Assembly (NCBI GenBank): GCA_022925895.1
Contig: JAKSYS010000080.1
Location: forward strand, 1-64,000
Length of the DNA stretch: 64,000 bases
Source: Fragilaria crotonensis
Taxonomy: Eukaryota; Bacillariophyta; Fragilariophyceae; Fragilariales; Fragilariaceae
Direction: 5' to 3'
Shown: one piece after another, positions 1 to 64,000 of the stretch
Layout: every line of letters begins with the position of its first letter
How positions within the stretch are numbered: the stretch's first letter is position 1
Position numbers and translations under genes: made by a program
Notes under the pieces: model-generated
The model's input: the letters and a program-made list of their open reading frames with translations, nothing else
Told to the model about the DNA's origin: nothing
The model's database searches: none

Positions 1-150
1 CACAATGAAGTACAAGTAATTGTATTGCCACGAACCAAAAACACATTACTACTACGTCGAACTATATTCATTGTGTTGCAACATGGTCGCATCCACTCGT
101 CATGTTCCAAAGTGCCTAATAGGCAAGGAAGTCATTGCTATCGCGCCGTT

Positions 151-1549
151 ATGATTTCACCATCGCTCCCACTGAAGCCTTTCACGGTTCTTCCTTGGTC
201 GGCTCATCGACATTACCATCATTATCACCATTATCACCCAGCCTTATGCGTGGATTCGTCGCACTTCATCACGCGCGATATCAACAACCAAACCAACGTC
301 AACTCACGTTACAAACAAAAACAACAGCAACAACAAAACAGTTTGACTCGACTTTCCGCCGTCGAGGGTGATTTCGATCCTGATGTCCTCCAACGCAGTG
401 TGTCCGAAGCACAGGCGGGTTCGATCAAGGCCAAACTCCGGGCTCTTTACAAATTTACTCGTCCTCATACCATCCGAGGTACCATCCTCGCATCGATTGC
501 GGGTACGATACGAGCACTCCTCGATACACCCGGTAGTATTGCCAATGCCAATTGGGGACTCTTGTTGCCACGAGCCATGTTGGGTATGGTAGCACTCACT
601 TGGGAATGCCTTTATTGTCGGAATTAATCAAATTTATGATGATGATATTGATAAACTCAATAAACCATTCTTGCCAGTCGCAAGTGGTGAAATGAGCAAG
701 AAATTTGCGTGGTTGACAGTGGCGATTTCGGGTATTCTTGGACCTGTCCTGGTGTAAGTATATATTTGATATCAGTGCAGTGTTGTGCTGTGTTGATATG
801 ACTGCCATGTCATGATATTTACTCTCGTTCCCACACTTTTTCTCACACGTTTCTTCTCACATACTTTCCTCCTATCTTATCACTCTCCACACAATCCTCA
901 CAGCAAGACATTCTTCCCACCCATCCTATTCAAACTCTACATGCTCGGTTGGTTCCTTGGTGGTATCTATTCCGTCCCACCCATTCGGACCAAACAAAAT
1001 CCAATCTTGGCGGGCCTCACGATTGCGACCGTCCGTGGTTTTCTGTTAAATTTTGGTGTTTACTATGCCGTCAAGGATGCCATTGCCGTCGCTGGACCAT
1101 CTGCATTATTATTGTCATCATCATCATCCATTCCCTTTGTTTGGTCACCCAAGGTGGCCTTCATGGCACGATTCATGACTATCTTTGCCACGTGCATTGC
1201 TGTGACCAAGGATTTGCCCGATGTGCAAGGTGATCGTGCCTATCAAATATCCACCTTTGCGACACAAGTCGGTGTTGATAAGATTGCCAAGGGTGCCACG
1301 GCACTCCTGTTGCTCAATTATGGACATGCCATTGTGACTGGAATCGTTTCGGCTGTATCTGCATCTGCAGCAGGTGCTGCAGGAGCCTTTCGACTCATTC
1401 CCATGATTGGTGGACATGCGGCCCTCGCTGCCATGTTGATGGTTCGATACCAGCAGTTGGATCCTGATTCGATGAAATCCATCAAGGTGTACTACAAGCA
1501 TATTTGGGATTTGTTCTATCTGGAATATGCTCTCTATACGCTAATCTAA
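151..1549 (+). CDS. HST: Homogentisate solanesyltransferase (plastid UbiA prenyltransferase)
   Basis: Joins homogentisate to a solanesyl chain in plastoquinone-9 synthesis; a plastid inner-membrane enzyme. Two exons are read, 151-753 and 904-1549, with intron gtaagt...cacag and phase 2/1 giving V-K-T-F across the junction. Family marks in order are RPHTIRGT, the first Asp-rich motif [40 protein letters not shown], the second Asp motif [10 protein letters not shown] and a C-terminal [17 protein letters not shown] and the GFLLNFGVY block favour the solanesyl (plastoquinone) type over the phytyl (tocopherol) type. The frame slips by one base near 597, between GMVAL and [10 protein letters not shown]; one surplus base restores it. 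The first in-frame ATG is at 151, but the N-terminus is unsettled because the preceding sequence also reads open without an ATG; a plastid presequence is expected. Family call firm, start weak. Confidence 0.88.
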
Positions 1550-2235
1550 TGTAGTAGTTGTCGAGCTAGAGTAATAGTACCTGGTAGCACAAAGACTCAT
1601 ACTTTTTTGGATTTGATGCATTTGTCCGCCAGAGATGTGCGTGATTATGTGAAGGTGATGTGTGAACAATGGTTTTGATGATGGAGGAGGAGTCATAGAG
1701 AAAGTTACCCATGGCGTTGTTTCATGTTGAATTGTATTGTAGTGTATGCGTGTATGCGTATTGTAGTCTACCAGTCGTACACCGCGTATTGTTTTCTGTT
1801 GCAAGTACCGGAGGGACAATGCTTGAGTATACTGGAATACCTTTTACAGTGCCATTCTGGTTATGGTTAATGGTAACAATGTGGGTAATGGGTAATATGC
1901 CTCCCAATATACTCAGTCTTGGTCCGACTGACATAAAGGAGAGTCTCCATTTCACTCCATTTATCGTCATTGTCGCTGTCTTACATTGGCGATCCATCAG
2001 AGAGATTCACATGTGTGTCAAGAACAGTTCCAATTCGGTTTGTTAGTTGAATCGAACAAAAGTGGAAGGGCACTTGTTACTCTCTGACATTACACGAAAC
2101 AACGCCATATTAACCACGCATCATACGTGATTGGCACGTTTGACATTGATCTCTCACTCACCTCTACTTATTTCACGCAAAACAACTCATATTACATCCT
2201 ACTGTAGTAGAGAGCATTGATTTTGTATTGATACA
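1550..2235. other. Intergenic, HST to peptidase gene
   Basis: No gene is supported. Short open stretches on both strands (1711-2046 plus, 1722-1997 minus) overlap each other and resemble nothing. The right part should hold the promoter of the gene starting at 2236. Confidence 0.6.
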
Positions 2236-3843
2236 ATGAGTCGATCGTACAAGAGTGTCTACAAGAACATGACCAGCACTGCAGCTGTCGCCAAAATCAA
2301 TACCAACAAAGTTGGGTCTTCCAGCATGGCATCACCTTCATCGGTACACACACCACCACCGGCTCGTTACAAAGAACCACACTTGTCACGTGTTTTAGAA
2401 ATCTTTTCTCTTTGTTTGGAGAATGACATTGACAATAACAAAATGACATGGGCAAACGCATTGGCAAAGGAACTCATGGACAATTCCAAAATCAATACAA
2501 TCGCGAAACTATCACGACATTGCCGACAACAACAGACACAGTATCATGACAATCATACTCCTCCATCGCGGTTTCGACGTGCAGGAATAGTACAGTCATC
2601 CACAACAACTCGTTGGAATATCGATTCAAAAGTATTGGCAAAACTGCAGTCATTTCTGCCCGGTCCCGTGGGAGACGCAAGTTTCCAACTAGCAAGACAA
2701 GCGGTTGAGCGGGTGGAACAAGACGAATGGAATCGAACGAAACGGCGAGGGAAGCTGACAATCCCATCAACAACAACCATGACAGACAGTAGTGCCACAA
2801 ACAGTCCTCACATTACAAAGTATGCTCATCGATGCAAACATGGTGGACAAGGACGAGAAGAATGGATTGTTCGGAGGATTGGTCATGTCAACAACCATCG
2901 TTGGGCCATTGATCGATTGTATGTTGATTGTGCAGGCTTTATTCGTAATGTTCTCTGTTCGGTCATGGACATTGATGAATTCACCCTTACCAAGAGCGAT
3001 CGAGATTTCATGCGTGCCAAGGATTTTTTCAATTTCTTTAAAAGTATCACACATTCCGTGGGCGAGCCTGATTGTGATGTGGATGTCGCGACTGTGGACG
3101 GAGCATCTACAACCATCATTGCAGAAGGAGTAGGTGTCGGAGATGAACGACTTCAATCGTGGCGACGAGTGGACGATCTTAGGATGCTTCTGCCAGGTGA
3201 TATCATTGTCTATCGTCGAGAGGGAATGGCGGCCGGAGGAGCTGCTTTCACCCTGGATGATTTGAAGGATCTATTGACACTACTAAAAGCAGTTCGGACC
3301 GCACAAGTGTATGAAGAGTACGATGATGAAACGGGTGAAGACTTGGTCGACTACAATGTTGCCAAAGATGAGGCTATCGAGGAATGGGCCATGACGCTCA
3401 AGGACAAACTAAGTTCAAACGACGCGTTCGGTATTACAGACTTGGCTGCTCTAAGGACGCTTGCAGCCGAAGTACCTTCCTTCTGGTCCGACCTGAAGGA
3501 ATACATGGACTCCGAAAACTGCTACGAGAATGATACGGTGGATCGCATGTACGAAGCTCTCTATGCGTCAGAAGGCAATACGGGGCACATTATGTTTGCC
3601 GCTGGATTGGCAGAAATTGTGGGTAAAACTGCTGACAAGGAAGAATATCGAGTCGCAGTCTTTCACTCCACTGGCTTTGGAAGAAAGTATAAGGGGACAA
3701 ATAAGAGACGGAGAGGTGTGGAGCGAAGCTACAGACGATTCACTCGAATCTTGGCGACTAACAAGTGGATTCGTGAACGAGGAGATGGTGATTTGTCGGG
3801 AGGCGGCGTCGTGGATGTATTGGCAGCTCGAATCTGCGGTTAG
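2236..3843 (+). CDS. NlpC/P60-like cysteine peptidase-fold protein
   Basis: A single-exon protein of 535 residues. The catalytic layout of the NlpC/P60 papain-like superfamily is visible: nucleophile Cys232 in YVDCAGFIRN, the strand motif LLPGDIIVYRRE near 314-325, and His451 in NTGHIMFAAG, followed by a strand VAVFHSTG. An acidic, helix-rich insertion of about 100 residues (roughly 335-440) separates the PGD strand from the catalytic His, which is unusual. The first 200 residues are low-complexity and Ser/Thr-rich, with no clear signal peptide. NlpC/P60 enzymes cut peptide or amide bonds, classically in peptidoglycan; the substrate in a diatom is unknown and the bacterial link is inference. 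The family assignment rests on motifs read by eye. Confidence 0.6.
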   Translation: MSRSYKSVYKNMTSTAAVAKINTNKVGSSSMASPSSVHTPPPARYKEPHLSRVLEIFSLCLENDIDNNKMTWANALAKELMDNSKINTIAKLSRHCRQQQTQYHDNHTPPSRFRRAGIVQSSTTTRWNIDSKVLAKLQSFLPGPVGDASFQLARQAVERVEQDEWNRTKRRGKLTIPSTTTMTDSSATNSPHITKYAHRCKHGGQGREEWIVRRIGHVNNHRWAIDRLYVDCAGFIRNVLCSVMDIDEFTLTKSDRDFMRAKDFFNFFKSITHSVGEPDCDVDVATVDGASTTIIAEGVGVGDERLQSWRRVDDLRMLLPGDIIVYRREGMAAGGAAFTLDDLKDLLTLLKAVRTAQVYEEYDDETGEDLVDYNVAKDEAIEEWAMTLKDKLSSNDAFGITDLAALRTLAAEVPSFWSDLKEYMDSENCYENDTVDRMYEALYASEGNTGHIMFAAGLAEIVGKTADKEEYRVAVFHSTGFGRKYKGTNKRRRGVERSYRRFTRILATNKWIRERGDGDLSGGGVVDVLAARICG

Positions 3844-5266
3844 CAATTTTTTTGCTACCACCCACCACACGTGGAGAAATTTGTGTCGCCAGTCTGAGTT
3901 ACTACAGTGCATGCCGTTCGGGACGCCTCATACATGATTCATATCTGACGGATTCTGCGCTCTCAAAAGCAAATGTGCGGTCGAATAGCAACGGCAACGC
4001 GAACAGTGCTTGCGCTTTGTATACGTTCTCGCCAAACGTTTTGGATTTGGCGTGAGTTTTTGCTAACTGTCACATCGTTTCAGAAGTTCCCTGCAACAGC
4101 TCTGGTTCTCTTTTGGGGATGAGGGGACAAACAAGTGGCGCCTCCGATTGATTCCTTGATGTTTGGCAACGGTGGTGGCTTTGTGCACGTGCATGAACCA
4201 TGATAATGCTATGGGCGAGCTGGCGTCAACAGAACTATGGCAAAGCTGCGGCCAGTGCAACTGGAAGTGTCGCTGTTGCGCGAGAGACATCCTCGCCATC
4301 GATCCCGTTCATCGTGGCGTTTTTAGTCTACCCTTACCAAGTATGATAATGGATTCGTCGTATGCAGAGCATGGACAAGACTCCCTCAGACTACCTGGTC
4401 AGCAGTATCCTGCGGCCACAGCTTGTCAAACTACCCAATTATTTGCAGTGCATATAGACTGGTCCCTTGCACCCTACCGATTAGCATCGTGCTTGACTAG
4501 AGTACTACAGGTAGGAGGGAATAGACTATCAGCAACTACCAGGTGGTGTGCATTCTGCGTTCATTGCTTGTCAGTGGTTATGTCATACAGTTTTTATAAT
4601 CCAATTCTTGTTTGCGGAATTCGAGCTAGTACGTCGGCTTTTTCCTCGAGAAGGCCCTCGGTTTTGACGTTGCGGATAAGAGTACAAACATCGTTCAAGG
4701 TTTGCATTCTGCGTCCCTTGCTTGTCAGTTTAAATGTCATGCCGTGTTTATCCAAGTCTTGGTACCCCATACACATAAAGGAATTCGATTTACCAGGTGA
4801 TGTTCACCTCGAAACGTCCACTGGTTTTGTTGTTGCTCGATGCGAGAGGGTCGACGATCTTTCACGGTGCGAGCGCCCATCTCAGCCGTCGGCAAGTCAC
4901 ACATGACGGATTTTATATAGTCAAGATTTCTTTCATGTTTACGTTGAGTCGTTATCCTGGCCGATTGTCCTACGCGCATCCATGTGAGTGTACACCTGAC
5001 CGGCTCGCTTACATAGGCGAATCTACGCCTCGGTCATGACTCTACGCTCAGGTTTTGGCGCGCTTCACATTTTGCCAAGACTCCGGAATAGAAATGAGGA
5101 TAATCACTCACGAGTATAGACTTTTATTTGCCTTCATAGCGTTATGTTTCATACATGAACATATCGGCATCTCCACTCTCGCTCCACAGTGTTTTGCACA
5201 TAATTCACCGCAGAAATTTTTTCGACATCTACACCCCGACATTCGTTTATCCAAGTCATCGTCAAC
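3844..5266. other. Intergenic, no supported gene
   Basis: A 247-codon open frame at 4163-4906 has amino-acid use unlike the neighbouring genes and no recognisable domain, so I do not call it. An imperfect direct repeat of about 40 bp (around 4549-4590 and 4702-4742, sharing gcattctgcgt and ttgcttgtcagt) is the only structure seen. Confidence 0.5.
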
Positions 5267-5674
5267 ATGTCCCGCAGATTCAACTTCCTCTTCCTTCTAC
5301 TACTCGCAACCCTAGTCCCATCCCTCTCGAAGCGAAACAAGGCCTCGTCGGCGCAACTGCCGGTGATTGATGAGGAGCCAGTCGGTCACACCGTATCTCC
5401 CGTTCCTCCTCATCCCACTTTCCCCCCGGTGGTTGAAACAGCCGGCAGCTTGCCTTCCAAGACTTCGTCCGACATTACAGCAAAGAAGGGAAAACGAACT
5501 GGAAAGGACAAGACTCGTTCCAAGGACGGCGGCATTGGAGCCGTCGAATCTGCCTCATCCGCGACATCACCACCATCAACAGGCGACGACACCGTAACGA
5601 GCTACGATGATGATTATGACGGCGAAGGTGGTCAGGCAGTAAATACCAACGCCACCAATACCACTGTTGGCTGA
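5267..5674 (+). CDS. Small secreted or membrane-anchored Ser/Thr-rich protein
   Basis: A predicted 135-residue protein of unknown function. The N-terminus MSRRFNFLFLLLLATLVPSL is a clear signal peptide or anchor (n-region RR, long Leu core). The rest is disordered: Pro/Thr/Ser-rich, a basic patch KKGKRTGKDKTRSK near 73-87, then an acidic tail with SYDDDYDGEG and two N-glycosylation-like sequons near the C-terminus (NTNATNTT). It has no domain and stands alone between long non-coding stretches. Support is the signal peptide and unbroken frame; it could still be a chance frame. Confidence 0.42.
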   Translation: MSRRFNFLFLLLLATLVPSLSKRNKASSAQLPVIDEEPVGHTVSPVPPHPTFPPVVETAGSLPSKTSSDITAKKGKRTGKDKTRSKDGGIGAVESASSATSPPSTGDDTVTSYDDDYDGEGGQAVNTNATNTTVG

Positions 5675-6569
5675 GGCTATTGTTACTCCGTATGTCATTC
5701 GTTCGTGAATACTTTCGATCTATATCTTGGACGTGTATGTGTGCGCTAGGGTCGTGAATGTTGGTAGCAGCATCAATAACATTAATTTCGCGACTTCTTG
5801 CGTCTATTATTTTTATCTGTCAAGCAAAACGGGTGAACTGGTCCTTAAGGTAGCATGCGGCAGAACCCTTATCGCTCGACTATTGGGGCTTTTGTTGTTT
5901 GATTGCTGGCTGAGGAATTGTGAACTGACACCAGGACAACTATATTGCGCATCTCTTCCAAACTTGGGCGTAGAATACAAAAGTACATGATTGCAGTCTC
6001 TACATCATACTTTCATGATGCATGTCAGGTCCATTCATTGAGAAGGGATGGTGCAAAGCAACAAATCTCGCCCCACACCCAAGCGTTAGCCACTGATTGC
6101 ACATCTACTGGACACTGTCAATGCTTACATTCAACACGAGCCACACGTTGAGCAAAGTGCTGACGCGAAGCCTACCTTGATAGTAAGATTCAAACACCAA
6201 GGTCGTCTGAGTCTGGTTCACCCCCATGGCAAAATCGTTCGCATTGCCCACGACGATGGATCGATGCGACTCTACTCGGAGACTCGGAGCAGTTACTCCT
6301 GCATGCTGTCGATCGAAGGGAACAATCTTGAGGCGACAGCACTGTCCCAGAATCGCAAAACGACCACGTGATAGATGCCCCATGACCTTCCCGATCGGCA
6401 ATCGACCCAGGGAGTTGATGATAACAAGGTGGACTAGTCAGATGACTCGGATTACTAACACTTGAAAGTGCATGATTTTTCTCCATCATCTGTATTAGCG
6501 CGAAGATCCACATGAACAACACCTCGCGACGCCTCTTCCTTTCAGAAGTCTGCTGATCCAAATCTTCCA
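5675..6569. other. Intergenic, no gene seen
   Basis: Only short overlapping frames on both strands. Nothing recognisable; it should contain the 3' end region of the ankyrin gene encoded on the minus strand to the right. Confidence 0.5.
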
Positions 6570-9325
6570 CTACCGTGGGTGAACCAAAGCAATTTCGTTC
6601 GTTTGGCGTCGATCCCTTCGCTCTTTGTGGCAGCAACATATCTTCATTTTGTTGTGCTCCTCGAGAAACCGTGCAACTTCAAACATGTCACAAGCAAGGG
6701 CAATATCGAGAGCTGTCGAGCCTGCAATGTTCTTCAGATTTGCGTTCGCATTGTCAAATTTCAAAATCATGGTAACAATGTCCAACCTGCCTTTCAGGCT
6801 AGCCCACATGAGTGTTGTGTAACCAAGTGGCCCTTGAACATTCATATCAACCTCCTTGTGTTCCATGATCTCGGCAACAACATCCCACTGGCCCTTTTGG
6901 CTTGCCAAGTACAAAGCTGTGCAACCTTTAAGATCCTTGACGTTAACATCCGCCTTGCCTTGTGTCAACCTTTTTCGCACCAAATCAGCAGTGCTTGATG
7001 CTGACCGACTAGTGCCTCGAGAACCACTTTGCGCACTTCCATCAATCACGTAGTCATTCAGCAACTCACAAACCACATGCACATGACCAGATATGCTCGC
7101 TAGCATTAGAGCTGTCCTCCCATCGTCATCCCTCGCATTCACATCTACCTCGCCATGATTGAGCCAATCGCGAACCGCATGCGCATCACCAGACCCGCTC
7201 GCATTGACAAGGGCTGTCCCGTTAAAGCATCTCTCGCATTCACATTTACCTTGTCATGTTTGAGTAACTCGCGCACCACATCCAGTTGGCCAGAAGCACT
7301 CGCATCGATAAGGGCAGTCCTGCCGAAAGCATCTCTAGCATTCACATCCACCTTGACATGCTTGAGCAGCTCGCGAACCACATCTACCAGGCCAGACTCG
7401 CTCGCATCGATAAGGACCGTCCTACCACGATTATCCATCGTATTCACATCCACCTTGTCATGATTGAGCAACTCGCGAACCACATCCATCCTGCCATGTG
7501 TGCTTGCGAACATAAGGGCTGTCGAACCATTTTCGCTCCTCGCATTCACATCCACCTTGTCATGCTTAAGGAGCTCGCGAACCACATCCACCATGCCAGA
7601 CTCGCTCGCATCGATAAGGACTGTCCTCCCAGCGTCATCTCTCGCATTCGCATCCAGTTGGTCATGATTGAGCAACTCGCGAACCACGTCCATCTTGCCA
7701 TTCGATATCGCATAGATAAGGGCTGTCAAGCTGAATGAATCTCTCGCATTCACATCCACCTTGCCATGATCGAGCAACACGCGAACCAAATCAATTTTGC
7801 CAGAAGCACTCGCGATGATGAGGGCCGTCCTGCCACGAGGATCTCTCGCATTCACATCCACCTTGTCATGCTGCAGAAGCTCGCGAACCACATCTACCCG
7901 GCCAGACTCGCGAACCACATCTACCCGGCCAGACTCGCTCGCATCGATAAGGGCTGCCCTGCCACGATTAAACATGGCATTCGCATCCACCTCGTCATGA
8001 CTGAGCACCAAGCGAACCTTTAGCTGGATGTACGACATCGCATGAATAAGGGCTGTAATGCCCTTGGCATCCCTTGCATTCACATCCACCTTGGCATGCT
8101 TGAGCAACGCGCGAACCACATCCAGCTGGCCAGACGCACTCGCAATGATGAGGGCAGTCCTGCTACGAGCACCTCTCACATTCACATCCACCTTGGCATG
8201 CTTGAGCAACGCGCGAACCACATCCAGCTGGCCAGACGCACTCGCAATGATGAGGGCAGTCCTGCCAAGAGCACCTCTCACATTCAAATCCACCTTGTCG
8301 TGCTGGAGCAACTCGCGAACCACATCCATCTGCCCATTCGATATTGCATAGATAAGGGCTGTCCCGTTGAAGGAATCTCTCGCATTCAGATCCGCCTTGT
8401 CATGATCGAGCAACACGCGAACCAAATCCAGCTGGCCAGACACACTCGCATTGATAAGGGCAGTCCTGCCAAGAGGACCTCTAGCATTCACATCCACCTT
8501 GTCATGCTTGAGCAGCTCGCGAACCACATCTACCAGGCCAGAAGCACTCGCATCGATAAGGGCAGTCCTGCCCAGAGGACCTCTTGGATTCACATCCACC
8601 TTGTCATGATTAAGCAACTCGCGAACCACATTCAGCTGGCCAGATCGGCTCGCATCGAAGAGGGCTGTAACGCCACTGTCATCCCATGCATTCACATCCA
8701 CCTTGTCATGCTGGAGCAACTCGCGAACCACATCTACCATGCCATACCCGCTCGCATCGAAAAGGGCTGTAATGCCATTGGCATCCCTTGCATTCACATT
8801 AACCATGTCATTCTTGAGCAACTCGCGTACCACATCCAGTTGGCCAGAAGAACTCGCATCGATAAGGGCAGTCCTGCCGAACGTATCTCTTGCATTCACA
8901 TCCAGCTTGTCATGCTTGAGCAACGCACGAACCACATCCACCAGGCCAGATTCACTCGCATCGAAAAGAGCAGTCCTTCCACGATTATCTCTCGCATTCA
9001 CATCCACTTTGTCATGATTGAGCAGCTCGTGAACCACATTCAAATGGCCAGACCCGCTCGCATTAATGAGGGCTGTCCCGCCGAAAGTATCCCTGGCATT
9101 CACATCCACCTTGTCATGATTGAGCAACTCGCGAACCACATCCAAATGGCCATGCCTGCTGGCAAGCAGAAGGGCTGTCATGCCATTGTTATCCCTCGCA
9201 TTCACATCCACCTGGGCATCATGATGGATGAGAAACTCGCGAATCACATCCAAATTGCCCTCCTTGCTCGCGGTGAATAGGGGGGTGGCGGTGCAACTGT
9301 CTTGATCCATCTCGCCGCGATCCAA
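6570..9325 (-). CDS. Long ankyrin-repeat protein (over 20 repeats)
   Basis: Translation starts at 9325 and the protein consists almost wholly of roughly 34-residue ankyrin units of the form GxxDVVRELLxHDKVDVNARD-xxGRTALIxAS. There are more than 20, ending in a short basic tail (HNKMKICCCHKERRDRRQ). Ankyrin arrays bind proteins; the partner is unknown. The frame breaks once near 7224-7228: relative to sibling repeats one base is missing at GTTAAAGCATC, and past it the same ankyrin phase resumes through 6570, so I treat it as one gene of about 917 codons. The repeats are very alike at DNA level. One unit holds an internal 27-bp duplication (ESGRVDVVR twice, near 7890-7940). No signal peptide, membrane segment or extra domain is seen. 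Confidence 0.85.
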
Positions 9326-10527
9326 TAATTATCTTGAGGTAGCTACTTCAGTTCATTTGTCGTCGGAGTACTGTCGTTGTCCAGGAGACATGGAGGTTGT
9401 GATGCATACAGATGACAGATACAACTGCTCAAACGACTTGGGTCTGGTTCCTTCTTTTAGCACGGATGAGACTGATGTATTCCTCGTATCCTCTGTTTAG
9501 AAGTACCAATACTACTCCGAGAATGGGATTAAGGAATTGCACGTTCCCGACATTGTCTACATAACATATATTAACTGGTTAAATAACGCATTTTCTGATT
9601 TCGTTAAGGAAGGGGTGGAGATACCGGGCGCCCTTGATGTTCTTGTACAGTATGTCCCAGTATAGACTGTACTACTACGTATCATATATACCTGAACGCG
9701 ATAAAATTACTCCGAGGACATACGCAACGATAGCGACCGAAACGACCGTACGATATCATACCGGTAATGCAACATAAATGTACTGTACATTACATACATC
9801 GGACACGGGAAGCTAATACCGGTATCGAGTAGAATGTACAAGGTACAAGTACCAGGTATTACAGGAAACGGCATATATTTGATGCCGTAACATTACCGTC
9901 GATGGACATATTGGAGTTTTCGTATCCATTCTGTCGATCATACATGCCTGGAGTCTGCACCTGTATTGAAAAATATGCTGGTTCGTTTACGACTAACAGC
10001 ACAAACATCACTTACATAGGGAGGGCAGCGTGATATCCCTGATTTACATTCCGTGCCCACAATGTGAATATGGTCATCGTGTTCGGCAGATTAACATGCT
10101 TTCATACAATCTGTAGATCAGGCACCTATTGTATGTAAATGTACTTTCGGACACTCGAATCTCGAATACTCCGTAAAAAGAGTGCAACCAAACATCGGTC
10201 ATTCCAACCCTGTGAGTTCGCCTGCCAACTTAATCCTATGGTCCAAACAATATATATGCGCATTTGTCGATTAGTGACCGAAGACGGTTTGGGTCTTTTC
10301 GAAGTGAAATCACCGTTGACGACAGCTCCATTGCTCTGCTTCAGATCAATTATAGCAGCTTTCTTCCGCTTTCTCTAGAGTCACCTTTCACTGTGCACTG
10401 ATACACCATTCTCGCGATCCACTGAAGATCTGTATTGGCGTCCCTCTTGTTGTTATTCAAGAGTTCCCTGTTTTGTTCCTACGTCGTCATACTGTCACAA
10501 ACTTACGTGAATTAGTGTATCACTTCC
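9326..10527. other. Intergenic between divergent genes
   Basis: Separates the minus-strand ankyrin gene from the plus-strand FG-GAP membrane protein. AT-rich, with scattered GTAC and ACCGGTA motifs (for example near 9760 and 9820). No coding frame worth calling. Promoters of both neighbours must lie here. Confidence 0.5.
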
Positions 10528-13149
10528 ATGTCATCGGAGACTTCTCAGCAAGAGGGTGCTCCTCCTCGCAATCGAAAATCGCGAAAGTCATTATCGAGCC
10601 AGAAAACACGTCAGCAGCGATGGTCGAACTTTACCAAGATGAAGGCGAGCTCCTTGATGCAGGTTCGACAAAGTCAGCAAGACGTGTCGACGATTAACGA
10701 AGAGAACGACGGCGATACCTTTGACGAGGAGTATAATTTCAGTGCAGGCTATGGTCCGAATGCCAGTTTCTCTCTTGGAAACGACGAGGATGGCACATCG
10801 GCCACGAGCGCACCGACATCGTCCAATGGATTTAATGTCAATGTTAATGTCGAGGATGATGATGACGAGGACGACAACACTGCGATTGGCGATGGGATGG
10901 ACGATTCTGCCTACGAAGCCGCACCACCATCACTCTCCACTCCACCCGTCCACCGATCGGTTGATGTTCTTCCCGCAATGTTTTCCTTGCATCAACCATC
11001 TAATGTTCTCACAGATGAAGCTTCTGTCTATTCGGAAGTTACAGAGCACTCCATGGCCACTCAACAAATCAACAATCGACACGCCAATCACAGTGACGAC
11101 GTCACAGTCATGACGACATCGACCATGGTAACCAGACAAGTTGGAAATACAGTCGCTCAGAGAGAAAGCAACCATGCCCAATTGCTATTGTCCACACCTC
11201 CCTCCTCCTTTGTCAATTCTCCCAACGGTGGAGCCGGAGGACCGTCGGCAGATTCGGATTCCAACCGACATCATCATCACTATCCACCATCATCATCCTT
11301 GTCATCCCCATCCAACATTAATACAACAACACCTCGTCGAATCAGTAGTGGTTCTCGACGTCCGTCAACCATGGGTCAGACCTTGATGAACAATCAGGGT
11401 CATACCATGAGTGAGGAAGAGATGCGACTCGTGTGGGAGGCTGCCGGCAAGTGCATCGAATGCGGCGTCGTGACGACCCACAAGAAAGAAAAGTATGGTC
11501 CGTTTGGAACATTTCGACGCATGGCTCCTCAGACTGTCGAGGGATTCTCGTACAAGGGATACTGTTTGCGATGTCATGACGTGCCACAGTTACGACGATT
11601 GTTGAATGAACCGGACATTCCACTCGATTTGATGCGTGATGATCCGCGCAGTGCGTCAATTCGATCGCTCCAGACCGATAATCCTCATAATCCACATCAT
11701 CATGATGCAATCGTGGCGGAATTTTTGAATCGGAAAAGTCCGATTGGTGTCCTGTGCACCTCCATCAAATTTCAGCTCTTTTGTGGCATGGTCCTCTTGT
11801 CGATTGCGGGTGCGATTGTGGCAATTGCCATTTCCATGGCCAAGGGTCCTGAACCGTGGGTATCACCGGCACCGACCGTGGCACCGACGTTGGCGCCCAC
11901 CACAACGTATCCGACGACATCACCCACGTCGTGGGAATGGACGTTGAGTTCGGAAATTCGGACTGAAATTGAATCGTTCGGATATCGGATTGACTTGAGT
12001 TCCAGTGGGGATGTGTTGGCAGTATCATCACCAAATTATGATGGTGGTAAGGGACGATTTGATATTTATCTTTTGGAAGAAGTTGGGGATGAACAAAAGT
12101 GGGTAACTCCCAACTTTGAAACTGGGACGCCACAGACTGGTACGAATGCAACCCAATATATGAGTCAGGGCATCTCTCTCAGTGGAGGTGGTTCAACAGT
12201 TGCGGTTGGGTCTCCTGGGAATGGGACCCTGTATGGATTGGTTCAAGTGTATCACATAGATTTAGAATCTCTACGGATATCAACAAAAGGTCAAGTGCTC
12301 GTTGGACCATCGATTCGTAGTGAATTTGGATACTCGGTGTCACTCAATTTTGATGGAAGTCGATTATTTGTGGGTGCACCGAATTATGGAGTATCGTCAA
12401 CCCAAGTCAACGGTCTGGTGCGATGTTACGTCTATAACGCGAATACTGACCTGTGGGAGCAGGTCGGGGATGACATGTCGGGTCTAACATCAGGTAGTCG
12501 ATTTGGCCATTCGATATCATCCGATGATTCTGGCTATCGAGTGGTCATTGGTTCTCCTCTGGACAGTACGAAGTGGGAAAATGCCGGCCAAGTGTTAATT
12601 TTCCAGTTGGAGGCGGACATGACATGGCAGCCGTTTCCCGAAAACCAGGTCGTGGGAGCCGATGTTGGTTCGAACATGGGCAGCACAGTGGCAGCCAATG
12701 AGGATGGTTTGATATTCACTACCAACGATAACGACAAGAACGTTGAAAAATTCTCAAATGCTGGAATTGCATCAGTGTATGGTGCTATTGAAGACACGGG
12801 TCAGATCACTTTGATTGGATTTCCCATCGCTGGGACGCACTACAATGCTGGATTTGGGCACGACCTTGACATTTCGGACAGTGGTGAAATCGTAATCGCC
12901 TCTGGTAACAACATTGGCAAGAAGGCTGGTTCAATACAGGTGCATTTGTTCAATATGGGTCAATTTGAAATGTACGGGAAGGAGCTGACGAAGCTTGAAG
13001 TTGGGACGTGTGATTGGTTTGGTGCAGGTCCCAGCGTGACGATAGCGGCACGACAATTGCGCATGGCGGTTGGTTACGAATGCATCATGTCGAATGGGAT
13101 TTCGCGGTCGACCGTACGTCTCTTTGATTTCTTCGCCGTCGAGGCATGA
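10528..13149 (+). CDS. One-pass membrane protein, CxxC pair inside and FG-GAP-like ectodomain
   Basis: An 873-residue single-exon protein. Residues 1-300 are disordered (Gln, Ser, Asp-rich, with a short His run). A conserved cytoplasmic module follows with Cys309-x2-Cys312 and Cys346-x2-Cys349, likely a zinc site. One transmembrane helix lies near 413-437 (FCGMVLLSIAGAIVAIAI), then a Pro/Thr linker (PTVAPTLAPTTTYPTTSPT). The C-terminal 400 residues hold repeated units such as FGYSVSLNFDGSRLFVGAPN and FGHSISSDDSGYRVVIGSP, typical of FG-GAP/integrin-alpha beta-propellers. Inferred topology is N-in, propeller outside, suggesting adhesion or recognition at the cell surface. This layout recurs in diatoms as far as I recall. 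Function unproven; no enzyme motif is seen. Confidence 0.72.
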   Translation: MSSETSQQEGAPPRNRKSRKSLSSQKTRQQRWSNFTKMKASSLMQVRQSQQDVSTINEENDGDTFDEEYNFSAGYGPNASFSLGNDEDGTSATSAPTSSNGFNVNVNVEDDDDEDDNTAIGDGMDDSAYEAAPPSLSTPPVHRSVDVLPAMFSLHQPSNVLTDEASVYSEVTEHSMATQQINNRHANHSDDVTVMTTSTMVTRQVGNTVAQRESNHAQLLLSTPPSSFVNSPNGGAGGPSADSDSNRHHHHYPPSSSLSSPSNINTTTPRRISSGSRRPSTMGQTLMNNQGHTMSEEEMRLVWEAAGKCIECGVVTTHKKEKYGPFGTFRRMAPQTVEGFSYKGYCLRCHDVPQLRRLLNEPDIPLDLMRDDPRSASIRSLQTDNPHNPHHHDAIVAEFLNRKSPIGVLCTSIKFQLFCGMVLLSIAGAIVAIAISMAKGPEPWVSPAPTVAPTLAPTTTYPTTSPTSWEWTLSSEIRTEIESFGYRIDLSSSGDVLAVSSPNYDGGKGRFDIYLLEEVGDEQKWVTPNFETGTPQTGTNATQYMSQGISLSGGGSTVAVGSPGNGTLYGLVQVYHIDLESLRISTKGQVLVGPSIRSEFGYSVSLNFDGSRLFVGAPNYGVSSTQVNGLVRCYVYNANTDLWEQVGDDMSGLTSGSRFGHSISSDDSGYRVVIGSPLDSTKWENAGQVLIFQLEADMTWQPFPENQVVGADVGSNMGSTVAANEDGLIFTTNDNDKNVEKFSNAGIASVYGAIEDTGQITLIGFPIAGTHYNAGFGHDLDISDSGEIVIASGNNIGKKAGSIQVHLFNMGQFEMYGKELTKLEVGTCDWFGAGPSVTIAARQLRMAVGYECIMSNGISRSTVRLFDFFAVEA

Positions 13150-13370
13150 TTGGAGCATGTTAATTGGGGGAACGTACCCAGCATCCATCACTTTGAGTGG
13201 CAAAGGAACATGGTAATCATGAAAATTGAACACCAGTATATTGAGGTGTATTTTAAACGCTGCTATCAAGTTTCATGAATGATGTTCCATTTTCATAACG
13301 ATTGAACAAATGCATAAAAGTATCTGGCAAGGAGAAATTAACTCTAGAAAAGAATTAAAGTAAAAAGTAT

Positions 13371-14210
13371 CTAATGACTTGATAATAGTTGCTCCAGACG
13401 GGTCCAATCCCTGCAACTGTTTTCTAGCAGATCGTCATCGTCAGGTTCCGTCGGAAAGGTCCCATCCAGAATCAACAATTGTTTCATGAGTTCCACCATA
13501 TTCATAGGTTCCTCTCCATTGCCTTCCGGAAGCTTGCTGAAGGAATCCACAAAGGTGGATGACACGACTGACAGGCTCTGATGAAGATCATGCGTTGCGA
13601 ATGAATTACTGAAAGACTTTGTCGATGACTCTCCTTCCAATGAGAAGTGTTGAGAGGATGATAGTGAATGCGATCGAATTTCTTGTTGCAACTCGAGCAG
13701 TGAAAGAATGTGATTCATGGCATTCTCTTGAACACGAACACGGTGTCGGAGCGGTGCTTCGATCCGTTCCCACGCGACACGTTCCAGACGCTTGTGTTCC
13801 ATAAAATCCGCCTTGATGTCATCGTGTTCCCATTCCATGACCGCAATTTCGCAGCGCATGTACTGTGCCAAGGAATCCGTCTGTTTCTGTAACAATTCCA
13901 TGGCCTTTCGCAATACTTCAATGCGATGAGAGGCACTCAACATGGTGGCTTGCTTTCGTAAGGTAATCGAGTCTGGTAGGGATTTCCAGGTATGGACTTG
14001 TCTCATGACTGAACAGTAATACGACAAGTCACAAGTATTACTCTTGTGCAAACGTCGATGAAATGTTTCTTGGAGAATTTGCAATTTGTTGCGAGATTGT
14101 TCCAAACTCGCTTGTGACGATTCTTGCTCGCATCGGTGATTCAACCGCATTTCTTCCAAACTTTCCTTCGCCGATGCAATCTCCTGTTCAATTTCGTTCA
14201 TGGTCTTCAT
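13371..14210 (-). CDS. Coiled-coil protein of unknown function
   Basis: A 279-residue single-exon protein beginning MKTMNEIEQEIASAKESLEE. Residues 1-60 and about 90-190 are rich in heptad-like Glu, Lys, Gln and Leu runs (for example IEVLRKAMELLQKQTDSL) consistent with coiled coils. The C-terminal third is Ser-rich and then acidic (TEPDDDDLLENS). No catalytic motif, signal peptide or membrane segment. It converges with the FG-GAP gene, 221 bp apart. I do not recognise a family; the unbroken frame and sensible composition support it being real. Confidence 0.6.
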   Translation of the reverse strand: MKTMNEIEQEIASAKESLEEMRLNHRCEQESSQASLEQSRNKLQILQETFHRRLHKSNTCDLSYYCSVMRQVHTWKSLPDSITLRKQATMLSASHRIEVLRKAMELLQKQTDSLAQYMRCEIAVMEWEHDDIKADFMEHKRLERVAWERIEAPLRHRVRVQENAMNHILSLLELQQEIRSHSLSSSQHFSLEGESSTKSFSNSFATHDLHQSLSVVSSTFVDSFSKLPEGNGEEPMNMVELMKQLLILDGTFPTEPDDDDLLENSCRDWTRLEQLLSSH

Positions 14211-15711
14211 TCTTAGTAGTATGATTGTAGAGTGTTATACTCGTAGACCTGTTGAACTGTAGAGTTGGTTTCTCAGGAACAGAAGCAAAGCTGGATGATC
14301 TGGTTTAATGGAACGAAGGAAATGGAGAGAGTTGTTTGTGATACTCGAGTGTTGACGCTAAATAGGAAGTGCGAGTCAGTATAGTACTCTGTGTAGACTG
14401 GTACTCCGAGTAGTACGCCTGGTACGGAGTCCAGTAGGGAAACGAGGACAAAGCACCAAGGATCATCACCCTACGGAAACCCAAGTACAAATTCTCGTAG
14501 ACCCTGGCAACGAGAACGCCTTCCAAACGCAACAGGCACATGATACAATTTTGTCCACGATCCTTGCAATCGAGTAAATTTAACGTCATTATACTCGGAA
14601 TCCCAAACATTAACTACCAGAATGTCGAACGTCAGACAACTCAGGAGAATACTTAACAAGCTTCGAAACATATTTAGAATAGTTATGTGGGATAGGCACG
14701 TCAGTTCTTTCGTTTGAAGATTATCAACAGTGTCAACAAAATGTCGAACGCGATTTGGGGATTGCAATCGATTCCAGTAAGAATCTAGGTACAAACTACG
14801 GCGAACTCGAATCCGAGACCCTAAACGCCGCGCGCATGACTCCGTCGTAGCGTGTCTCATCCGCATGTTCGTCAGGCCTTCAAAGACTTCATGTCCTCGT
14901 AATTAACTCCCACAATCGAAGTTTTTGGGCCTTTGGAATCCTTCTGTGCGTTGTTGGCCTTTAGCAGTTCGAGCATTGATAAAAATGACTGCATTGCAAA
15001 ACAAAATACTTAGTATTGTCCTACCTTCGTTGGACCTTCGAGTATCGATGTTGAAGGTCGAAAAGGATCTCGTTCAGAAATGAGTCGAATGGTTCAGTAT
15101 TTGTAATTGCGAATGGATTGGACCAAACGTCATTCGACATTCTTCATGGGTCAGGTCAAGCATTCCCGGGATTCTTGATTCCGATGAACACGACGGCATC
15201 TATTCATGATTTTGAACTCCAAAAATGATACAAGGATGTGCTAACAATGGCAACGTCAAGCGTTGGGTGTGCCTCCTGGTATTGTATTCGTGCCTTGGCT
15301 ATATGACCCTATCTCGCACCTTGTTCCCCAAGTAACAGCATGGTCCAGTACGAGTAATCGTGAATACTCAAGCTCATCGCCGTGTCATATCCAACGGTTT
15401 GATCGTACTGGAGTACTCGAAGTCATCAAATCCAGTACTACGTGGTTGTAGTGTTGGAGACTGGCGACGCACGTTGCTCCCGTGGACAAAGCCCTTGGAA
15501 CGATGGAGTCGAAGAGCAGTGGGTCAGGTCGTTCGCGATAAAATTATCCATGTTCAATTGAACATGCCACTGAAGGGTCCATTTAAAAAACCTAACTTTC
15601 AATTCTCACCTTCTGCCACATTGACCATCAACTGCCAACAATGTACGCTACCAGTACCATTCTAATATCGATCATATATTGTAACGATTTGCTTATTCAT
15701 CTAATTGGTTT
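14211..15711. other. Intergenic, no supported gene
   Basis: Short frames on both strands only, with no family resemblance. Contains GTACT/AGTAC-rich patches near 14380-14450 and 15400-15440 of the kind found in most intergenic parts of the window. Confidence 0.5.
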
Positions 15712-18049
15712 TTAAACACTTTGGAATTGAGATTTGACCTTTCGGTCACCTCGAGGAACCAAATTCTCCAATCGTTGGATCACTCGGTGCGTCACACCAG
15801 ATTGGCTATCAATCTCACCTCGCATCGAAGGATCGACGCTAGCACTAATGTCTCCCGCAAACGCGTACATCAGCATGTTCCGAGCTGTCGCTTGGTCCAA
15901 TCCACGAGAACGGAGATAAAATAGTTCTTCTTCACTCAAATCGGACACGGTCGCTCCATGAGTGCACTGCACGTCGTCGGCAATAATTTCCAACGTGGGT
16001 GCCGTCCACGCCCGACACCGATCCGACAGCAAAATAGTTCGCGACAATTGATTGCTCGCCGTCTGTTGGGCACTCTGTTCCACACGGATCCGACCGCGAA
16101 AGGCACCCGTGGCACGGCCCCCCACCATGCTCTTTTGCAATTGCTGTGAACTCGTCGCCTGTGCAATGTGGTGAATGTTCGTCTTCATATCAGTACGTTG
16201 AGCTCCGCCCGATAAACTAAAGCCCTTGACGGACGCAAAGCATCCAGGACGAAGCAACGATACCGACATGGCGATGCGCACACGACCGCTGCCACCAATG
16301 CTCATGACCGTGTTGGAGTATTTGGCATCATTCCCAATCACGTGCACATCCATGGCTTCCAAGTGTGTATCCTTGAGCGCCGGACGAGACGCTTCCTGCA
16401 CACGGGGTGGCACACTCCCATCATCCGGAAGCTGGTCGTCCCTCAGTTCGGTGGCACCCGTCACCATACCGCCAGTCTCTTCCAAATACGAGTGGGACAC
16501 ATCGGCACCTTCCTTAACAAACACTTGAGTGAATCCATTGTACAGTTTGGGACGATCATCACCTTGATCCAAATCAACGCACGACTGTACTAGAGACAGT
16601 CGACTTTCTTCCTCTGCAATGACAAGGGCACGGGGGGTGACACGCGACGCCTCGGTCCTTCTCAGCAGTGCATCCCATATCCCGAGAAATGGCATTGACC
16701 AACAGAACGGGCTTCACATCACTCTCTGCATCCTTGTTCATTCCTGCAGGACTTCGAATCATGGCAACTGCACTAGTTCGGACGCTATTAAGTGCCGCAA
16801 AGCATGCTGTCCCCTGCTGCGAGTTGATTGCAAATTGACTAGTCGGGTCGCCGACGCAGTGATCGGGGAAACTAAGTTTGGAAAACGAAGTCAAAAAGTC
16901 ACTTGGTCCCGAGGGAACTCCGACCACAAGCTCATCCGTAAAACCATCGGTAAAGCGACTCAAATAATTCTCGACTTCGTCATCCTCGAGATCACTTTGT
17001 GCCATGTTGTAGACTGATTCTGTGGTGATGGAAAGCTGTGGACAGAAGCGACCATTCACGAACACCAATCGAGCAGTCACAGCATCATCCTCCAACCAAC
17101 CGCCTTTCTCGGCTAATTTCGCCTTGTAGGAGGTAACCTCATTGTCATCTGCCAAGACAAAGTCTGAGCCTTTGAACCATTAGAGAAACGCATGTTTGTG
17201 AGGAAACATGTTGGGACAACAACAGATACTAACAACGAAATCCATGTTTGGACGAAAAAAAAAAATTGAGAAAAAACGTACCAACTCCATCTTCGGAACG
17301 TCCTGAATAATCTTGTGATACCATGCCAGGGACATCAAATTGTCTCCACGTGTCAGCATTGCGTCTAGGGATGGGCAAACCAAATTCTTCCAAGCCAAAG
17401 GCAGGAACCAGTGGTTCCCATGGCAACTTTTCGTTGGCATAGGCCGTAAAATCAACGTGATCTTCGGGCAACAGGAACTAAATGTATATAGTGTGTAGAT
17501 GCGTGTGAGTGTGTGTGACGAGGTATACAAGTACAACGCATTTTGAGATTCCACGAGAGGGGCGACCGCGCGCACACGTACCTCATTCTTCAATTCCACT
17601 GGCGTTAGGAGTTTGGAACGTGCTGCCATGGCAATCTCTCCTAAAAAGGGTGTTGTTGTTGTTGTGTCATCATCATCCTTGTTGGTTCCCAACAAGGAAT
17701 GAAACCATGCATCGCATGTTTCATCAATGACGGTTCGTCTAGATGTCCGAAAGGCTTCATGATCGGGAATCTCATAATCGACACCTGGTACCAATACGAC
17801 TTTTTCGGTTGGAGTTATACCACCATCATCTTGCTTTTCAGGTCCCAATCCGATGCTTACCGACAGTTGAGTGAGATGAGGATGCTTCCTACTGGAAAAT
17901 TGCGACTGGGATTGGATTCTGCTGTTGCTAATGCTGCTGCTTCGTTGTTGTTGATGGAACGAAAAGGCATTCGTACTTGATGATGACAAGGACAACAACG
18001 ACCCGAACCGTAGCAGAAGAGTAGTCGTCACACTATTATCAAACTTCAT
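15712..18049 (-). CDS. sufD: Plastid Fe-S cluster assembly protein SufD
   Basis: A subunit of the SufBCD scaffold that builds iron-sulfur clusters in the plastid. Three exons on the minus strand are read: 18049-17582, 17477 down to a gtacgt donor near 17281, and 17169-15712. Joins read VELKNE-FLLPEDH and SEDGVG-SDFVLADD. The N-terminus is a signal peptide (LLLRFGSLLSLSSSSTNAF) ending in an ASAF-like Phe, the mark for import through complex plastids of diatoms. The core carries the SufD/SufB signature: TAPTLEIIADDVQCTHGATV, then ELFYLRSRGLDQATARNML. The frame slips at the six-G run 16632-16637 (plus strand); one base fewer reads GVACHPRALVIAEEES. In diatoms SufB and SufC are usually plastid-encoded (established), so nuclear SufD completes the complex. 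Family call firm. Confidence 0.9.
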
Positions 18050-19357
18050 GATGATGATTGTTGCTTCGGTTCTGACGATGCAATGATTAGAAAATAGGGA
18101 AAATAGAGTTAGATGCAAGCGAAAGAGGACTGACAGTGGCACATTGAAATCACTGAATGTTCAAGCAGAATGAATCTGATGAAACATGAAGAACCAGCTG
18201 TCGGCACAATGTTCAACGATATCTTTGACTTTCACTTTTCTTCACAGTCGCCGCAACAAGAGCCATCATCACACAAACACACTCACATTCGCAAAAAACT
18301 GTGGCAGTGCAAGGTGAACGAAGATGATTCAAGAAAGTTGCAATCAGCTAGCAGCAGGCGATCTGCTAATTACTTCAACAATATATCGTTGTGAATAGTA
18401 ATCAATCAAGGGTGCTCGGATGATCCTCAAATAAAGAGAAGCTCAACTTCATCCACTTGGAAAAACATCGCATCACACGGTGTATCGCGGTATGTGGAAA
18501 CCCGTCGATCGATGGATCCCATATTTGTACGTCTACTGTAGTACTGTGTTCATGTACCAGTACTGTCGTCCATCACCCGCCTGCTGACGAGTTTGTGGCC
18601 ACGCGCATCCACAAATCAAAACCCACAAGCGCTGCGTGCTTGTGCCATTCTGTCGTGCTACGATATGTGATATGCTGACGAGTGGCACACAGACGCTGCG
18701 CCAAAACGTTCACGTCATCACTGACGTAGTGATGCCTTGCACATGTTGTATGAAAACGGCGAAAGCACGATACTTCAGTAGATATACAAGTACAGATGTA
18801 CTGAAGTCTACTGTCCAGCAGTTCTGCCGGCACATTGTTTGAATTCTGATGGCGACTCCGCCAACCATTTGCACAAAACGCAGGACGAATCTTCGGCGTG
18901 AACGCGAAAGGGCCATTATCTTGTATTCTTTCATCTTAGTTGATGGATAAATTAAGTAGAACAGCTTTTTATACACACATCAAGTCCGTTCGTGCATGGC
19001 GAGCTACCATGTACCAGTAGAAAACATACCTGATGTTCGGGTTGTACCGTTTCAGCAATTTAGATCACGTCGAATCTTGCAAGCCCACTACAATTGCGGC
19101 CTGGGGATGGGTTCGCGTCGCGCACGCGCAACACATGTCCTCTGAGCTCTCTGACCCCATTGCTCCAAGATAAGAACTCACAAAAACGCAACAGATCCAC
19201 AGATACTCAGTTCTGAAGTAACATTAACACTCATTGGATACTCAACTTCCGTTTGAATTACAGAGCGATACAACGTACCGTATTCACCAATCAAAGGGTT
19301 TGTTGCACCGCTTGCTAATAAAGGAATCAAACCAAAGACGACTATTAACGAAAAATC
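18050..19357. other. Divergent intergenic region, sufD / CRAL-TRIO
   Basis: Divergent promoters for sufD (left, minus) and the CRAL-TRIO gene (right, plus) must lie here. No coding frame with support. Repeated GTAC, GTACTGT and AGTAC patches occur near 18525-18570 and 18780-18810. Confidence 0.5.
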
Positions 19358-20338
19358 ATGACCACCACCACATCTACTACACCATCGTCAATCAAGGCAG
19401 GGCCATGGGTCGACGAGGATCGTTCCAAATCCGACCCACTTCCTCTTGCTGACGAATTTGATGATCGCCCGTGCGTGCGCGACCTCATTCAACAACACGA
19501 AACAAGAATTCGTGAAATTGGCTCCAAGATCCAATCTGACCCATGCTTCAATCCTCACAAACACGACGACTTGTGGATTTTGCGATTTGCCCTATCTCAC
19601 AATTCCAACAAAAAAGCTGCCGAATGTGCCATTCAATTCATGCATTACCGTCACGAACGGAATCTTGATGAAACTGACATTCGCGAGAATGTTCCGGGAC
19701 GGAACTGTCCCATCCCAGGTGTGCGTCAATTCTACGAAGCGCTCGATGATGATGATTGCATGCTAATGACACAACCCGATCCCAACCGTGGTGTCCTCAT
19801 GGTGAAACGCATTGCCGGTTTTGATCAATCCAAAATTGCAGATATTGCCAACGATGATTGGCCCTTTTGGTATTTTTTGGAATGGATGTTTCAACGATTG
19901 GATTCTGTCACCCGCAGGACAGGCCGACTCACCAAGGGGATTCGATTCATGGACCTGTACGGATATCATCACATTCGTCAGGGAAATAAGGAATGCATTC
20001 ATCGGAATGCCGCAAGTGCGAGAGAAACGACAGAATTTTATCCCCAAATGCTGGCAACGGTCTTTGTTTTGAATGCACCCGTCTGGGGACAAGTTGCTTT
20101 TACTTGCTTGAAACCTCTGTTGCCAAGATCGTTTGTACAAAAGATTGTCGTGTTCAATCCGCGATCCAAGAAGGATTATTTGAGTATTCTGAAGCATCTT
20201 TCTCCAGAAAATATTCCCATTCAGGTAAAAGCCGCAATCGCCATGGCGACAACGACTGCTCCCTCTGAAAAACAACGCTTGGAGAGTATTATTCAAGATG
20301 AAAAGCAACATGTCCTCACGGCGACGGCTTCCTCGTAA
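19358..20338 (+). CDS. CRAL-TRIO (Sec14-like) lipid-binding protein
   Basis: A 326-residue single-exon protein. Residues 60-105 form the N-terminal helical part (DDLWILRFALSHNSNKKAAE), and about 130-300 the CRAL-TRIO pocket. That pocket includes RGVLMVKRIAGFD, GIRFMDLYGY, ETTEFYPQMLATVFVLNAP and the closing KIVVFNPRSKKDYLSILKHL. Such proteins carry a single phospholipid or other hydrophobic molecule between membranes and often feed phosphoinositide synthesis. No signal peptide or membrane helix, so likely cytosolic. The ligand cannot be told from sequence. A short acidic N-terminus and a QKRLESIIQDEKQ-rich tail flank the domain. Confidence 0.85.
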   Translation: MTTTTSTTPSSIKAGPWVDEDRSKSDPLPLADEFDDRPCVRDLIQQHETRIREIGSKIQSDPCFNPHKHDDLWILRFALSHNSNKKAAECAIQFMHYRHERNLDETDIRENVPGRNCPIPGVRQFYEALDDDDCMLMTQPDPNRGVLMVKRIAGFDQSKIADIANDDWPFWYFLEWMFQRLDSVTRRTGRLTKGIRFMDLYGYHHIRQGNKECIHRNAASARETTEFYPQMLATVFVLNAPVWGQVAFTCLKPLLPRSFVQKIVVFNPRSKKDYLSILKHLSPENIPIQVKAAIAMATTTAPSEKQRLESIIQDEKQHVLTATASS

Positions 20339-20920
20339 GGGATCTTGATGCAATGAATTGGGAACAATAAGACACATTTATAATCCTGCGCCTTGCATGA
20401 TTGACGTCAACTTTGCATGCATACCGCAGTTAGGTCATTTAACATAGGGAGAGATTTAAGCCGTACCTGTAAACAATATGGGATCCGACAAGGAGACGCG
20501 ATCATAATGTGATGTGCATCCATGGCTTTCTTGGGCCTGGGGGTCGTTCAGATTTGAATGACCCTTCTACACGCCGACGTCCATGTTTTCTTTGCAGCGC
20601 ATCCATTTTCGGTGTCACTGTAATCTCTTACATCAGGACTTGCGCTGTGTTGCTCGTATCAAGACTATCCCAATTGCTATGATACGTTCGTTGCTTGACA
20701 TGGCGCGCAACCCCATCTCTCAATGGACTCTGAAACTCTAGTAGTAGCGGCAATAAACTGTCGTCGGTACCAAAGTCCAACAACAGCAACTACTGTACGT
20801 CGTACTGCATAGCGACCCAACCTGAAACGGCCATAAGAATTTGGAATTAGGCTTGCCACAGTTGCCTACTATAGTTCTTGTCAAACTCAAATTGAGGTTG
20901 ACCAGAATTTGGTCATGATA
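20339..20920. other. Intergenic, no gene seen
   Basis: Lies between the CRAL-TRIO stop and the left edge of the decayed transposon. One inverted motif, ACTCAAATTGAGGT near 20885-20898, sits just outside the candidate terminal repeat. Nothing else noted. Confidence 0.45.
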
Positions 20921-21048
20921 CCCAGAACCTCAAATTTCCGTTCACGTTCAAGTCTACGGACAAAAACATACCAGCTTCTTTCGAAACGCACAGAGCTCTC
21001 AACACAAGAATCAGAAGTTTTTCACACTGCAATTCATCGCATCCTCTC

Positions 21049-21345
21049 ATGCCTCCCAGGAAGAAGAGAGGCCCGGGCTTCTCCCAAACGGAGCTGGACT
21101 CCCTCCTTGATGTCATTGAAGAGATTCTACCCATTGGAATGGGAGAATGGGATGATGTTGAAAGGCAGCATCACAGTATGTACCCTGACCGTGATAGGAG
21201 CCGAGATGCCTTGCGCCGAAAGTTTGCAAAGCTTTATCTTGAGAAGACTCAACTGGAGACCCAAACTGTCCTCCAGATGTGAGAAGAGCAGAGAATCTAC
21301 GAATTGATTAAAAACAAGACAGACTGTTGACTGAATGGCCCGCAT
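21049..21345 (+). pseudogene. Remnant of transposon-borne DNA-binding-like protein (DUF6818-like)
   Basis: Begins MPPRKKRGPGFSQTELDSLL and continues with IEEILPIGMGEWDDVERQHH and YPDRDRSRDALRRKFAKLY, a Myb/SANT-like helical domain I associate with DUF6818-type proteins common in stramenopile repeats. The open frame stops at 21282. Another frame over 21250-21310 reads TGDPNCPPDVRRAE, the expected continuation, so a one-base shift split the gene. It probably served as the DNA-binding partner of the transposase on the opposite strand. Family naming is from memory; the break is direct observation. Confidence 0.55.
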
Positions 21346-22039
21346 CCCCACTCGGCAGATTGCCGCATAGCAGTTGCTTCCCTGTTCATTCTAACACCTC
21401 TGGCAAACTCAGCAACATTATTGGCAGCAGGATCCTGTTGACTCCTAATAACTGCCTGATAAGTTCTGATATTTTCAATGCTGGGAATCCCGATGGCTGA
21501 AAGTGGCTCATTTTAAGAACCTCAACTAAAATTCGTCGACCGAACCGAAGGTAGAGGCTGACGGACGTTGCAGTCATCCCAAAGATAGTAATCTGCAGCA
21601 CCATACTTGAGCCCTTGTCCTGGTCCATGCAAGACACATACCAAGGCAGTCTGTTGCTTTCATCATCCTTGGTCGTCCTCCTCGGTTGATCACCTGATCA
21701 TTGTGAATTGCAATGATTGAACCATCAGCGGAACCAAAGGTGAATGCGTATCATACAACTCACTCAACTTAGGCAACAACCAATTGAATACTTCAAAGGT
21801 TAAGCCTGTCAAGGTAATTAACGCCTGATCATTACCTGAGTTGAACAGCGTTTTCCACGCACTTTGAGAAGCGTCTTGAAGCGAAACACGAGGAATACGA
21901 CGTTGGCGCAATCGGCGCTGCAGTGACCCGAGATTCTTTAGAACTTCTTCCGATACCTTGAATGGACTTGAAATGAATTCTTCTTGGTTTCTCTGCGGTA
22001 GAGAAGGAAGAGCAGCATCATGTCAATGTCATCCAGCAT
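21310..22039 (-). pseudogene. PIF/Harbinger-like DDE transposase remnant
   Basis: Reads from an ATG at 22039 (MLDDIDMMLLFLLYRRE), then in several frames RRIPRVSLQDASQSAWKTLF, LITLTGLTFEVFNWLLPKL, INRGGRPRMMKATDCLGM and FGMTATSVSLYLRFGRRIL. Near 21340 comes AEWGMRAIQS, which in intact relatives lies far downstream, so an internal deletion has also occurred. The order and wording match the DDE_Tnp_4 (Harbinger) proteins I know from diatoms. Several frame shifts and a deletion make it clearly non-functional. Confidence 0.6.
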
Positions 22040-22569
22040 GGTGGAGATGAGGTACTAACAGCAGCGGAGCACAGGTGCGGTGGATTGTCTGGTGTTCTTG
22101 GATGGTAAAATTAATACTCGTGTTTCGAGTTTTAGGATTCTACGTATGATATCACACCATTTCCTCAAAACACTGTTTTTCATTTTACATGTGTTAGTGT
22201 AACATGTATTGCATGTCGTACACATGGAAAACATGACTTCAATACATGTACAACGGAAGAAATGGCTATTTGAGAATTTGAGGTTTTGGGATCGCTCCAT
22301 TGAACACACACGTGTCATCTGTGCCTTGCGACTTGCGACGAGGGAAAGAACCAACGCAACATTTTGTTGGCGATGGCGAATGTTGTGTCATGAACCAAAG
22401 ACCTAGTCGAACCTGCAACACCGATAGTCCAGCACATTCCTTCTTGTCACGATTGTGGGAGACTCGGCCTATAAATCACAGACTGTCTACATCAGAGTAA
22501 AAACTACCCGCCTCAAGTCTCGAGAAATTAGTTGCGATATTGATTTGATTCTTCAACTTTGGTGAAACC

Positions 22570-23332
22570 ATGTCGCCACACGCAGGGATGGGTGTTGCCA
22601 AAGATTTCTACACGATCTTGAAAGTCAAAAGGTGAGTGGGGGTTTGATCTGACGATTCCATTCAACTTTTTTTTTAATGTCCACCTTTCCAGAACATCCA
22701 CCCTTCACGAAATAAAAATCGCATATCGCAAGCTTGCGATGAAGCTACATCCTGACCGAACAGGAGATCTGAAGTCGGCTGAAAAGTTCAAGGAAGCTGT
22801 GGAAGCCTATGACACTTTGTCGAATCATGCGAAGCGAACAGCCTACGACAGGTTGACAGCTGCAGGAACATCCGAACGGGCGAAACCTCCTCCGAGCTAT
22901 AGAAAAGTGTATTCGCCAAGAGCACCTCCTGGTTTCAAGACTTTTGATCCCAAATTACACTATGATATGCACTATGGGGATGGAATTATGCGAGAAGAGA
23001 TAGCAAGAGCCATGAGGAGAGCAAAAGAAGCGGCTGGTAAGGAAGAATACGAAAGCCCTTTAGGTCCTGGGTTTTCATTTACCTCGCCGGACGACCGCAA
23101 CCCATATTCAAAGCGAGCGCCACAAGGTCCATACGCCAACTCAACCTCTATTGAAATAGATTATGAGGAAGCTCATTTTAGCGACTTTCGCAGTGGTACG
23201 ATGCGCGACGCCAAGAAAGTAGTTCATGAGCGAGAGCGTGTCCGGCAAAACCTACATGAGCGGCGGAAAGAACGCTTAGACCGCACTAGCATGAACAACG
23301 GCGAGTCAAGCAATGGCTGTTCTGTAATGTAG
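22570..23332 (+). CDS. DnaJ-domain co-chaperone
   Basis: Two exons, 22570-22631 and 22693-23332, with intron gtgagt...ttccag, give 233 residues. The J domain occupies about residues 11-76: [10 protein letters not shown] at its start, helix [21 protein letters not shown] at 40-42, and helix [25 protein letters not shown] proteins stimulate Hsp70 ATPase. There is no Gly/Phe region or zinc-finger domain, so it is a type III J protein. The remainder is basic and polar with an [16 protein letters not shown] helix and ends in CSVM, which resembles a CaaX-type prenylation box (C-S-V-M). That would tether it to membranes; this is inference. Confidence 0.85.
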
Positions 23333-23416
23333 AAGGATGTGGCACCTTATCATGTATTCCTTGATAGCGTGTCCACGGAAGAAATCGAAGCAGACGCACC
23401 TCCACTTAGAGAATGT

Positions 23417-24989
23417 TCACCTTGTCGGGACCAACAGGACACTTTGTCGGGCTTGGCGAATATCCTCTTTTCCAAATATTAGTCCTCTGTAGCCTTTGAT
23501 GATAATGAATGGAGTCAACAAGGCCAGGAAAATCGTGAACCAGCCCATGTATGCCGCCGAGTCGGCATAGTCGTCACTTCTGAATTTCAGGCCTAAGATA
23601 ATTGCGCCAACATTCCCACCGGCTCCAACTATGCCTGCAACTGATCCGGTGTTTGTGCCATCAACGTATGGCACAATGGAGTAGCAAGTACCTATTGATA
23701 TCTGTACGATAACAGAGAAAATGATCATAACAACAACACTTGTTCCAAAGATGTCAGTTCTTGCCCACCAGATTGATAGGACGCCTTGCAGAGTCATACT
23801 GACCATCTGGGCCCATAATCGTCCCTGCATAGACATCCTTTTGTTCATTTCATCACTCAGATAGCCACCAAGGCCTCGAGCAAACACTGCAGAGACGCCG
23901 TACAGGCCAGCCACAACCCCAGCGGTTGCAGTGGTCTGCTTGAATCGATCATGATAATATATGGCTGCTCCGTTGCTCATAGTTGTATCTACTCCGCCAG
24001 AGCCAGCGAACCTTTCGATGGGGGGGTCAGAGTTATATGCTTAGAAAAGGCGAGCAACAACAAGGTACGGAAGAAATGACACACTCACTGTAGAAACAAA
24101 ATCCAGGAGTTCAAGTTGAGAGCACCAGACCGAAAGGAATCCATTGCGCTTCTCTCCATCATTAGACCGGCGTTCTTCACTTCCTTGTGGTTTCCAAGGG
24201 GCAGTCCTCCGAGAAAAAGAAAAAGAAAGCTGCGGTGAAGAAGGATAAAAGGGCAGGAAAGACCAACGCAAGTCTCCACGCGATATCGGGGTTGTTTCCA
24301 GTGAACAGCAAGCAAAAGCTGAATAGTACGCTACCGATGACGAGTTGAATGACACCACTACCAGTTGCGCCCAAGCCACTGCTGATGGCCATGGCCGTGC
24401 CAGAAATATCTCTAACAAAATGACAGGAAATCCAATATTGACAAGGCACGGAATTGTCCAGACATCCTATCAATAGTCTCACAAAAAGCAGCCCGTCCAG
24501 TGATGTCACAAGTCCAGTGAGGGCACAAGGTATTGCGATGAGAGCTAACAGTGACGTTGCCATCAGTCGGCCTCCGTACTTATCACTCAACGGTCCCAAC
24601 AAGAAGAGAAATGGCACACCTCCGACAGTGGCCCACACGTTCGATAACCAAACTTCAGCCTTGGTAAGCTTCAATGATGCCTTGATTTCGGGAAGGAGAG
24701 GTGGAATAGCGTACTGAGCACAGAGGGAAACGAAGAGGCAGATCCAAGATCCATGAAAGGCTCTCATGTGTGGCCGTGCAAAAGACAGAAACTTCAACTC
24801 TGTGCTCCGGTAGCCCCGTTGATCGTCGTAAGGCATCGTGAAGCTCTCGGCTCTATTGACCAACTCCTCACTCGATAAATATTCGTCATCACTATCCAAA
24901 TCGTCGCCTCGTTCTGGTCTGGGTCGATCCCGAGGATTTCTCATCAATGGCGATGCCACTGATCCGTATGATATTGTCATTCTGCGCAA
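23417..24989 (-). CDS. Divergent NNP-family (NRT2-like) MFS transporter
   Basis: Two exons on the minus strand (24989-24089 and 24011-23417; intron gtgagt...gaaag). A 55-residue acidic cytosolic N-terminus precedes about 12 membrane helices. NRT2/NNP marks include PHMRAFHGSWICLF, LLPEIKASLKLTKAEVWLSN, LLGPLSDKYGGRLMA, CQYWISCHF, VFARGLGGYLSDE and the second nitrate-signature-like GIVGAGGNVGAIILG. The first signature (usually GWGNLGGG) reads GLGATGSG, and the helix-2 Arg before the GP-L-C-D segment is replaced by Leu (VPFLFLLGPLSD). Nitrate transport is therefore uncertain; another anion is possible. The frame slips once near 24194-24195 (plus strand): one more base reads EDCPLGNHKEVKNAG. It converges with the DnaJ gene. 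Confidence 0.75.
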
Positions 24990-26023
24990 GAAGTTGATTT
25001 AAAATCGACTGTAAGGGCATTATCCTGAGCTTGTTCTAAGCTAACAATTGAGGTCACAGGCGTCGAACAGTTGATAAGACTGCTGTACACTGGTACCTTC
25101 TCAATTCACTACCAGGCACTAGCAGCAGCACAGAGAGAGTCTGTTGAGGTGTTATGGTGCACCAGTAGGTGCGAATATCCTGGGAGAACCAACCTTGACA
25201 CAAGGAGAGACAACGATTGCGGGGAGTGGTCTGACGTGCAGAGTGCTGTCTGCTGATGAGAGCTGACACCCGTATTGCAACCCGACACCCAGCCCACAGG
25301 AAGGAGGTCGGGCAGAATCAAACTTTTCTCGTTGCTTATCCATGTGCGTGCTATGTCATACGTCATACGTATGAATAGACAAAGCAGAGAGGTGCGTTGC
25401 CGGACATCCGCAAAACGAGCCAGTGCCAAAACACGGTACATTGTAGTCTACCGTCTACCGTCTACCGGTAGTGACACAGTGACACCCGACCAAGCAAGAC
25501 ACAACGTGTTAAAAAACTTGTCAAACCTGGCGGTACCTGGTACTACAGGTAGTACCATACTGGACGTACGCGGAGTATAATCTATATGATACTTATCCTA
25601 CTATATTATAAATTAATTGTGTGCGTGCGTGCGTCTGTTACAGAGTATGACCACTCTGGGGTACTGTTGCACTGTTACGTGGATTACATGTACTACAGGT
25701 CTACAGTACATAAACGGACGGTAATTCATGTTGAAACGACAGTGTGTTACGTTACTGAACTACAATACTGTACGAATTCAAAGTTACTGGATGGAATACT
25801 CATTGAATTTGCTGTGAACAGGTTGCTTGACAAATGCTACTGGTACTGTAAAATAGTAAAATATACCGTGCGATGAACTGCAATACTGGGGCATGATAAG
25901 TACCTGGTACTGTACTTCATGAAGTTTCCTACGTTGGTACCATGGTACTGCATACTGTAGGGGAAAAAAGTAGTGGTACGGAGTACGACCAGGTTGGGGG
26001 TACTGTACGTCCAGTTTCCTGTA
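24990..26023. other. Intergenic accessory DNA, left of foldback cluster
   Basis: No supported gene. Contains three tandem GTCTACC units and a CTACCGGTAG palindrome near 25445-25470, many TACAGGTAGTAC-like patches, and the first copy of a 54-bp direct repeat (25613-25666). Confidence 0.5.
25613..25666 (+). repeat. Direct repeat, copy 1
   Basis: Starts TTAATTGTGTGCGTGCGTGC and runs through GAGTATGACCACTCTGGGG to GTACTG. A 58-bp copy lies at 27207-27264, differing mainly by one extra GTGT unit and one substitution. Confidence 0.85.
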
Positions 26024-26313
26024 TGGCTGGGTGCAAATAAAAAGTACTTTGGGTAGCCACCGTAGCCCTCATATGAAATTAATTTAGTTGACAATTAATT
26101 GAAGCGACCTCCCTGAGTATTGATCTATGCAATGATGGAGTATTTTGTATATTGGCATATTTGACGACATGCCAATGAACGAAAATGTGCACTCAGAAAG
26201 AGTGAAGACTGCTGATGCTCATCTTGCCTCCATGAGGCACCTTACAGTCAAACTTGAATTCACAACCATGCATCATGATGATGTTGAAAGGTTTGTTGAC
26301 CAACACTGCACTA

Positions 26314-26798
26314 GAGACCATTCGGGCATTAATTCGATGTTTTGATTTTTGGTTATGAGTCACATTTTCACGCCTGCCATTTCAGAGATTAACGCCTCTT
26401 TTTCATGTTCATACTTTATCAATGAGAATCAATAATTTAAAAATGTTGGATAAGTAAAAATAAATTTTGTTTAAGTATTCTTGACTTGCAAAATTTTATG
26501 CCTTGGAGTTTTCCTGTCGATGTGATGCTGTTGCTGTCAGTGTGAACTTCGTCAAAAATAAGAAGTTAGTAACAGGCGTGCACTATGTCATTCCTTGCCA
26601 TACCAGAGACACCATAGTGCACGCCTGTTGCTAACTTCGGCGAATTCGTCAAGTTACGGCGCCTTGAAAAATGCACTGGACCGTTAAATACTCCTGGGCA
26701 GAGTATACTTGTCTGTCAATTCAAAATTCTAGAGTAAAACGGACATATAACGCCAGGCCGGCTGGATCGAAACACCGAATTAATTCTTGAATGGTCTC
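26314..26798. mobile_element. Foldback MITE-like element, copy A (485 bp)
   Basis: Left end GAGACCATTCGGGCATTAAT and right end ...ATTAATTCTTGAATGGTCTC are inverted copies over about 35 bp with a few mismatches; both are bounded by TA. The centre holds a 26-bp hairpin (26562-26638). The right half (from the hairpin on) matches a second locus at 48003-48260. No protein is encoded. TA flanks suggest a mariner-type origin; this is inference. Confidence 0.6.
26562..26638. repeat. 26-bp stem hairpin, copy A
   Basis: Arms 26562-26587 and 26613-26638 pair at 25 of 26 positions around a 25-base loop. The apical arm is GCGTGCACTATG; the basal arm is GAAGTTAGTAACAG. The twin at 48022-48098 has the same stem and loop sizes and the same apical arm but a different basal arm. 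Confidence 0.9.
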
Positions 26799-26922
26799 TA
26801 GTGGGACCGAAGCAACGATGCAATCGTGTTGAATTTGAGGATCAACATGCTCAGTGTCAAAAGCACGGCATATTGTCATGCTTTTCGTGCATGTTGAGAT
26901 AAAAGATGCTGGAGTGTGTTTG

Positions 26923-26991
26923 CCGTGTGCACCGATAGTGCAACTGCTCATGATGTACTTGATGAAGCTTTAGAGCTATCGGTGCACACGG
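26923..26991. repeat. Perfect 16-bp hairpin
   Basis: CCGTGTGCACCGATAG at 26923-26938 and its exact complement at 26976-26991, loop 37 bases. Lies in the right part of the outer TA-flanked element. Confidence 0.9.
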
Positions 26992-27206
26992 GAGGTGGTC
27001 CGGATCAAGAGGTCGTTGATGTAGGAAGTCATCAACAACGAAGCACGACGTTTGACGTGATGGAAACTTCGAAGGAAGAAAAAACTAAAAAAATATCATA
27101 CTACACCTATTGAGGCTACCCAAAATCCTTTTTTCGTGCACCCAGCCATAGTAGACACTCCGATCAAATGTGAGGTACTCAGTACTCAGTACCCACTAGT
27201 TGTAAG

Positions 27207-27264
27207 TTAATTGTGTGTGTGCGTGCGTGCGTCTGTTACGGAGTATGACCACTCTGGGGTACTG
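27207..27264 (+). repeat. Direct repeat, copy 2
   Basis: Second copy of the repeat at 25613-25666, with GAGTATGACCACTCTGGGGT intact and a longer GTGT run. It lies 58 bp right of the outer TA-flanked element. Confidence 0.85.
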
Positions 27265-28757
27265 GATCAAATGAATGCTGTCTGACTTTTTTGATGGTCA
27301 TCTTCTGCACAACATTGTTTATATAAGGAGGTCCTGATATCAAAACTGTGCCCTCAGTATCATCAACAGGATTTGTAAACAACACTTCAATACTGTGTAT
27401 TTTGGCAATCTAAATTAGCAAATTTCTATGAATTTGTCACTTTTTTCCTCATCTAATTGTGTTGTAAAACATGTCATTTGCAGCACGCTTGCCACTACAC
27501 ACAACCGGGCACAACCCATACCGTACACGTATTCCAAAAGTCCGACCAATTGGGAGGCACCCACTAGTATCATGTAATTGTATGATGCAAGCAACTTTTA
27601 TTTATGACATACATATATATATATAAAAATATTATAGAGGAGTACAGGATGAATCAAAGTATACAAGTAGGGATACAGCCAACTGTGTCATAGTATCTCC
27701 TAACCAAGTGACATCTACTGTACCAGGTACTGTGGATTGACCGATACATTACCGTATACTGTAGTATACCGCAACCGGCAACATATAATAACCATAGCGA
27801 ATATGCGTATATGTCATAGCCCATAGCTGTACACTTGCTTACCTACCGTAGTTCTGGAAGACTGCAAAACCATGGGATATGTCCTGAGTCCTGATGATAG
27901 GGGAAGGAAGAACTCCTGTCCAGAAATTCCAGATCCCTTGATGCTCCATCCAAAGCCTCCTGTGATGACATTGTCACTAGTACAGAATCATGGCATGTCT
28001 GCAACAATGAGTTTTTGCAATGACAGGGGTTGCAAATGTAATTAACCTGTTGGTAGCATGGAAATGGCAACAAGTTTAAGTGTTGAATGTGACAACACCA
28101 TGACAACAAGGACAACAACACAGAAAGTAGCGAATGCAACAATGGCGATGCAACAGCCATTAGTGCAGCATTGTGTTTGTTTTCATCATGTTTATGTGAT
28201 GATTCAATGTGTTTTTATGCAAATTCAGAATAAGTACCGCTGAGGTCGCGTAGGTGTGGAGGGTTGTTGAGAAATGCACATCCAAGGTGGAAATGGAATC
28301 CCAGCATCCTGAGCAGCTTCCACTTGTGGCTCAATTTTCTTCCTCCTTCAGAAGTTCCGTACATACATACTTTTACTCAGTTGTACTGGTACCTGCTGCA
28401 TTAATAGTAATGCTACAGCCATGAAATACTGCTACTCAGTGTCTGGTACTGTAAACTGAATACTGCAGCTCCTTTACTGTAGTATATCCTCCGTACAGTG
28501 GAAAAGTGGTTAATCAGAATCCTGTGGATTCCCAGAAGTCGCCTCAGCTGATTTGCAACAGCGAACGATATGGGAAGTGGTGCTACAGTGGAAGTCTACA
28601 CTGCTACGAGAGAGGGTGCCGAGAGCGTCCACAGGAAGGTCCGGCAAAATGAGTGCAATCGTGATTGCGGCGAAATTGCGCGCCCGCCGAAGGAGAAAGT
28701 GTTTTCCTCAGGAAATAGGCTGGCGCGAAACTGAATATGCCGGCGCGAGCATAAGTT
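27265..28757. other. Intergenic, no supported gene
   Basis: AT-rich with short frames on both strands. A 105-codon minus frame at 27843-28160 has Leu/Ser-biased composition and no family, and is not called. GTACTG and TACTGTAGTA patches recur near 27740-27760 and 28385-28490. Confidence 0.45.
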
Positions 28758-29265
28758 TACTGACATGATATGAAAAGACATTTGCTGACAAAAAGCAAAT
28801 CTGCTGACAAGGATAGCTAAATTGCTGATAGAATATGCTGACTGAAACAAGATCTGCTGACAGCAACGATGTGCTGGCAAAATCTGTTGACAAAAACAAA
28901 ATCTGCGGACAAGGAAAATCTTCTGACAAAATCTGCTTAAGAACAGAAAACTTCTATTGATGGAAAACTCCCGGATAATTTGGCTGCTTAGAGAAGATAA
29001 AGTAATTGTGACAAATCAAGTGTCATCAAGCGGAAAGAATGCTTTCTACCGTTAAGTTTTATGTTGAGGAAACAGCTAGTAAGAAGAGAAACCGGTCGAC
29101 AGGATTGGTTGACAAAAAGGGGGCTTCTGACTTCAGAAATCTCCTGACAGAATCTGCTGACAAAAATGAAAATGCTAAATAAAGAAATCTGCTGACAAAA
29201 ACAAAACTTCTGACAATAGAAATCTGCTGACAATAGAAATGTTCTGACAAAATCTGCTGACAATG
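28758..29265. repeat. Degenerate minisatellite, AAATCTGCTGACAAAA type
   Basis: About 20 diverged units built on (A)AATCTGCTGACAAAAAC, spaced 16-30 bp. They are clearest at 28780-28935 and again at 29140-29265, with a non-repeat interval near 28940-29110. On the minus strand the units translate to SADFV/QQISF-like repeats with no stop over stretches, which creates false open frames. Confidence 0.75.
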
Positions 29266-30075
29266 AAAAAACCTTGCCGTCTTGATAGATCAACACCATA
29301 GCTAAAAATTTCGCATCACGCCTGCCAGCCACAGGCTGGCGAACACATTTCAATGGTCTCTACTAGACTCTATGATAGAGTATTTAGCCCCCGGATGTTT
29401 GCTTAGGCCGGACCTTCCAGTACTGTAGTCCGTACGCTTGGTTAATGCTACGTGTCTTCAGTGGTATTGGGCTAAAAACGTAGTGGTTATGATGTTAAAT
29501 ATCCGAGGAGAAGAACTGCTCCCGGATGGTTCACTTCACACTGGCCTGAGGTTTCTGCTGGGGATGGTGGGTGGGTTAGCAAAAAAATGAAGAAATCCAT
29601 TGGCAGATGTGTCATCACAAATGCATTCAAATCGTTCAGATACAAACAAGTAAGCGATTTCCATCAGAGTTGTTGTTGTTTTTTCGTCAACAGGACTGCT
29701 TGGCATTGACTGTCCTAAAGGCCGTCAGTAATGCAGTACGTAGGGACTATATCTAGATTGACAGTGCGTTAATGCGGCAGTAAAGGGGTACCTGGTACCG
29801 TCTACTGTTGCGTCGGCAATTCGTCTTATCTCTGCAAACCACCGTCGTTAACAACGACGACGAAAAAAGGTGAAAGTTCTATTAAATGGGTCTGCCTGTA
29901 GTTCGACGTTCGACGACGGCCAGAACCTTTTCTGTCATTGACCACTGATAGATTCTTGGCTTTTATGCTGATGTGGTTTGTTGCTTGATGTTTGATTTAG
30001 TTGCCAAAATTCGTTGTCCATTGACGTGCTCAACAACGAAGCTGGGCATAGCAGTCGGCGCCACCTTCCTCCAGC
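29266..30075. other. Intergenic, upstream of NOL6
   Basis: No supported gene. Near 29347 there is a short match (CAATGGTCTCTA) to the right end of the foldback family. The last few hundred bases should contain the NOL6 promoter. Confidence 0.45.
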
Positions 30076-33000
30076 ATGACGAAGAATGAACTTCAAGCAG
30101 ATGCGTCGTTCTTGGAGGCAGTTGACGCACCTCTACTAGAACTTCATAAATCGAGCATTCTTAAGCTTGAGATCGATGAGCTTCTAGACGAGTGTCGTTT
30201 GAATGTTTTTGAGGTTTCATGGGCGCAGACTGCGAGAGATTACGTGGCCTTGCTTTCTAGCGTCCTTTCCAAGATTCCGCAAACATCCATCGGCAAAGAT
30301 GGTTGTCCATTTCCCTTGAAATCTGACAAGGTCGCGACTCTTGAAATGCCGAAGGATTTGACTGTTGTCCCCACAGGATCGTACGGAATAAACTGCGTCA
30401 CGAAAAGGTCAGGAAATGCAAACGTGCTTCCGACGTTAGATTGTGCCATTGTTGTGCCGAATTCTTACTGGAACACAAAGGATTATCTCAATCACCGATA
30501 CATGGATGTGAGTAGCTCGGAGTGTTAAACAAAACGTTCCCATCACTTCTCTCTTTGTCTCATAGGTCAATTTTCATACCAACAGAAACGAAATCTAATC
30601 CTTTGGAGCATTGCAAAATTCCTCTCTGGAAAGAAATTCAAAAAACACATTGGAAGGGTTGAATGGAGGTATTTCAATGGGAATCAACACGCACCAGCGT
30701 TGATTCTAACCCCGCCGTCGATGCAATCGAACGAAAAGAAAAAACGGAAAACGGACAACCAGACGCAGGCGGTGAAATTCACTGTCCAGATTGTCATGGC
30801 AATGGAATCCTTGAGTTGGATACCAGCAGCGCGTATGTTTCCGAATCGATCGAACATTAAGGGAGGTAGTGCGACACCATACTACAACGCCATACTCGCT
30901 CGCGATGCCTTTTGGAGCGAATGGCCGTTCATCATAATGGAGGATAAGGCAGAGTATCCATCGTTCGGAGATGCATTCATTGTGGCCAAAGTTTGGTGTC
31001 TACAGCGAGGTTTTTTGAGAGGCCATGACTCTTTTGATGAAATGCAGATTGCTACCTTGTTATTGTACCTATTTCGTTCCAGACGCGCTGGCTCCCGGAT
31101 GGCCCCTCTGCAAGTGTTCACAATCCTAATGAAGTTCATGGCAGAAGAATGGACTAGCAAGGTTATGACTCTTCCAGCGCAGGGCCAGACAGAGACACAG
31201 ACCGTTGCTTCCTGTGAAAATGCTAAGGCGTATGCTGATCAAGCGAAATTTTCTCCGATCGACCCGAATGGCGATCCCGTCACATTGCTTTTGTGCCACC
31301 AACACTTCTCGCCGAGTAGAGCGGTGTTATTGAATAGCTCGATGTTGGGAAACTTCTTGGGAACACTCTCTCCTGCTTTCTGCCATTCTGTTTCCGCGCA
31401 AGCGAAATGCACTGTCGAGTGCTTGAACTCATCAAGGACCTTTTCAAGTCTGTTCATGACTACCGATCGCTTCTGGACTTGCCTGGATTCATACTTTCAC
31501 GTACCCCTCCAAGATATCGCATGGAAGCGTGTTTGCCTTCGGAATCCTGAGGCGAAAGATCTAGGCGATGTTGAGTGCTTGTCGCGGGACCTCGTGCAAA
31601 TATTGAGGCAGGCTCTGGGTGACAGGGTGACGGACGTCAGACTCCTCACAACTGGAAATGGCCATAATGTTCGCAACGGTGATCCTGATCAGATCCCGAC
31701 GCACCGCGTCGATTCCTTTGCGACTTCCTCGCAGTTGCTGACCACCGCAATGGGAATGGAGAAAGTTGTGGTTGGGCTCAAGATCAATGCTGACACCTGT
31801 CATCGTGCTGTCGACCGAGGGCCACCAGCCGATGACATCGCCGGTGTAAAGACGTTTTTGGACCTATGGGGTGATGCTGCAGAATTGCGCAGGTTCAAGG
31901 ATGGTGCGATTGTTCACGCCGTTGTTTGGAATACGGCGAAGTCAGACCCCGAGAAGCAGTATGCAGTATTTGATGGAGATGAACGGACACAGGGGGGGAT
32001 TGTGGAACGCATCGTTCAGCATATCCTAGGGCTTCATTTTTTCAAAGAAGGAAGGGATTCTCCCAGGTTTCTTCTCCGCGATATGCTATCCGTAGTTGAG
32101 GGTGTGCGGACGCCCACATCAGACACAGTTTCCAAGTTAATGACCAGCACGGCTGCGGCTCATCGAAGCATCATCAATTCCTTTGACTCGCTTGCCTCTT
32201 TTTGAGAAAAAATAGTGAGCAGACGGGTTCGGATGGATTTCGTACTCCACTTGGTCTTCCCCTCCAAATCGACGCAGTGGAGCCCTTATCCCCTTCACTG
32301 AGGTATTCCAACACTTTTCCTTCGATACCACATCCCATGCTCGGTGGCGATGGAAAGCATGCTGGTAAAGTTAACAGCGTTTTCTCAGATGCTCCTATCC
32401 ATGTACAGATTCGATTTGGAAGGTCGTCGAAGTGGCCCACAGATCTGAAAGCAATTGGTGCAGCGAAGACCGCGATGCTTGCTCAGCTTGCAGACGGTAT
32501 AGAATCAATGAAGAAACGAGGCAGCTGTCCAGGGTTCGACGGTCCAATCGTGGTCACACCTTCCCACTTAACCCTGGGATTCCAGGGATATTCGTGGAGG
32601 ATATTCGTCCGAGCTGATCCCGAGTTGTATCTCCTACGAGGGTTGCAAAAACCCAGTGATGACGCAAAACGCATTCTCAGCACTTTAATCAAGGACCATG
32701 TTTCGGCGGCGTCGCATCATGCGACTATTCATGCAATTCACACGCTTCACCCGTCGGCGGGACATGCGGTTCGTCTCGTCAACATCTGGTTGGCAGCACA
32801 CATGCTGTCTGGTCTTGTGCCTCTTGAGGCAGTGGAACTTTTGGTCGCAAGGGTGTACTCCGACCTAGAGAGTCGAAACACAGCCCCGGCTACGGCTGTG
32901 TCTGGTTTTTTTCGCGTGCTGCGATTGATCGCCACGCATGATTGGGTGCGGTAAGTGTGGTCCTTCGTTTGCATGTATTTTCTATCCTCGTCTCTTGACT

Positions 33001-34044
33001 AACAAATAAGGCATGAAGGCAACCTCTGATTGTCGATCCTCAGGGCCACCTTTCTGACGCTGATCGTGCAACAATCCAAGCGCGCTTCGAGGAGGATCGA
33101 GGACCTGACGTCAGCAAAGGCCCCAGTATGTACATCATTGCGCCATATGATTGTAAGGACCTTCTGAATGAAGATCCTACCACCAGCTTCTCTGAAACTA
33201 ATGTTCCGAGCACTATCGCCAATTTCGCTTCTTGGCGCCCCACTTTTACTCAATCAATGCCGGAACGAGTCGCTCTGTTTCGAACTGTTGCGCTTGCCAA
33301 GCGATCCTACGATTTCTTGCTCAACTGTCTGGAGGACGCTTCCAGCGGCAATTGGACCGCTGCGTTTAAGGAGACTCAGACCTCGTTGAAATCGTTTAGC
33401 CTCCTTTTGCGGGTTGATAGTGATTTCGTACTTGATACAGGCTTTTCTTCCACTAAAGATGGTGTTGTCTTAAAGCAGTCGGTCGATGGTCACCTTGAAA
33501 GCATTTTCACCCGGAGTGCCAGGAATCGATACGAGGGTCCAAAGGCCTTGCGTCGAACGATGTATCGGAATCTGAGCAGTCCAGCATTGCACTTCATCCT
33601 TGTAAGTTTAATTGTCACTTGTGAGTTGCACGGTGATTGCTCCTAATCTTCTGTTATTTCTTCACGCAGCATGACTGGCGCCCGCTTGAGGACACAGTCA
33701 ATACACTTCGTCTCAACTTGGGAAGATATGCCCTGTTCTTTTACAACGAATACGCGCCTGAAGTAGTCGCAGTTCTCTGGCGACCGTCTACGTTCCAACC
33801 CAAGCCTTTCTCTGCTGTCAATTCGGAATACGTTCGTCCAGTTGAATTCAATGATTGGAAGTCAGATTCCTTAGCCATGGAGAACATAAAAGACTTTTTG
33901 AGAGAGATAAAGCACCATACCAGAGATATGGTCGTGGACGTGAAGTTATTTGATGATCGATCCACAGGACGTCGATTGGAAAGGGCACCGAAGCGAGATA
34001 TCGGCCAGGTTGGTTCAGACTCTGATAGCGATGACAGCACCTGA
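30076..34044 (+). CDS. NOL6: Nucleolar protein NOL6/Utp22 (Nrap family)
   Basis: A part of the small-subunit processome that matures 18S rRNA; works in the nucleolus with Rrp7 (established for the family). Four exons are read: 30076-30507, 30586-32950, 33019-33601 and 33670-34044, all GT-AG. Joins read HRYMD-KRNLILW, HDWVR-QPLIVDPQ and ALHFIL-HDWRPLED. About 1,251 residues against about 1,150 in human NOL6. Nrap marks are FLEAVDAPLLELHKSSILKL near the start, VVPTGSYGINC, TPYYNAILARD, FIVAKVWCLQRGFL, GHAVRLVNIWLAAHML and PLIVDPQGHLSDADR. The tail is acidic (GSDSDSDDST). The frame slips once at the five-T run 32199-32203; one more T reads SLASFLRKNSEQTGSDGF. I read this as a sequence error, as both sides are conserved NOL6. 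Confidence 0.9.
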
Positions 34045-34327
34045 TGGCATCTCGTACATTGCCAATCAATGAATGTTGATGCTTCCTGTTTTGAACCTAG
34101 TGAAGTCCCGAGTAGATGGTGATCGTGTGTAACTAGTAATGCGAAGATTTGAAGTCGGCAAGTCTTCCGCATCGGGCAACTCGTCCACAATGCTCCTTAC
34201 GTCATTCAGTAAGGACCGGAGGCGATAGATAAATGATGCAATCGTTACAACTTGTTCACGGCAGATAAATACAGAAAGGAAGGCACTTATGATATAGAAT
34301 TACTACCGGTAGCCACGTAATTCTTCC

Positions 34328-34878
34328 CTACTCTCTACGAACTCCTCTTATGCGACGAGCCAGTTGCATGTCCTTGGGCATAATTGTCACTCTTTTACCG
34401 TGAAGGGCGCAGAGATTTGCGTCTTCAAAAAGTCCCACGAGATGAGCTTCGGAGGCTTCTTGGAGCGCAAGAATGGCTGTGCCTTGCCACCGAAATGCCA
34501 CTCGACTCATTGACATTTGGATCTCTCTAACAAGGCGAGCAAAAGGAAGCCTTCTAATCAGCAGTTCAGTTGAGCCTTGGTACTGACGGATTTCTCGCAG
34601 AGCTCTTTCACCTGTATTGCAAATTAATTTCATGTCAGGCTCATGTTAAGAGTTGAGAAGGAATTTGAAAAAGGAAATTCAAAAACTTAGCACTGAAAAG
34701 TGACAGTCGCCAGTGACATCGAGTCCTTACCGGGTCGCATCTTCCTTTTGCGTCTTATCGATGGTTTCGGTAACCCTCTTCGAGCAGCTTCTTCTAACGA
34801 AGCAGGACGTCCGCTCCCTGTACTTCCTCTCGATTGACGACGAGGGCCTCCAGGCTTCGATTGCTTGTATCGCGCCAT
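34328..34878 (-). CDS. cenH3: Centromeric histone H3 variant (cenH3/CENP-A-like)
   Basis: Two exons on the minus strand, 34878-34731 and 34611-34328 (intron gtaagg...tacag), give 143 residues. The N-tail ([18 protein letters not shown]...) lacks the canonical ARTKQTARKS sequence and the usual H3 acetyl/methyl-Lys pattern. The histone fold begins [20 protein letters not shown]. Loop 1 is one residue longer than in H3 ([17 protein letters not shown]) and carries the Trp (FRWQG) typical of CENP-A, where H3 has FQSSA. The fold ends [15 protein letters not shown]. It replaces H3 in centromeric nucleosomes. The gene is tail-to-tail with NOL6, 283 bp apart. A generic H3 variant is the alternative, but Trp plus the long loop favour cenH3. 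Confidence 0.82.
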
Positions 34879-35264
34879 TTCGAGAGAATTCTGTTGAGAT
34901 AACGCCTGCGGTGATGATATTTAAAGTGCGATTTTGTGTTTTCATTTATCGGTACCTGTGGTACTGTAATCCAGTATGAAGCACGATAGGAGGACTACGA
35001 CTATATGTATTCATACAACGCAAAGAAAAGTAGTAGTCATACAAACGGAAGGGTCCAATTTTGGTAAAACTTTCACCATGTATCATACAACGGCCGCTGT
35101 AGGAGAATATTCCAGTACTAATTTTACAGTAGAAACGAATTCTTGCACCGTACTCGGAGTACAGTACTTATGTTTCAAGAAGAGGAGAGACCATAAGAAA
35201 ATGTACTCAACTACCGGTAGTACGATACTGGCATATGGCATATTCTCTACGATCCGCATTGCAT
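34879..35264. other. Upstream region of cenH3
   Basis: A non-coding stretch between the cenH3 start and the copia fossil. Contains ACTACCGGTAGTAC near 35212 and several GTAC motifs. Confidence 0.45.
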
Positions 35265-36115
35265 TCATCCATCATCTGCGGGGGCCGTCTGCTTCGTGAG
35301 CTGAGCGACGCTGCGCGTTACATCCTTCAGATTCTTAATAACTTCCGCGTTAGAATCCTTCGTTTTCTCTTTCGCCTTCGCGCCTTTAGTGCCTCGGCTG
35401 TCTTTAGCGCCAGGTTTGTGTCCGCATTCTAGGCACTTAGCGGCAAGTTCTCTCTTGGCATCAGTGGATAGGGCATCGTATTCCGCCTTGGTAAAATGGC
35501 GGTCTTTGACAGCTTCGGACTTGCGCTTGGACCCGCCAGCTCTTGTCTTGTCTTCGGATATGCCCACGGTCGGTGTCGTATTCCACTTCGAGGTCTGCTT
35601 AATAAAGTCCTTATACAACGTGACGCAAGCGTCAAAGTTGTTCCGGAGCGTGGCATCAGACATAATACGAGTCTTGACAGATTCAAATTTATTGGTCTTA
35701 TCCCATTGAGGAGGTAATGGACCTTAGTAGAGCACGGGTCGATGCCCGTATATCCGTGCTCAACAAGTCCTTCCATAATCCAATGCTGGGACTTGTGTAC
35801 ATTAATGTAGTACTTTTCGAAATCCCAATGATGTTGTTCGCTGTTATAAACGGTTGTCTTGAGTTTGCCCTCAGTCATCAAGGCCATGCTATTGACATTA
35901 TTCGGGCCAAGGAAGTGCTTATGCAACCCCTTGTATGCCATGTGGCCGTCGCGTGTTCTTTGAGCTGGCTTAACGTTAGTCCAGCAGGATTGATCGCGAG
36001 TTATCCTCTCAATGATCTCCCATACCCATACCTTCTCGCGGTTGGTAATGTAAGTCAGGTCGGGCACAATTGTGCCGTTAGGTCCGAGAGCGAAGCGGCT
36101 ATAAAACGATCGCAT
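35265..36115 (-). mobile_element. Ty1/copia LTR-retrotransposon fossil, gag part
   Basis: The minus strand resembles the Gag region of diatom copia-type (CoDi-like) elements. Only this part is present: no protease, integrase or reverse transcriptase and no paired LTRs were seen. It is broken, with at least one interruption. Age cannot be estimated from a single copy. Confidence 0.6.
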
Positions 36116-36254
36116 CGTACCGTAGGCATATGGTATGGTGGGTTACGTGTTTAGTACTCGCGTAGTGTTGTTCTCCAGTACTTGTGAATCAAATCAAGTG
36201 TGTGTCCAATGTCCAATCGGTCGTACTTGTACGGTCCGATCGTACGCCTGTCCA

Positions 36255-36418
36255 CTGTATCCCTGTACCCCTGTACCCCTGTACCCCTGTACCCCTGTAC
36301 CCCTGTACCCCTGTACCCCTGTACCCCTGTACCCCTGTACCCCTGTACCCCTGTACCCCTGTACCCCTGTGCCCCTGTACCCCTGTACCCCTGTACACTG
36401 TACACTGTACACCGTACA
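36255..36418. repeat. 9-bp minisatellite (CTGTACCCC)n
   Basis: About 15 near-perfect tandem units of CTGTACCCC from about 36259 to 36394, with rare variants (CTGTGCCCC, CTGTATCCC). They grade at the right into CTGTACA units. Because 9 is divisible by 3, all six frames are open here and produce spurious YRGTGVQG or LYPCTPV repeat frames. Confidence 0.95.
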
Positions 36419-36621
36419 CCCATCCTGAGATAGGGAGCCAGTCCATGTCATACTGTACGCATCCCTAATCGAGCCGGCCAACACCTGCAGAAATGTACGG
36501 GAGTACTGTCTTCTACTGACTACTGGCATTTTATACGGTATTTCTTCAGACAGAGGAACAGCCCGAAATAAGGTGATGTGTAATTTGTACCAGTTTTATC
36601 TAATTCTCTTTTTATACTTAA

Positions 36622-37146
36622 GGGCCTTCTTAACTCAGCAATTTTCGGGTAGGATGCTGGTATGTCATAGGATGGTAGGAGGCAACGGGGTTCATAACAC
36701 CATTATAACGCTCAAATTCTTATCCTACTACTTCTCCATTCTCAACTCAGTTTTCCGTCCTCTCAACCAACTTTATTTACTTGGGAAAACGACCTCGTTT
36801 CTCTTTTAATTAAAAATCTATCATGTGTGACGACGAAATCGTGTTCCGTTCTCAATGCCACCTATGTAAAATGCGAATAAGAGTTTGAGCATTGGTACTT
36901 CCAGATGTCCATCTACAGATTTGATTTTTTGAAATAAAAAATGCAGGGCAATGTGACGACGTCACGTTGTATGTGGTAGGATGAAAAGTAGCCTCCACGC
37001 CTGTTTCATCCTACCGGATGCAAAATTGCCTCCTACCATCTTTTCCTGGTTTTTACGGTCGAATAACGTCAAAGAACGAGTTTAACAGAAAAATCATCCT
37101 ACCCTCCTACCATCCTACCCGAAAATTGCTGAGTTAAGAACGCCCC
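36622..37146. mobile_element. Tourist-like MITE 1 (525 bp, TAA duplication)
   Basis: Bounded by TAA at 36619-36621 and 37147-37149. Terminal inverted repeats of about 36 bp start GGGCCTTCTTAACTCAGCAA on the left and close with TTGCTGAGTTAAGAACGCCCC on the right, with only a few differences. No coding. TAA duplication with GGG-starting ends is the hallmark of PIF/Harbinger-derived Tourist elements. Confidence 0.8.
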
Positions 37147-37149
37147 TAA

Positions 37150-37913
37150 GGGCGTTCCTTTACCAGATACATTCGAGGCCACGTTGGACATTTTTAAAAA
37201 TATCAATTAACCCCGAGCCAGCCCGAGCCGGTCGGGATTTTGACCATTTTGCCGCTTCTTTGCGAATGTGTTGATTGCCTTAGCCTTGCGTAATTTAAAA
37301 ATACACTCGTAATTTTGAATCAATACACTCCTTTTTCATAAACACAGTACTAGCACTGTACATTCCATACAATGCACGTTCGTTGCAGAATCTACACATC
37401 CTGAACAATATGTACGACTACCGGTACATTCTATAAATTGATTTTTACATTTGTCACGATGTCAGGAAACACTCGCCCCGTGCCAATTACGACGACGAAA
37501 CACAACCCAGTACTACTCGCATACTCGCGTAGAATTTGACGCCTGCTACAATACTGAAGATTGAGAGAAAGGGATGGCTGCGAGATGGAGTGTGCTCTAG
37601 GAAAATCTATGAAGATTGAGAGAAAGGATGGCTGCGAGAGATGGAGTGTGCTCTACAGGAAAATCTACAGATGGAATTGGTATATGTTTAATCCAATGAT
37701 CATTTTGATTCGAGGTGATCACATTCAAAGGTCTTTGAATGTAATCACACTCGAATCGAATGTAATTACAGACATAATTGGTTTTTTGAACCCGGAAGAC
37801 TCATCGAATGTACCCCGTTAAGGAATGAAAAAAACATGAAAATGACCACACTCGGAGTAAATACCGAAAATTGGTCCAACGTGGCCTCGAATGTATCTGG
37901 TTAAGGAACGCCC
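37150..37913. mobile_element. Tourist-like MITE 2 (764 bp, TAA duplication)
   Basis: Begins directly after the TAA shared with element 1 and ends before TAA at 37914-37916. The inverted repeats (about 40 bp, one clear difference) start GGGCGTTCCTTTACCAGATA and end ATCTGGTTAAGGAACGCCC. It contains a direct duplication of about 55 bp (37560-37610 and 37614-37671, each starting GATTGAGAGAAAGG). No coding. Confidence 0.82.
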
Positions 37914-37916
37914 TAA

Positions 37917-38693
37917 GAGCATTCTCTATGGTTGAGGGGGGTACGTCATAAATCTGACCCTACTAGGGTCAGATGAATGTACCCTTTTTAAAAAATGAAA
38001 AATTGAGCTTTCTCTATCGTTGACCCCCTTTTTTACTGACGTACTGGTGTTTTCCTACACTACCCGCCAGACTTTTCTACTCTCATCTCTCATCATTGAA
38101 ATGACGAAGTCGTTGCTGAGCCGACAAACAAATACAACGCATACAGTACGTGCCTTCTTTTTGCTTCGGGGAGCGCGTTGAGGCAGACGAGGTGACGTAG
38201 GAGTTCGTTCGTCTGTGTCTGATGCCCTGTTGCCACTGGTACGTGCCGTCTTCTTGTTTCGGGGAGAGCGTCGAGGCGGATGCGTCGTTGGAGTTCATCC
38301 GTCAGCATCTGATTCGCTGTTGACACTAGTAGTAGCTAATACTAGTACATGCCTTCGTCTTGTTGCTTTGGGGAGAGCGTCGAGGCGAAGGTGATGTCGG
38401 AGTTCCAGGCATGGTGATTTGGAAAATACCAGTAGGAGTTTGAAGTGTGACTAGAAGGGTTTGCAGTTGATGACGCGCAGTTTGACACGAGAAATGAGAG
38501 AAACGCACAATGTACCCCCCAAATGTACATAGGGGTCAGATTTGGAAAATCTGGCCAGATTTTCGAAATCTGACCAGGGGGGGTATATTTGTGACCCCCC
38601 CCCAAATGTCAAATATAGTACCCTCATAGAGAATGCGTTTTTGAAAGAAAGTTGAAATTTACGCAAATATACCCCTCCATAGAGAATGCTCTC
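37917..38693. mobile_element. Tourist-like MITE 3 (777 bp, TAA duplication)
   Basis: Begins after the TAA shared with element 2 and ends before TAA at 38694-38696. Inverted ends: GAGCATTCTCTATGG on the left, CCATAGAGAATGCTCTC on the right (two extra bases on the right). Extended similarity includes TTGAGGGGGGTA on the left and TACCCCTC on the right. Internal inverted TCTGACC/GGTCAGA motifs recur. No coding. Confidence 0.65.
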
Positions 38694-38696
38694 TAA

Positions 38697-40158
38697 GAGT
38701 CTGATGCTTCTATGTAGGAGAAAAGCTCGATCGGCTCGATTATTATAGGGACACTGGACACAGGAGGTTCCGGAATTCCTGCTACATAGTGTATCGTACT
38801 CCGTACAGGATTGGTAGAATTTGTCAGTGCATATTGAAAATGTCTCAACCACGAAATTCTGTAATTTACAATCAGATCTCATGTCAAAACGTGACGCACC
38901 TCAGAGACTTCAATGTATAAATCCTGAATGGATATGTATAATATGTTTGTCTATTAACCATTTGTGTCATACCAATATCACCTTCACCTTCCTACACACG
39001 AGCTTGTTCTACAATACGGTAAATTCATTTTGTCCTCGTTGGCAGACTATCGTTCGGAGAAATTGTTTTCGAACAAGAGTTACAGATAGGAATCTTGCGT
39101 TAAGTAAAGTTGAGAAAGAATGAGAAAGTTTAAGAAAATATGAGAAACTTCTTTTTTCTCACGTCCGATTGAGAAAGTTTGAGATTATTTAAGAAAATTT
39201 AAGAAGGCGCGATTTTATTACCAGGTTCACGTAGATTATTTGAGATTTTATAAGCTCAAATCTTCTTAAAGTTTCTTAAGAAAGTTTGAGAAAACTTAAG
39301 AAAATTTAAGAAACAGCTCGAAAACATGTGTATCTTGACGATTCCTAATGAGAAGATTCCATTCGAATGCGACGGAGTATCTCAAGTAATTCCATAAGAA
39401 TCGAACGTGAAGAATTCATTCATCGGATTGTCATACCAGTCGATACCAGAGCATTTTTCCAAGCCTTCTTTCATTTTTTTCGAGCCGAATTTGTCGTACG
39501 TACATTTCTACTATTCCATGCTTACGGCGAATTTAGATAGGTGTACCATATTGAATAAAAAAATTTAGTTTGTATGTCAAATGCGAAATTCCGTTGGAAA
39601 TCACTAAACTCGTCGTAACCGTTTTCACTTGTTTTCATCTCGGTGGACATAAGCGTCGAAAAGAAGATATTCCGGAACCTCCAGGACACACAAGAGACAA
39701 GAGGCACACACGTGGGCCCCAGCCCCAGGTAAAATACTGTCGTATCAGATACGGTACGGTATATTTTCGTCAGTGGCAACGTGAAAATCCGGTATGCATA
39801 CTGTACACTGTAAATACAAGTAATCTGTCCAATCAAACGTAAAGCCAAGTATGTACCAGTGTATGCATAATGCATATATGCTCATAGAAGAAGTACAATC
39901 CCATACAAGGCTATTAGTACGATGTACTCTGATACGATACGTAGTACAGTACGAGTACCGCATTACCATTACAGCGTGCCTGCAGAGAAGCCATCGAAGC
40001 GAAACGAATGGAGGGAGGCCACAGGCCACGAGGCCACGCAGCACGAATCGTCGATGAATCACCTTTTCACTTGAATTGTAACATTAACACCTCAAGAGTG
40101 TGCAGGTGTGCCAGTCGACCGGTATTGTGGTTGTGTAAATAGTCAGCATTCTTCTATC
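38697..40158. other. Intergenic, repeat-rich, upstream of Tim17
   Basis: No supported gene. Contains an A/T-rich, GAGAAAGTTT-based repetitive patch (39103-39320) and scattered GTAC motifs near 39920-39960. The last 100 bases should hold the Tim17 promoter. Confidence 0.45.
39103..39320. repeat. AAGAAAATTT / GAGAAAGTTT low-complexity repeat
   Basis: Many diverged copies of GAGAAAGTTTGAG and AAGAAAATTTAAGAA on both strands, including inverted pairs such as CTTCTTAAAGTTTCTTAAG near 39262-39281. Flanked by ordinary intergenic DNA. Confidence 0.6.
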
Positions 40159-40911
40159 ATGACTCGTAAGAATGGAATGGCTGAACGAGAACCGTGTCCT
40201 TGGAGAATTGTGGATGATGTCGGAGGTGCTTTTTGCATGGGAGCAATTGGAGGCGGAATATGGCATACTGTAAAGGGCGCAAGATTGGCTCCGGTGGGTT
40301 CAAGGTTCCAAGGTTCACTAAGTGCAGTCCAAGCTCGGGCACCTGTACTGGGAGGACAGTTTGCTGTGTGGGGGTGCCTTTTCGCTTGTTGCGATTGCAC
40401 TCTGTCGGGGATCCGCCAGAAGGTACGTATTTTTTGGCCATCGTTCAGTGGTGTTGCTATGCCGTCGTACGTTGGGCTTTAAATTAAAATGCTTCGGCTC
40501 AGTTCAAATACTTCTCAGGAGGATCCATGGAACTCTATTATCAGTGGAGCGGCGACTGGCGGGATCCTCGCAGCGCGTGCAGGGCCTCGAGCTATGGCTA
40601 GCGCGGCCGCTGTCGGGGGCATTCTCCTCGCGCTTATCGAAGGTATGGGAATCATGTTCACAAAGATGATGGCCCAGCCTGTGCCAACCAAGGACGACTA
40701 CGAGCTTGCCATGCGGCAGGATCCTACTGCACCGCCCACAAGTGCAGGGTTTAACATCATGGGAAGGATTTCAGGCGGCAACGCTCCTCCAGCCGCAACA
40801 GCTCCTCCCCCTCCAATGGACATGATGTCTATGGAGACCACATTTTCTTCTGAGCCTACTAAAGAGGAAAAGCCCTCTGGCTCTTCTTGGTTCTCCTTCG
40901 GTTCGGGATAG
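40159..40911 (+). CDS. TIM17: Mitochondrial inner-membrane translocase subunit Tim17
   Basis: A channel subunit of the TIM23 presequence translocase. Two exons, 40159-40422 and 40519-40911 (intron gtacgt...ctcag), join as [13 protein letters not shown] and give 218 residues. The family signature is plain: [48 protein letters not shown] and [19 protein letters not shown]. Four hydrophobic segments are expected within the first 140 residues. The C-terminal 75 residues are a Pro/Met/Ser-rich extension ([17 protein letters not shown]) beyond the core. The ATG at 40159 is chosen because it puts the conserved block 7 residues from the start, as in other Tim17 proteins. Confidence 0.93.
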
Positions 40912-41149
40912 GACGCCTTGCAACTGCTTCATCGCCCTTTTCTAATTACTACCGTTATCATGTACAGTACTGTAGTTTACGAACTGTTCTATGTTCTATG
41001 TACCGGCAGAACCTGTACTTGTACCAGGTGCTACCATAGTAGGTATTCATATGATAGGCATGACATACAAGCATACAAGTTATAGTACTACCGGTAGTAC
41101 TACTTGTATGCGTTTCTCTAACCACGGAGTATGTCTTATGCCTTATGCC

Positions 41150-41722
41150 CAGGGGTGTCCTATTTAAGGCGACCGGGCCGGCGCGCCTAGCAGCGCCTTA
41201 ATTAGTTAATATAGGCGCTTTTTTTGGACCTTCAAAAAGGCGGTGTAAGGCGGTGGGGGTTAGGGGTTAGGGTTTTGGGGATTTAGAGTTAAGGTTTATG
41301 ACTGTACAGTGCAGCTGCAACGCTCATCCCCACTTCAGTCCATCAAGAAAATGAAACTGCCAACAGACCTCACAGCTCACCATGAACAATCATGGATGTA
41401 ACTTCAATTGTTTCAGCTTTTTTCACTGCAACAGTTGAGTTCCAAGTCCAAATTAAGCATCTGGCTACTGGCTACGGATATACTGGAGTACTGTACAATA
41501 TGGTACTGTATCCATGTTTTTACTGTATGTTGTTTATAATCTACTGGAGTACTGTCGTACTATGCTACGAGAGTGCTCCGTACAAACTTACACGTACAAT
41601 TCTACGCGATGGTATGTTTGTAGCGTAGAATCTACAGGACCTTATTTAAGGCGCTTTTTCAAGGCTTCAAAAAGGCGATTGGCCCCAAAATTAAGGCGCC
41701 CGCCTTAAATAGGACACCCCTG
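41150..41722. mobile_element. hAT-like MITE (573 bp) with exact 8-bp target duplication
   Basis: The terminal inverted repeat CAGGGGTGTCCTATTTAAGG at 41150 has its complement ending at 41722. CTTATGCC flanks both sides exactly (41142-41149 and 41723-41730). CAGGGGTG ends with 8-bp duplications define hAT elements. Subterminal AAGGCGC motifs repeat on both sides. There is no transposase, so it is non-autonomous. The perfect duplication suggests a fairly recent insertion. Confidence 0.92.
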
Positions 41723-41730
41723 CTTATGCC

Positions 41731-42371
41731 TTATTATGCATAATTGAGCGATGAACTCCGTTTATACTTCGTATTTCATATACTGCCATATGCAGCATAT
41801 GATACGCAGTGCAGGCAGTGTAGCTGGTAATGCAGTACTTGTACCTGTACTGTAAAATTGGGACGTCTTGAGTCTTGACCACCAGCACGGCTCAATTGTC
41901 CTCCAATACAATCGTTCTCTACCGGTAGTATACGCTAGTATACCGGTACAGTTTGAGATCAGACGGTGTTTCGTTGCGGCGAGTCCGACATTTCCTCAAA
42001 ACAGTCGTCGTGCGCTAATAGAACATCCATCCGTTGTCTACTAAATTAGGGGGTTTCTTCCATGTGCCAGTCATATTCTCATACGATCCCGAATTAAATT
42101 TGTATTTTACCCTGACTATACATTCCGTAGAGTTCAGATGTTCGCATAATCACATAATAGAAAATCACAGCGCCGGCAATCTTGCTAAACTCGCTGTACC
42201 CGTTTCGGCGAAACAAAATCCTTAATTTAGTGTGGACTGCAGCAATGTACTTTACAAGATTCAAGGTCCGCGTGCAATTACCTTTGCATGACATCCCGTT
42301 ACAAGTTGAATTGCCTTCAATTGGAAGATAACAGAGGTAGTTGATCTATTCCCCGTCAGAAAGATAACAGC
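41731..42371. other. Intergenic upstream of large acidic protein gene
   Basis: Contains CTACCGGTAGTATAC and TATACCGGTAC near 41930-41950, and a weak inverted pair (CTAAATTAGGGGGTTT near 42039, AAAATCCTTAATTTAG near 42214) that might be another small element. No gene. Confidence 0.4.
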
Positions 42372-45300
42372 ATGCCAGCCTTAACTCCGGGAGTTAAATC
42401 CCCAGCTGAACTGAAAGCGGATCAACTTCGCCAGCAAATGAAGGCAGCAGCACAGTTGACAGCGATGGAGGAGGGCCCACCAAGCATAGGGCATTTGGAA
42501 CTGAAAGGGTTGCATTCTCCTAGGGCAGCCCCGCCATCTCGTGATCGAGTGTCCGCAGCAATCGCGTTGGTTCGAGCAAGACAGGCTGCCCGATATCGAT
42601 CATCCAACACAACTGAACAACCTTCGCAAGCATCTCCCACATCACCGAGGGCATCAATCATATCGACCATTGTTGCGAGCAGAAAAGCAGAGAATGACTC
42701 GCCAGCTCGGTCTCCTCTCTCCCCGGCGAAAAGAAATTCACCAGCTAGACTTGCTGAAGCCCACAGAAGGAATTTGTCGCTACGCCGATCTCCCTTGTCT
42801 CCAAAATCCCAAGATCCTCTCCCTTCTGCCCCTGCAGAAACTTCGAGGAATAACGAGCTCAATGGAGCTATTGATTCGTCTCCAAAGGCGACGCCCAAAT
42901 CTCCTAAAAGCGGTGCCTTCTTTCCTGACTTCTATGATGCGAACGCCATTGGCAACAGACAGCTCGCAAAAGCTTCACTGACGCCTGATCCGGAGGAAAA
43001 CAACAATCAGGAAAATTCTCCGCAGGATGATCGCCATGAGATGGAATCACCGCCAGAATCTAGTCGCAATGACCTTATCAGCAATATCCGTGCCACACCA
43101 GGCACCGTGGCAGTGACGCCGCTTGGTCCCGCCGAAAATGTCAGCGCATCCATTGATTCAGATGAGTGCACGCTCGATACTCAGATGCTGAAGGACGTTG
43201 GCCTATTCATCGACGCTGTGCACAACAAACAAAGTGCCAAAGTTCCCGAAATTCACCGAATTGAGGGGAAACGCACCTTGCAGTCCACTCAGGGGCACTT
43301 GCATCGACCCACATCGTCAGAATCCACTGACGATGAATTCATTACAGTCACCCCAGAAACGCTCGCAGGAATCGGTCAGTACATTGATGCATTGGCGAAA
43401 CCGAAAGACAAGGAAATCCAATCATCTGAAACATCTTCATCGGATGCAGATGACATGATCCCTGTGGAGACGAAGGTGGGCATCGGAGCTTTCATCGACG
43501 CGCTGCACAACAAATCGCCTTCGCCGGACGAGGCGAAGCATACCTTGTATCTCTCCAGCAGCGGCGACAGCTCAGTCGATCAAAATGTAGTATCCGACGT
43601 TGATGAGTATTATCAGCGTGATTCGACGCATCACGGGGTGAGTGGTGACGATGAGGACCTACGCCTTCTGGAGGAAGTTCTTAGCGACAGGGTGGAAATG
43701 AGTGCACACGATGTCAATGGGGGTATGAGCACGATCCGAGATCCAGCGAACCCTGTCGTGGGCGCTTCCCCATCCCCCAGCGAACTAGAGGGAGATGAGT
43801 TCTTTGAAGTGGATTCGTCTCCATCAAAGCAGAATGCGGTCGAAGTTCAAAATAGCGAAGTCGTGACCGAATCGTATGGTGATGCGATGGGTCCCAGTAG
43901 CGCCTCAGTCTCCCATAGCCCGAATGTGGCGGCGTCTGAGTTTCCATGCGATGCTAATCCTCTTCTCAATCACAACGTCCATGATCGGCACTGCGATGCC
44001 AATGTCGAGGTAGCCGAAGGCTTTGAAATGACTCTTGTGGGAAATTCTGATGACGCTCTTGACGATGCAGTCAACGCAGCTCTGATCGGCGAAATCGGAT
44101 CGTCTATCTCGAGCGAAGAGGTTATAGTTCGAAACTATCCGGCTTCTGTAACGAATGAAGGGTGTAAGATCCATGATGATGTCTCGGAACAGCCTTTACC
44201 TGGTCAGGTCGATCTTGTTGTCTCTGAGCTTTCCGTGCAGGTGAAGTCGTTTGGCAAAGATGGCAAAACTGAAGGAACTCTCAGCGGAGAGAACGGCGTT
44301 GACCAGTTGTATTCAAACCAAGCTACAGAAAGCGGCGAAAGAGAGGCAGAGATCTCGTCGGTTTTTGCGCCTCTTGGCAGTGTTGAAATGAGTCGTTTGA
44401 GCGAGGCTCGCGAGATTGATGGGGATACCAGTGAGCTCGTCAATGCATTCCTCGGCGTGGCAAGTACTCGGGGTACCAAGGCATTGATCGGCGGTCAGGA
44501 TTCGCATGCAGAAGTGAAGACCGGCAGTGTCTTTGTTCCCCCGGTCACGAATAACAGTCCTGAGGTTCGGGGTGACGATCCTGTTCATATGGCCAGATCT
44601 GATGATGGGGTGCCCGTCGATTCAAGTCCAATTTTTGGAAATATAATTGGGAATGGGCTAGACCAAGTCGCTGAAGAATGTTCATCGAAGATTGCTTCAA
44701 ATTTTGATGTTGACGGTGTCGCAGGAAAGTTCCCCATCGATACTTCATTGGATGACGATGCTGGAGAATTGGTGAATGCGTTTCTGAGCGGATCGAATGG
44801 CCCTATTGCGCCGTGTTCTCCAAAAGCGCCTGATCAGAAAAGACCTTCCACTGCATTGAGATCACCATCATCAAAAGAGGCTGGCATCGAAGACATAATG
44901 GAAGAACTCGTTTCGAAAGTAGGGTCGAAGAATGCCGCTGTTTTTGTCCATCTTGCCTGGGGAGCATCCGGCGATGAGATCAAGACCTTGAAGAGATTCA
45001 TCAAAGCCGCGGTACCCTTCCTCTCAGGACAATCTGCGCCCTTGGTCGCAGAGGCTCAAGTCCGCAGTGTCGCTTTCCAGGTTGGACTTGCCGCTGACGA
45101 TTTGGAGCAGGTTATCGACCATATTTTTGGGGAGGTCGTTTGTATGGTCCCAGAATCGCTTTCTGCCGACACGGCTGACCTTACTAACATTCTGAACGAT
45201 TCAAAGTTCGAGAACATCGAAGAAATCGACGAGAGCGCGAATATATCAGCCTTCTTGTCTCGCATGAACGCTCTTGAAGCGGGTGGACACTTCGGGGAGA

Positions 45301-46748
45301 CAGAAGCCACTGATGCTGCCGCCGATGAAGCAGTCGAAGTTGATTTCGATCTCGGCTTCGTTAACAGGATTCTTGAGCCTGTGGGCAGTGAAGAGGCTCC
45401 TTGGTGGAACGAGGACGTTGATGAAGCATTCGCAGACCCAACGTCGGTCACCAAGAGCAGTCAAATTCTGATGCCAGGGAGTGACGTAAATGTTTCGTCT
45501 CCTAGGCAACCCGAGAGAATGATGTCGCAACGATCCCAATCTGCATCTCCGCAGAAGCTGAGACTCCCGAGATCCCGATCGATGCGGAACGAAGCGGACC
45601 CTGAGCAAGTGCGTGCATTGCAAAACCAGAAGGCGCAGATATCAAGCCAACAACGACTTGACAATGCTCGAACATTCATTCTAAACTCAGTCTCCGTCGA
45701 GGATGTTCCACCAAGTCTCAGCTTGACGAAGGTACCATCGTTAATAGGTGACATCGAGACAATGCTCGAGGCGCGGGAGAAGTCGGCAAATAGATCGAAA
45801 AACGCAAAACAAGCGAAGTGGATAAGTCCATGGGAGAAGCGATGGGTTACTTCTGGAGCAGAGCGAAACGCTGCGAAGTCGATATCCATGGTGAAGTTCG
45901 AAGCTTCGAAAGCGCCTCGCCTTGAAGGCGTCGCCGCCGCCATGAGGCTTTCGAACTGGACGTCTCGGCCAGAACGTCATGATCGTAGGCTACCGGTGAA
46001 ACAACAGTGGAGATTGGCCTACAAAGAACGAACTAAGAACCACCCCGGCTATTCCACGGTTGATGTTTTCTCTCTGTATGACGCGTCAATTGTAGTCGGA
46101 GAGAACCATCCGTACGATGACGAACCTTGGGAATATCGTGATGTGAAGCAACGGTTCCTACACGAGCAGAGTCTGTCAATGTCTCGGAACTGGTTTGGAA
46201 CAGTCCTCAGAAAACGAGGCAATGATCGGTACCGAGAACCTGTTGCTAATCCCAAGTCTATGGAAATGCCTATGGAGAATCTCCCAGGCGAAGGAGAGTG
46301 GCTTGAAGAATGGTACACAACGTGGCAGCAACGTCATAACGAAACGAAAAAGAAATCGAAGACAGGGCAAGATGACGAGTTTGATTCGGACAGCGATGAC
46401 TCCTATGGAAGTGAGACTTGCAACACATACACGGTGTACACTGAAGGCGACGAGACTACTCGGGGAGATGACGATACAGCGACGTACAGCAGGAGCGTGT
46501 ACACTGGTATATCTGGAAGTGTGTACACATCGCGACGATCCCAGCGCAGTCGGTACACTCGCCGGTCTCGCGGATACGAGGAAGACGACGATTCGTGGGA
46601 GGACCCGCCTGAATGTGGTACATTCCAGAATGTCAAGCAAAAGATTGGAGAACGTTTGAGTCTTGTACGCTACGAGCATCTCAGTTCCCTAAGGCAGAGC
46701 CGATGGCGGAAGAGGTATTTCCCTCGAGGAACTTTTCCTTACAAGTGA
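42372..46748 (+). CDS. Large acidic Ser-rich protein with FIDALHNK repeats, unknown function
   Basis: A single-exon protein of 1,458 residues that I do not recognise. Residues 1-200 are Ser/Pro/Arg-rich with repeated SP sites (RRSPLSPKS), likely phosphorylated. Three copies of a short motif appear: MLKDVGLFIDAVHNK near 272, LAGIGQYIDAL near 331 and VGIGAFIDALHNK near 367. Two DTSELVNAFLG/DAGELVNAFLS units occur near 685 and 796. Around 840-940 a helical block (EELVSKVGSKNAAVFVHLAW) could fold. The last 300 residues are basic and aromatic (WISPWEKRWVTSG, WRLAYKERTKNHPGYSTVD), then Tyr/Ser/Thr-rich (YTVYTEGDETT), ending KRYFPRGTFPYK. No signal peptide, membrane helix or catalytic motif. Confidence 0.75.
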   Translation: MPALTPGVKSPAELKADQLRQQMKAAAQLTAMEEGPPSIGHLELKGLHSPRAAPPSRDRVSAAIALVRARQAARYRSSNTTEQPSQASPTSPRASIISTIVASRKAENDSPARSPLSPAKRNSPARLAEAHRRNLSLRRSPLSPKSQDPLPSAPAETSRNNELNGAIDSSPKATPKSPKSGAFFPDFYDANAIGNRQLAKASLTPDPEENNNQENSPQDDRHEMESPPESSRNDLISNIRATPGTVAVTPLGPAENVSASIDSDECTLDTQMLKDVGLFIDAVHNKQSAKVPEIHRIEGKRTLQSTQGHLHRPTSSESTDDEFITVTPETLAGIGQYIDALAKPKDKEIQSSETSSSDADDMIPVETKVGIGAFIDALHNKSPSPDEAKHTLYLSSSGDSSVDQNVVSDVDEYYQRDSTHHGVSGDDEDLRLLEEVLSDRVEMSAHDVNGGMSTIRDPANPVVGASPSPSELEGDEFFEVDSSPSKQNAVEVQNSEVVTESYGDAMGPSSASVSHSPNVAASEFPCDANPLLNHNVHDRHCDANVEVAEGFEMTLVGNSDDALDDAVNAALIGEIGSSISSEEVIVRNYPASVTNEGCKIHDDVSEQPLPGQVDLVVSELSVQVKSFGKDGKTEGTLSGENGVDQLYSNQATESGEREAEISSVFAPLGSVEMSRLSEAREIDGDTSELVNAFLGVASTRGTKALIGGQDSHAEVKTGSVFVPPVTNNSPEVRGDDPVHMARSDDGVPVDSSPIFGNIIGNGLDQVAEECSSKIASNFDVDGVAGKFPIDTSLDDDAGELVNAFLSGSNGPIAPCSPKAPDQKRPSTALRSPSSKEAGIEDIMEELVSKVGSKNAAVFVHLAWGASGDEIKTLKRFIKAAVPFLSGQSAPLVAEAQVRSVAFQVGLAADDLEQVIDHIFGEVVCMVPESLSADTADLTNILNDSKFENIEEIDESANISAFLSRMNALEAGGHFGETEATDAAADEAVEVDFDLGFVNRILEPVGSEEAPWWNEDVDEAFADPTSVTKSSQILMPGSDVNVSSPRQPERMMSQRSQSASPQKLRLPRSRSMRNEADPEQVRALQNQKAQISSQQRLDNARTFILNSVSVEDVPPSLSLTKVPSLIGDIETMLEAREKSANRSKNAKQAKWISPWEKRWVTSGAERNAAKSISMVKFEASKAPRLEGVAAAMRLSNWTSRPERHDRRLPVKQQWRLAYKERTKNHPGYSTVDVFSLYDASIVVGENHPYDDEPWEYRDVKQRFLHEQSLSMSRNWFGTVLRKRGNDRYREPVANPKSMEMPMENLPGEGEWLEEWYTTWQQRHNETKKKSKTGQDDEFDSDSDDSYGSETCNTYTVYTEGDETTRGDDDTATYSRSVYTGISGSVYTSRRSQRSRYTRRSRGYEEDDDSWEDPPECGTFQNVKQKIGERLSLVRYEHLSSLRQSRWRKRYFPRGTFPYK

Positions 46749-46778
46749 TGTGTCGGTGGTCGTGTGTGTGTGTGTGTT

Positions 46779-47116
46779 GTTAGTCGGTGCACCACTTCGT
46801 ATGTTTTAGTCTAGTTAGTTGATCTCGCATGGTGCATCTGACAGCACTCGACATACATTTCCTCCCTTTAGTTCTACTGTAGTCGAGTTTCTTCGTTGGT
46901 CTGGATTAGCACGAAGGTTGGAGATAACCGATTGTGAAGCGTACTCATGTGTTTTCATGTTGGTCGGTGCACTACTTCGTACGTAATAGTCTTATTCGTG
47001 AAACCACTTTGATCTCGCTTGGTAAGCACAGGCATACACTTCCTCCCTTTAGTTCAGCCTTTCTTCGCTGGCCTGGAGAAGCACGAAGCTGGGAGATACT
47101 GCCGATTGTGAAGCGT
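46779..47116 (+). repeat. Diverged tandem duplication, two units of about 160 bp
   Basis: Unit 1 is 46779-46942, unit 2 is 46959-47116. Shared blocks in order: GGTCGGTGCACYACTTCGTA-like start, TTGATCTCGC, CATACAYTTCCTCCCTTTAG, AGCACGAAG and CCGATTGTGAAGCGT. Unit 2 has internal small deletions. It lies just 3' of the large acidic gene and may include its polyadenylation region. Confidence 0.85.
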
Positions 47117-48002
47117 GAAAATAGTAGTTGCCACTCTCAATATACAGAAAATATGGAGTACTTCAGACTTCAGAGTCTGGAGCACGACATAGTACCAGGG
47201 AGTACATCGGAGGGAGGGTACAGGTACAGTACATGTTGTATGCACACATGCATACCTACCGTGTTACGATTCATGACAAAGAGTCGATCATTACGTGCCA
47301 TTTAAGGCAGATGGTACAATGTAATCCATTAGTAGCTACAATGTAATCAACTAGAAACTACCGGTAGTCGTCAGTTGTTTGGAGGGTTGTTGGGCGGTCG
47401 AAAAATTGAACCAGTAGTTGAGGTCCTGACACTCTCGGACGACAAGGATTCCACCATTTCTTGAAGTGGAGCATCGCAGGATAAGCTTTACAACAAGAAC
47501 AGGAAACAGGGCATGCCGGAGGTAGATCATTCGGAGTTTCCTCCGTTACTTGTTGTGATCATCGCGAACATGTCCTCGGGAAACAAGGTCGAAGCATCCT
47601 CGTCGTCAAACTCGGTGTTGACGGAACGAATTGGTAGTAGCAAAGAGGACAGCCTCGTAGGCAGGTGCTTCATCTTCGCCGCCCTGATACTTTTAACCGC
47701 CGCTGGTAGAATTAACTTGGACTGGGTAGTGTTGATCTATCGGCGTCAAATAAAAGGGGAAGCCCCATTGTGAATGTGAATCAGGGTCACCAGCAACAAA
47801 GAGTGTTCGTTACAACTTTGTGCAGCTTCACACGAATCCTGATTGCTTGGATTCTCCACAGAGAATCTACACAGGAATTGGTACAAAATGAAGAATTCAA
47901 CGGGCCAATGAGAGTGAGACTTGCACCTTCCGTGGAGTGTACGCTGGGAACTAGTACAATTCTAGTTTTCTTCCCCGTGGAAGGCCAATTCCAAGCCCAA
48001 GG
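47117..48002. other. Intergenic, no supported gene
   Basis: An 86-codon frame at 47513-47773 with one hydrophobic stretch (CFIFAALILLTAAG) was considered and not called. An AACTACCGGTAGTC palindrome lies near 47357. Confidence 0.4.
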
Positions 48003-48260
48003 TCGACTTCGCCAAAAACCAAAACGACGACGAGAGCGTGCACTATGTGAGTCCCCTCAATATATTGGACACCATAGTGCACGCTTTCATCGTCGTTTCA
48101 GGAATTGGTGGAGTTATTGAACATCAAACATCGAGATTGACCGTTAAACACTCTGAGGTATAGACTGTTTTATATAAGTTGTCTAAGTCGTAGAGTGATA
48201 ACTGCAAGATAACGGTGAGCTGGCTGGATCGGGACACTGCTTCAGAGCCCGAATGGTCTC
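48003..48260. repeat. Foldback element, copy B (right half)
   Basis: Matches 26542-26798 block by block: GACTTCGCCAAAAA, hairpin, GACCGTTAAACACTC, GCTGGCTGGATCG and the terminal GCCCGAATGGTCTC followed by TA. Hairpin-to-end distance is 162 bp here and 160 bp in copy A. No left terminal repeat was found, so the left half is lost or too diverged. Confidence 0.75.
48022..48098. repeat. 26-bp stem hairpin, copy B
   Basis: Arms 48022-48047 and 48073-48098 pair at 24 of 26 positions around a 25-base loop, the same geometry as copy A. The apical arm GCGTGCACTATG is identical to copy A; the basal arm AAACGACGACGAGA is different, yet still paired. Confidence 0.9.
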
Positions 48261-48949
48261 TAGTAGTGCTTCACTGCGCACGGTTCGCCGGCGGTTGGAG
48301 TGTTGGCGACTTGGACTCGGGACTCCAGACTCGAGACTCGAGAGTAGTCGTACGCGGTGGGAGGTACTGAGTACCGTAGACGATAGAGGCAGTACAAGTA
48401 CCGTACGATTACTCCAGGTATCACACGACCGTACCCAGTACCATTACTCAAGTACGTTGAAGTTGGTAGTATTGTAGCGGTATGATACTACAGTAGCTAA
48501 ACCCAATACCCAATACGACTTATACCGTATATAATAGTACAGTAATACACATACCCTTGTACCGTACTCGGAATACTATGAGAACGAGTACAAGTATTTG
48601 TACTGTATCATTCAAGTACAGTACCGGTACTCGAGAACTCGCCCAGATTCAGTTCGTACTGGAGCCTGGAGCGTATTCCGAGTATTGTTTTAAGCAAAGC
48701 GGGGGAATGTATGTGCAGTAACCACGAACAAGTTAAACACCACTCTACAAATGGACTCTACTACTACTAGCTACCGGTAGACTATCGCCCGGATTCCTTC
48801 GTGATGAAGCGGTCGCCACTCCCAATCTCTCACGAGATGAAGCAAAACAGACAAGAGAATTGCATAATGAAGTATGAAATCATGGAGAATTGCCTGCCTA
48901 ATCTTAAAACAGGAACCGGGTACCTCGTGCATTTCCGGATTTGATGATG
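48261..48949. other. Intergenic, GTAC-rich
   Basis: Dense in GTAC, GTACTG and AGTACC motifs (48360-48660), with CTACCGGTAG at 48772. No gene. Confidence 0.5.
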
Positions 48950-50712
48950 CTACGTTTGAGCCATTTTGCCTAGGTGGTCCAGAAGTTGCCTCTCCTGCCT
49001 TTTGAGGTGATCCGGCATTACTTTGTAGACGTCTTCAAAAAGTTCCTCGATGGGCGGCGGACCCTTCTTTTCCGCGGCTTCCATAGCCTGGAGAACGTTG
49101 AACTTTTCAGCATCTTCAATCCTCATTGAATCGCGGAAATCTAGAATTCCATAGTCTCTCAGAAATGAGCTTATACGAAGGAAAGGATCGCCGAGATCGT
49201 GAGCACGAACTTCCCCATCGGTGCGATACCTTGTGGAATCATCGGATGTGCTGTGATGTCCTTGTCGGTACGTCATGGCCTCAATCATAACCGGGGAGGA
49301 ATTCTCCAGAGCGTACATCTTTGCGGCGTGGACAGCGGCACAAACCGCAAAGAGATCATTTCCATCAACGCGAAGGCCTGCCATGCCATATCCTTTACAA
49401 CGGGATATGACGCCGTCTCCAGCAAATTGTTCAGTAACAGGAGTTGAAATGGCGTATCCGTTGTTTCGACAAAAGAAGATGACAGGGACTTTCAGAGTCG
49501 CTGCAAAATTGCAGGCTGAATGAAAGTCAACTGCGGAGGCGCACCCGTCGCCGAAGAACACGATTGTCACGTTCGGTTTTTGTTCGAGCTTCGAAAGATA
49601 TGCCGCTCCGACAGCTTGTGGTAACTGCGTCCCCAGCGGACTGGAAATAGTCTGGTAATTCAAAGCTCGAGAGCCATAGTGGATCGGCATTTGGCGTGCC
49701 TTACCTAAGTCACTCTTGTTTGAAAAACACTGATCTGCGAACTGTTGCAGAGTAAATCCCCTCCACATCAGCACCCCAGCTTCCCTGTATTGAGCCAACA
49801 CTGTGTCCTCTAGCGACAGTGCGGACGCAGCACCAAAATGGATCGCTTCTTCGCCACGGCATGTCATATAGAATGAAATTCGACCCTGCCGCTGAGCATT
49901 TTGAAGAATAGAATCCATTTGGCGCAGACGGATCATTTGAATGTAAGCTCGAAGCAGAGTGTTCGTGTTTGCAGTATCGGGATACTCGTGCTTCGCAGAT
50001 TGTAATAGAGGGTTCACATCAAAGTGAAACAAGGGAAACTTGTTTTGAAGTGCGCTTCGCAGCCCCTGTAGATCGTCATTTGATGAGTCTTGGGTCGCAT
50101 TGCCACCTTGGTTTTGCGATGGCCTCATGATGTTGCGGCTGTGACCATAATAAGTTACATCTTCAGATTGTCTCCCTACACCGCTTTTGTAGCCATCGTT
50201 TGCAGCATCGCGAATGCTTCCGTTTTCATCCTTCGTCAAACACGAGAACGGGTAAGTCAGACGCCAGACAGCAAATCAGAATCCTGAGCACATGGGACGT
50301 TGTGAACACCTACCATGAGTCGGAAGATAGGCCAGATTCCACTTGGTGCATCCTCGCCAGGAGTCACAATATGCAAGAAGGAGGTGATTGGGATTGTAAG
50401 TCCACCTGTGTATGTCAACTCAGAAGGAGATGATTTCGTGCTGCCCTCGAGATGTGCTATGGGTTCTTCATTCTTCAAGCTAGTGGCTGAAGTGACTCCC
50501 GCGTTCTCCCGAATCTTTCCAGTCTGTTGGGGTGGGATCCTCATTTTGGATGGGCGTGAATAGCTTTCCGGACGTTTGTTACTTGGGATCTGCAGTAACT
50601 CTTGGGCGCTTGATGTCTTTCGGATGGTGCGTAGGTTGGAAAGAACATTGCGGCGTGTGGTCCTGGAAAGGAATGTCGCCGATTGTGTCGACGAAATGCG
50701 GATATTCATCAT
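48950..50712 (-). CDS. BCKDHA: Branched-chain 2-oxo-acid dehydrogenase E1 alpha subunit
   Basis: The thiamine-diphosphate subunit that decarboxylates the keto acids of Val, Leu and Ile in mitochondria. Two exons on the minus strand, 50712-50314 and 50230-48950 (intron gtaggt...acgaag), join as IFRLM-DENGSI and give 559 residues. Family marks are RQGRISFYMTCRGEEAIHFG, QYREAGVLMWRGF, LGKARQMPIHYG, ISSPLGTQLPQAVGAAY, the ThDP motif FFGDGCASAV to CRNNGYAIST, and the phosphorylation-loop segment YRQGHHSTSDDSTRYRTDGE with both regulatory Ser positions kept. The N-terminus (MMNIRISSTQSATFLSRTTR) fits a mitochondrial presequence. About 70 extra polar residues lie between DENGSI and LLRAYIQMIRLRQMD, longer than in animals. 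Divergent from the enoyl-CoA hydratase gene. Confidence 0.92.
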
Positions 50713-51371
50713 GAAGGTGAAGAAAGAAAGATGTGATATTCTACTTCAGCGTTTCCATGCATCAACGATGAAGACAACTCGAATCTACCGTGAAGGCTTG
50801 AGGGCAAGGACGAGATTAAGTTCCTGTTTTGTGACGAGCCTTCTTCGGGTTGTCAATAGGCCGCATGCAGGTCTAATCACGATACACTGAAAATGGAAGG
50901 GCGATGTCATGCCCAGTCGTGAAAAGAATATTCTGCACAGAAGGTCATGCGAAGAGTTCACGTCGCGAATTCGAATTCCATTGTGTTGGATATACGGTAA
51001 ATGGCCGTTATAAAGAATGTTGAGGAAACACATGGTGGATTCCGTGTAGTACTGGTAGTACAAGTATCGTATGCATACACTGTACAAGGTCTACGACTAG
51101 TACAAGACTACAAGAGTACCAGTACCAGGCTCTCGTAAGACATGCTGCACATGCTCAATACACTGTACACTTTAGACAGTAGAGTCGAGATAACGGCTCG
51201 TCATCTCACGGTTCTCATCCTCATCATCGGCGTCAAATGAATGATCCAAGATTTGGGTGTCACAAGTCTCTACCACACCATCAACTCTTGCAACTCGCAA
51301 CCACCACAATTCGTCCAGCTCTGGGGAGATTCGATTCCCTACCGTGTAGACTTGTCCCCCTCAATACAATT
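50713..51371. promoter_or_regulatory. Shared divergent promoter region, BCKDHA / ECHS1
   Basis: A stretch of 659 bp between two divergent starts of genes in one pathway. No coding frame with support. Contains GTAC-rich patches at 51050-51135. A bidirectional promoter is inferred from layout only; no specific site is identified. Confidence 0.4.
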
Positions 51372-52307
51372 ATGATTCGCACCTTCTTGACTCGAGCCCC
51401 TGCGCTCCAAAATTTCGTTCGCTATTCTTCGGCTCTGAAGGATAGTTACGACTACGTATTGGTCGAGAAACGTTTAGGGGAGAAGAAGAATGGTGTTGGA
51501 TTGATTACGCTGAACCGTCCCAAGGCACTGAATGCTCTTAGTGATGCGCTATTTGACGATCTCATTCACGCAGCCCGTGCGCTCGACAAGGACGATGAGA
51601 TTGGTTGCCTCGTGTTGACGGGGAGCGAAAAGGCCTTTGCTGCTGGCGCAGACATTAGCGAAATGAGCCAACGTGAATTTGCTGATGTTTACAAGCGCAA
51701 CATGTTTGCGCAATGGCAAGAGTTTAGTAAAATGAGCAAACCCGTCATCGCCGCCATCAACGGATTCGCTCTTGGTGGCGGTTGTGAGTTAGCGATGATG
51801 TGCGATATTTTGCTCGCTGGGGACAGAGCTAAGTTTGGTCAGCCAGAAATTAATCTCGGAGTTATCCCTGGTGCTGGTGGAACCCAACGTTTGACGCGAG
51901 CCGTCGGGAAATCGAAGGCAATGTGAGTTTGCTTTGGGCGAGAGCGTCGTCGAGGATCAACGTTGAGGTAGTGCAACTAACCCCACCATTTTTTCGTTAG
52001 GTACATGTGCCTTACTGGGGAACGCATCTCTGCCCAGGAAGCCTTGGATGCTGGACTTGTTGCCAAGATTTATCCAGCGGAAAGTCTGGTAGAGGAGGCT
52101 ATCAAGATGGGCCATCTTATTGCGTCGAAGGGTCGAGTGTCCGTCTTGATGGCCAAGGAAGCTGTAAATGCGGCGGATGAATTGAGCCTGCAAGAGGGTT
52201 TGCGGTTTGAGCGTCGTTTGTTTCATTCAGCCTTTGCGACAGACGATCAGAAGGAGGGCATGTCGGCTTTTTTGGAGAAGCGCGATGCTCAATTTACTCA
52301 CAAGTAA
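51372..52307 (+). CDS. ECHS1: Mitochondrial enoyl-CoA hydratase (crotonase)
   Basis: Adds water to 2-enoyl-CoA in beta-oxidation and in Val/Ile breakdown. Two exons, 51372-51922 and 52001-52307 (intron gtgagt...gttag), join as KSKAM-YMCLTGE and give 285 residues. The ATG at 51372 gives an Arg-rich presequence ([20 protein letters not shown]). Family marks are [30 protein letters not shown] (oxyanion hole) and [15 protein letters not shown] with Glu139, then [20 protein letters not shown] with Glu159. The two Glu are 20 residues apart, as in the rat/human enzyme. The C-terminus ([12 protein letters not shown]) is complete. Full length with all catalytic residues, so it should be active. Confidence 0.94.
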
Positions 52308-52965
52308 TTTGTAAGGAAATCTCCATGGTCACGTGGTTTCTGAGTATACCAAAGTGTTCTGCTTGCCATTATTGGTCAGCAGCGTCAGCGACTGTTCTCT
52401 GTTGCTCGTTGTTATGGTCGATCGCTCAGGAGTTTGATGCGGAGCCTTCAGCTGTCCTGTCACAATTAAGAATGACGTGCATATGGTACCTGGAACCTGG
52501 TAGCATGACCTCTCGTTCGCTCTGTTGGGCATCTATGTCATAAGTTAGTAATCCTGCCACCTTACATGGTTTTGCCGCAACTGGGTGCACACCTCCCGTC
52601 TCCCGTTTCTGATTTCTGATACTTATACTACAGTACAACCAGTAGAACTACGGTACTACCTGGTACCGTAAGCTGCAATCAACGCGTCCTGGTATGAATA
52701 AAGTAAAAATGCATATAAACTGATACCAGGTCGGGCAAAGGACGGTTTCGACATTATGACGACGTATGCATAAGACCGTCCGCTACAGTCCTTGCACCTT
52801 GTATGAATACATATGCATATCACATATCATGCTTTCAGAATACCTTTCAAACAGCTATTTAACTGGTGTTCGGTAGAACCGAACACTCCGCATCCAGTTC
52901 CACCCGTTGCTCATCTTGGCAGTAGCAAAAGATTGTCCAACAGGTTCACAGGACAACGAATCAAG
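52308..52965. other. Intergenic, ECHS1 to V-ATPase F
   Basis: No supported gene. One GTACTACCTGGTACCGTA patch near 52650. The promoter of the V-ATPase F gene should lie at the right end. Confidence 0.45.
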
Positions 52966-53711
52966 ATGGTCAGTCACCAGAAGGATCTGTTTTTCAGCAC
53001 ACGATAGGAAGACGGATGTATGATGGCAGCGCATGGGTGTTCAATACTTGTGGGGGCGTCACCGGAACTCAAAATGCGACGCATTCATCGGGAACCGATG
53101 AATATGACAGTTCATTTCACTGAATACTTTCCGACGCCGACAAGTTTTGCTCACGCCATTTGTTTTTCTTGCTTACAGGAAGTGGGAAAGCTTGTTGCAA
53201 TTATCGGTGACGAGGTTAGAACCAAACAGTCATGAAGCCGTTGCCGTCATTGTGGCACTTCTCCTGCCAAGTCAATATTTAGCGATGCGACATGGAGATT
53301 CCGTGTCTACAGCATAGCATACTGTGCTTTGCGTAGACCCGGAATTTGCTTGAGGAATTTTTCGTGAGGAATTGTTCTCACGTCTTGCTCTCGTTTGATC
53401 AGGACACCGTCACCGGTTTCTTGTTGGCTGGCATCGGTCAGCGAACAGCGAACTCATCAAACTTTCTGATCGTGAAAGCTGACACCAAGCTCCAACAAGT
53501 GGAAGAGGCCTTCCAGGAGTACACCACCAGAGAGGATATCGGGATCATTCTCATTAACCAGCACGTTGCGAACAGTATTCGACACGTGCTGAAGGACTAT
53601 CACGCCACTATTCCGACTGTCTTGGAAATTCCAAGCAAGGAACACCCATATGACCCAGAGCAGGATTATATCATGCAGCGAGTCAACATGTTTTTGGGTG
53701 CTGGAGGTTAA
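52966..53711 (+). CDS. VMA7: V-type proton ATPase subunit F
   Basis: A central-stalk subunit of the vacuolar proton pump. The body is certain: an exon ending GKLVAIIGDE at 53214 joins 53403-53711 (intron gttaga...gatcag) to read IIGDE-DTVTGFLLAGIG, then DIGIILINQHVANSIRHVL and TVLEIPSKEHPYDPEQDYI. The start is less sure. If the exon with EVGKLVAIIGDE begins at 53179 after ttgcttacag, an ATG at 52966-52968 followed by gtcagt could supply a first exon that is only the start codon. That gives 116 residues, near the usual 119. Otherwise the frame is open upstream to an ATG at 53020, adding an atypical 53-residue N-terminus. It converges with XPO4, 79 bp apart. Confidence 0.85.
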
Positions 53712-53790
53712 CTGAATACTGGAGTTGCCACGGCACACAAATCTATCTCCAAATAAGCATAAGGAACATGTGTGGGACGTGCCTTCACCT

Positions 53791-56700
53791 CTATTTTATT
53801 ACCACGAATGAGTGAATATCTTTGACGAACATTTCAAAGTTCTTCTTGAACTTGATACGATTCATTCGTCCATTGTAGCCGCCGCTTGAAACTTTAGATA
53901 AGACTTCAGGTTGCACTAGATTCTCAAATGCCATATGAAGCCTTGGCTGTTGTTGCTCTGGTATTTTTCGGGCCAATCCATTCACAACTGCGACAAATCG
54001 ATTGATATCAACCGCTGCAAGTGGAAGCAATGCCATACCGCTGGCTTCCAAACGGTCCCACACTAGGTTCTGGAAGACGACTTCCTGGAGTAATCGGCCA
54101 ACGCAGCGGTCAAAAATATCAGGGTGGCTTGCCAAATGTGCACTCAACACTTGGGTCTGGAGGTGCTCTTTTGCGATCCCGGCGATTCCTTGCAAAGAAT
54201 TTTTCGACACAAAATTATCTACGTGACTCATTCCAAACAGCAAGGACTCCAATAGGGAGTTGAACAGCTCATACGGCAGCAAACACACCTTCTCGGGGTA
54301 GGTATCCATCATGAACCCAACAAGGGAGAAGTACTGCGTGCAAAGTGCTGGATATTGGAGCAAGCCTTGCGACATCAACGGAATGATCTGCTGAAGTCCA
54401 AAGAAAATGACATCGGTGACTTGTCCCGATTCAACACCTTCGCCGGTGGCAATACAAATGTCAAAGAAATCTTTCGTTCCCAAATGAATCAGAAGTTGAA
54501 TGGCACAGAGAACATCATTGTAAGTTTGCTCTTCCTCCGCGACAGTCTCTGCGGAAGATGTTGAAGGATGAGTCACTACACGGCTCGCGCAATGGTGTGT
54601 CGAGTAGATCCGTAACAAGTCGGCACACGCACGAAACAGAGTCGTGCTCTGCTCCTTGTCGAGGTAGGCGACAAAGTATTCCGTGTAGTCACAAAACAAC
54701 TTTAGCAGACCTTCGCAAATGGTAAGGTCCTCAGCATAAAATGACATTAAGCCAGATAGGTCTTGCAAGGCTGGCGTCAAAAAGGCTGCGATCCGTTCCG
54801 GTTCCGTCACATCGCTGCATCGAGCTACTCCACCATACATGGAAACGCAGAGAGATGCCATATCTTTTGTCTCAACGTCCCCCGGTGGCACTTTCCTCTG
54901 AACAAGGGCTTCAACGAGTTGCTTTAACCCATTTTGGACAGAGGTCAGACACTGGCTGAATATGGCCATCCCCATGTGGGAGGTTCCGTCTCCATGGCAA
55001 GTCCCAACTAGGATTGCAGTAAGTATTTGCGACCGGTCGTCATACGGCAATCGCTGATATCCTCGTGCCATTTCAATTGACACGGTTGAACCATTCGCTG
55101 TCACAAGTGCATCCAGTTCTGCAGTCTGAGCGCTGTGTCGTAGGCTCGCTGTGAGGCAATGGAGAGCAGCAATATGCTGAAATGGTGGGGAACAGACAAG
55201 TAAAGATCGTATTTCCGCCCCGCGCTTGCATAACTGCTGAAGCAAGTGGGAGGCGCTTTCCTGGACCTTCTTTTCTAATGGCCAGGAGCAATGATAGTGA
55301 AGACACAGGGAGGCACAAAAGGAAATCGCTGAATTTGCGGTGTCACCTGGACCCCAAACCGACACGATGAGGCTTGGAGCTCCATCTGTGGAGCCATACT
55401 CGATTGGAAGAATGTACGCAGGTGCCCAGCGGTTGAAGAACCATAAGAACGCGGATGCTAGCAACGGTGAGAGTGTTGTGCTCTGAGGATAGCGTGCAAT
55501 TTCACTAGCCTGAACTTGAGCGAGCGTCGTAATTGTCTGCACAGCTATGGCGATTGCATTCGTTGTATATGCATCACCTTGACAACAAATTATGATTGCC
55601 TCAGGAATTACTGGAGTTTCGCCCGCGTTGTCGTCCGTCAAGAGATGCCCCAACGCCATGGTCAGAAGTCGTGCCTCCTCCAGCAATGCAGCACCAGCTG
55701 AGGTTACATCTGATGAGTGCGAAAGTTCCCATAGAGCTTGGAGATTTTGCAAAACAGGGTGATATAGCGACACAATAAAGTCAAGTGACGTCGACAGGCT
55801 CAGTCTACCAAGACAAGCGACAGACACCATTTCTTCGTCCAAATCAGTGGCTGCGATCTGCTCGCGAACGTCGTCAAGATCTGCTGCATTTGCTGTCAGG
55901 TAGAATTCTTCTAGTCGTGCCATCTTGACACGACAACTCAAAAATGCACTGTACAGTGGAGCTAACGCGCTTGCCAAAGCGGATTGCGCAGCTTTTCGGG
56001 AATCTTCGCCGCCCGAATAGAGAAGCCAAGGATCACCCGACAGCATAACGCATCCCTCCAATATCAGTGCAAGCGCTTCGTCTCTCCATTCCCGATGCTC
56101 CATGCTTTCAACGTCCCCATTCAATGACTCGCATTCTCGGACATTGTCTTGAAGCAAAACAATTCCGGTCGTAGTGATCGCACTCAACAACGCCCCAAAG
56201 GACGGTAGTGTGACCAAGAGAGACAGCTAGAAGGTTACAATCAACCTTGACACGATGGTAAGGGAATCCAACAGCTCTGAAGACTCCTGTAGATCAGTGG
56301 AGGTCACTGCGGATATGAGCGTCAAAGTTCCATCCAGTAAGTACGTGGCATACTCGCGTCGTTGTCGTTCGTCAGAGAAAATCCCACCACTCAGCGATGC
56401 CAGCAGCAGCAGCAGTTGCCTCAAAGCATGAGCTAGCTTAGGTTGGCTTCTCATAACGGTTTCGTGGGCATGAAAGATGGCACCGCAAAAATCTGGGCGG
56501 ATTAGATATTCCCTCCATGACACAGGGCACCGCAGTATCGTCTTGCTGTTGATGGGAATACAAACGTCCCATGCGTCAGATCCGAATTCCCAACTCATGA
56601 CATCAATAGTCAACTGAACAACGGCGAGAGCATCTTTTGAACTCTGTGACGATGAAAGTTGTGACACCACATGGCTGAGAGCGGTCATGCTGAGTTGTAG

Positions 56701-57360
56701 GGAATGATTTAGCCAACCGTCCGCCTCAAAGGAAGAATGAGCGTTCTTATGAAACTCCAAGGGCAAGTGATACTGAACTGCAGATTTTCCCGCGAATTCG
56801 CCCACCAGCACTGAAAGAAAATGAGCTCCAGAGGCTATGTGGAGGCTGTTCGGTTGCATGAGATACTCGAGGTGATGAAGCAAGTCTTGGGCCGAGTTCA
56901 CTCTCACTGGTTGTGTCAGCATCAAAGCATCCACCATTACCTGCTCGGATGGTCTTTCCTGTATGGAAGGAGAAGTATCATGAGAATTCCATCCTCGCTT
57001 CCAAAGCGATGCTGCCGTCGTGTAACAAGCAAGTTTGGTGGTACGGGGAAGGCTTCCATGGCCAGCCGTGAGCAAAAAGTCTCGAACGGTGTCTCGAAAC
57101 GTTTCTGACACGGCGCTCCAACGATGAAGCAAGACTTGTCGAAGCCCCGTTATGCAGTGAAAAAGTAGTTCTTCGTGAGGGCCTGCATCGCCGCGTAGCT
57201 CCAGAATTGTTCGTAGGAACAGGAACTGTTCATCGCACGAATCTCTCAATGCTTGCAGTGCAGCATGAGCGACTGCAGGAGCATCATTCGGATTTCCCTC
57301 AAAGTTGGGAGGAGGAACGCGTAGAAGCTGCTGAATCTGAGAGGCTGCAGAAGTGTTCAT
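53791..57360 (-). CDS. XPO4: Exportin-4-like nuclear transport receptor
   Basis: An importin-beta superfamily receptor that exports cargo such as eIF5A (known for animal XPO4). It starts at 57360 (MNTSAASQIQQLLRVPPPNF) and runs as HEAT-type helices for about 1,180 residues; human XPO4 has 1,151. XPO4-like blocks are FLFLRTILELRGDAGPHEEL, VQLTIDVMSWEFGSDAW, SVACLGRLSLSTSL and LTMALGHLLTDDNAGETPVI, the last being the most telling. At 56227-56229 the frame meets one in-frame TAG with the same frame open on both sides. It may be the end of an 81-base phase-0 intron (gtgacc at 56307 to ttctag at 56227) whose removal keeps the frame, or a nonsense change or error. I favour the intron because ttgattgtaaccttctag looks like a branch site plus acceptor. 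Confidence 0.82.
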
Positions 57361-59199
57361 GATTCATTCAGACCGCAGACCATCGTGCATTTAGCATTTA
57401 ACAGCATTGAACACATTCATCGTCGAGTGTCCAATTCCACATTTACAGTACCGTACAAGGTACTACAGTACTGGTACTTGGTACCGGCGACCGGCGAGTG
57501 GTGCGCACTCGAGTCCTCTCGTCCTATGATACTTCCTGGTTCCTGGTATGTCATAGTATCATACTCCGGACTCCGGATTCCGGACGAGTAGACAACTAGT
57601 GTAGCCGTATGTAAGTGCTGGGTACTTGGAGCTTTGAATATGGTATTCGAGTACTCATCTGTTCCAAAATGAATGCGCGGACAAAAAAAGTCACGCCGTA
57701 GGATGAAAGTGTCCACATGTGACTTGTACGTACATGTACGTACGATTTCTACGATTGGTTGGGCTTGCGACCGATATTTAGACAAAAAGGCGCAAAACTA
57801 TTCATATATTATTCGTGTGCGAATGATTTTGAATGAGGTTGAGGGATATATGATACAATCGTCTCTAGAGGATGTATTGAGGCTTCTGAATGGGGGTTTT
57901 GAAATTACATCTACGTTTATTCATATGTTCAATTTTTTAAAAAGCCGAATCATTTCATGAATATACGCTTCCACATGTTGTATGATTGCACACTTTTTAT
58001 ATGAACGAAGATTGAATGCATACTGTTCGTAATGGTGAATTGGACTTGATGTTTATATTTATACTTGAATGTCGAACATGATTCAAATAAAGATTATACC
58101 TACTTTATGTATATGTACCTGTATGTACACATATGTACCAATTCGAATTCTGCTTTTGGCAGTTTTGCTTTCACACATGAAACGTGTTTGCAGAAACAGA
58201 CACGACCTCGAGCAAAGTTTCCTGTTGTTGCTGCATCTTTGAGCTCGATTTAAGAAACATCAAGACGCCTTCTTGGTTTATTCTGAGGACGTGATCTTCT
58301 TCGTTTGTCTTCGTAGAACGTGCTTTGGTATGGGTTCTGGAGCAACCGGGTCAAAATTGGTCTGTTATGGCAAAAAAACCTACGATGCGCAGTTTTTCAA
58401 AACTTTGAGGTTGAAAATGAACATTCAAATTCAATCTTTTACATTAGGATATATACATCCATAAGAATGAATTATCTCGAGGAATCTGAATGCCATGACG
58501 TTTCGGTGAAATGCCAGTTTTGCTGCTTAGGAACTTTTTTCGAGCATTCATTTTGAACAGATGAGTACTCGAGTACAGTACTATCGTTATTGTACTTAAC
58601 TCGATCTCGGGGTCACGACTCACGACCCACACATCCATCGATCGAGTTAACCAAATACAATTGTACTACACTACTTGTACCGTTTTAACTTTTAACGAAA
58701 AAGATTTCTATGACATGGAGTTTTTTTGGTGTACTCGCTACTCTAGTAGAATCTCGTACTGGTACACGGTACTTGCAGTACAACAGTACAATACTCGGGT
58801 ACCGAACAGTACTGTGTACAAGGACAGGAACCTCAGCGATTTTTGGCAGTTCTCGATGCGCTGGCGGGAAATCGCAAGACGATGCAAAAAGACCGGAGGA
58901 GGGTCTTGCTCGTCGAACCAAACGCAAGATTTATCGATGCCTGCCAGCTTGCGACTCACTAGCCAGGAGATAGTATGAAAATACGTAGCCGTCGACGGAG
59001 ACTGATAGAGGGAATTCAGTTGGGGCTATGGAGGTCGAAACTTCTACTGAGTCTTGTGTATGTTTCCTACGACGGCCCATCGACGTGATCTCGACGATGA
59101 GACGAAGCAGCGCGGCAATTGCAGTCAATATTTCATAGCTCAAGCTCATCTGGGCCCATTCTTTGGCAAACAGGTGGTTGGATTTCCACGACAGTCACG
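57361..59199. other. Divergent intergenic region, no supported gene
   Basis: Lies between divergent XPO4 and the right-edge gene. AT-rich in the middle (57780-58560). Contains GTACCGTACAAGGTAC-type patches near 57445-57490, TACGTACATGTACGTACG near 57727-57745 and GTAC motifs near 58740-58820. Short frames on both strands have no family resemblance. Confidence 0.5.
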
Positions 59200-62100
59200 A
59201 TGGTGGCGGAAGTAGATCCATTGGAGGCGTATGAGAAAAGAAAATCGAACGAGAGTAAAACGGAAGGCGACAACTCCATACCTATGCTACGTAGCGGTGA
59301 TTGTACGGCCATAAAATCTGAACAATCGACTATGAATATCGTTGAGAACCATCTGAAGAGAACATCACCGCAGTCCACATCAATACCCCTGACGCATTCG
59401 ATAGTCGAGGCACCAGTTCTTGTGAAGGGAACTGCAGAAATAGTCCCAAAAGATCACCTGAATAGCCACGACCATCTTTTCAACCTTATCCAGACAGATG
59501 TCGCCCTCAGCACAAACTCGACGCCATCCGCGACGGCGATATTGCAAAGGAATGAACAAGAAGCGACAGATACGTCAAACGGTGGCGATGCGGACGCTGT
59601 ACATAAACCAAACCGACTGCAGGGGTCAAATGAAGTGTCACCTTCGTCGAAACCTGCAATCATGAACGTGCCCAAAAGCTCCCAGGCGCGATCGTTCAGC
59701 CAATGGATATGTCATCGACAAATAAAATGCCCGCTTTGAAAGTGGGAATCGGATTGCAAGCTTCTAAGTGCGTATCATTCACGGGAACCCAGCCTCCTCA
59801 TTCGATCGTTCATGACAAATTAAAGCATCAATCAACACTAGCTCCGAACGGCGTCGACGACGAGTCGCAAAGCATTCAGAAACCGCAAATGAATTCGCCG
59901 ACAGCGGAAAAGAAACATTAACAATCTCGACGGCTTCACCACCTGATGAAGCAGGCGAGAGTTCTGCTCAAGCGTACGAAGCGAAATGCTTGGCCCGACC
60001 GATGAGATACAAAGCTCGACTCCCACTTGTTAGTCTGTATGGAACAGTCATTCATCCCACCGATACCTCATTGAATGACGCCAGAAAGCGCCTGCGAAAA
60101 GCTCTGGATCAGACTCGGATCCTGCGAGCGGCTTTCACTGACAGAGTATATGAAAAATACAAGGTCATTCTTAGGCCTGTCCCAGATTGCGTGGACACTC
60201 TTATTGCAAAGATCAGTGCAGATCCAATAGTGAGGAAGTCACAGCTGATGGAGGAGATTCGTGCTATCAAGGAAGAGAAAGAGCTGGAGAAAAAGGAAGC
60301 CCAGACGCTCGCTACAGCTGGAATATTCAATGGAATTACCGGGAAGGAAGCATCCACCCGCCTCACAAGTTATCAACGCAGAAACGGCGGACCAGCTCGC
60401 ATACATAGGAGCAGGACTCAATCTCGTCATCCTTCCGGAGGAAGACATGCAAGGTACGGGTATTGAATTGGGAAAGTATGAATACAGGGGTCCCATGAAC
60501 GCCGAAACGGGTCAGCGAGTCGGTGGGATCAGTGCTGCGGCAGCCACCGCAGCGGAAGCAATCCTTGATCGCGTCCGAAGAGCAAGCATTTTGCGCTGTG
60601 AACGTCAACGTCGCCATCAGAATGGACCTGACGCCGACGGATCAATCGATCCATCCAGCAGCAATAATACGATTCTCTCGAAATATCAATTACTTTCATC
60701 CACGACGACAACAAGTGCTGCGACACCCAAGTTATCCGACCAGACAAGCGCACGGGTCGCTCCCAAACAATTTAAAAAAGCAGCTCAATCCAAAAGTGTG
60801 GTCAGCTCAACTGCCTCAAGCAAAGCTGGCCGGTCCCTGAGCCAACCAGTGGTTTCAGTCGAATCCATTTTGAGCATGAACCCCCTCGCTGAAGATCTGG
60901 ATGCAAACCGAAGACCGTCCGCTGCCACGTCAGCTCTCCTCGCGAGAGGTGTCGGAAGCAAATCCATGCAGCAGCGATGGCGACATCCGCATCCGGAGTC
61001 CGTCGCAGCTAGGAAACCTCCATCAAACTTGAGTTCCAGAAGCACTGAAGCCAGTCGCCAGGGAACTGGCGCGGAAGTACGCAGCGGGAAATCGGGCCTT
61101 GACTTGAAATGGCCAACAAACGCAGCCGATCGAAGACAGAGAAAATCGATAAAATTCGATGACACAACCATTTTGTCGTCGGATCGCGCGATGAAAGTTC
61201 TCGAGTCGATTTTGTCGCAATTCGTCTCGCCTGATGACGGCAAGCTATCCGAAAGCGAAAGGAATAATGGCGAAAAAGGAATAGGAGCCAGCTGTACACT
61301 CTCGCAGGTAGCCGGAAGCAAACGAAATCGCCGAGCAACTGAAATAGGTCTTCTGCATGGCATGCAACATTCAGCTGACGGAGAAGGGAATATCACCGGC
61401 TCCACAGTCATTCGAACTCCTGACGTTGCTAGTCTCCAGAGCTTGGTTTCAGCATCAACACGAGTGATTCCCGAACAATCTGACCAAGATGCGATCGAAC
61501 CTATTGTAGCGTTCTCGGTTTTGCAGGCTCTCGGTCTTATCCACGACACTCCTTCATCTCATCGAGAGCAATCTGGTCCAGTGTGGCAACGCCTCTTGCA
61601 AGCAAGCGCAGTACTCGACTCGCCTGAAAGGATTGGCCCGTCCTCAAGGTTCCTAACTCTTCATCGAAAAGTGACATCCAAGAAACGATCATTCTCTGAG
61701 GCGTTTTCGTCCGTATCAGCTTCGGTTGGACGCCTGTTGCAACCTCGTTCGGTTGCCGCCACAACACCGATACCAATGGTCGCCTCTGATGAGAACCGAG
61801 ATGCAAGCAATGACTCAAACGGGAATCACGCTGAGCACGTCACAGCCACCTCGGAAGTGGAAGAGGTAGGAATGGCAAGCGATGACAGTCCTGTGGTTTC
61901 CATAAGGGGTGGTGGCGGTGGCGATGGTGGCGATGAGTATCCATCTCACTTCGCGGTCGACAACGGAGGCGACATGAAAGTGGAGGCATTAAAAAGACCA
62001 GGGAGTGCCCCAAGTAAGAGTTCATCGAGGCCTTCTTCATCCTCTTCCGCGGCCGGTAGAGTTGCTCAGAGTATGCGACCATCCAGTTCTGATGGACTGT

Positions 62101-64000
62101 TCTCAACTCTAGCACAGACTACCGGTAGAATTAATGCTCACGGGTCTTCCGGTGCAGCGTTCTCCCCACAGCGAAACGCGGGCTTTGAACTGGCTGCAGC
62201 TACAGCAGCTCATCAAGGAGTTGTGAATCAGCTCCACGCGCAGGCTCATGCGCATCAACTCCAACTTCAAGCTGCTGCGCTAAACCGCCTCACGCCTGCC
62301 GGTGATTTGGCAAATTTCTTTGGAACGAGTTTGCATCAACGACAGGGCTTTCCCAGCCATGCAGATTGGGCAGCCCTAGGGAATGCAACCCAGGCATCGG
62401 CAGGTCTCTTGCCATCTCGATCTTCTCGCTGCCCTTGGGTTAAGTCATCACCAGGCGGCTATGCTTGAGCTATCTGCAAGGGATAACGCTACACGGGCCA
62501 TGCTCGCAAGGGAGCAACAAGCCTCTGCTGTACACGCTGCCGCAGTTCGTCAAGTGTCTGCCATGAGAGGCGGTGGTTCCATGTCGGGACTTTCTTCGCA
62601 GCAAGCCGCCGCACTGATCAGCGCGCGGGCTAGTCAAACCGGGGCGGGCATATTCTCGACATCATCATCCTCACGGTTTGGCCAATTAGGTGGCCACTCA
62701 GCAGCCAGTGCAGCAGCTATCTTGTCGTCGCCTGCTGCTGCTGCGTTGATCGGACAATCGCAGCTCTCAGTAGGAGCGATGTCAGGCCATCTGGCTTTGT
62801 CTCAGCACGTGGATTCCAGGCCCAGTTCTCAGCACTCAATTTCATCGACGAAATCTACCAGAGGGAAGTCATCGTCTTCCAAGAATAGAAAAGAAAGCGC
62901 CGAAGATACCGTGCAAGTCGAAGCAGCAGATCTTTCGATGTCAGGAAAATCTCAAAATGTGGAGAAAGGAAAGCACTCTGGCTCAAAACGAAAGGTGTCG
63001 GAGCTGGCTCCAAGCAGTCAAACGAGCGACCAGGAAACGGATAGCGTACAAGACGAGAAAATGGCAGCTCACGAACCGAGCGACGAGAACAACATTAGCA
63101 TTGCGCAACAATCAGGTGCAGACAGTCCTCCCAGAAAGAGGTTGCCATCGACGGCTACCCGGACTGAATCCCCAAAGCAGGATTCTACAATTACGTCACC
63201 TAACCATGCTCCCTTCCTCACGGCCTGCGATGGGGATGAATGTGCTTCCGCAATCCCAGATGATGTTCCTTCCCCGCAAGCAACTGGCGGAATGCAGTTC
63301 TCTGCACCTCCGGTTCCGCCTTCCCTGGACCCGCAGGTGGCGGCCTGCACACTCGACGGCAGAATCCATGTCGCCATCAGCAATCTCTTCCTCCCGTCCG
63401 GCCAGCTTTGCTCGGTTTCTAAAGCTTCGGTCTTCCTTGAATACATACAGGCCGTGGCTTCAGCAGTTCCGATTCCCAAGGCGTTGGTGAGCAATCCTCT
63501 GAAGGAGCGCCTTAACATCCAAAGCTTGAAGTTGTCCAGTAATGGTGGCCACACTCCGTCAATTCCTCGCGATGTTGTTACAGCGATAGTTTTGGTCTGG
63601 CTCTGGGTCCAACACAAGGATAGTTTCCAAAGAGCATTTGCAAAAAGCGGACGAATCGACGTTGATCCTGAGTGCAAGTGGCTCATCCAAGCAGCTGTAG
63701 ATGCCGCGTCAAGGGCTCTTGTGTCGGAGCTAGCAGAGGCGTTGCAGAATGGTGGGTTATTGGCGTCCGCACTCTCGTCGGCGAGAAACAAAGGTGGCTC
63801 TGGATCAGTGAAGCAGACGGGTATTGAGCTAGATAGACACGCCGTAGCATCGATCACAGTGGATGCGAGGATCGCATCAATCGTAAGTGAAGCCTTGATG
63901 ACGGAATTGTGCATCGATGAGGAGGTGGATACGATACTGCCGATCTACGAAGATGCCGTTCAACTTTTAGACGGGATGCGAGAGCTTGCACTGAAAGCCA
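59200..64000 (+). CDS. Large low-complexity nuclear-type protein, unknown, 3' end outside window
   Basis: Starts at ATG 59200 (MVAEVDPLEAYEKRKSNESK) and is open to the window edge, at least 1,600 codons. I do not recognise it. The best-ordered part is about 59985-60480: RPMRYKARLPLVSLYGTVIH, DALDQTRILRAAFTDRVYE-like helices, a KEEKELEKKEAQ coiled coil and a following TADQLAYIGAGLNLVILPEE. The middle and C-terminal parts are Ser/Ala/Gln-rich with His/Gln runs (HAQAHAHQLQLQAAAL) and basic clusters (SKNRKES, GSKRKVSEL), as in chromatin or transcription proteins. The last 250 residues look folded (GRIDVDPECKWLIQAAVDAA). The frame slips four times: near 59700 (CC), 59907-59910 (A run), 60357-60359 (CCC) and 62405-62425. 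Codon use stays the same across each, so I keep one gene. Confidence 0.6.

Follow-up and report, generated by a model that had tools for sequence, protein, structure and literature searches.

The window, the whole 64-kb stretch of DNA that was analysed, contains two distant hairpins on the reverse strand, at positions 26562-26638 and 48022-48098. Both have 26-bp stems and 25-nt loops, with exactly the coordinates given in the preliminary description. The first stem consists of 25 Watson-Crick pairs and one G.T pair, the second of 24 Watson-Crick pairs, one G.T pair and one mismatch, and these Watson-Crick counts bear out the pairing of 25/26 and 24/26 claimed earlier. The apical 12 bp (GCGTGCACTATG) are indeed the same in both hairpins. 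The basal 14 bp had been said to differ completely, which is slightly overstated: they are mostly different, and three of the 14 positions agree, approximately as expected by chance. Between the end of the hairpin and the end of GGTCTCTA there are 162 and 164 bp, rather than 160 and 162 bp. In the second hairpin weak pairing continues outward (48006-48114, reverse strand), forming 42-nt arms that are 79% complementary.

The two hairpins are not chance structures. The best hairpin scores in the 225-bp zone are 47.5 and 52.5, compared with shuffle means of about 15 and maxima of 25.5 and 26.5 (300 dinucleotide shuffles each). DNA folding z-scores for the two hairpins on both strands range from -9.0 to -11.2, and none of 200 shuffles folds as well. 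The apical 12-mer GCGTGCACTATG occurs 54 times on both strands of the 62.1-Mb genome (881 contigs), compared with two occurrences of the reversed pattern, and many of the occurrences are paired 37 bases apart, that is, with the same 25-nt spacer.

Transposons carrying the hairpins

Both hairpins are parts of DNA transposons with terminal repeats. Element 1 is a 495-bp non-autonomous transposon (MITE) at 26309-26803 on the reverse strand, with its 5' (hairpin) end at the right. Six more copies are 97-99% identical to it over nearly the full length, and two further close copies are interrupted. Its 38-nt terminal inverted repeats (87%) begin with CACTAGAGACCATTC; the 3' end, starting with CACTAGAGACCATTCGGGC, is at 26309-26346 on the forward strand, and the 5' end at 26766-26803 on the reverse strand. 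The element is flanked by single G residues at 26308 and 26804, assigned as a 1-bp target duplication by the general rule deduced from other copies with empty sites; for element 1 itself none was found. The element is nested: the insert around it measures about 1.1 kb and has inverted ends of 77 nt (26013-26089 and 27083-27159, 74%; region 25593-27184). This insert interrupts a dispersed repeat present in more than 30 contigs, and the flanks are adjacent in many copies of the repeat.

Element 2, at about 47217-48268 on the reverse strand, is a truncated relative from the same transposon lineage. Its complete relative L019, of 1413 bp including the CAC..GTG ends, matches positions 47217-47787 (96%) and 47613-48264 (93%). 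The 5' terminal repeat (48228-48268, reverse strand) reads GGTCTCTA-GTA-GTG, with three extra bases before the terminal GTG. The far (3') end of element 2 was not found.

A 14-base end motif of this family occurs 76 times in the genome, and its reversed control does not occur. The elements fetched range from MITEs of about 325 bp (L028, L063) to two-gene copies of 5.5-6 kb. The long forward gene encodes the transposase and is open over 1119-1162 codons in L010, L011, L069 and L070; in others, for example L009, L012 and L014, it is broken or split. The reverse gene, of about 500 codons, is found in full-length copies (for example at L009:3866-5377, L014:4078-5739, L069:4033-5514 and L073:5987-7411) and is intact in some of them. 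A second lineage has other tips (CAATAGCGACC), and its transposase is 35% identical to that of the first over 671 columns. The second protein is common to both lineages (27% identity over 398 columns); two rows of its alignment, L076 and L081, are transposase fragments, and no result depends on either. Five MITEs of about 470 bp (L056, L060, L061, L062, L064) have dyad arms as long as 58-88 bp and thus consist in large part of a single foldback; both ends were seen in L056, L060, L061 and L062.

The tips are CACTA..TAGTG in lineage 1 and CAATA..TATTG in lineage 2. Fifty lineage-1 elements were listed, and 27 of the 34 copies with intact CAC and GTG are flanked by the same base on both sides. 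At the next two mirror positions the bases agree in 6/34 and 8/34 copies, and two-base equality was observed in 4/34. In lineage 2 the flanking bases are the same in six of seven elements, the exception being one whose end is altered. Empty sites were found for at least six of the 20 elements searched (40 of 268 candidates scored). They demonstrate a clean 1-bp duplication outside CAC..GTG for L009, L019 and L020, and also for L023 if the first C of the element was lost; L010 and L011 are compatible with a 1-bp duplication, their empty copies being diverged. A TA duplication with target CACTAGTG was considered and ruled out, as the empty sites place CAC..GTG inside the element and give a duplication of 1 bp. 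No transposon paper was among the matches listed for 1-bp target duplications in the literature. The available text on the PHIS group describes no duplication or duplications of 1-4 bp (PMC10045372), and thus a length of 1 bp is not without precedent.

Sixteen lineage-1 elements have odd ends, some of them with 2-7 extra bases between CAC and TAGAGACC. Such extended tips, with 2-7 or more extra bases, lie at L063:285-304, L034:85-108, L016:3275-3302, L050:1642-1669 and, in the window, at 48255-48268. By eye, several of them spell CACTATG and so repeat the heptamer of the hairpin apex. In L063 and L034 it is still the outermost CAC that the 1-bp duplication borders.

Transposase type and known systems

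The transposase has the layout D1-(92-97)-D2-(21)-C(2)C ... H(5)H-E, a DDE-like core in which the catalytic residues were assigned by motif. C(2)C follows D2 by 21 residues wherever the pattern was found; the pair of histidines spaced by five, with E 20 residues after the second H, was found in 13 of 18 sequences. Nothing convincing was found for the transposase among Pfam families and PDB sequences, and the viral contigs searched contain no relative. The second protein likewise had no convincing Pfam match in the members compared (L009, L014, L073, L074).

We take RAG1 to have a layout like that of this transposase. Two structure models are poor (mean pLDDT 50.0 and 50.9); in these models the order of strands and helices near D1 and D2 looks RNase-H-like. 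A Foldseek search with the second model placed RAG complexes at ranks 1-24 in PDB, with a best E-value of 0.0066 (probability 0.98), none below 0.001, and TM-scores of about 0.2-0.33. With the lineage-1 model (pLDDT 50.0), HzTransib ranked first at E = 0.35 and a RAG1 chain ranked tenth. Transposases of this broad class gave rise to RAG1, by which antibody genes are cut, and a lineage with CA..TG tips, a 1-bp duplication and a dyad at one end would widen the known range of RAG1-type machinery.

The CMCT clade is described in the available text of PMC12730594 as having C(2)C, H(3-4)H between the second D and the last E, mostly CA..TG tips, and duplications of 2-5 bp. The apparent likeness here consists in the D-D-E-like motifs, C(2)C, the histidine pair before E, the RAG-like Foldseek matches and the 5'-CA..TG-3' tips. 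However, the histidines, H(5)H, are spaced one or two residues too far apart, and only 1 bp is duplicated instead of 2-5 bp. C(2)C and CA..TG fit, the histidine spacing is off and the duplication length fails; we call the lineage CMCT-like and not a member of the clade.

The CACTA (EnSpm) elements, as far as covered by the sections of PMC2613891 at hand, have CACTA tips and, inside them, motifs that diverge between families; some of these motifs can form stem-loops, and they are recognised by TNPA, which provides a precedent for the binding-site reading proposed below. The tips of lineage 1 agree with CACTA, and those of lineage 2 are CAATA. However, CACTA elements have many short repeats (four left and 24 right in soybean Tgmt*), whereas here there is one long dyad at one end at a near-constant distance. 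Their target duplication is 3 bp, compared with 1 bp here; for animal relatives of CACTA, an extract of PMC1636069 gives 2-bp repeats in 7/14 copies. Pfam matches at E up to 1 included no transposase family, EnSpm or other.

Hermes (hAT), according to the parts of PMC10368747 available, has asymmetric ends and a quasi-palindromic pair of sites near one end bound by two protein domains, but the motifs there are short (AAGT) and the bound pair lies within the first 27 bp. No hAT match was present among the Pfam results for this transposase.

Helitrons encode an HUH nuclease/helicase and have neither terminal inverted repeats nor target duplications. The elements considered here share with them a hairpin near one end (the 3' end in Helitrons; excerpt of PMC4778049). 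However, here terminal inverted repeats and 1-bp target duplications are present, and the Pfam results contain neither a helicase match nor an HUH nuclease/helicase domain.

Position and covariation of the dyad

In related elements the dyad is located near the 5' end, in the stretch that leads from the tip to the transposase gene; MITEs that have no genes retain it too, down to those of about 325 bp. In 27 of 34 entries its centre is placed 198-204 bp away from TAGAGACC, counting from the 5' tip, the one with the hairpin. The entries include near-identical copies and come from scans that took 105-330 bp from a tip-like match, so that the distance is bounded by design. In the window the centres are 200 bp (element 1) and 202 bp (element 2) inside TAGAGACC. 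Other distances are 216 bp (L035), 210 bp (L056, L060, L062), 212 bp (L061), 168 bp (L053) and 172 bp (L028); the 5' tip is uncertain in L028 and L062, as the model described below (R1) scores the other strand higher. In lineage 2, where the scans took 70-280 bp from a tip-like match and thus also bounded the distance, dyads are centred 148-162 bp inside the end in ten elements (L072, L073, L074, L075, L077, L078, L080, L081, L082, L084). Own arms in this lineage pair at 24-30 of 30 positions, with loops of 5-21 nt and stems of up to 55 bp. No comparable hairpin was found at the ends examined in L076 and L079. The hairpins are ordinary insofar as they are transposon parts; they are notable because two lineages have both kept a long dyad whose distance from one tip hardly varies.

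Covariation was analysed in 26 distinct copies aligned without gaps over 24 pairs, and model R1 was built from the same 26. They derive from 34 centred hairpins, from which eight with at most four differences from a kept copy were left out. L034 was dropped, as its 7-bp insertion breaks the gapless register, and so was L009, which is off-centre; L018, L027, L054, L057 and many close copies never entered the set. L028 and L062 entered on the strand scored lower by the model. Due to this selection of rows, copies with weak stems and indels are under-represented. The dyads of elements 1 and 2 score 90.4 and 96.3 bits, both being training rows.

At a threshold of E <= 0.01, model R1 finds the dyad in 59 of 77 sources; its training rows account for 26 of the copies matched. 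Three pairs of sources are the same places (L017/L071, L051/L070, L055/L069), and therefore the matching sources number 56 distinct ones, with the window counted once for its two hairpins. The weaker matches are L083, L053 and L018. The 18 sources with no match comprise 12 loci of the other lineage, three loci with a chance 12-mer, two copies whose hairpin carries another insertion, and one 3' half. The set of loci is non-random, having been chosen by the 12-mer, DNA similarity, the end motif or the transposase, and it omits some lone end motifs, which lie in several contigs. The 12-mer alone was discarded as a family marker, since single matches in L065, L066 and L067 lie in sequence with no R1 match. 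The chance match in L065 sits in a direct repeat with copies about 6.5 kb apart, as in LTR elements (L065:332 and L065:6791), and positions 35290-36064 of the window match at 70% a stretch of L065 between these repeats.

In the 26 copies the 24-bp stem is 83.8% paired, compared with 71.0% in shuffles, and 93 cells are changed on both sides, compared with 39. The covariation score is 0.371, compared with 0.161 in shuffles, none of 500 reaching the observed value, and at most 0.121 when the arms are slid. A weaker measure, the number of pairs changed on both sides (16/24, 13.0 in shuffles), is matched by 19 of 500 shuffles. All these shuffle statistics ignore the relatedness of the copies. A tree-aware null, which is mostly too weak to single out pairs, leaves one pair standing out (E = 0.07 when all pairs are considered, 0.0003 within the stem); six of the 40 best-scoring column pairs in this test are symmetric about the centre.

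With G.T counted, own arms pair at 20.1 of 24 positions and swapped arms at 16.9, and none of 5000 permutations reaches the observed sum; with Watson-Crick pairs only, the values are 18.8 and 15.0. Across 325 pairs of copies, own arms pair better in 301, the reverse holds in five, and 19 are equal. Exclusion of L028, L062 and L053 changes little (23 rows, 20.0 own and 16.7 swapped, 0/5000). At outer positions, 44-55 from the centre, own arms have no advantage (6.88 and 6.82). Copies with unpaired basal arms, named in the preliminary description as one of the observations that would speak against it, were not seen among the 26: between eight and 16 of the basal 16 pairs are formed, with a mean of 12.6. 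Poor stems do exist, in L018 and L009 (both outside the 26) and in L053. Conservation is 0.61 and 0.59 in the basal arms, 0.76 and 0.71 in the apical arms, 0.48 in the spacer, and 0.58 and 0.52 in the flanks. The basal arms are barely more conserved than the flanks, and so sequence recognition there is weak.

Double-stranded site, folded hairpin or copied arms

The terminal repeats, which are 0.3-6 kb apart and unable to form one short hairpin, served as a control. In 26 elements their inner 24 positions are identical at 19.2 positions within an element and at 12.9 when swapped (0/5000 permutations); this test counts identity, whereas the hairpin test counts pairing. Thus the terminal repeats covary at least as strongly as the hairpin arms. 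Since inverted arms generally change together in these elements, covariation is no proof of folding. The earlier interpretation is therefore partly supported. Selection or a copying mechanism and recognition by a transposase, both of which it had suggested, fit a conserved subterminal part of a transposon with covarying arms, but action on the hairpin itself does not follow, as repeats hundreds to thousands of base pairs apart covary at least as much. More generally, inverted repeats can covary in the absence of RNA structure, which calls for caution.

We consider it somewhat probable, judging from sequence, that the dyad is a double-stranded, dyad-symmetric candidate site for the transposase or a partner protein. 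A dimer, either of the transposase or of the other protein that the element encodes, would bind two inverted half-sites with the core GTGCA; which of the proteins binds is a guess, since neither has a convincing Pfam match. We propose that the arms stay matched because both half-sites track the same evolving protein surface. The putative bound dyad would mark the 5' end and help to assemble the complex that synapses the two ends, and it might in addition reduce the activity of the transposase promoter. R1 has no match at the opposite end, and scanning six full-length elements for the half-site pattern brought up no clear second copy.

The alternative that we would place next, although we regard it as rather unlikely, is that gene conversion or fold-back repair copies one inverted arm onto the other while pairing itself is under little selection. 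Such general copying would explain why both the dyad and the distant terminal repeats covary, and the near-matched arms of 58-88 bp in some families, as well as the pairing of 52 of 53 positions in L084, look like the outcome of recent homogenisation. However, mismatches persist across families (A.G at one stem position in 8/26 rows), the spacer and the outer flanks are not homogenised, and the near-constant distance from the tip requires a separate cause. An extruded DNA cruciform or single-stranded hairpin recognised by its shape is a good deal less probable. The mostly fixed spacer accompanying covariation agrees with it, as do the short loops and long stems of the second lineage. In eight close copies of element 1, with indels at the element ends excluded, three of the five internal indels of at least 3 bp, both large insertions among them, are located in the dyad (L034, L036, L037), as if the spacer were exposed; but this clustering was noted post hoc and is small, the dyad being about 16% of the element. 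The covariation of the terminal repeats speaks against a folded form. A combined reading, in which an unnamed RAG1-like lineage with a 1-bp duplication has only its 5' end marked by a dyad whose pairing rather than sequence, as a cruciform extruded at a set distance from the tip, is read as shape, seems similarly improbable.

The preliminary description had also proposed an RNA structure or a small-RNA precursor. An RNA hairpin in the leader of the transposase transcript would agree with the location of the dyad before the first gene, ORF1 starting about 400-450 bp from the end motif in L009, L010, L011, L014 and L069 (774 bp in L070), and with the strong folding of the DNA strands. However, one RNA strand should tolerate one kind of mismatch, and the roughly equal frequencies of G.T and A.C (34 and 26 cells, p = 0.37; 10 and 6 in lineage 2) do not favour RNA; mismatch events inferred from paired states lean, if at all, towards A.C. 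The dyad is also retained where there is no gene to lead, and Rfam has no matches at the gathering score in the window and eight related loci. With this mismatch symmetry and no Rfam family, an RNA role is disfavoured and appears very unlikely. The copies of the dyad are a natural set of compensated variants for probing how a transposase distinguishes its two ends.

Several insertions cluster in the hairpin. L036 and L037 (contigs C409 and C416) contain there a 329-bp insert with 8-bp repeats and a 795-bp insert; L034 contains a 7-bp duplication, and L027 and L054 have different 7-bp insertions at nearly the same site of the spacer. The numbers are small; possibly, the hairpin is a fragile site. 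Finally, L040 (contig C98) and L041 (contig C360) contain the same element with the same flanks in opposite orientation, which may reflect an assembly holding both haplotypes or a duplication.
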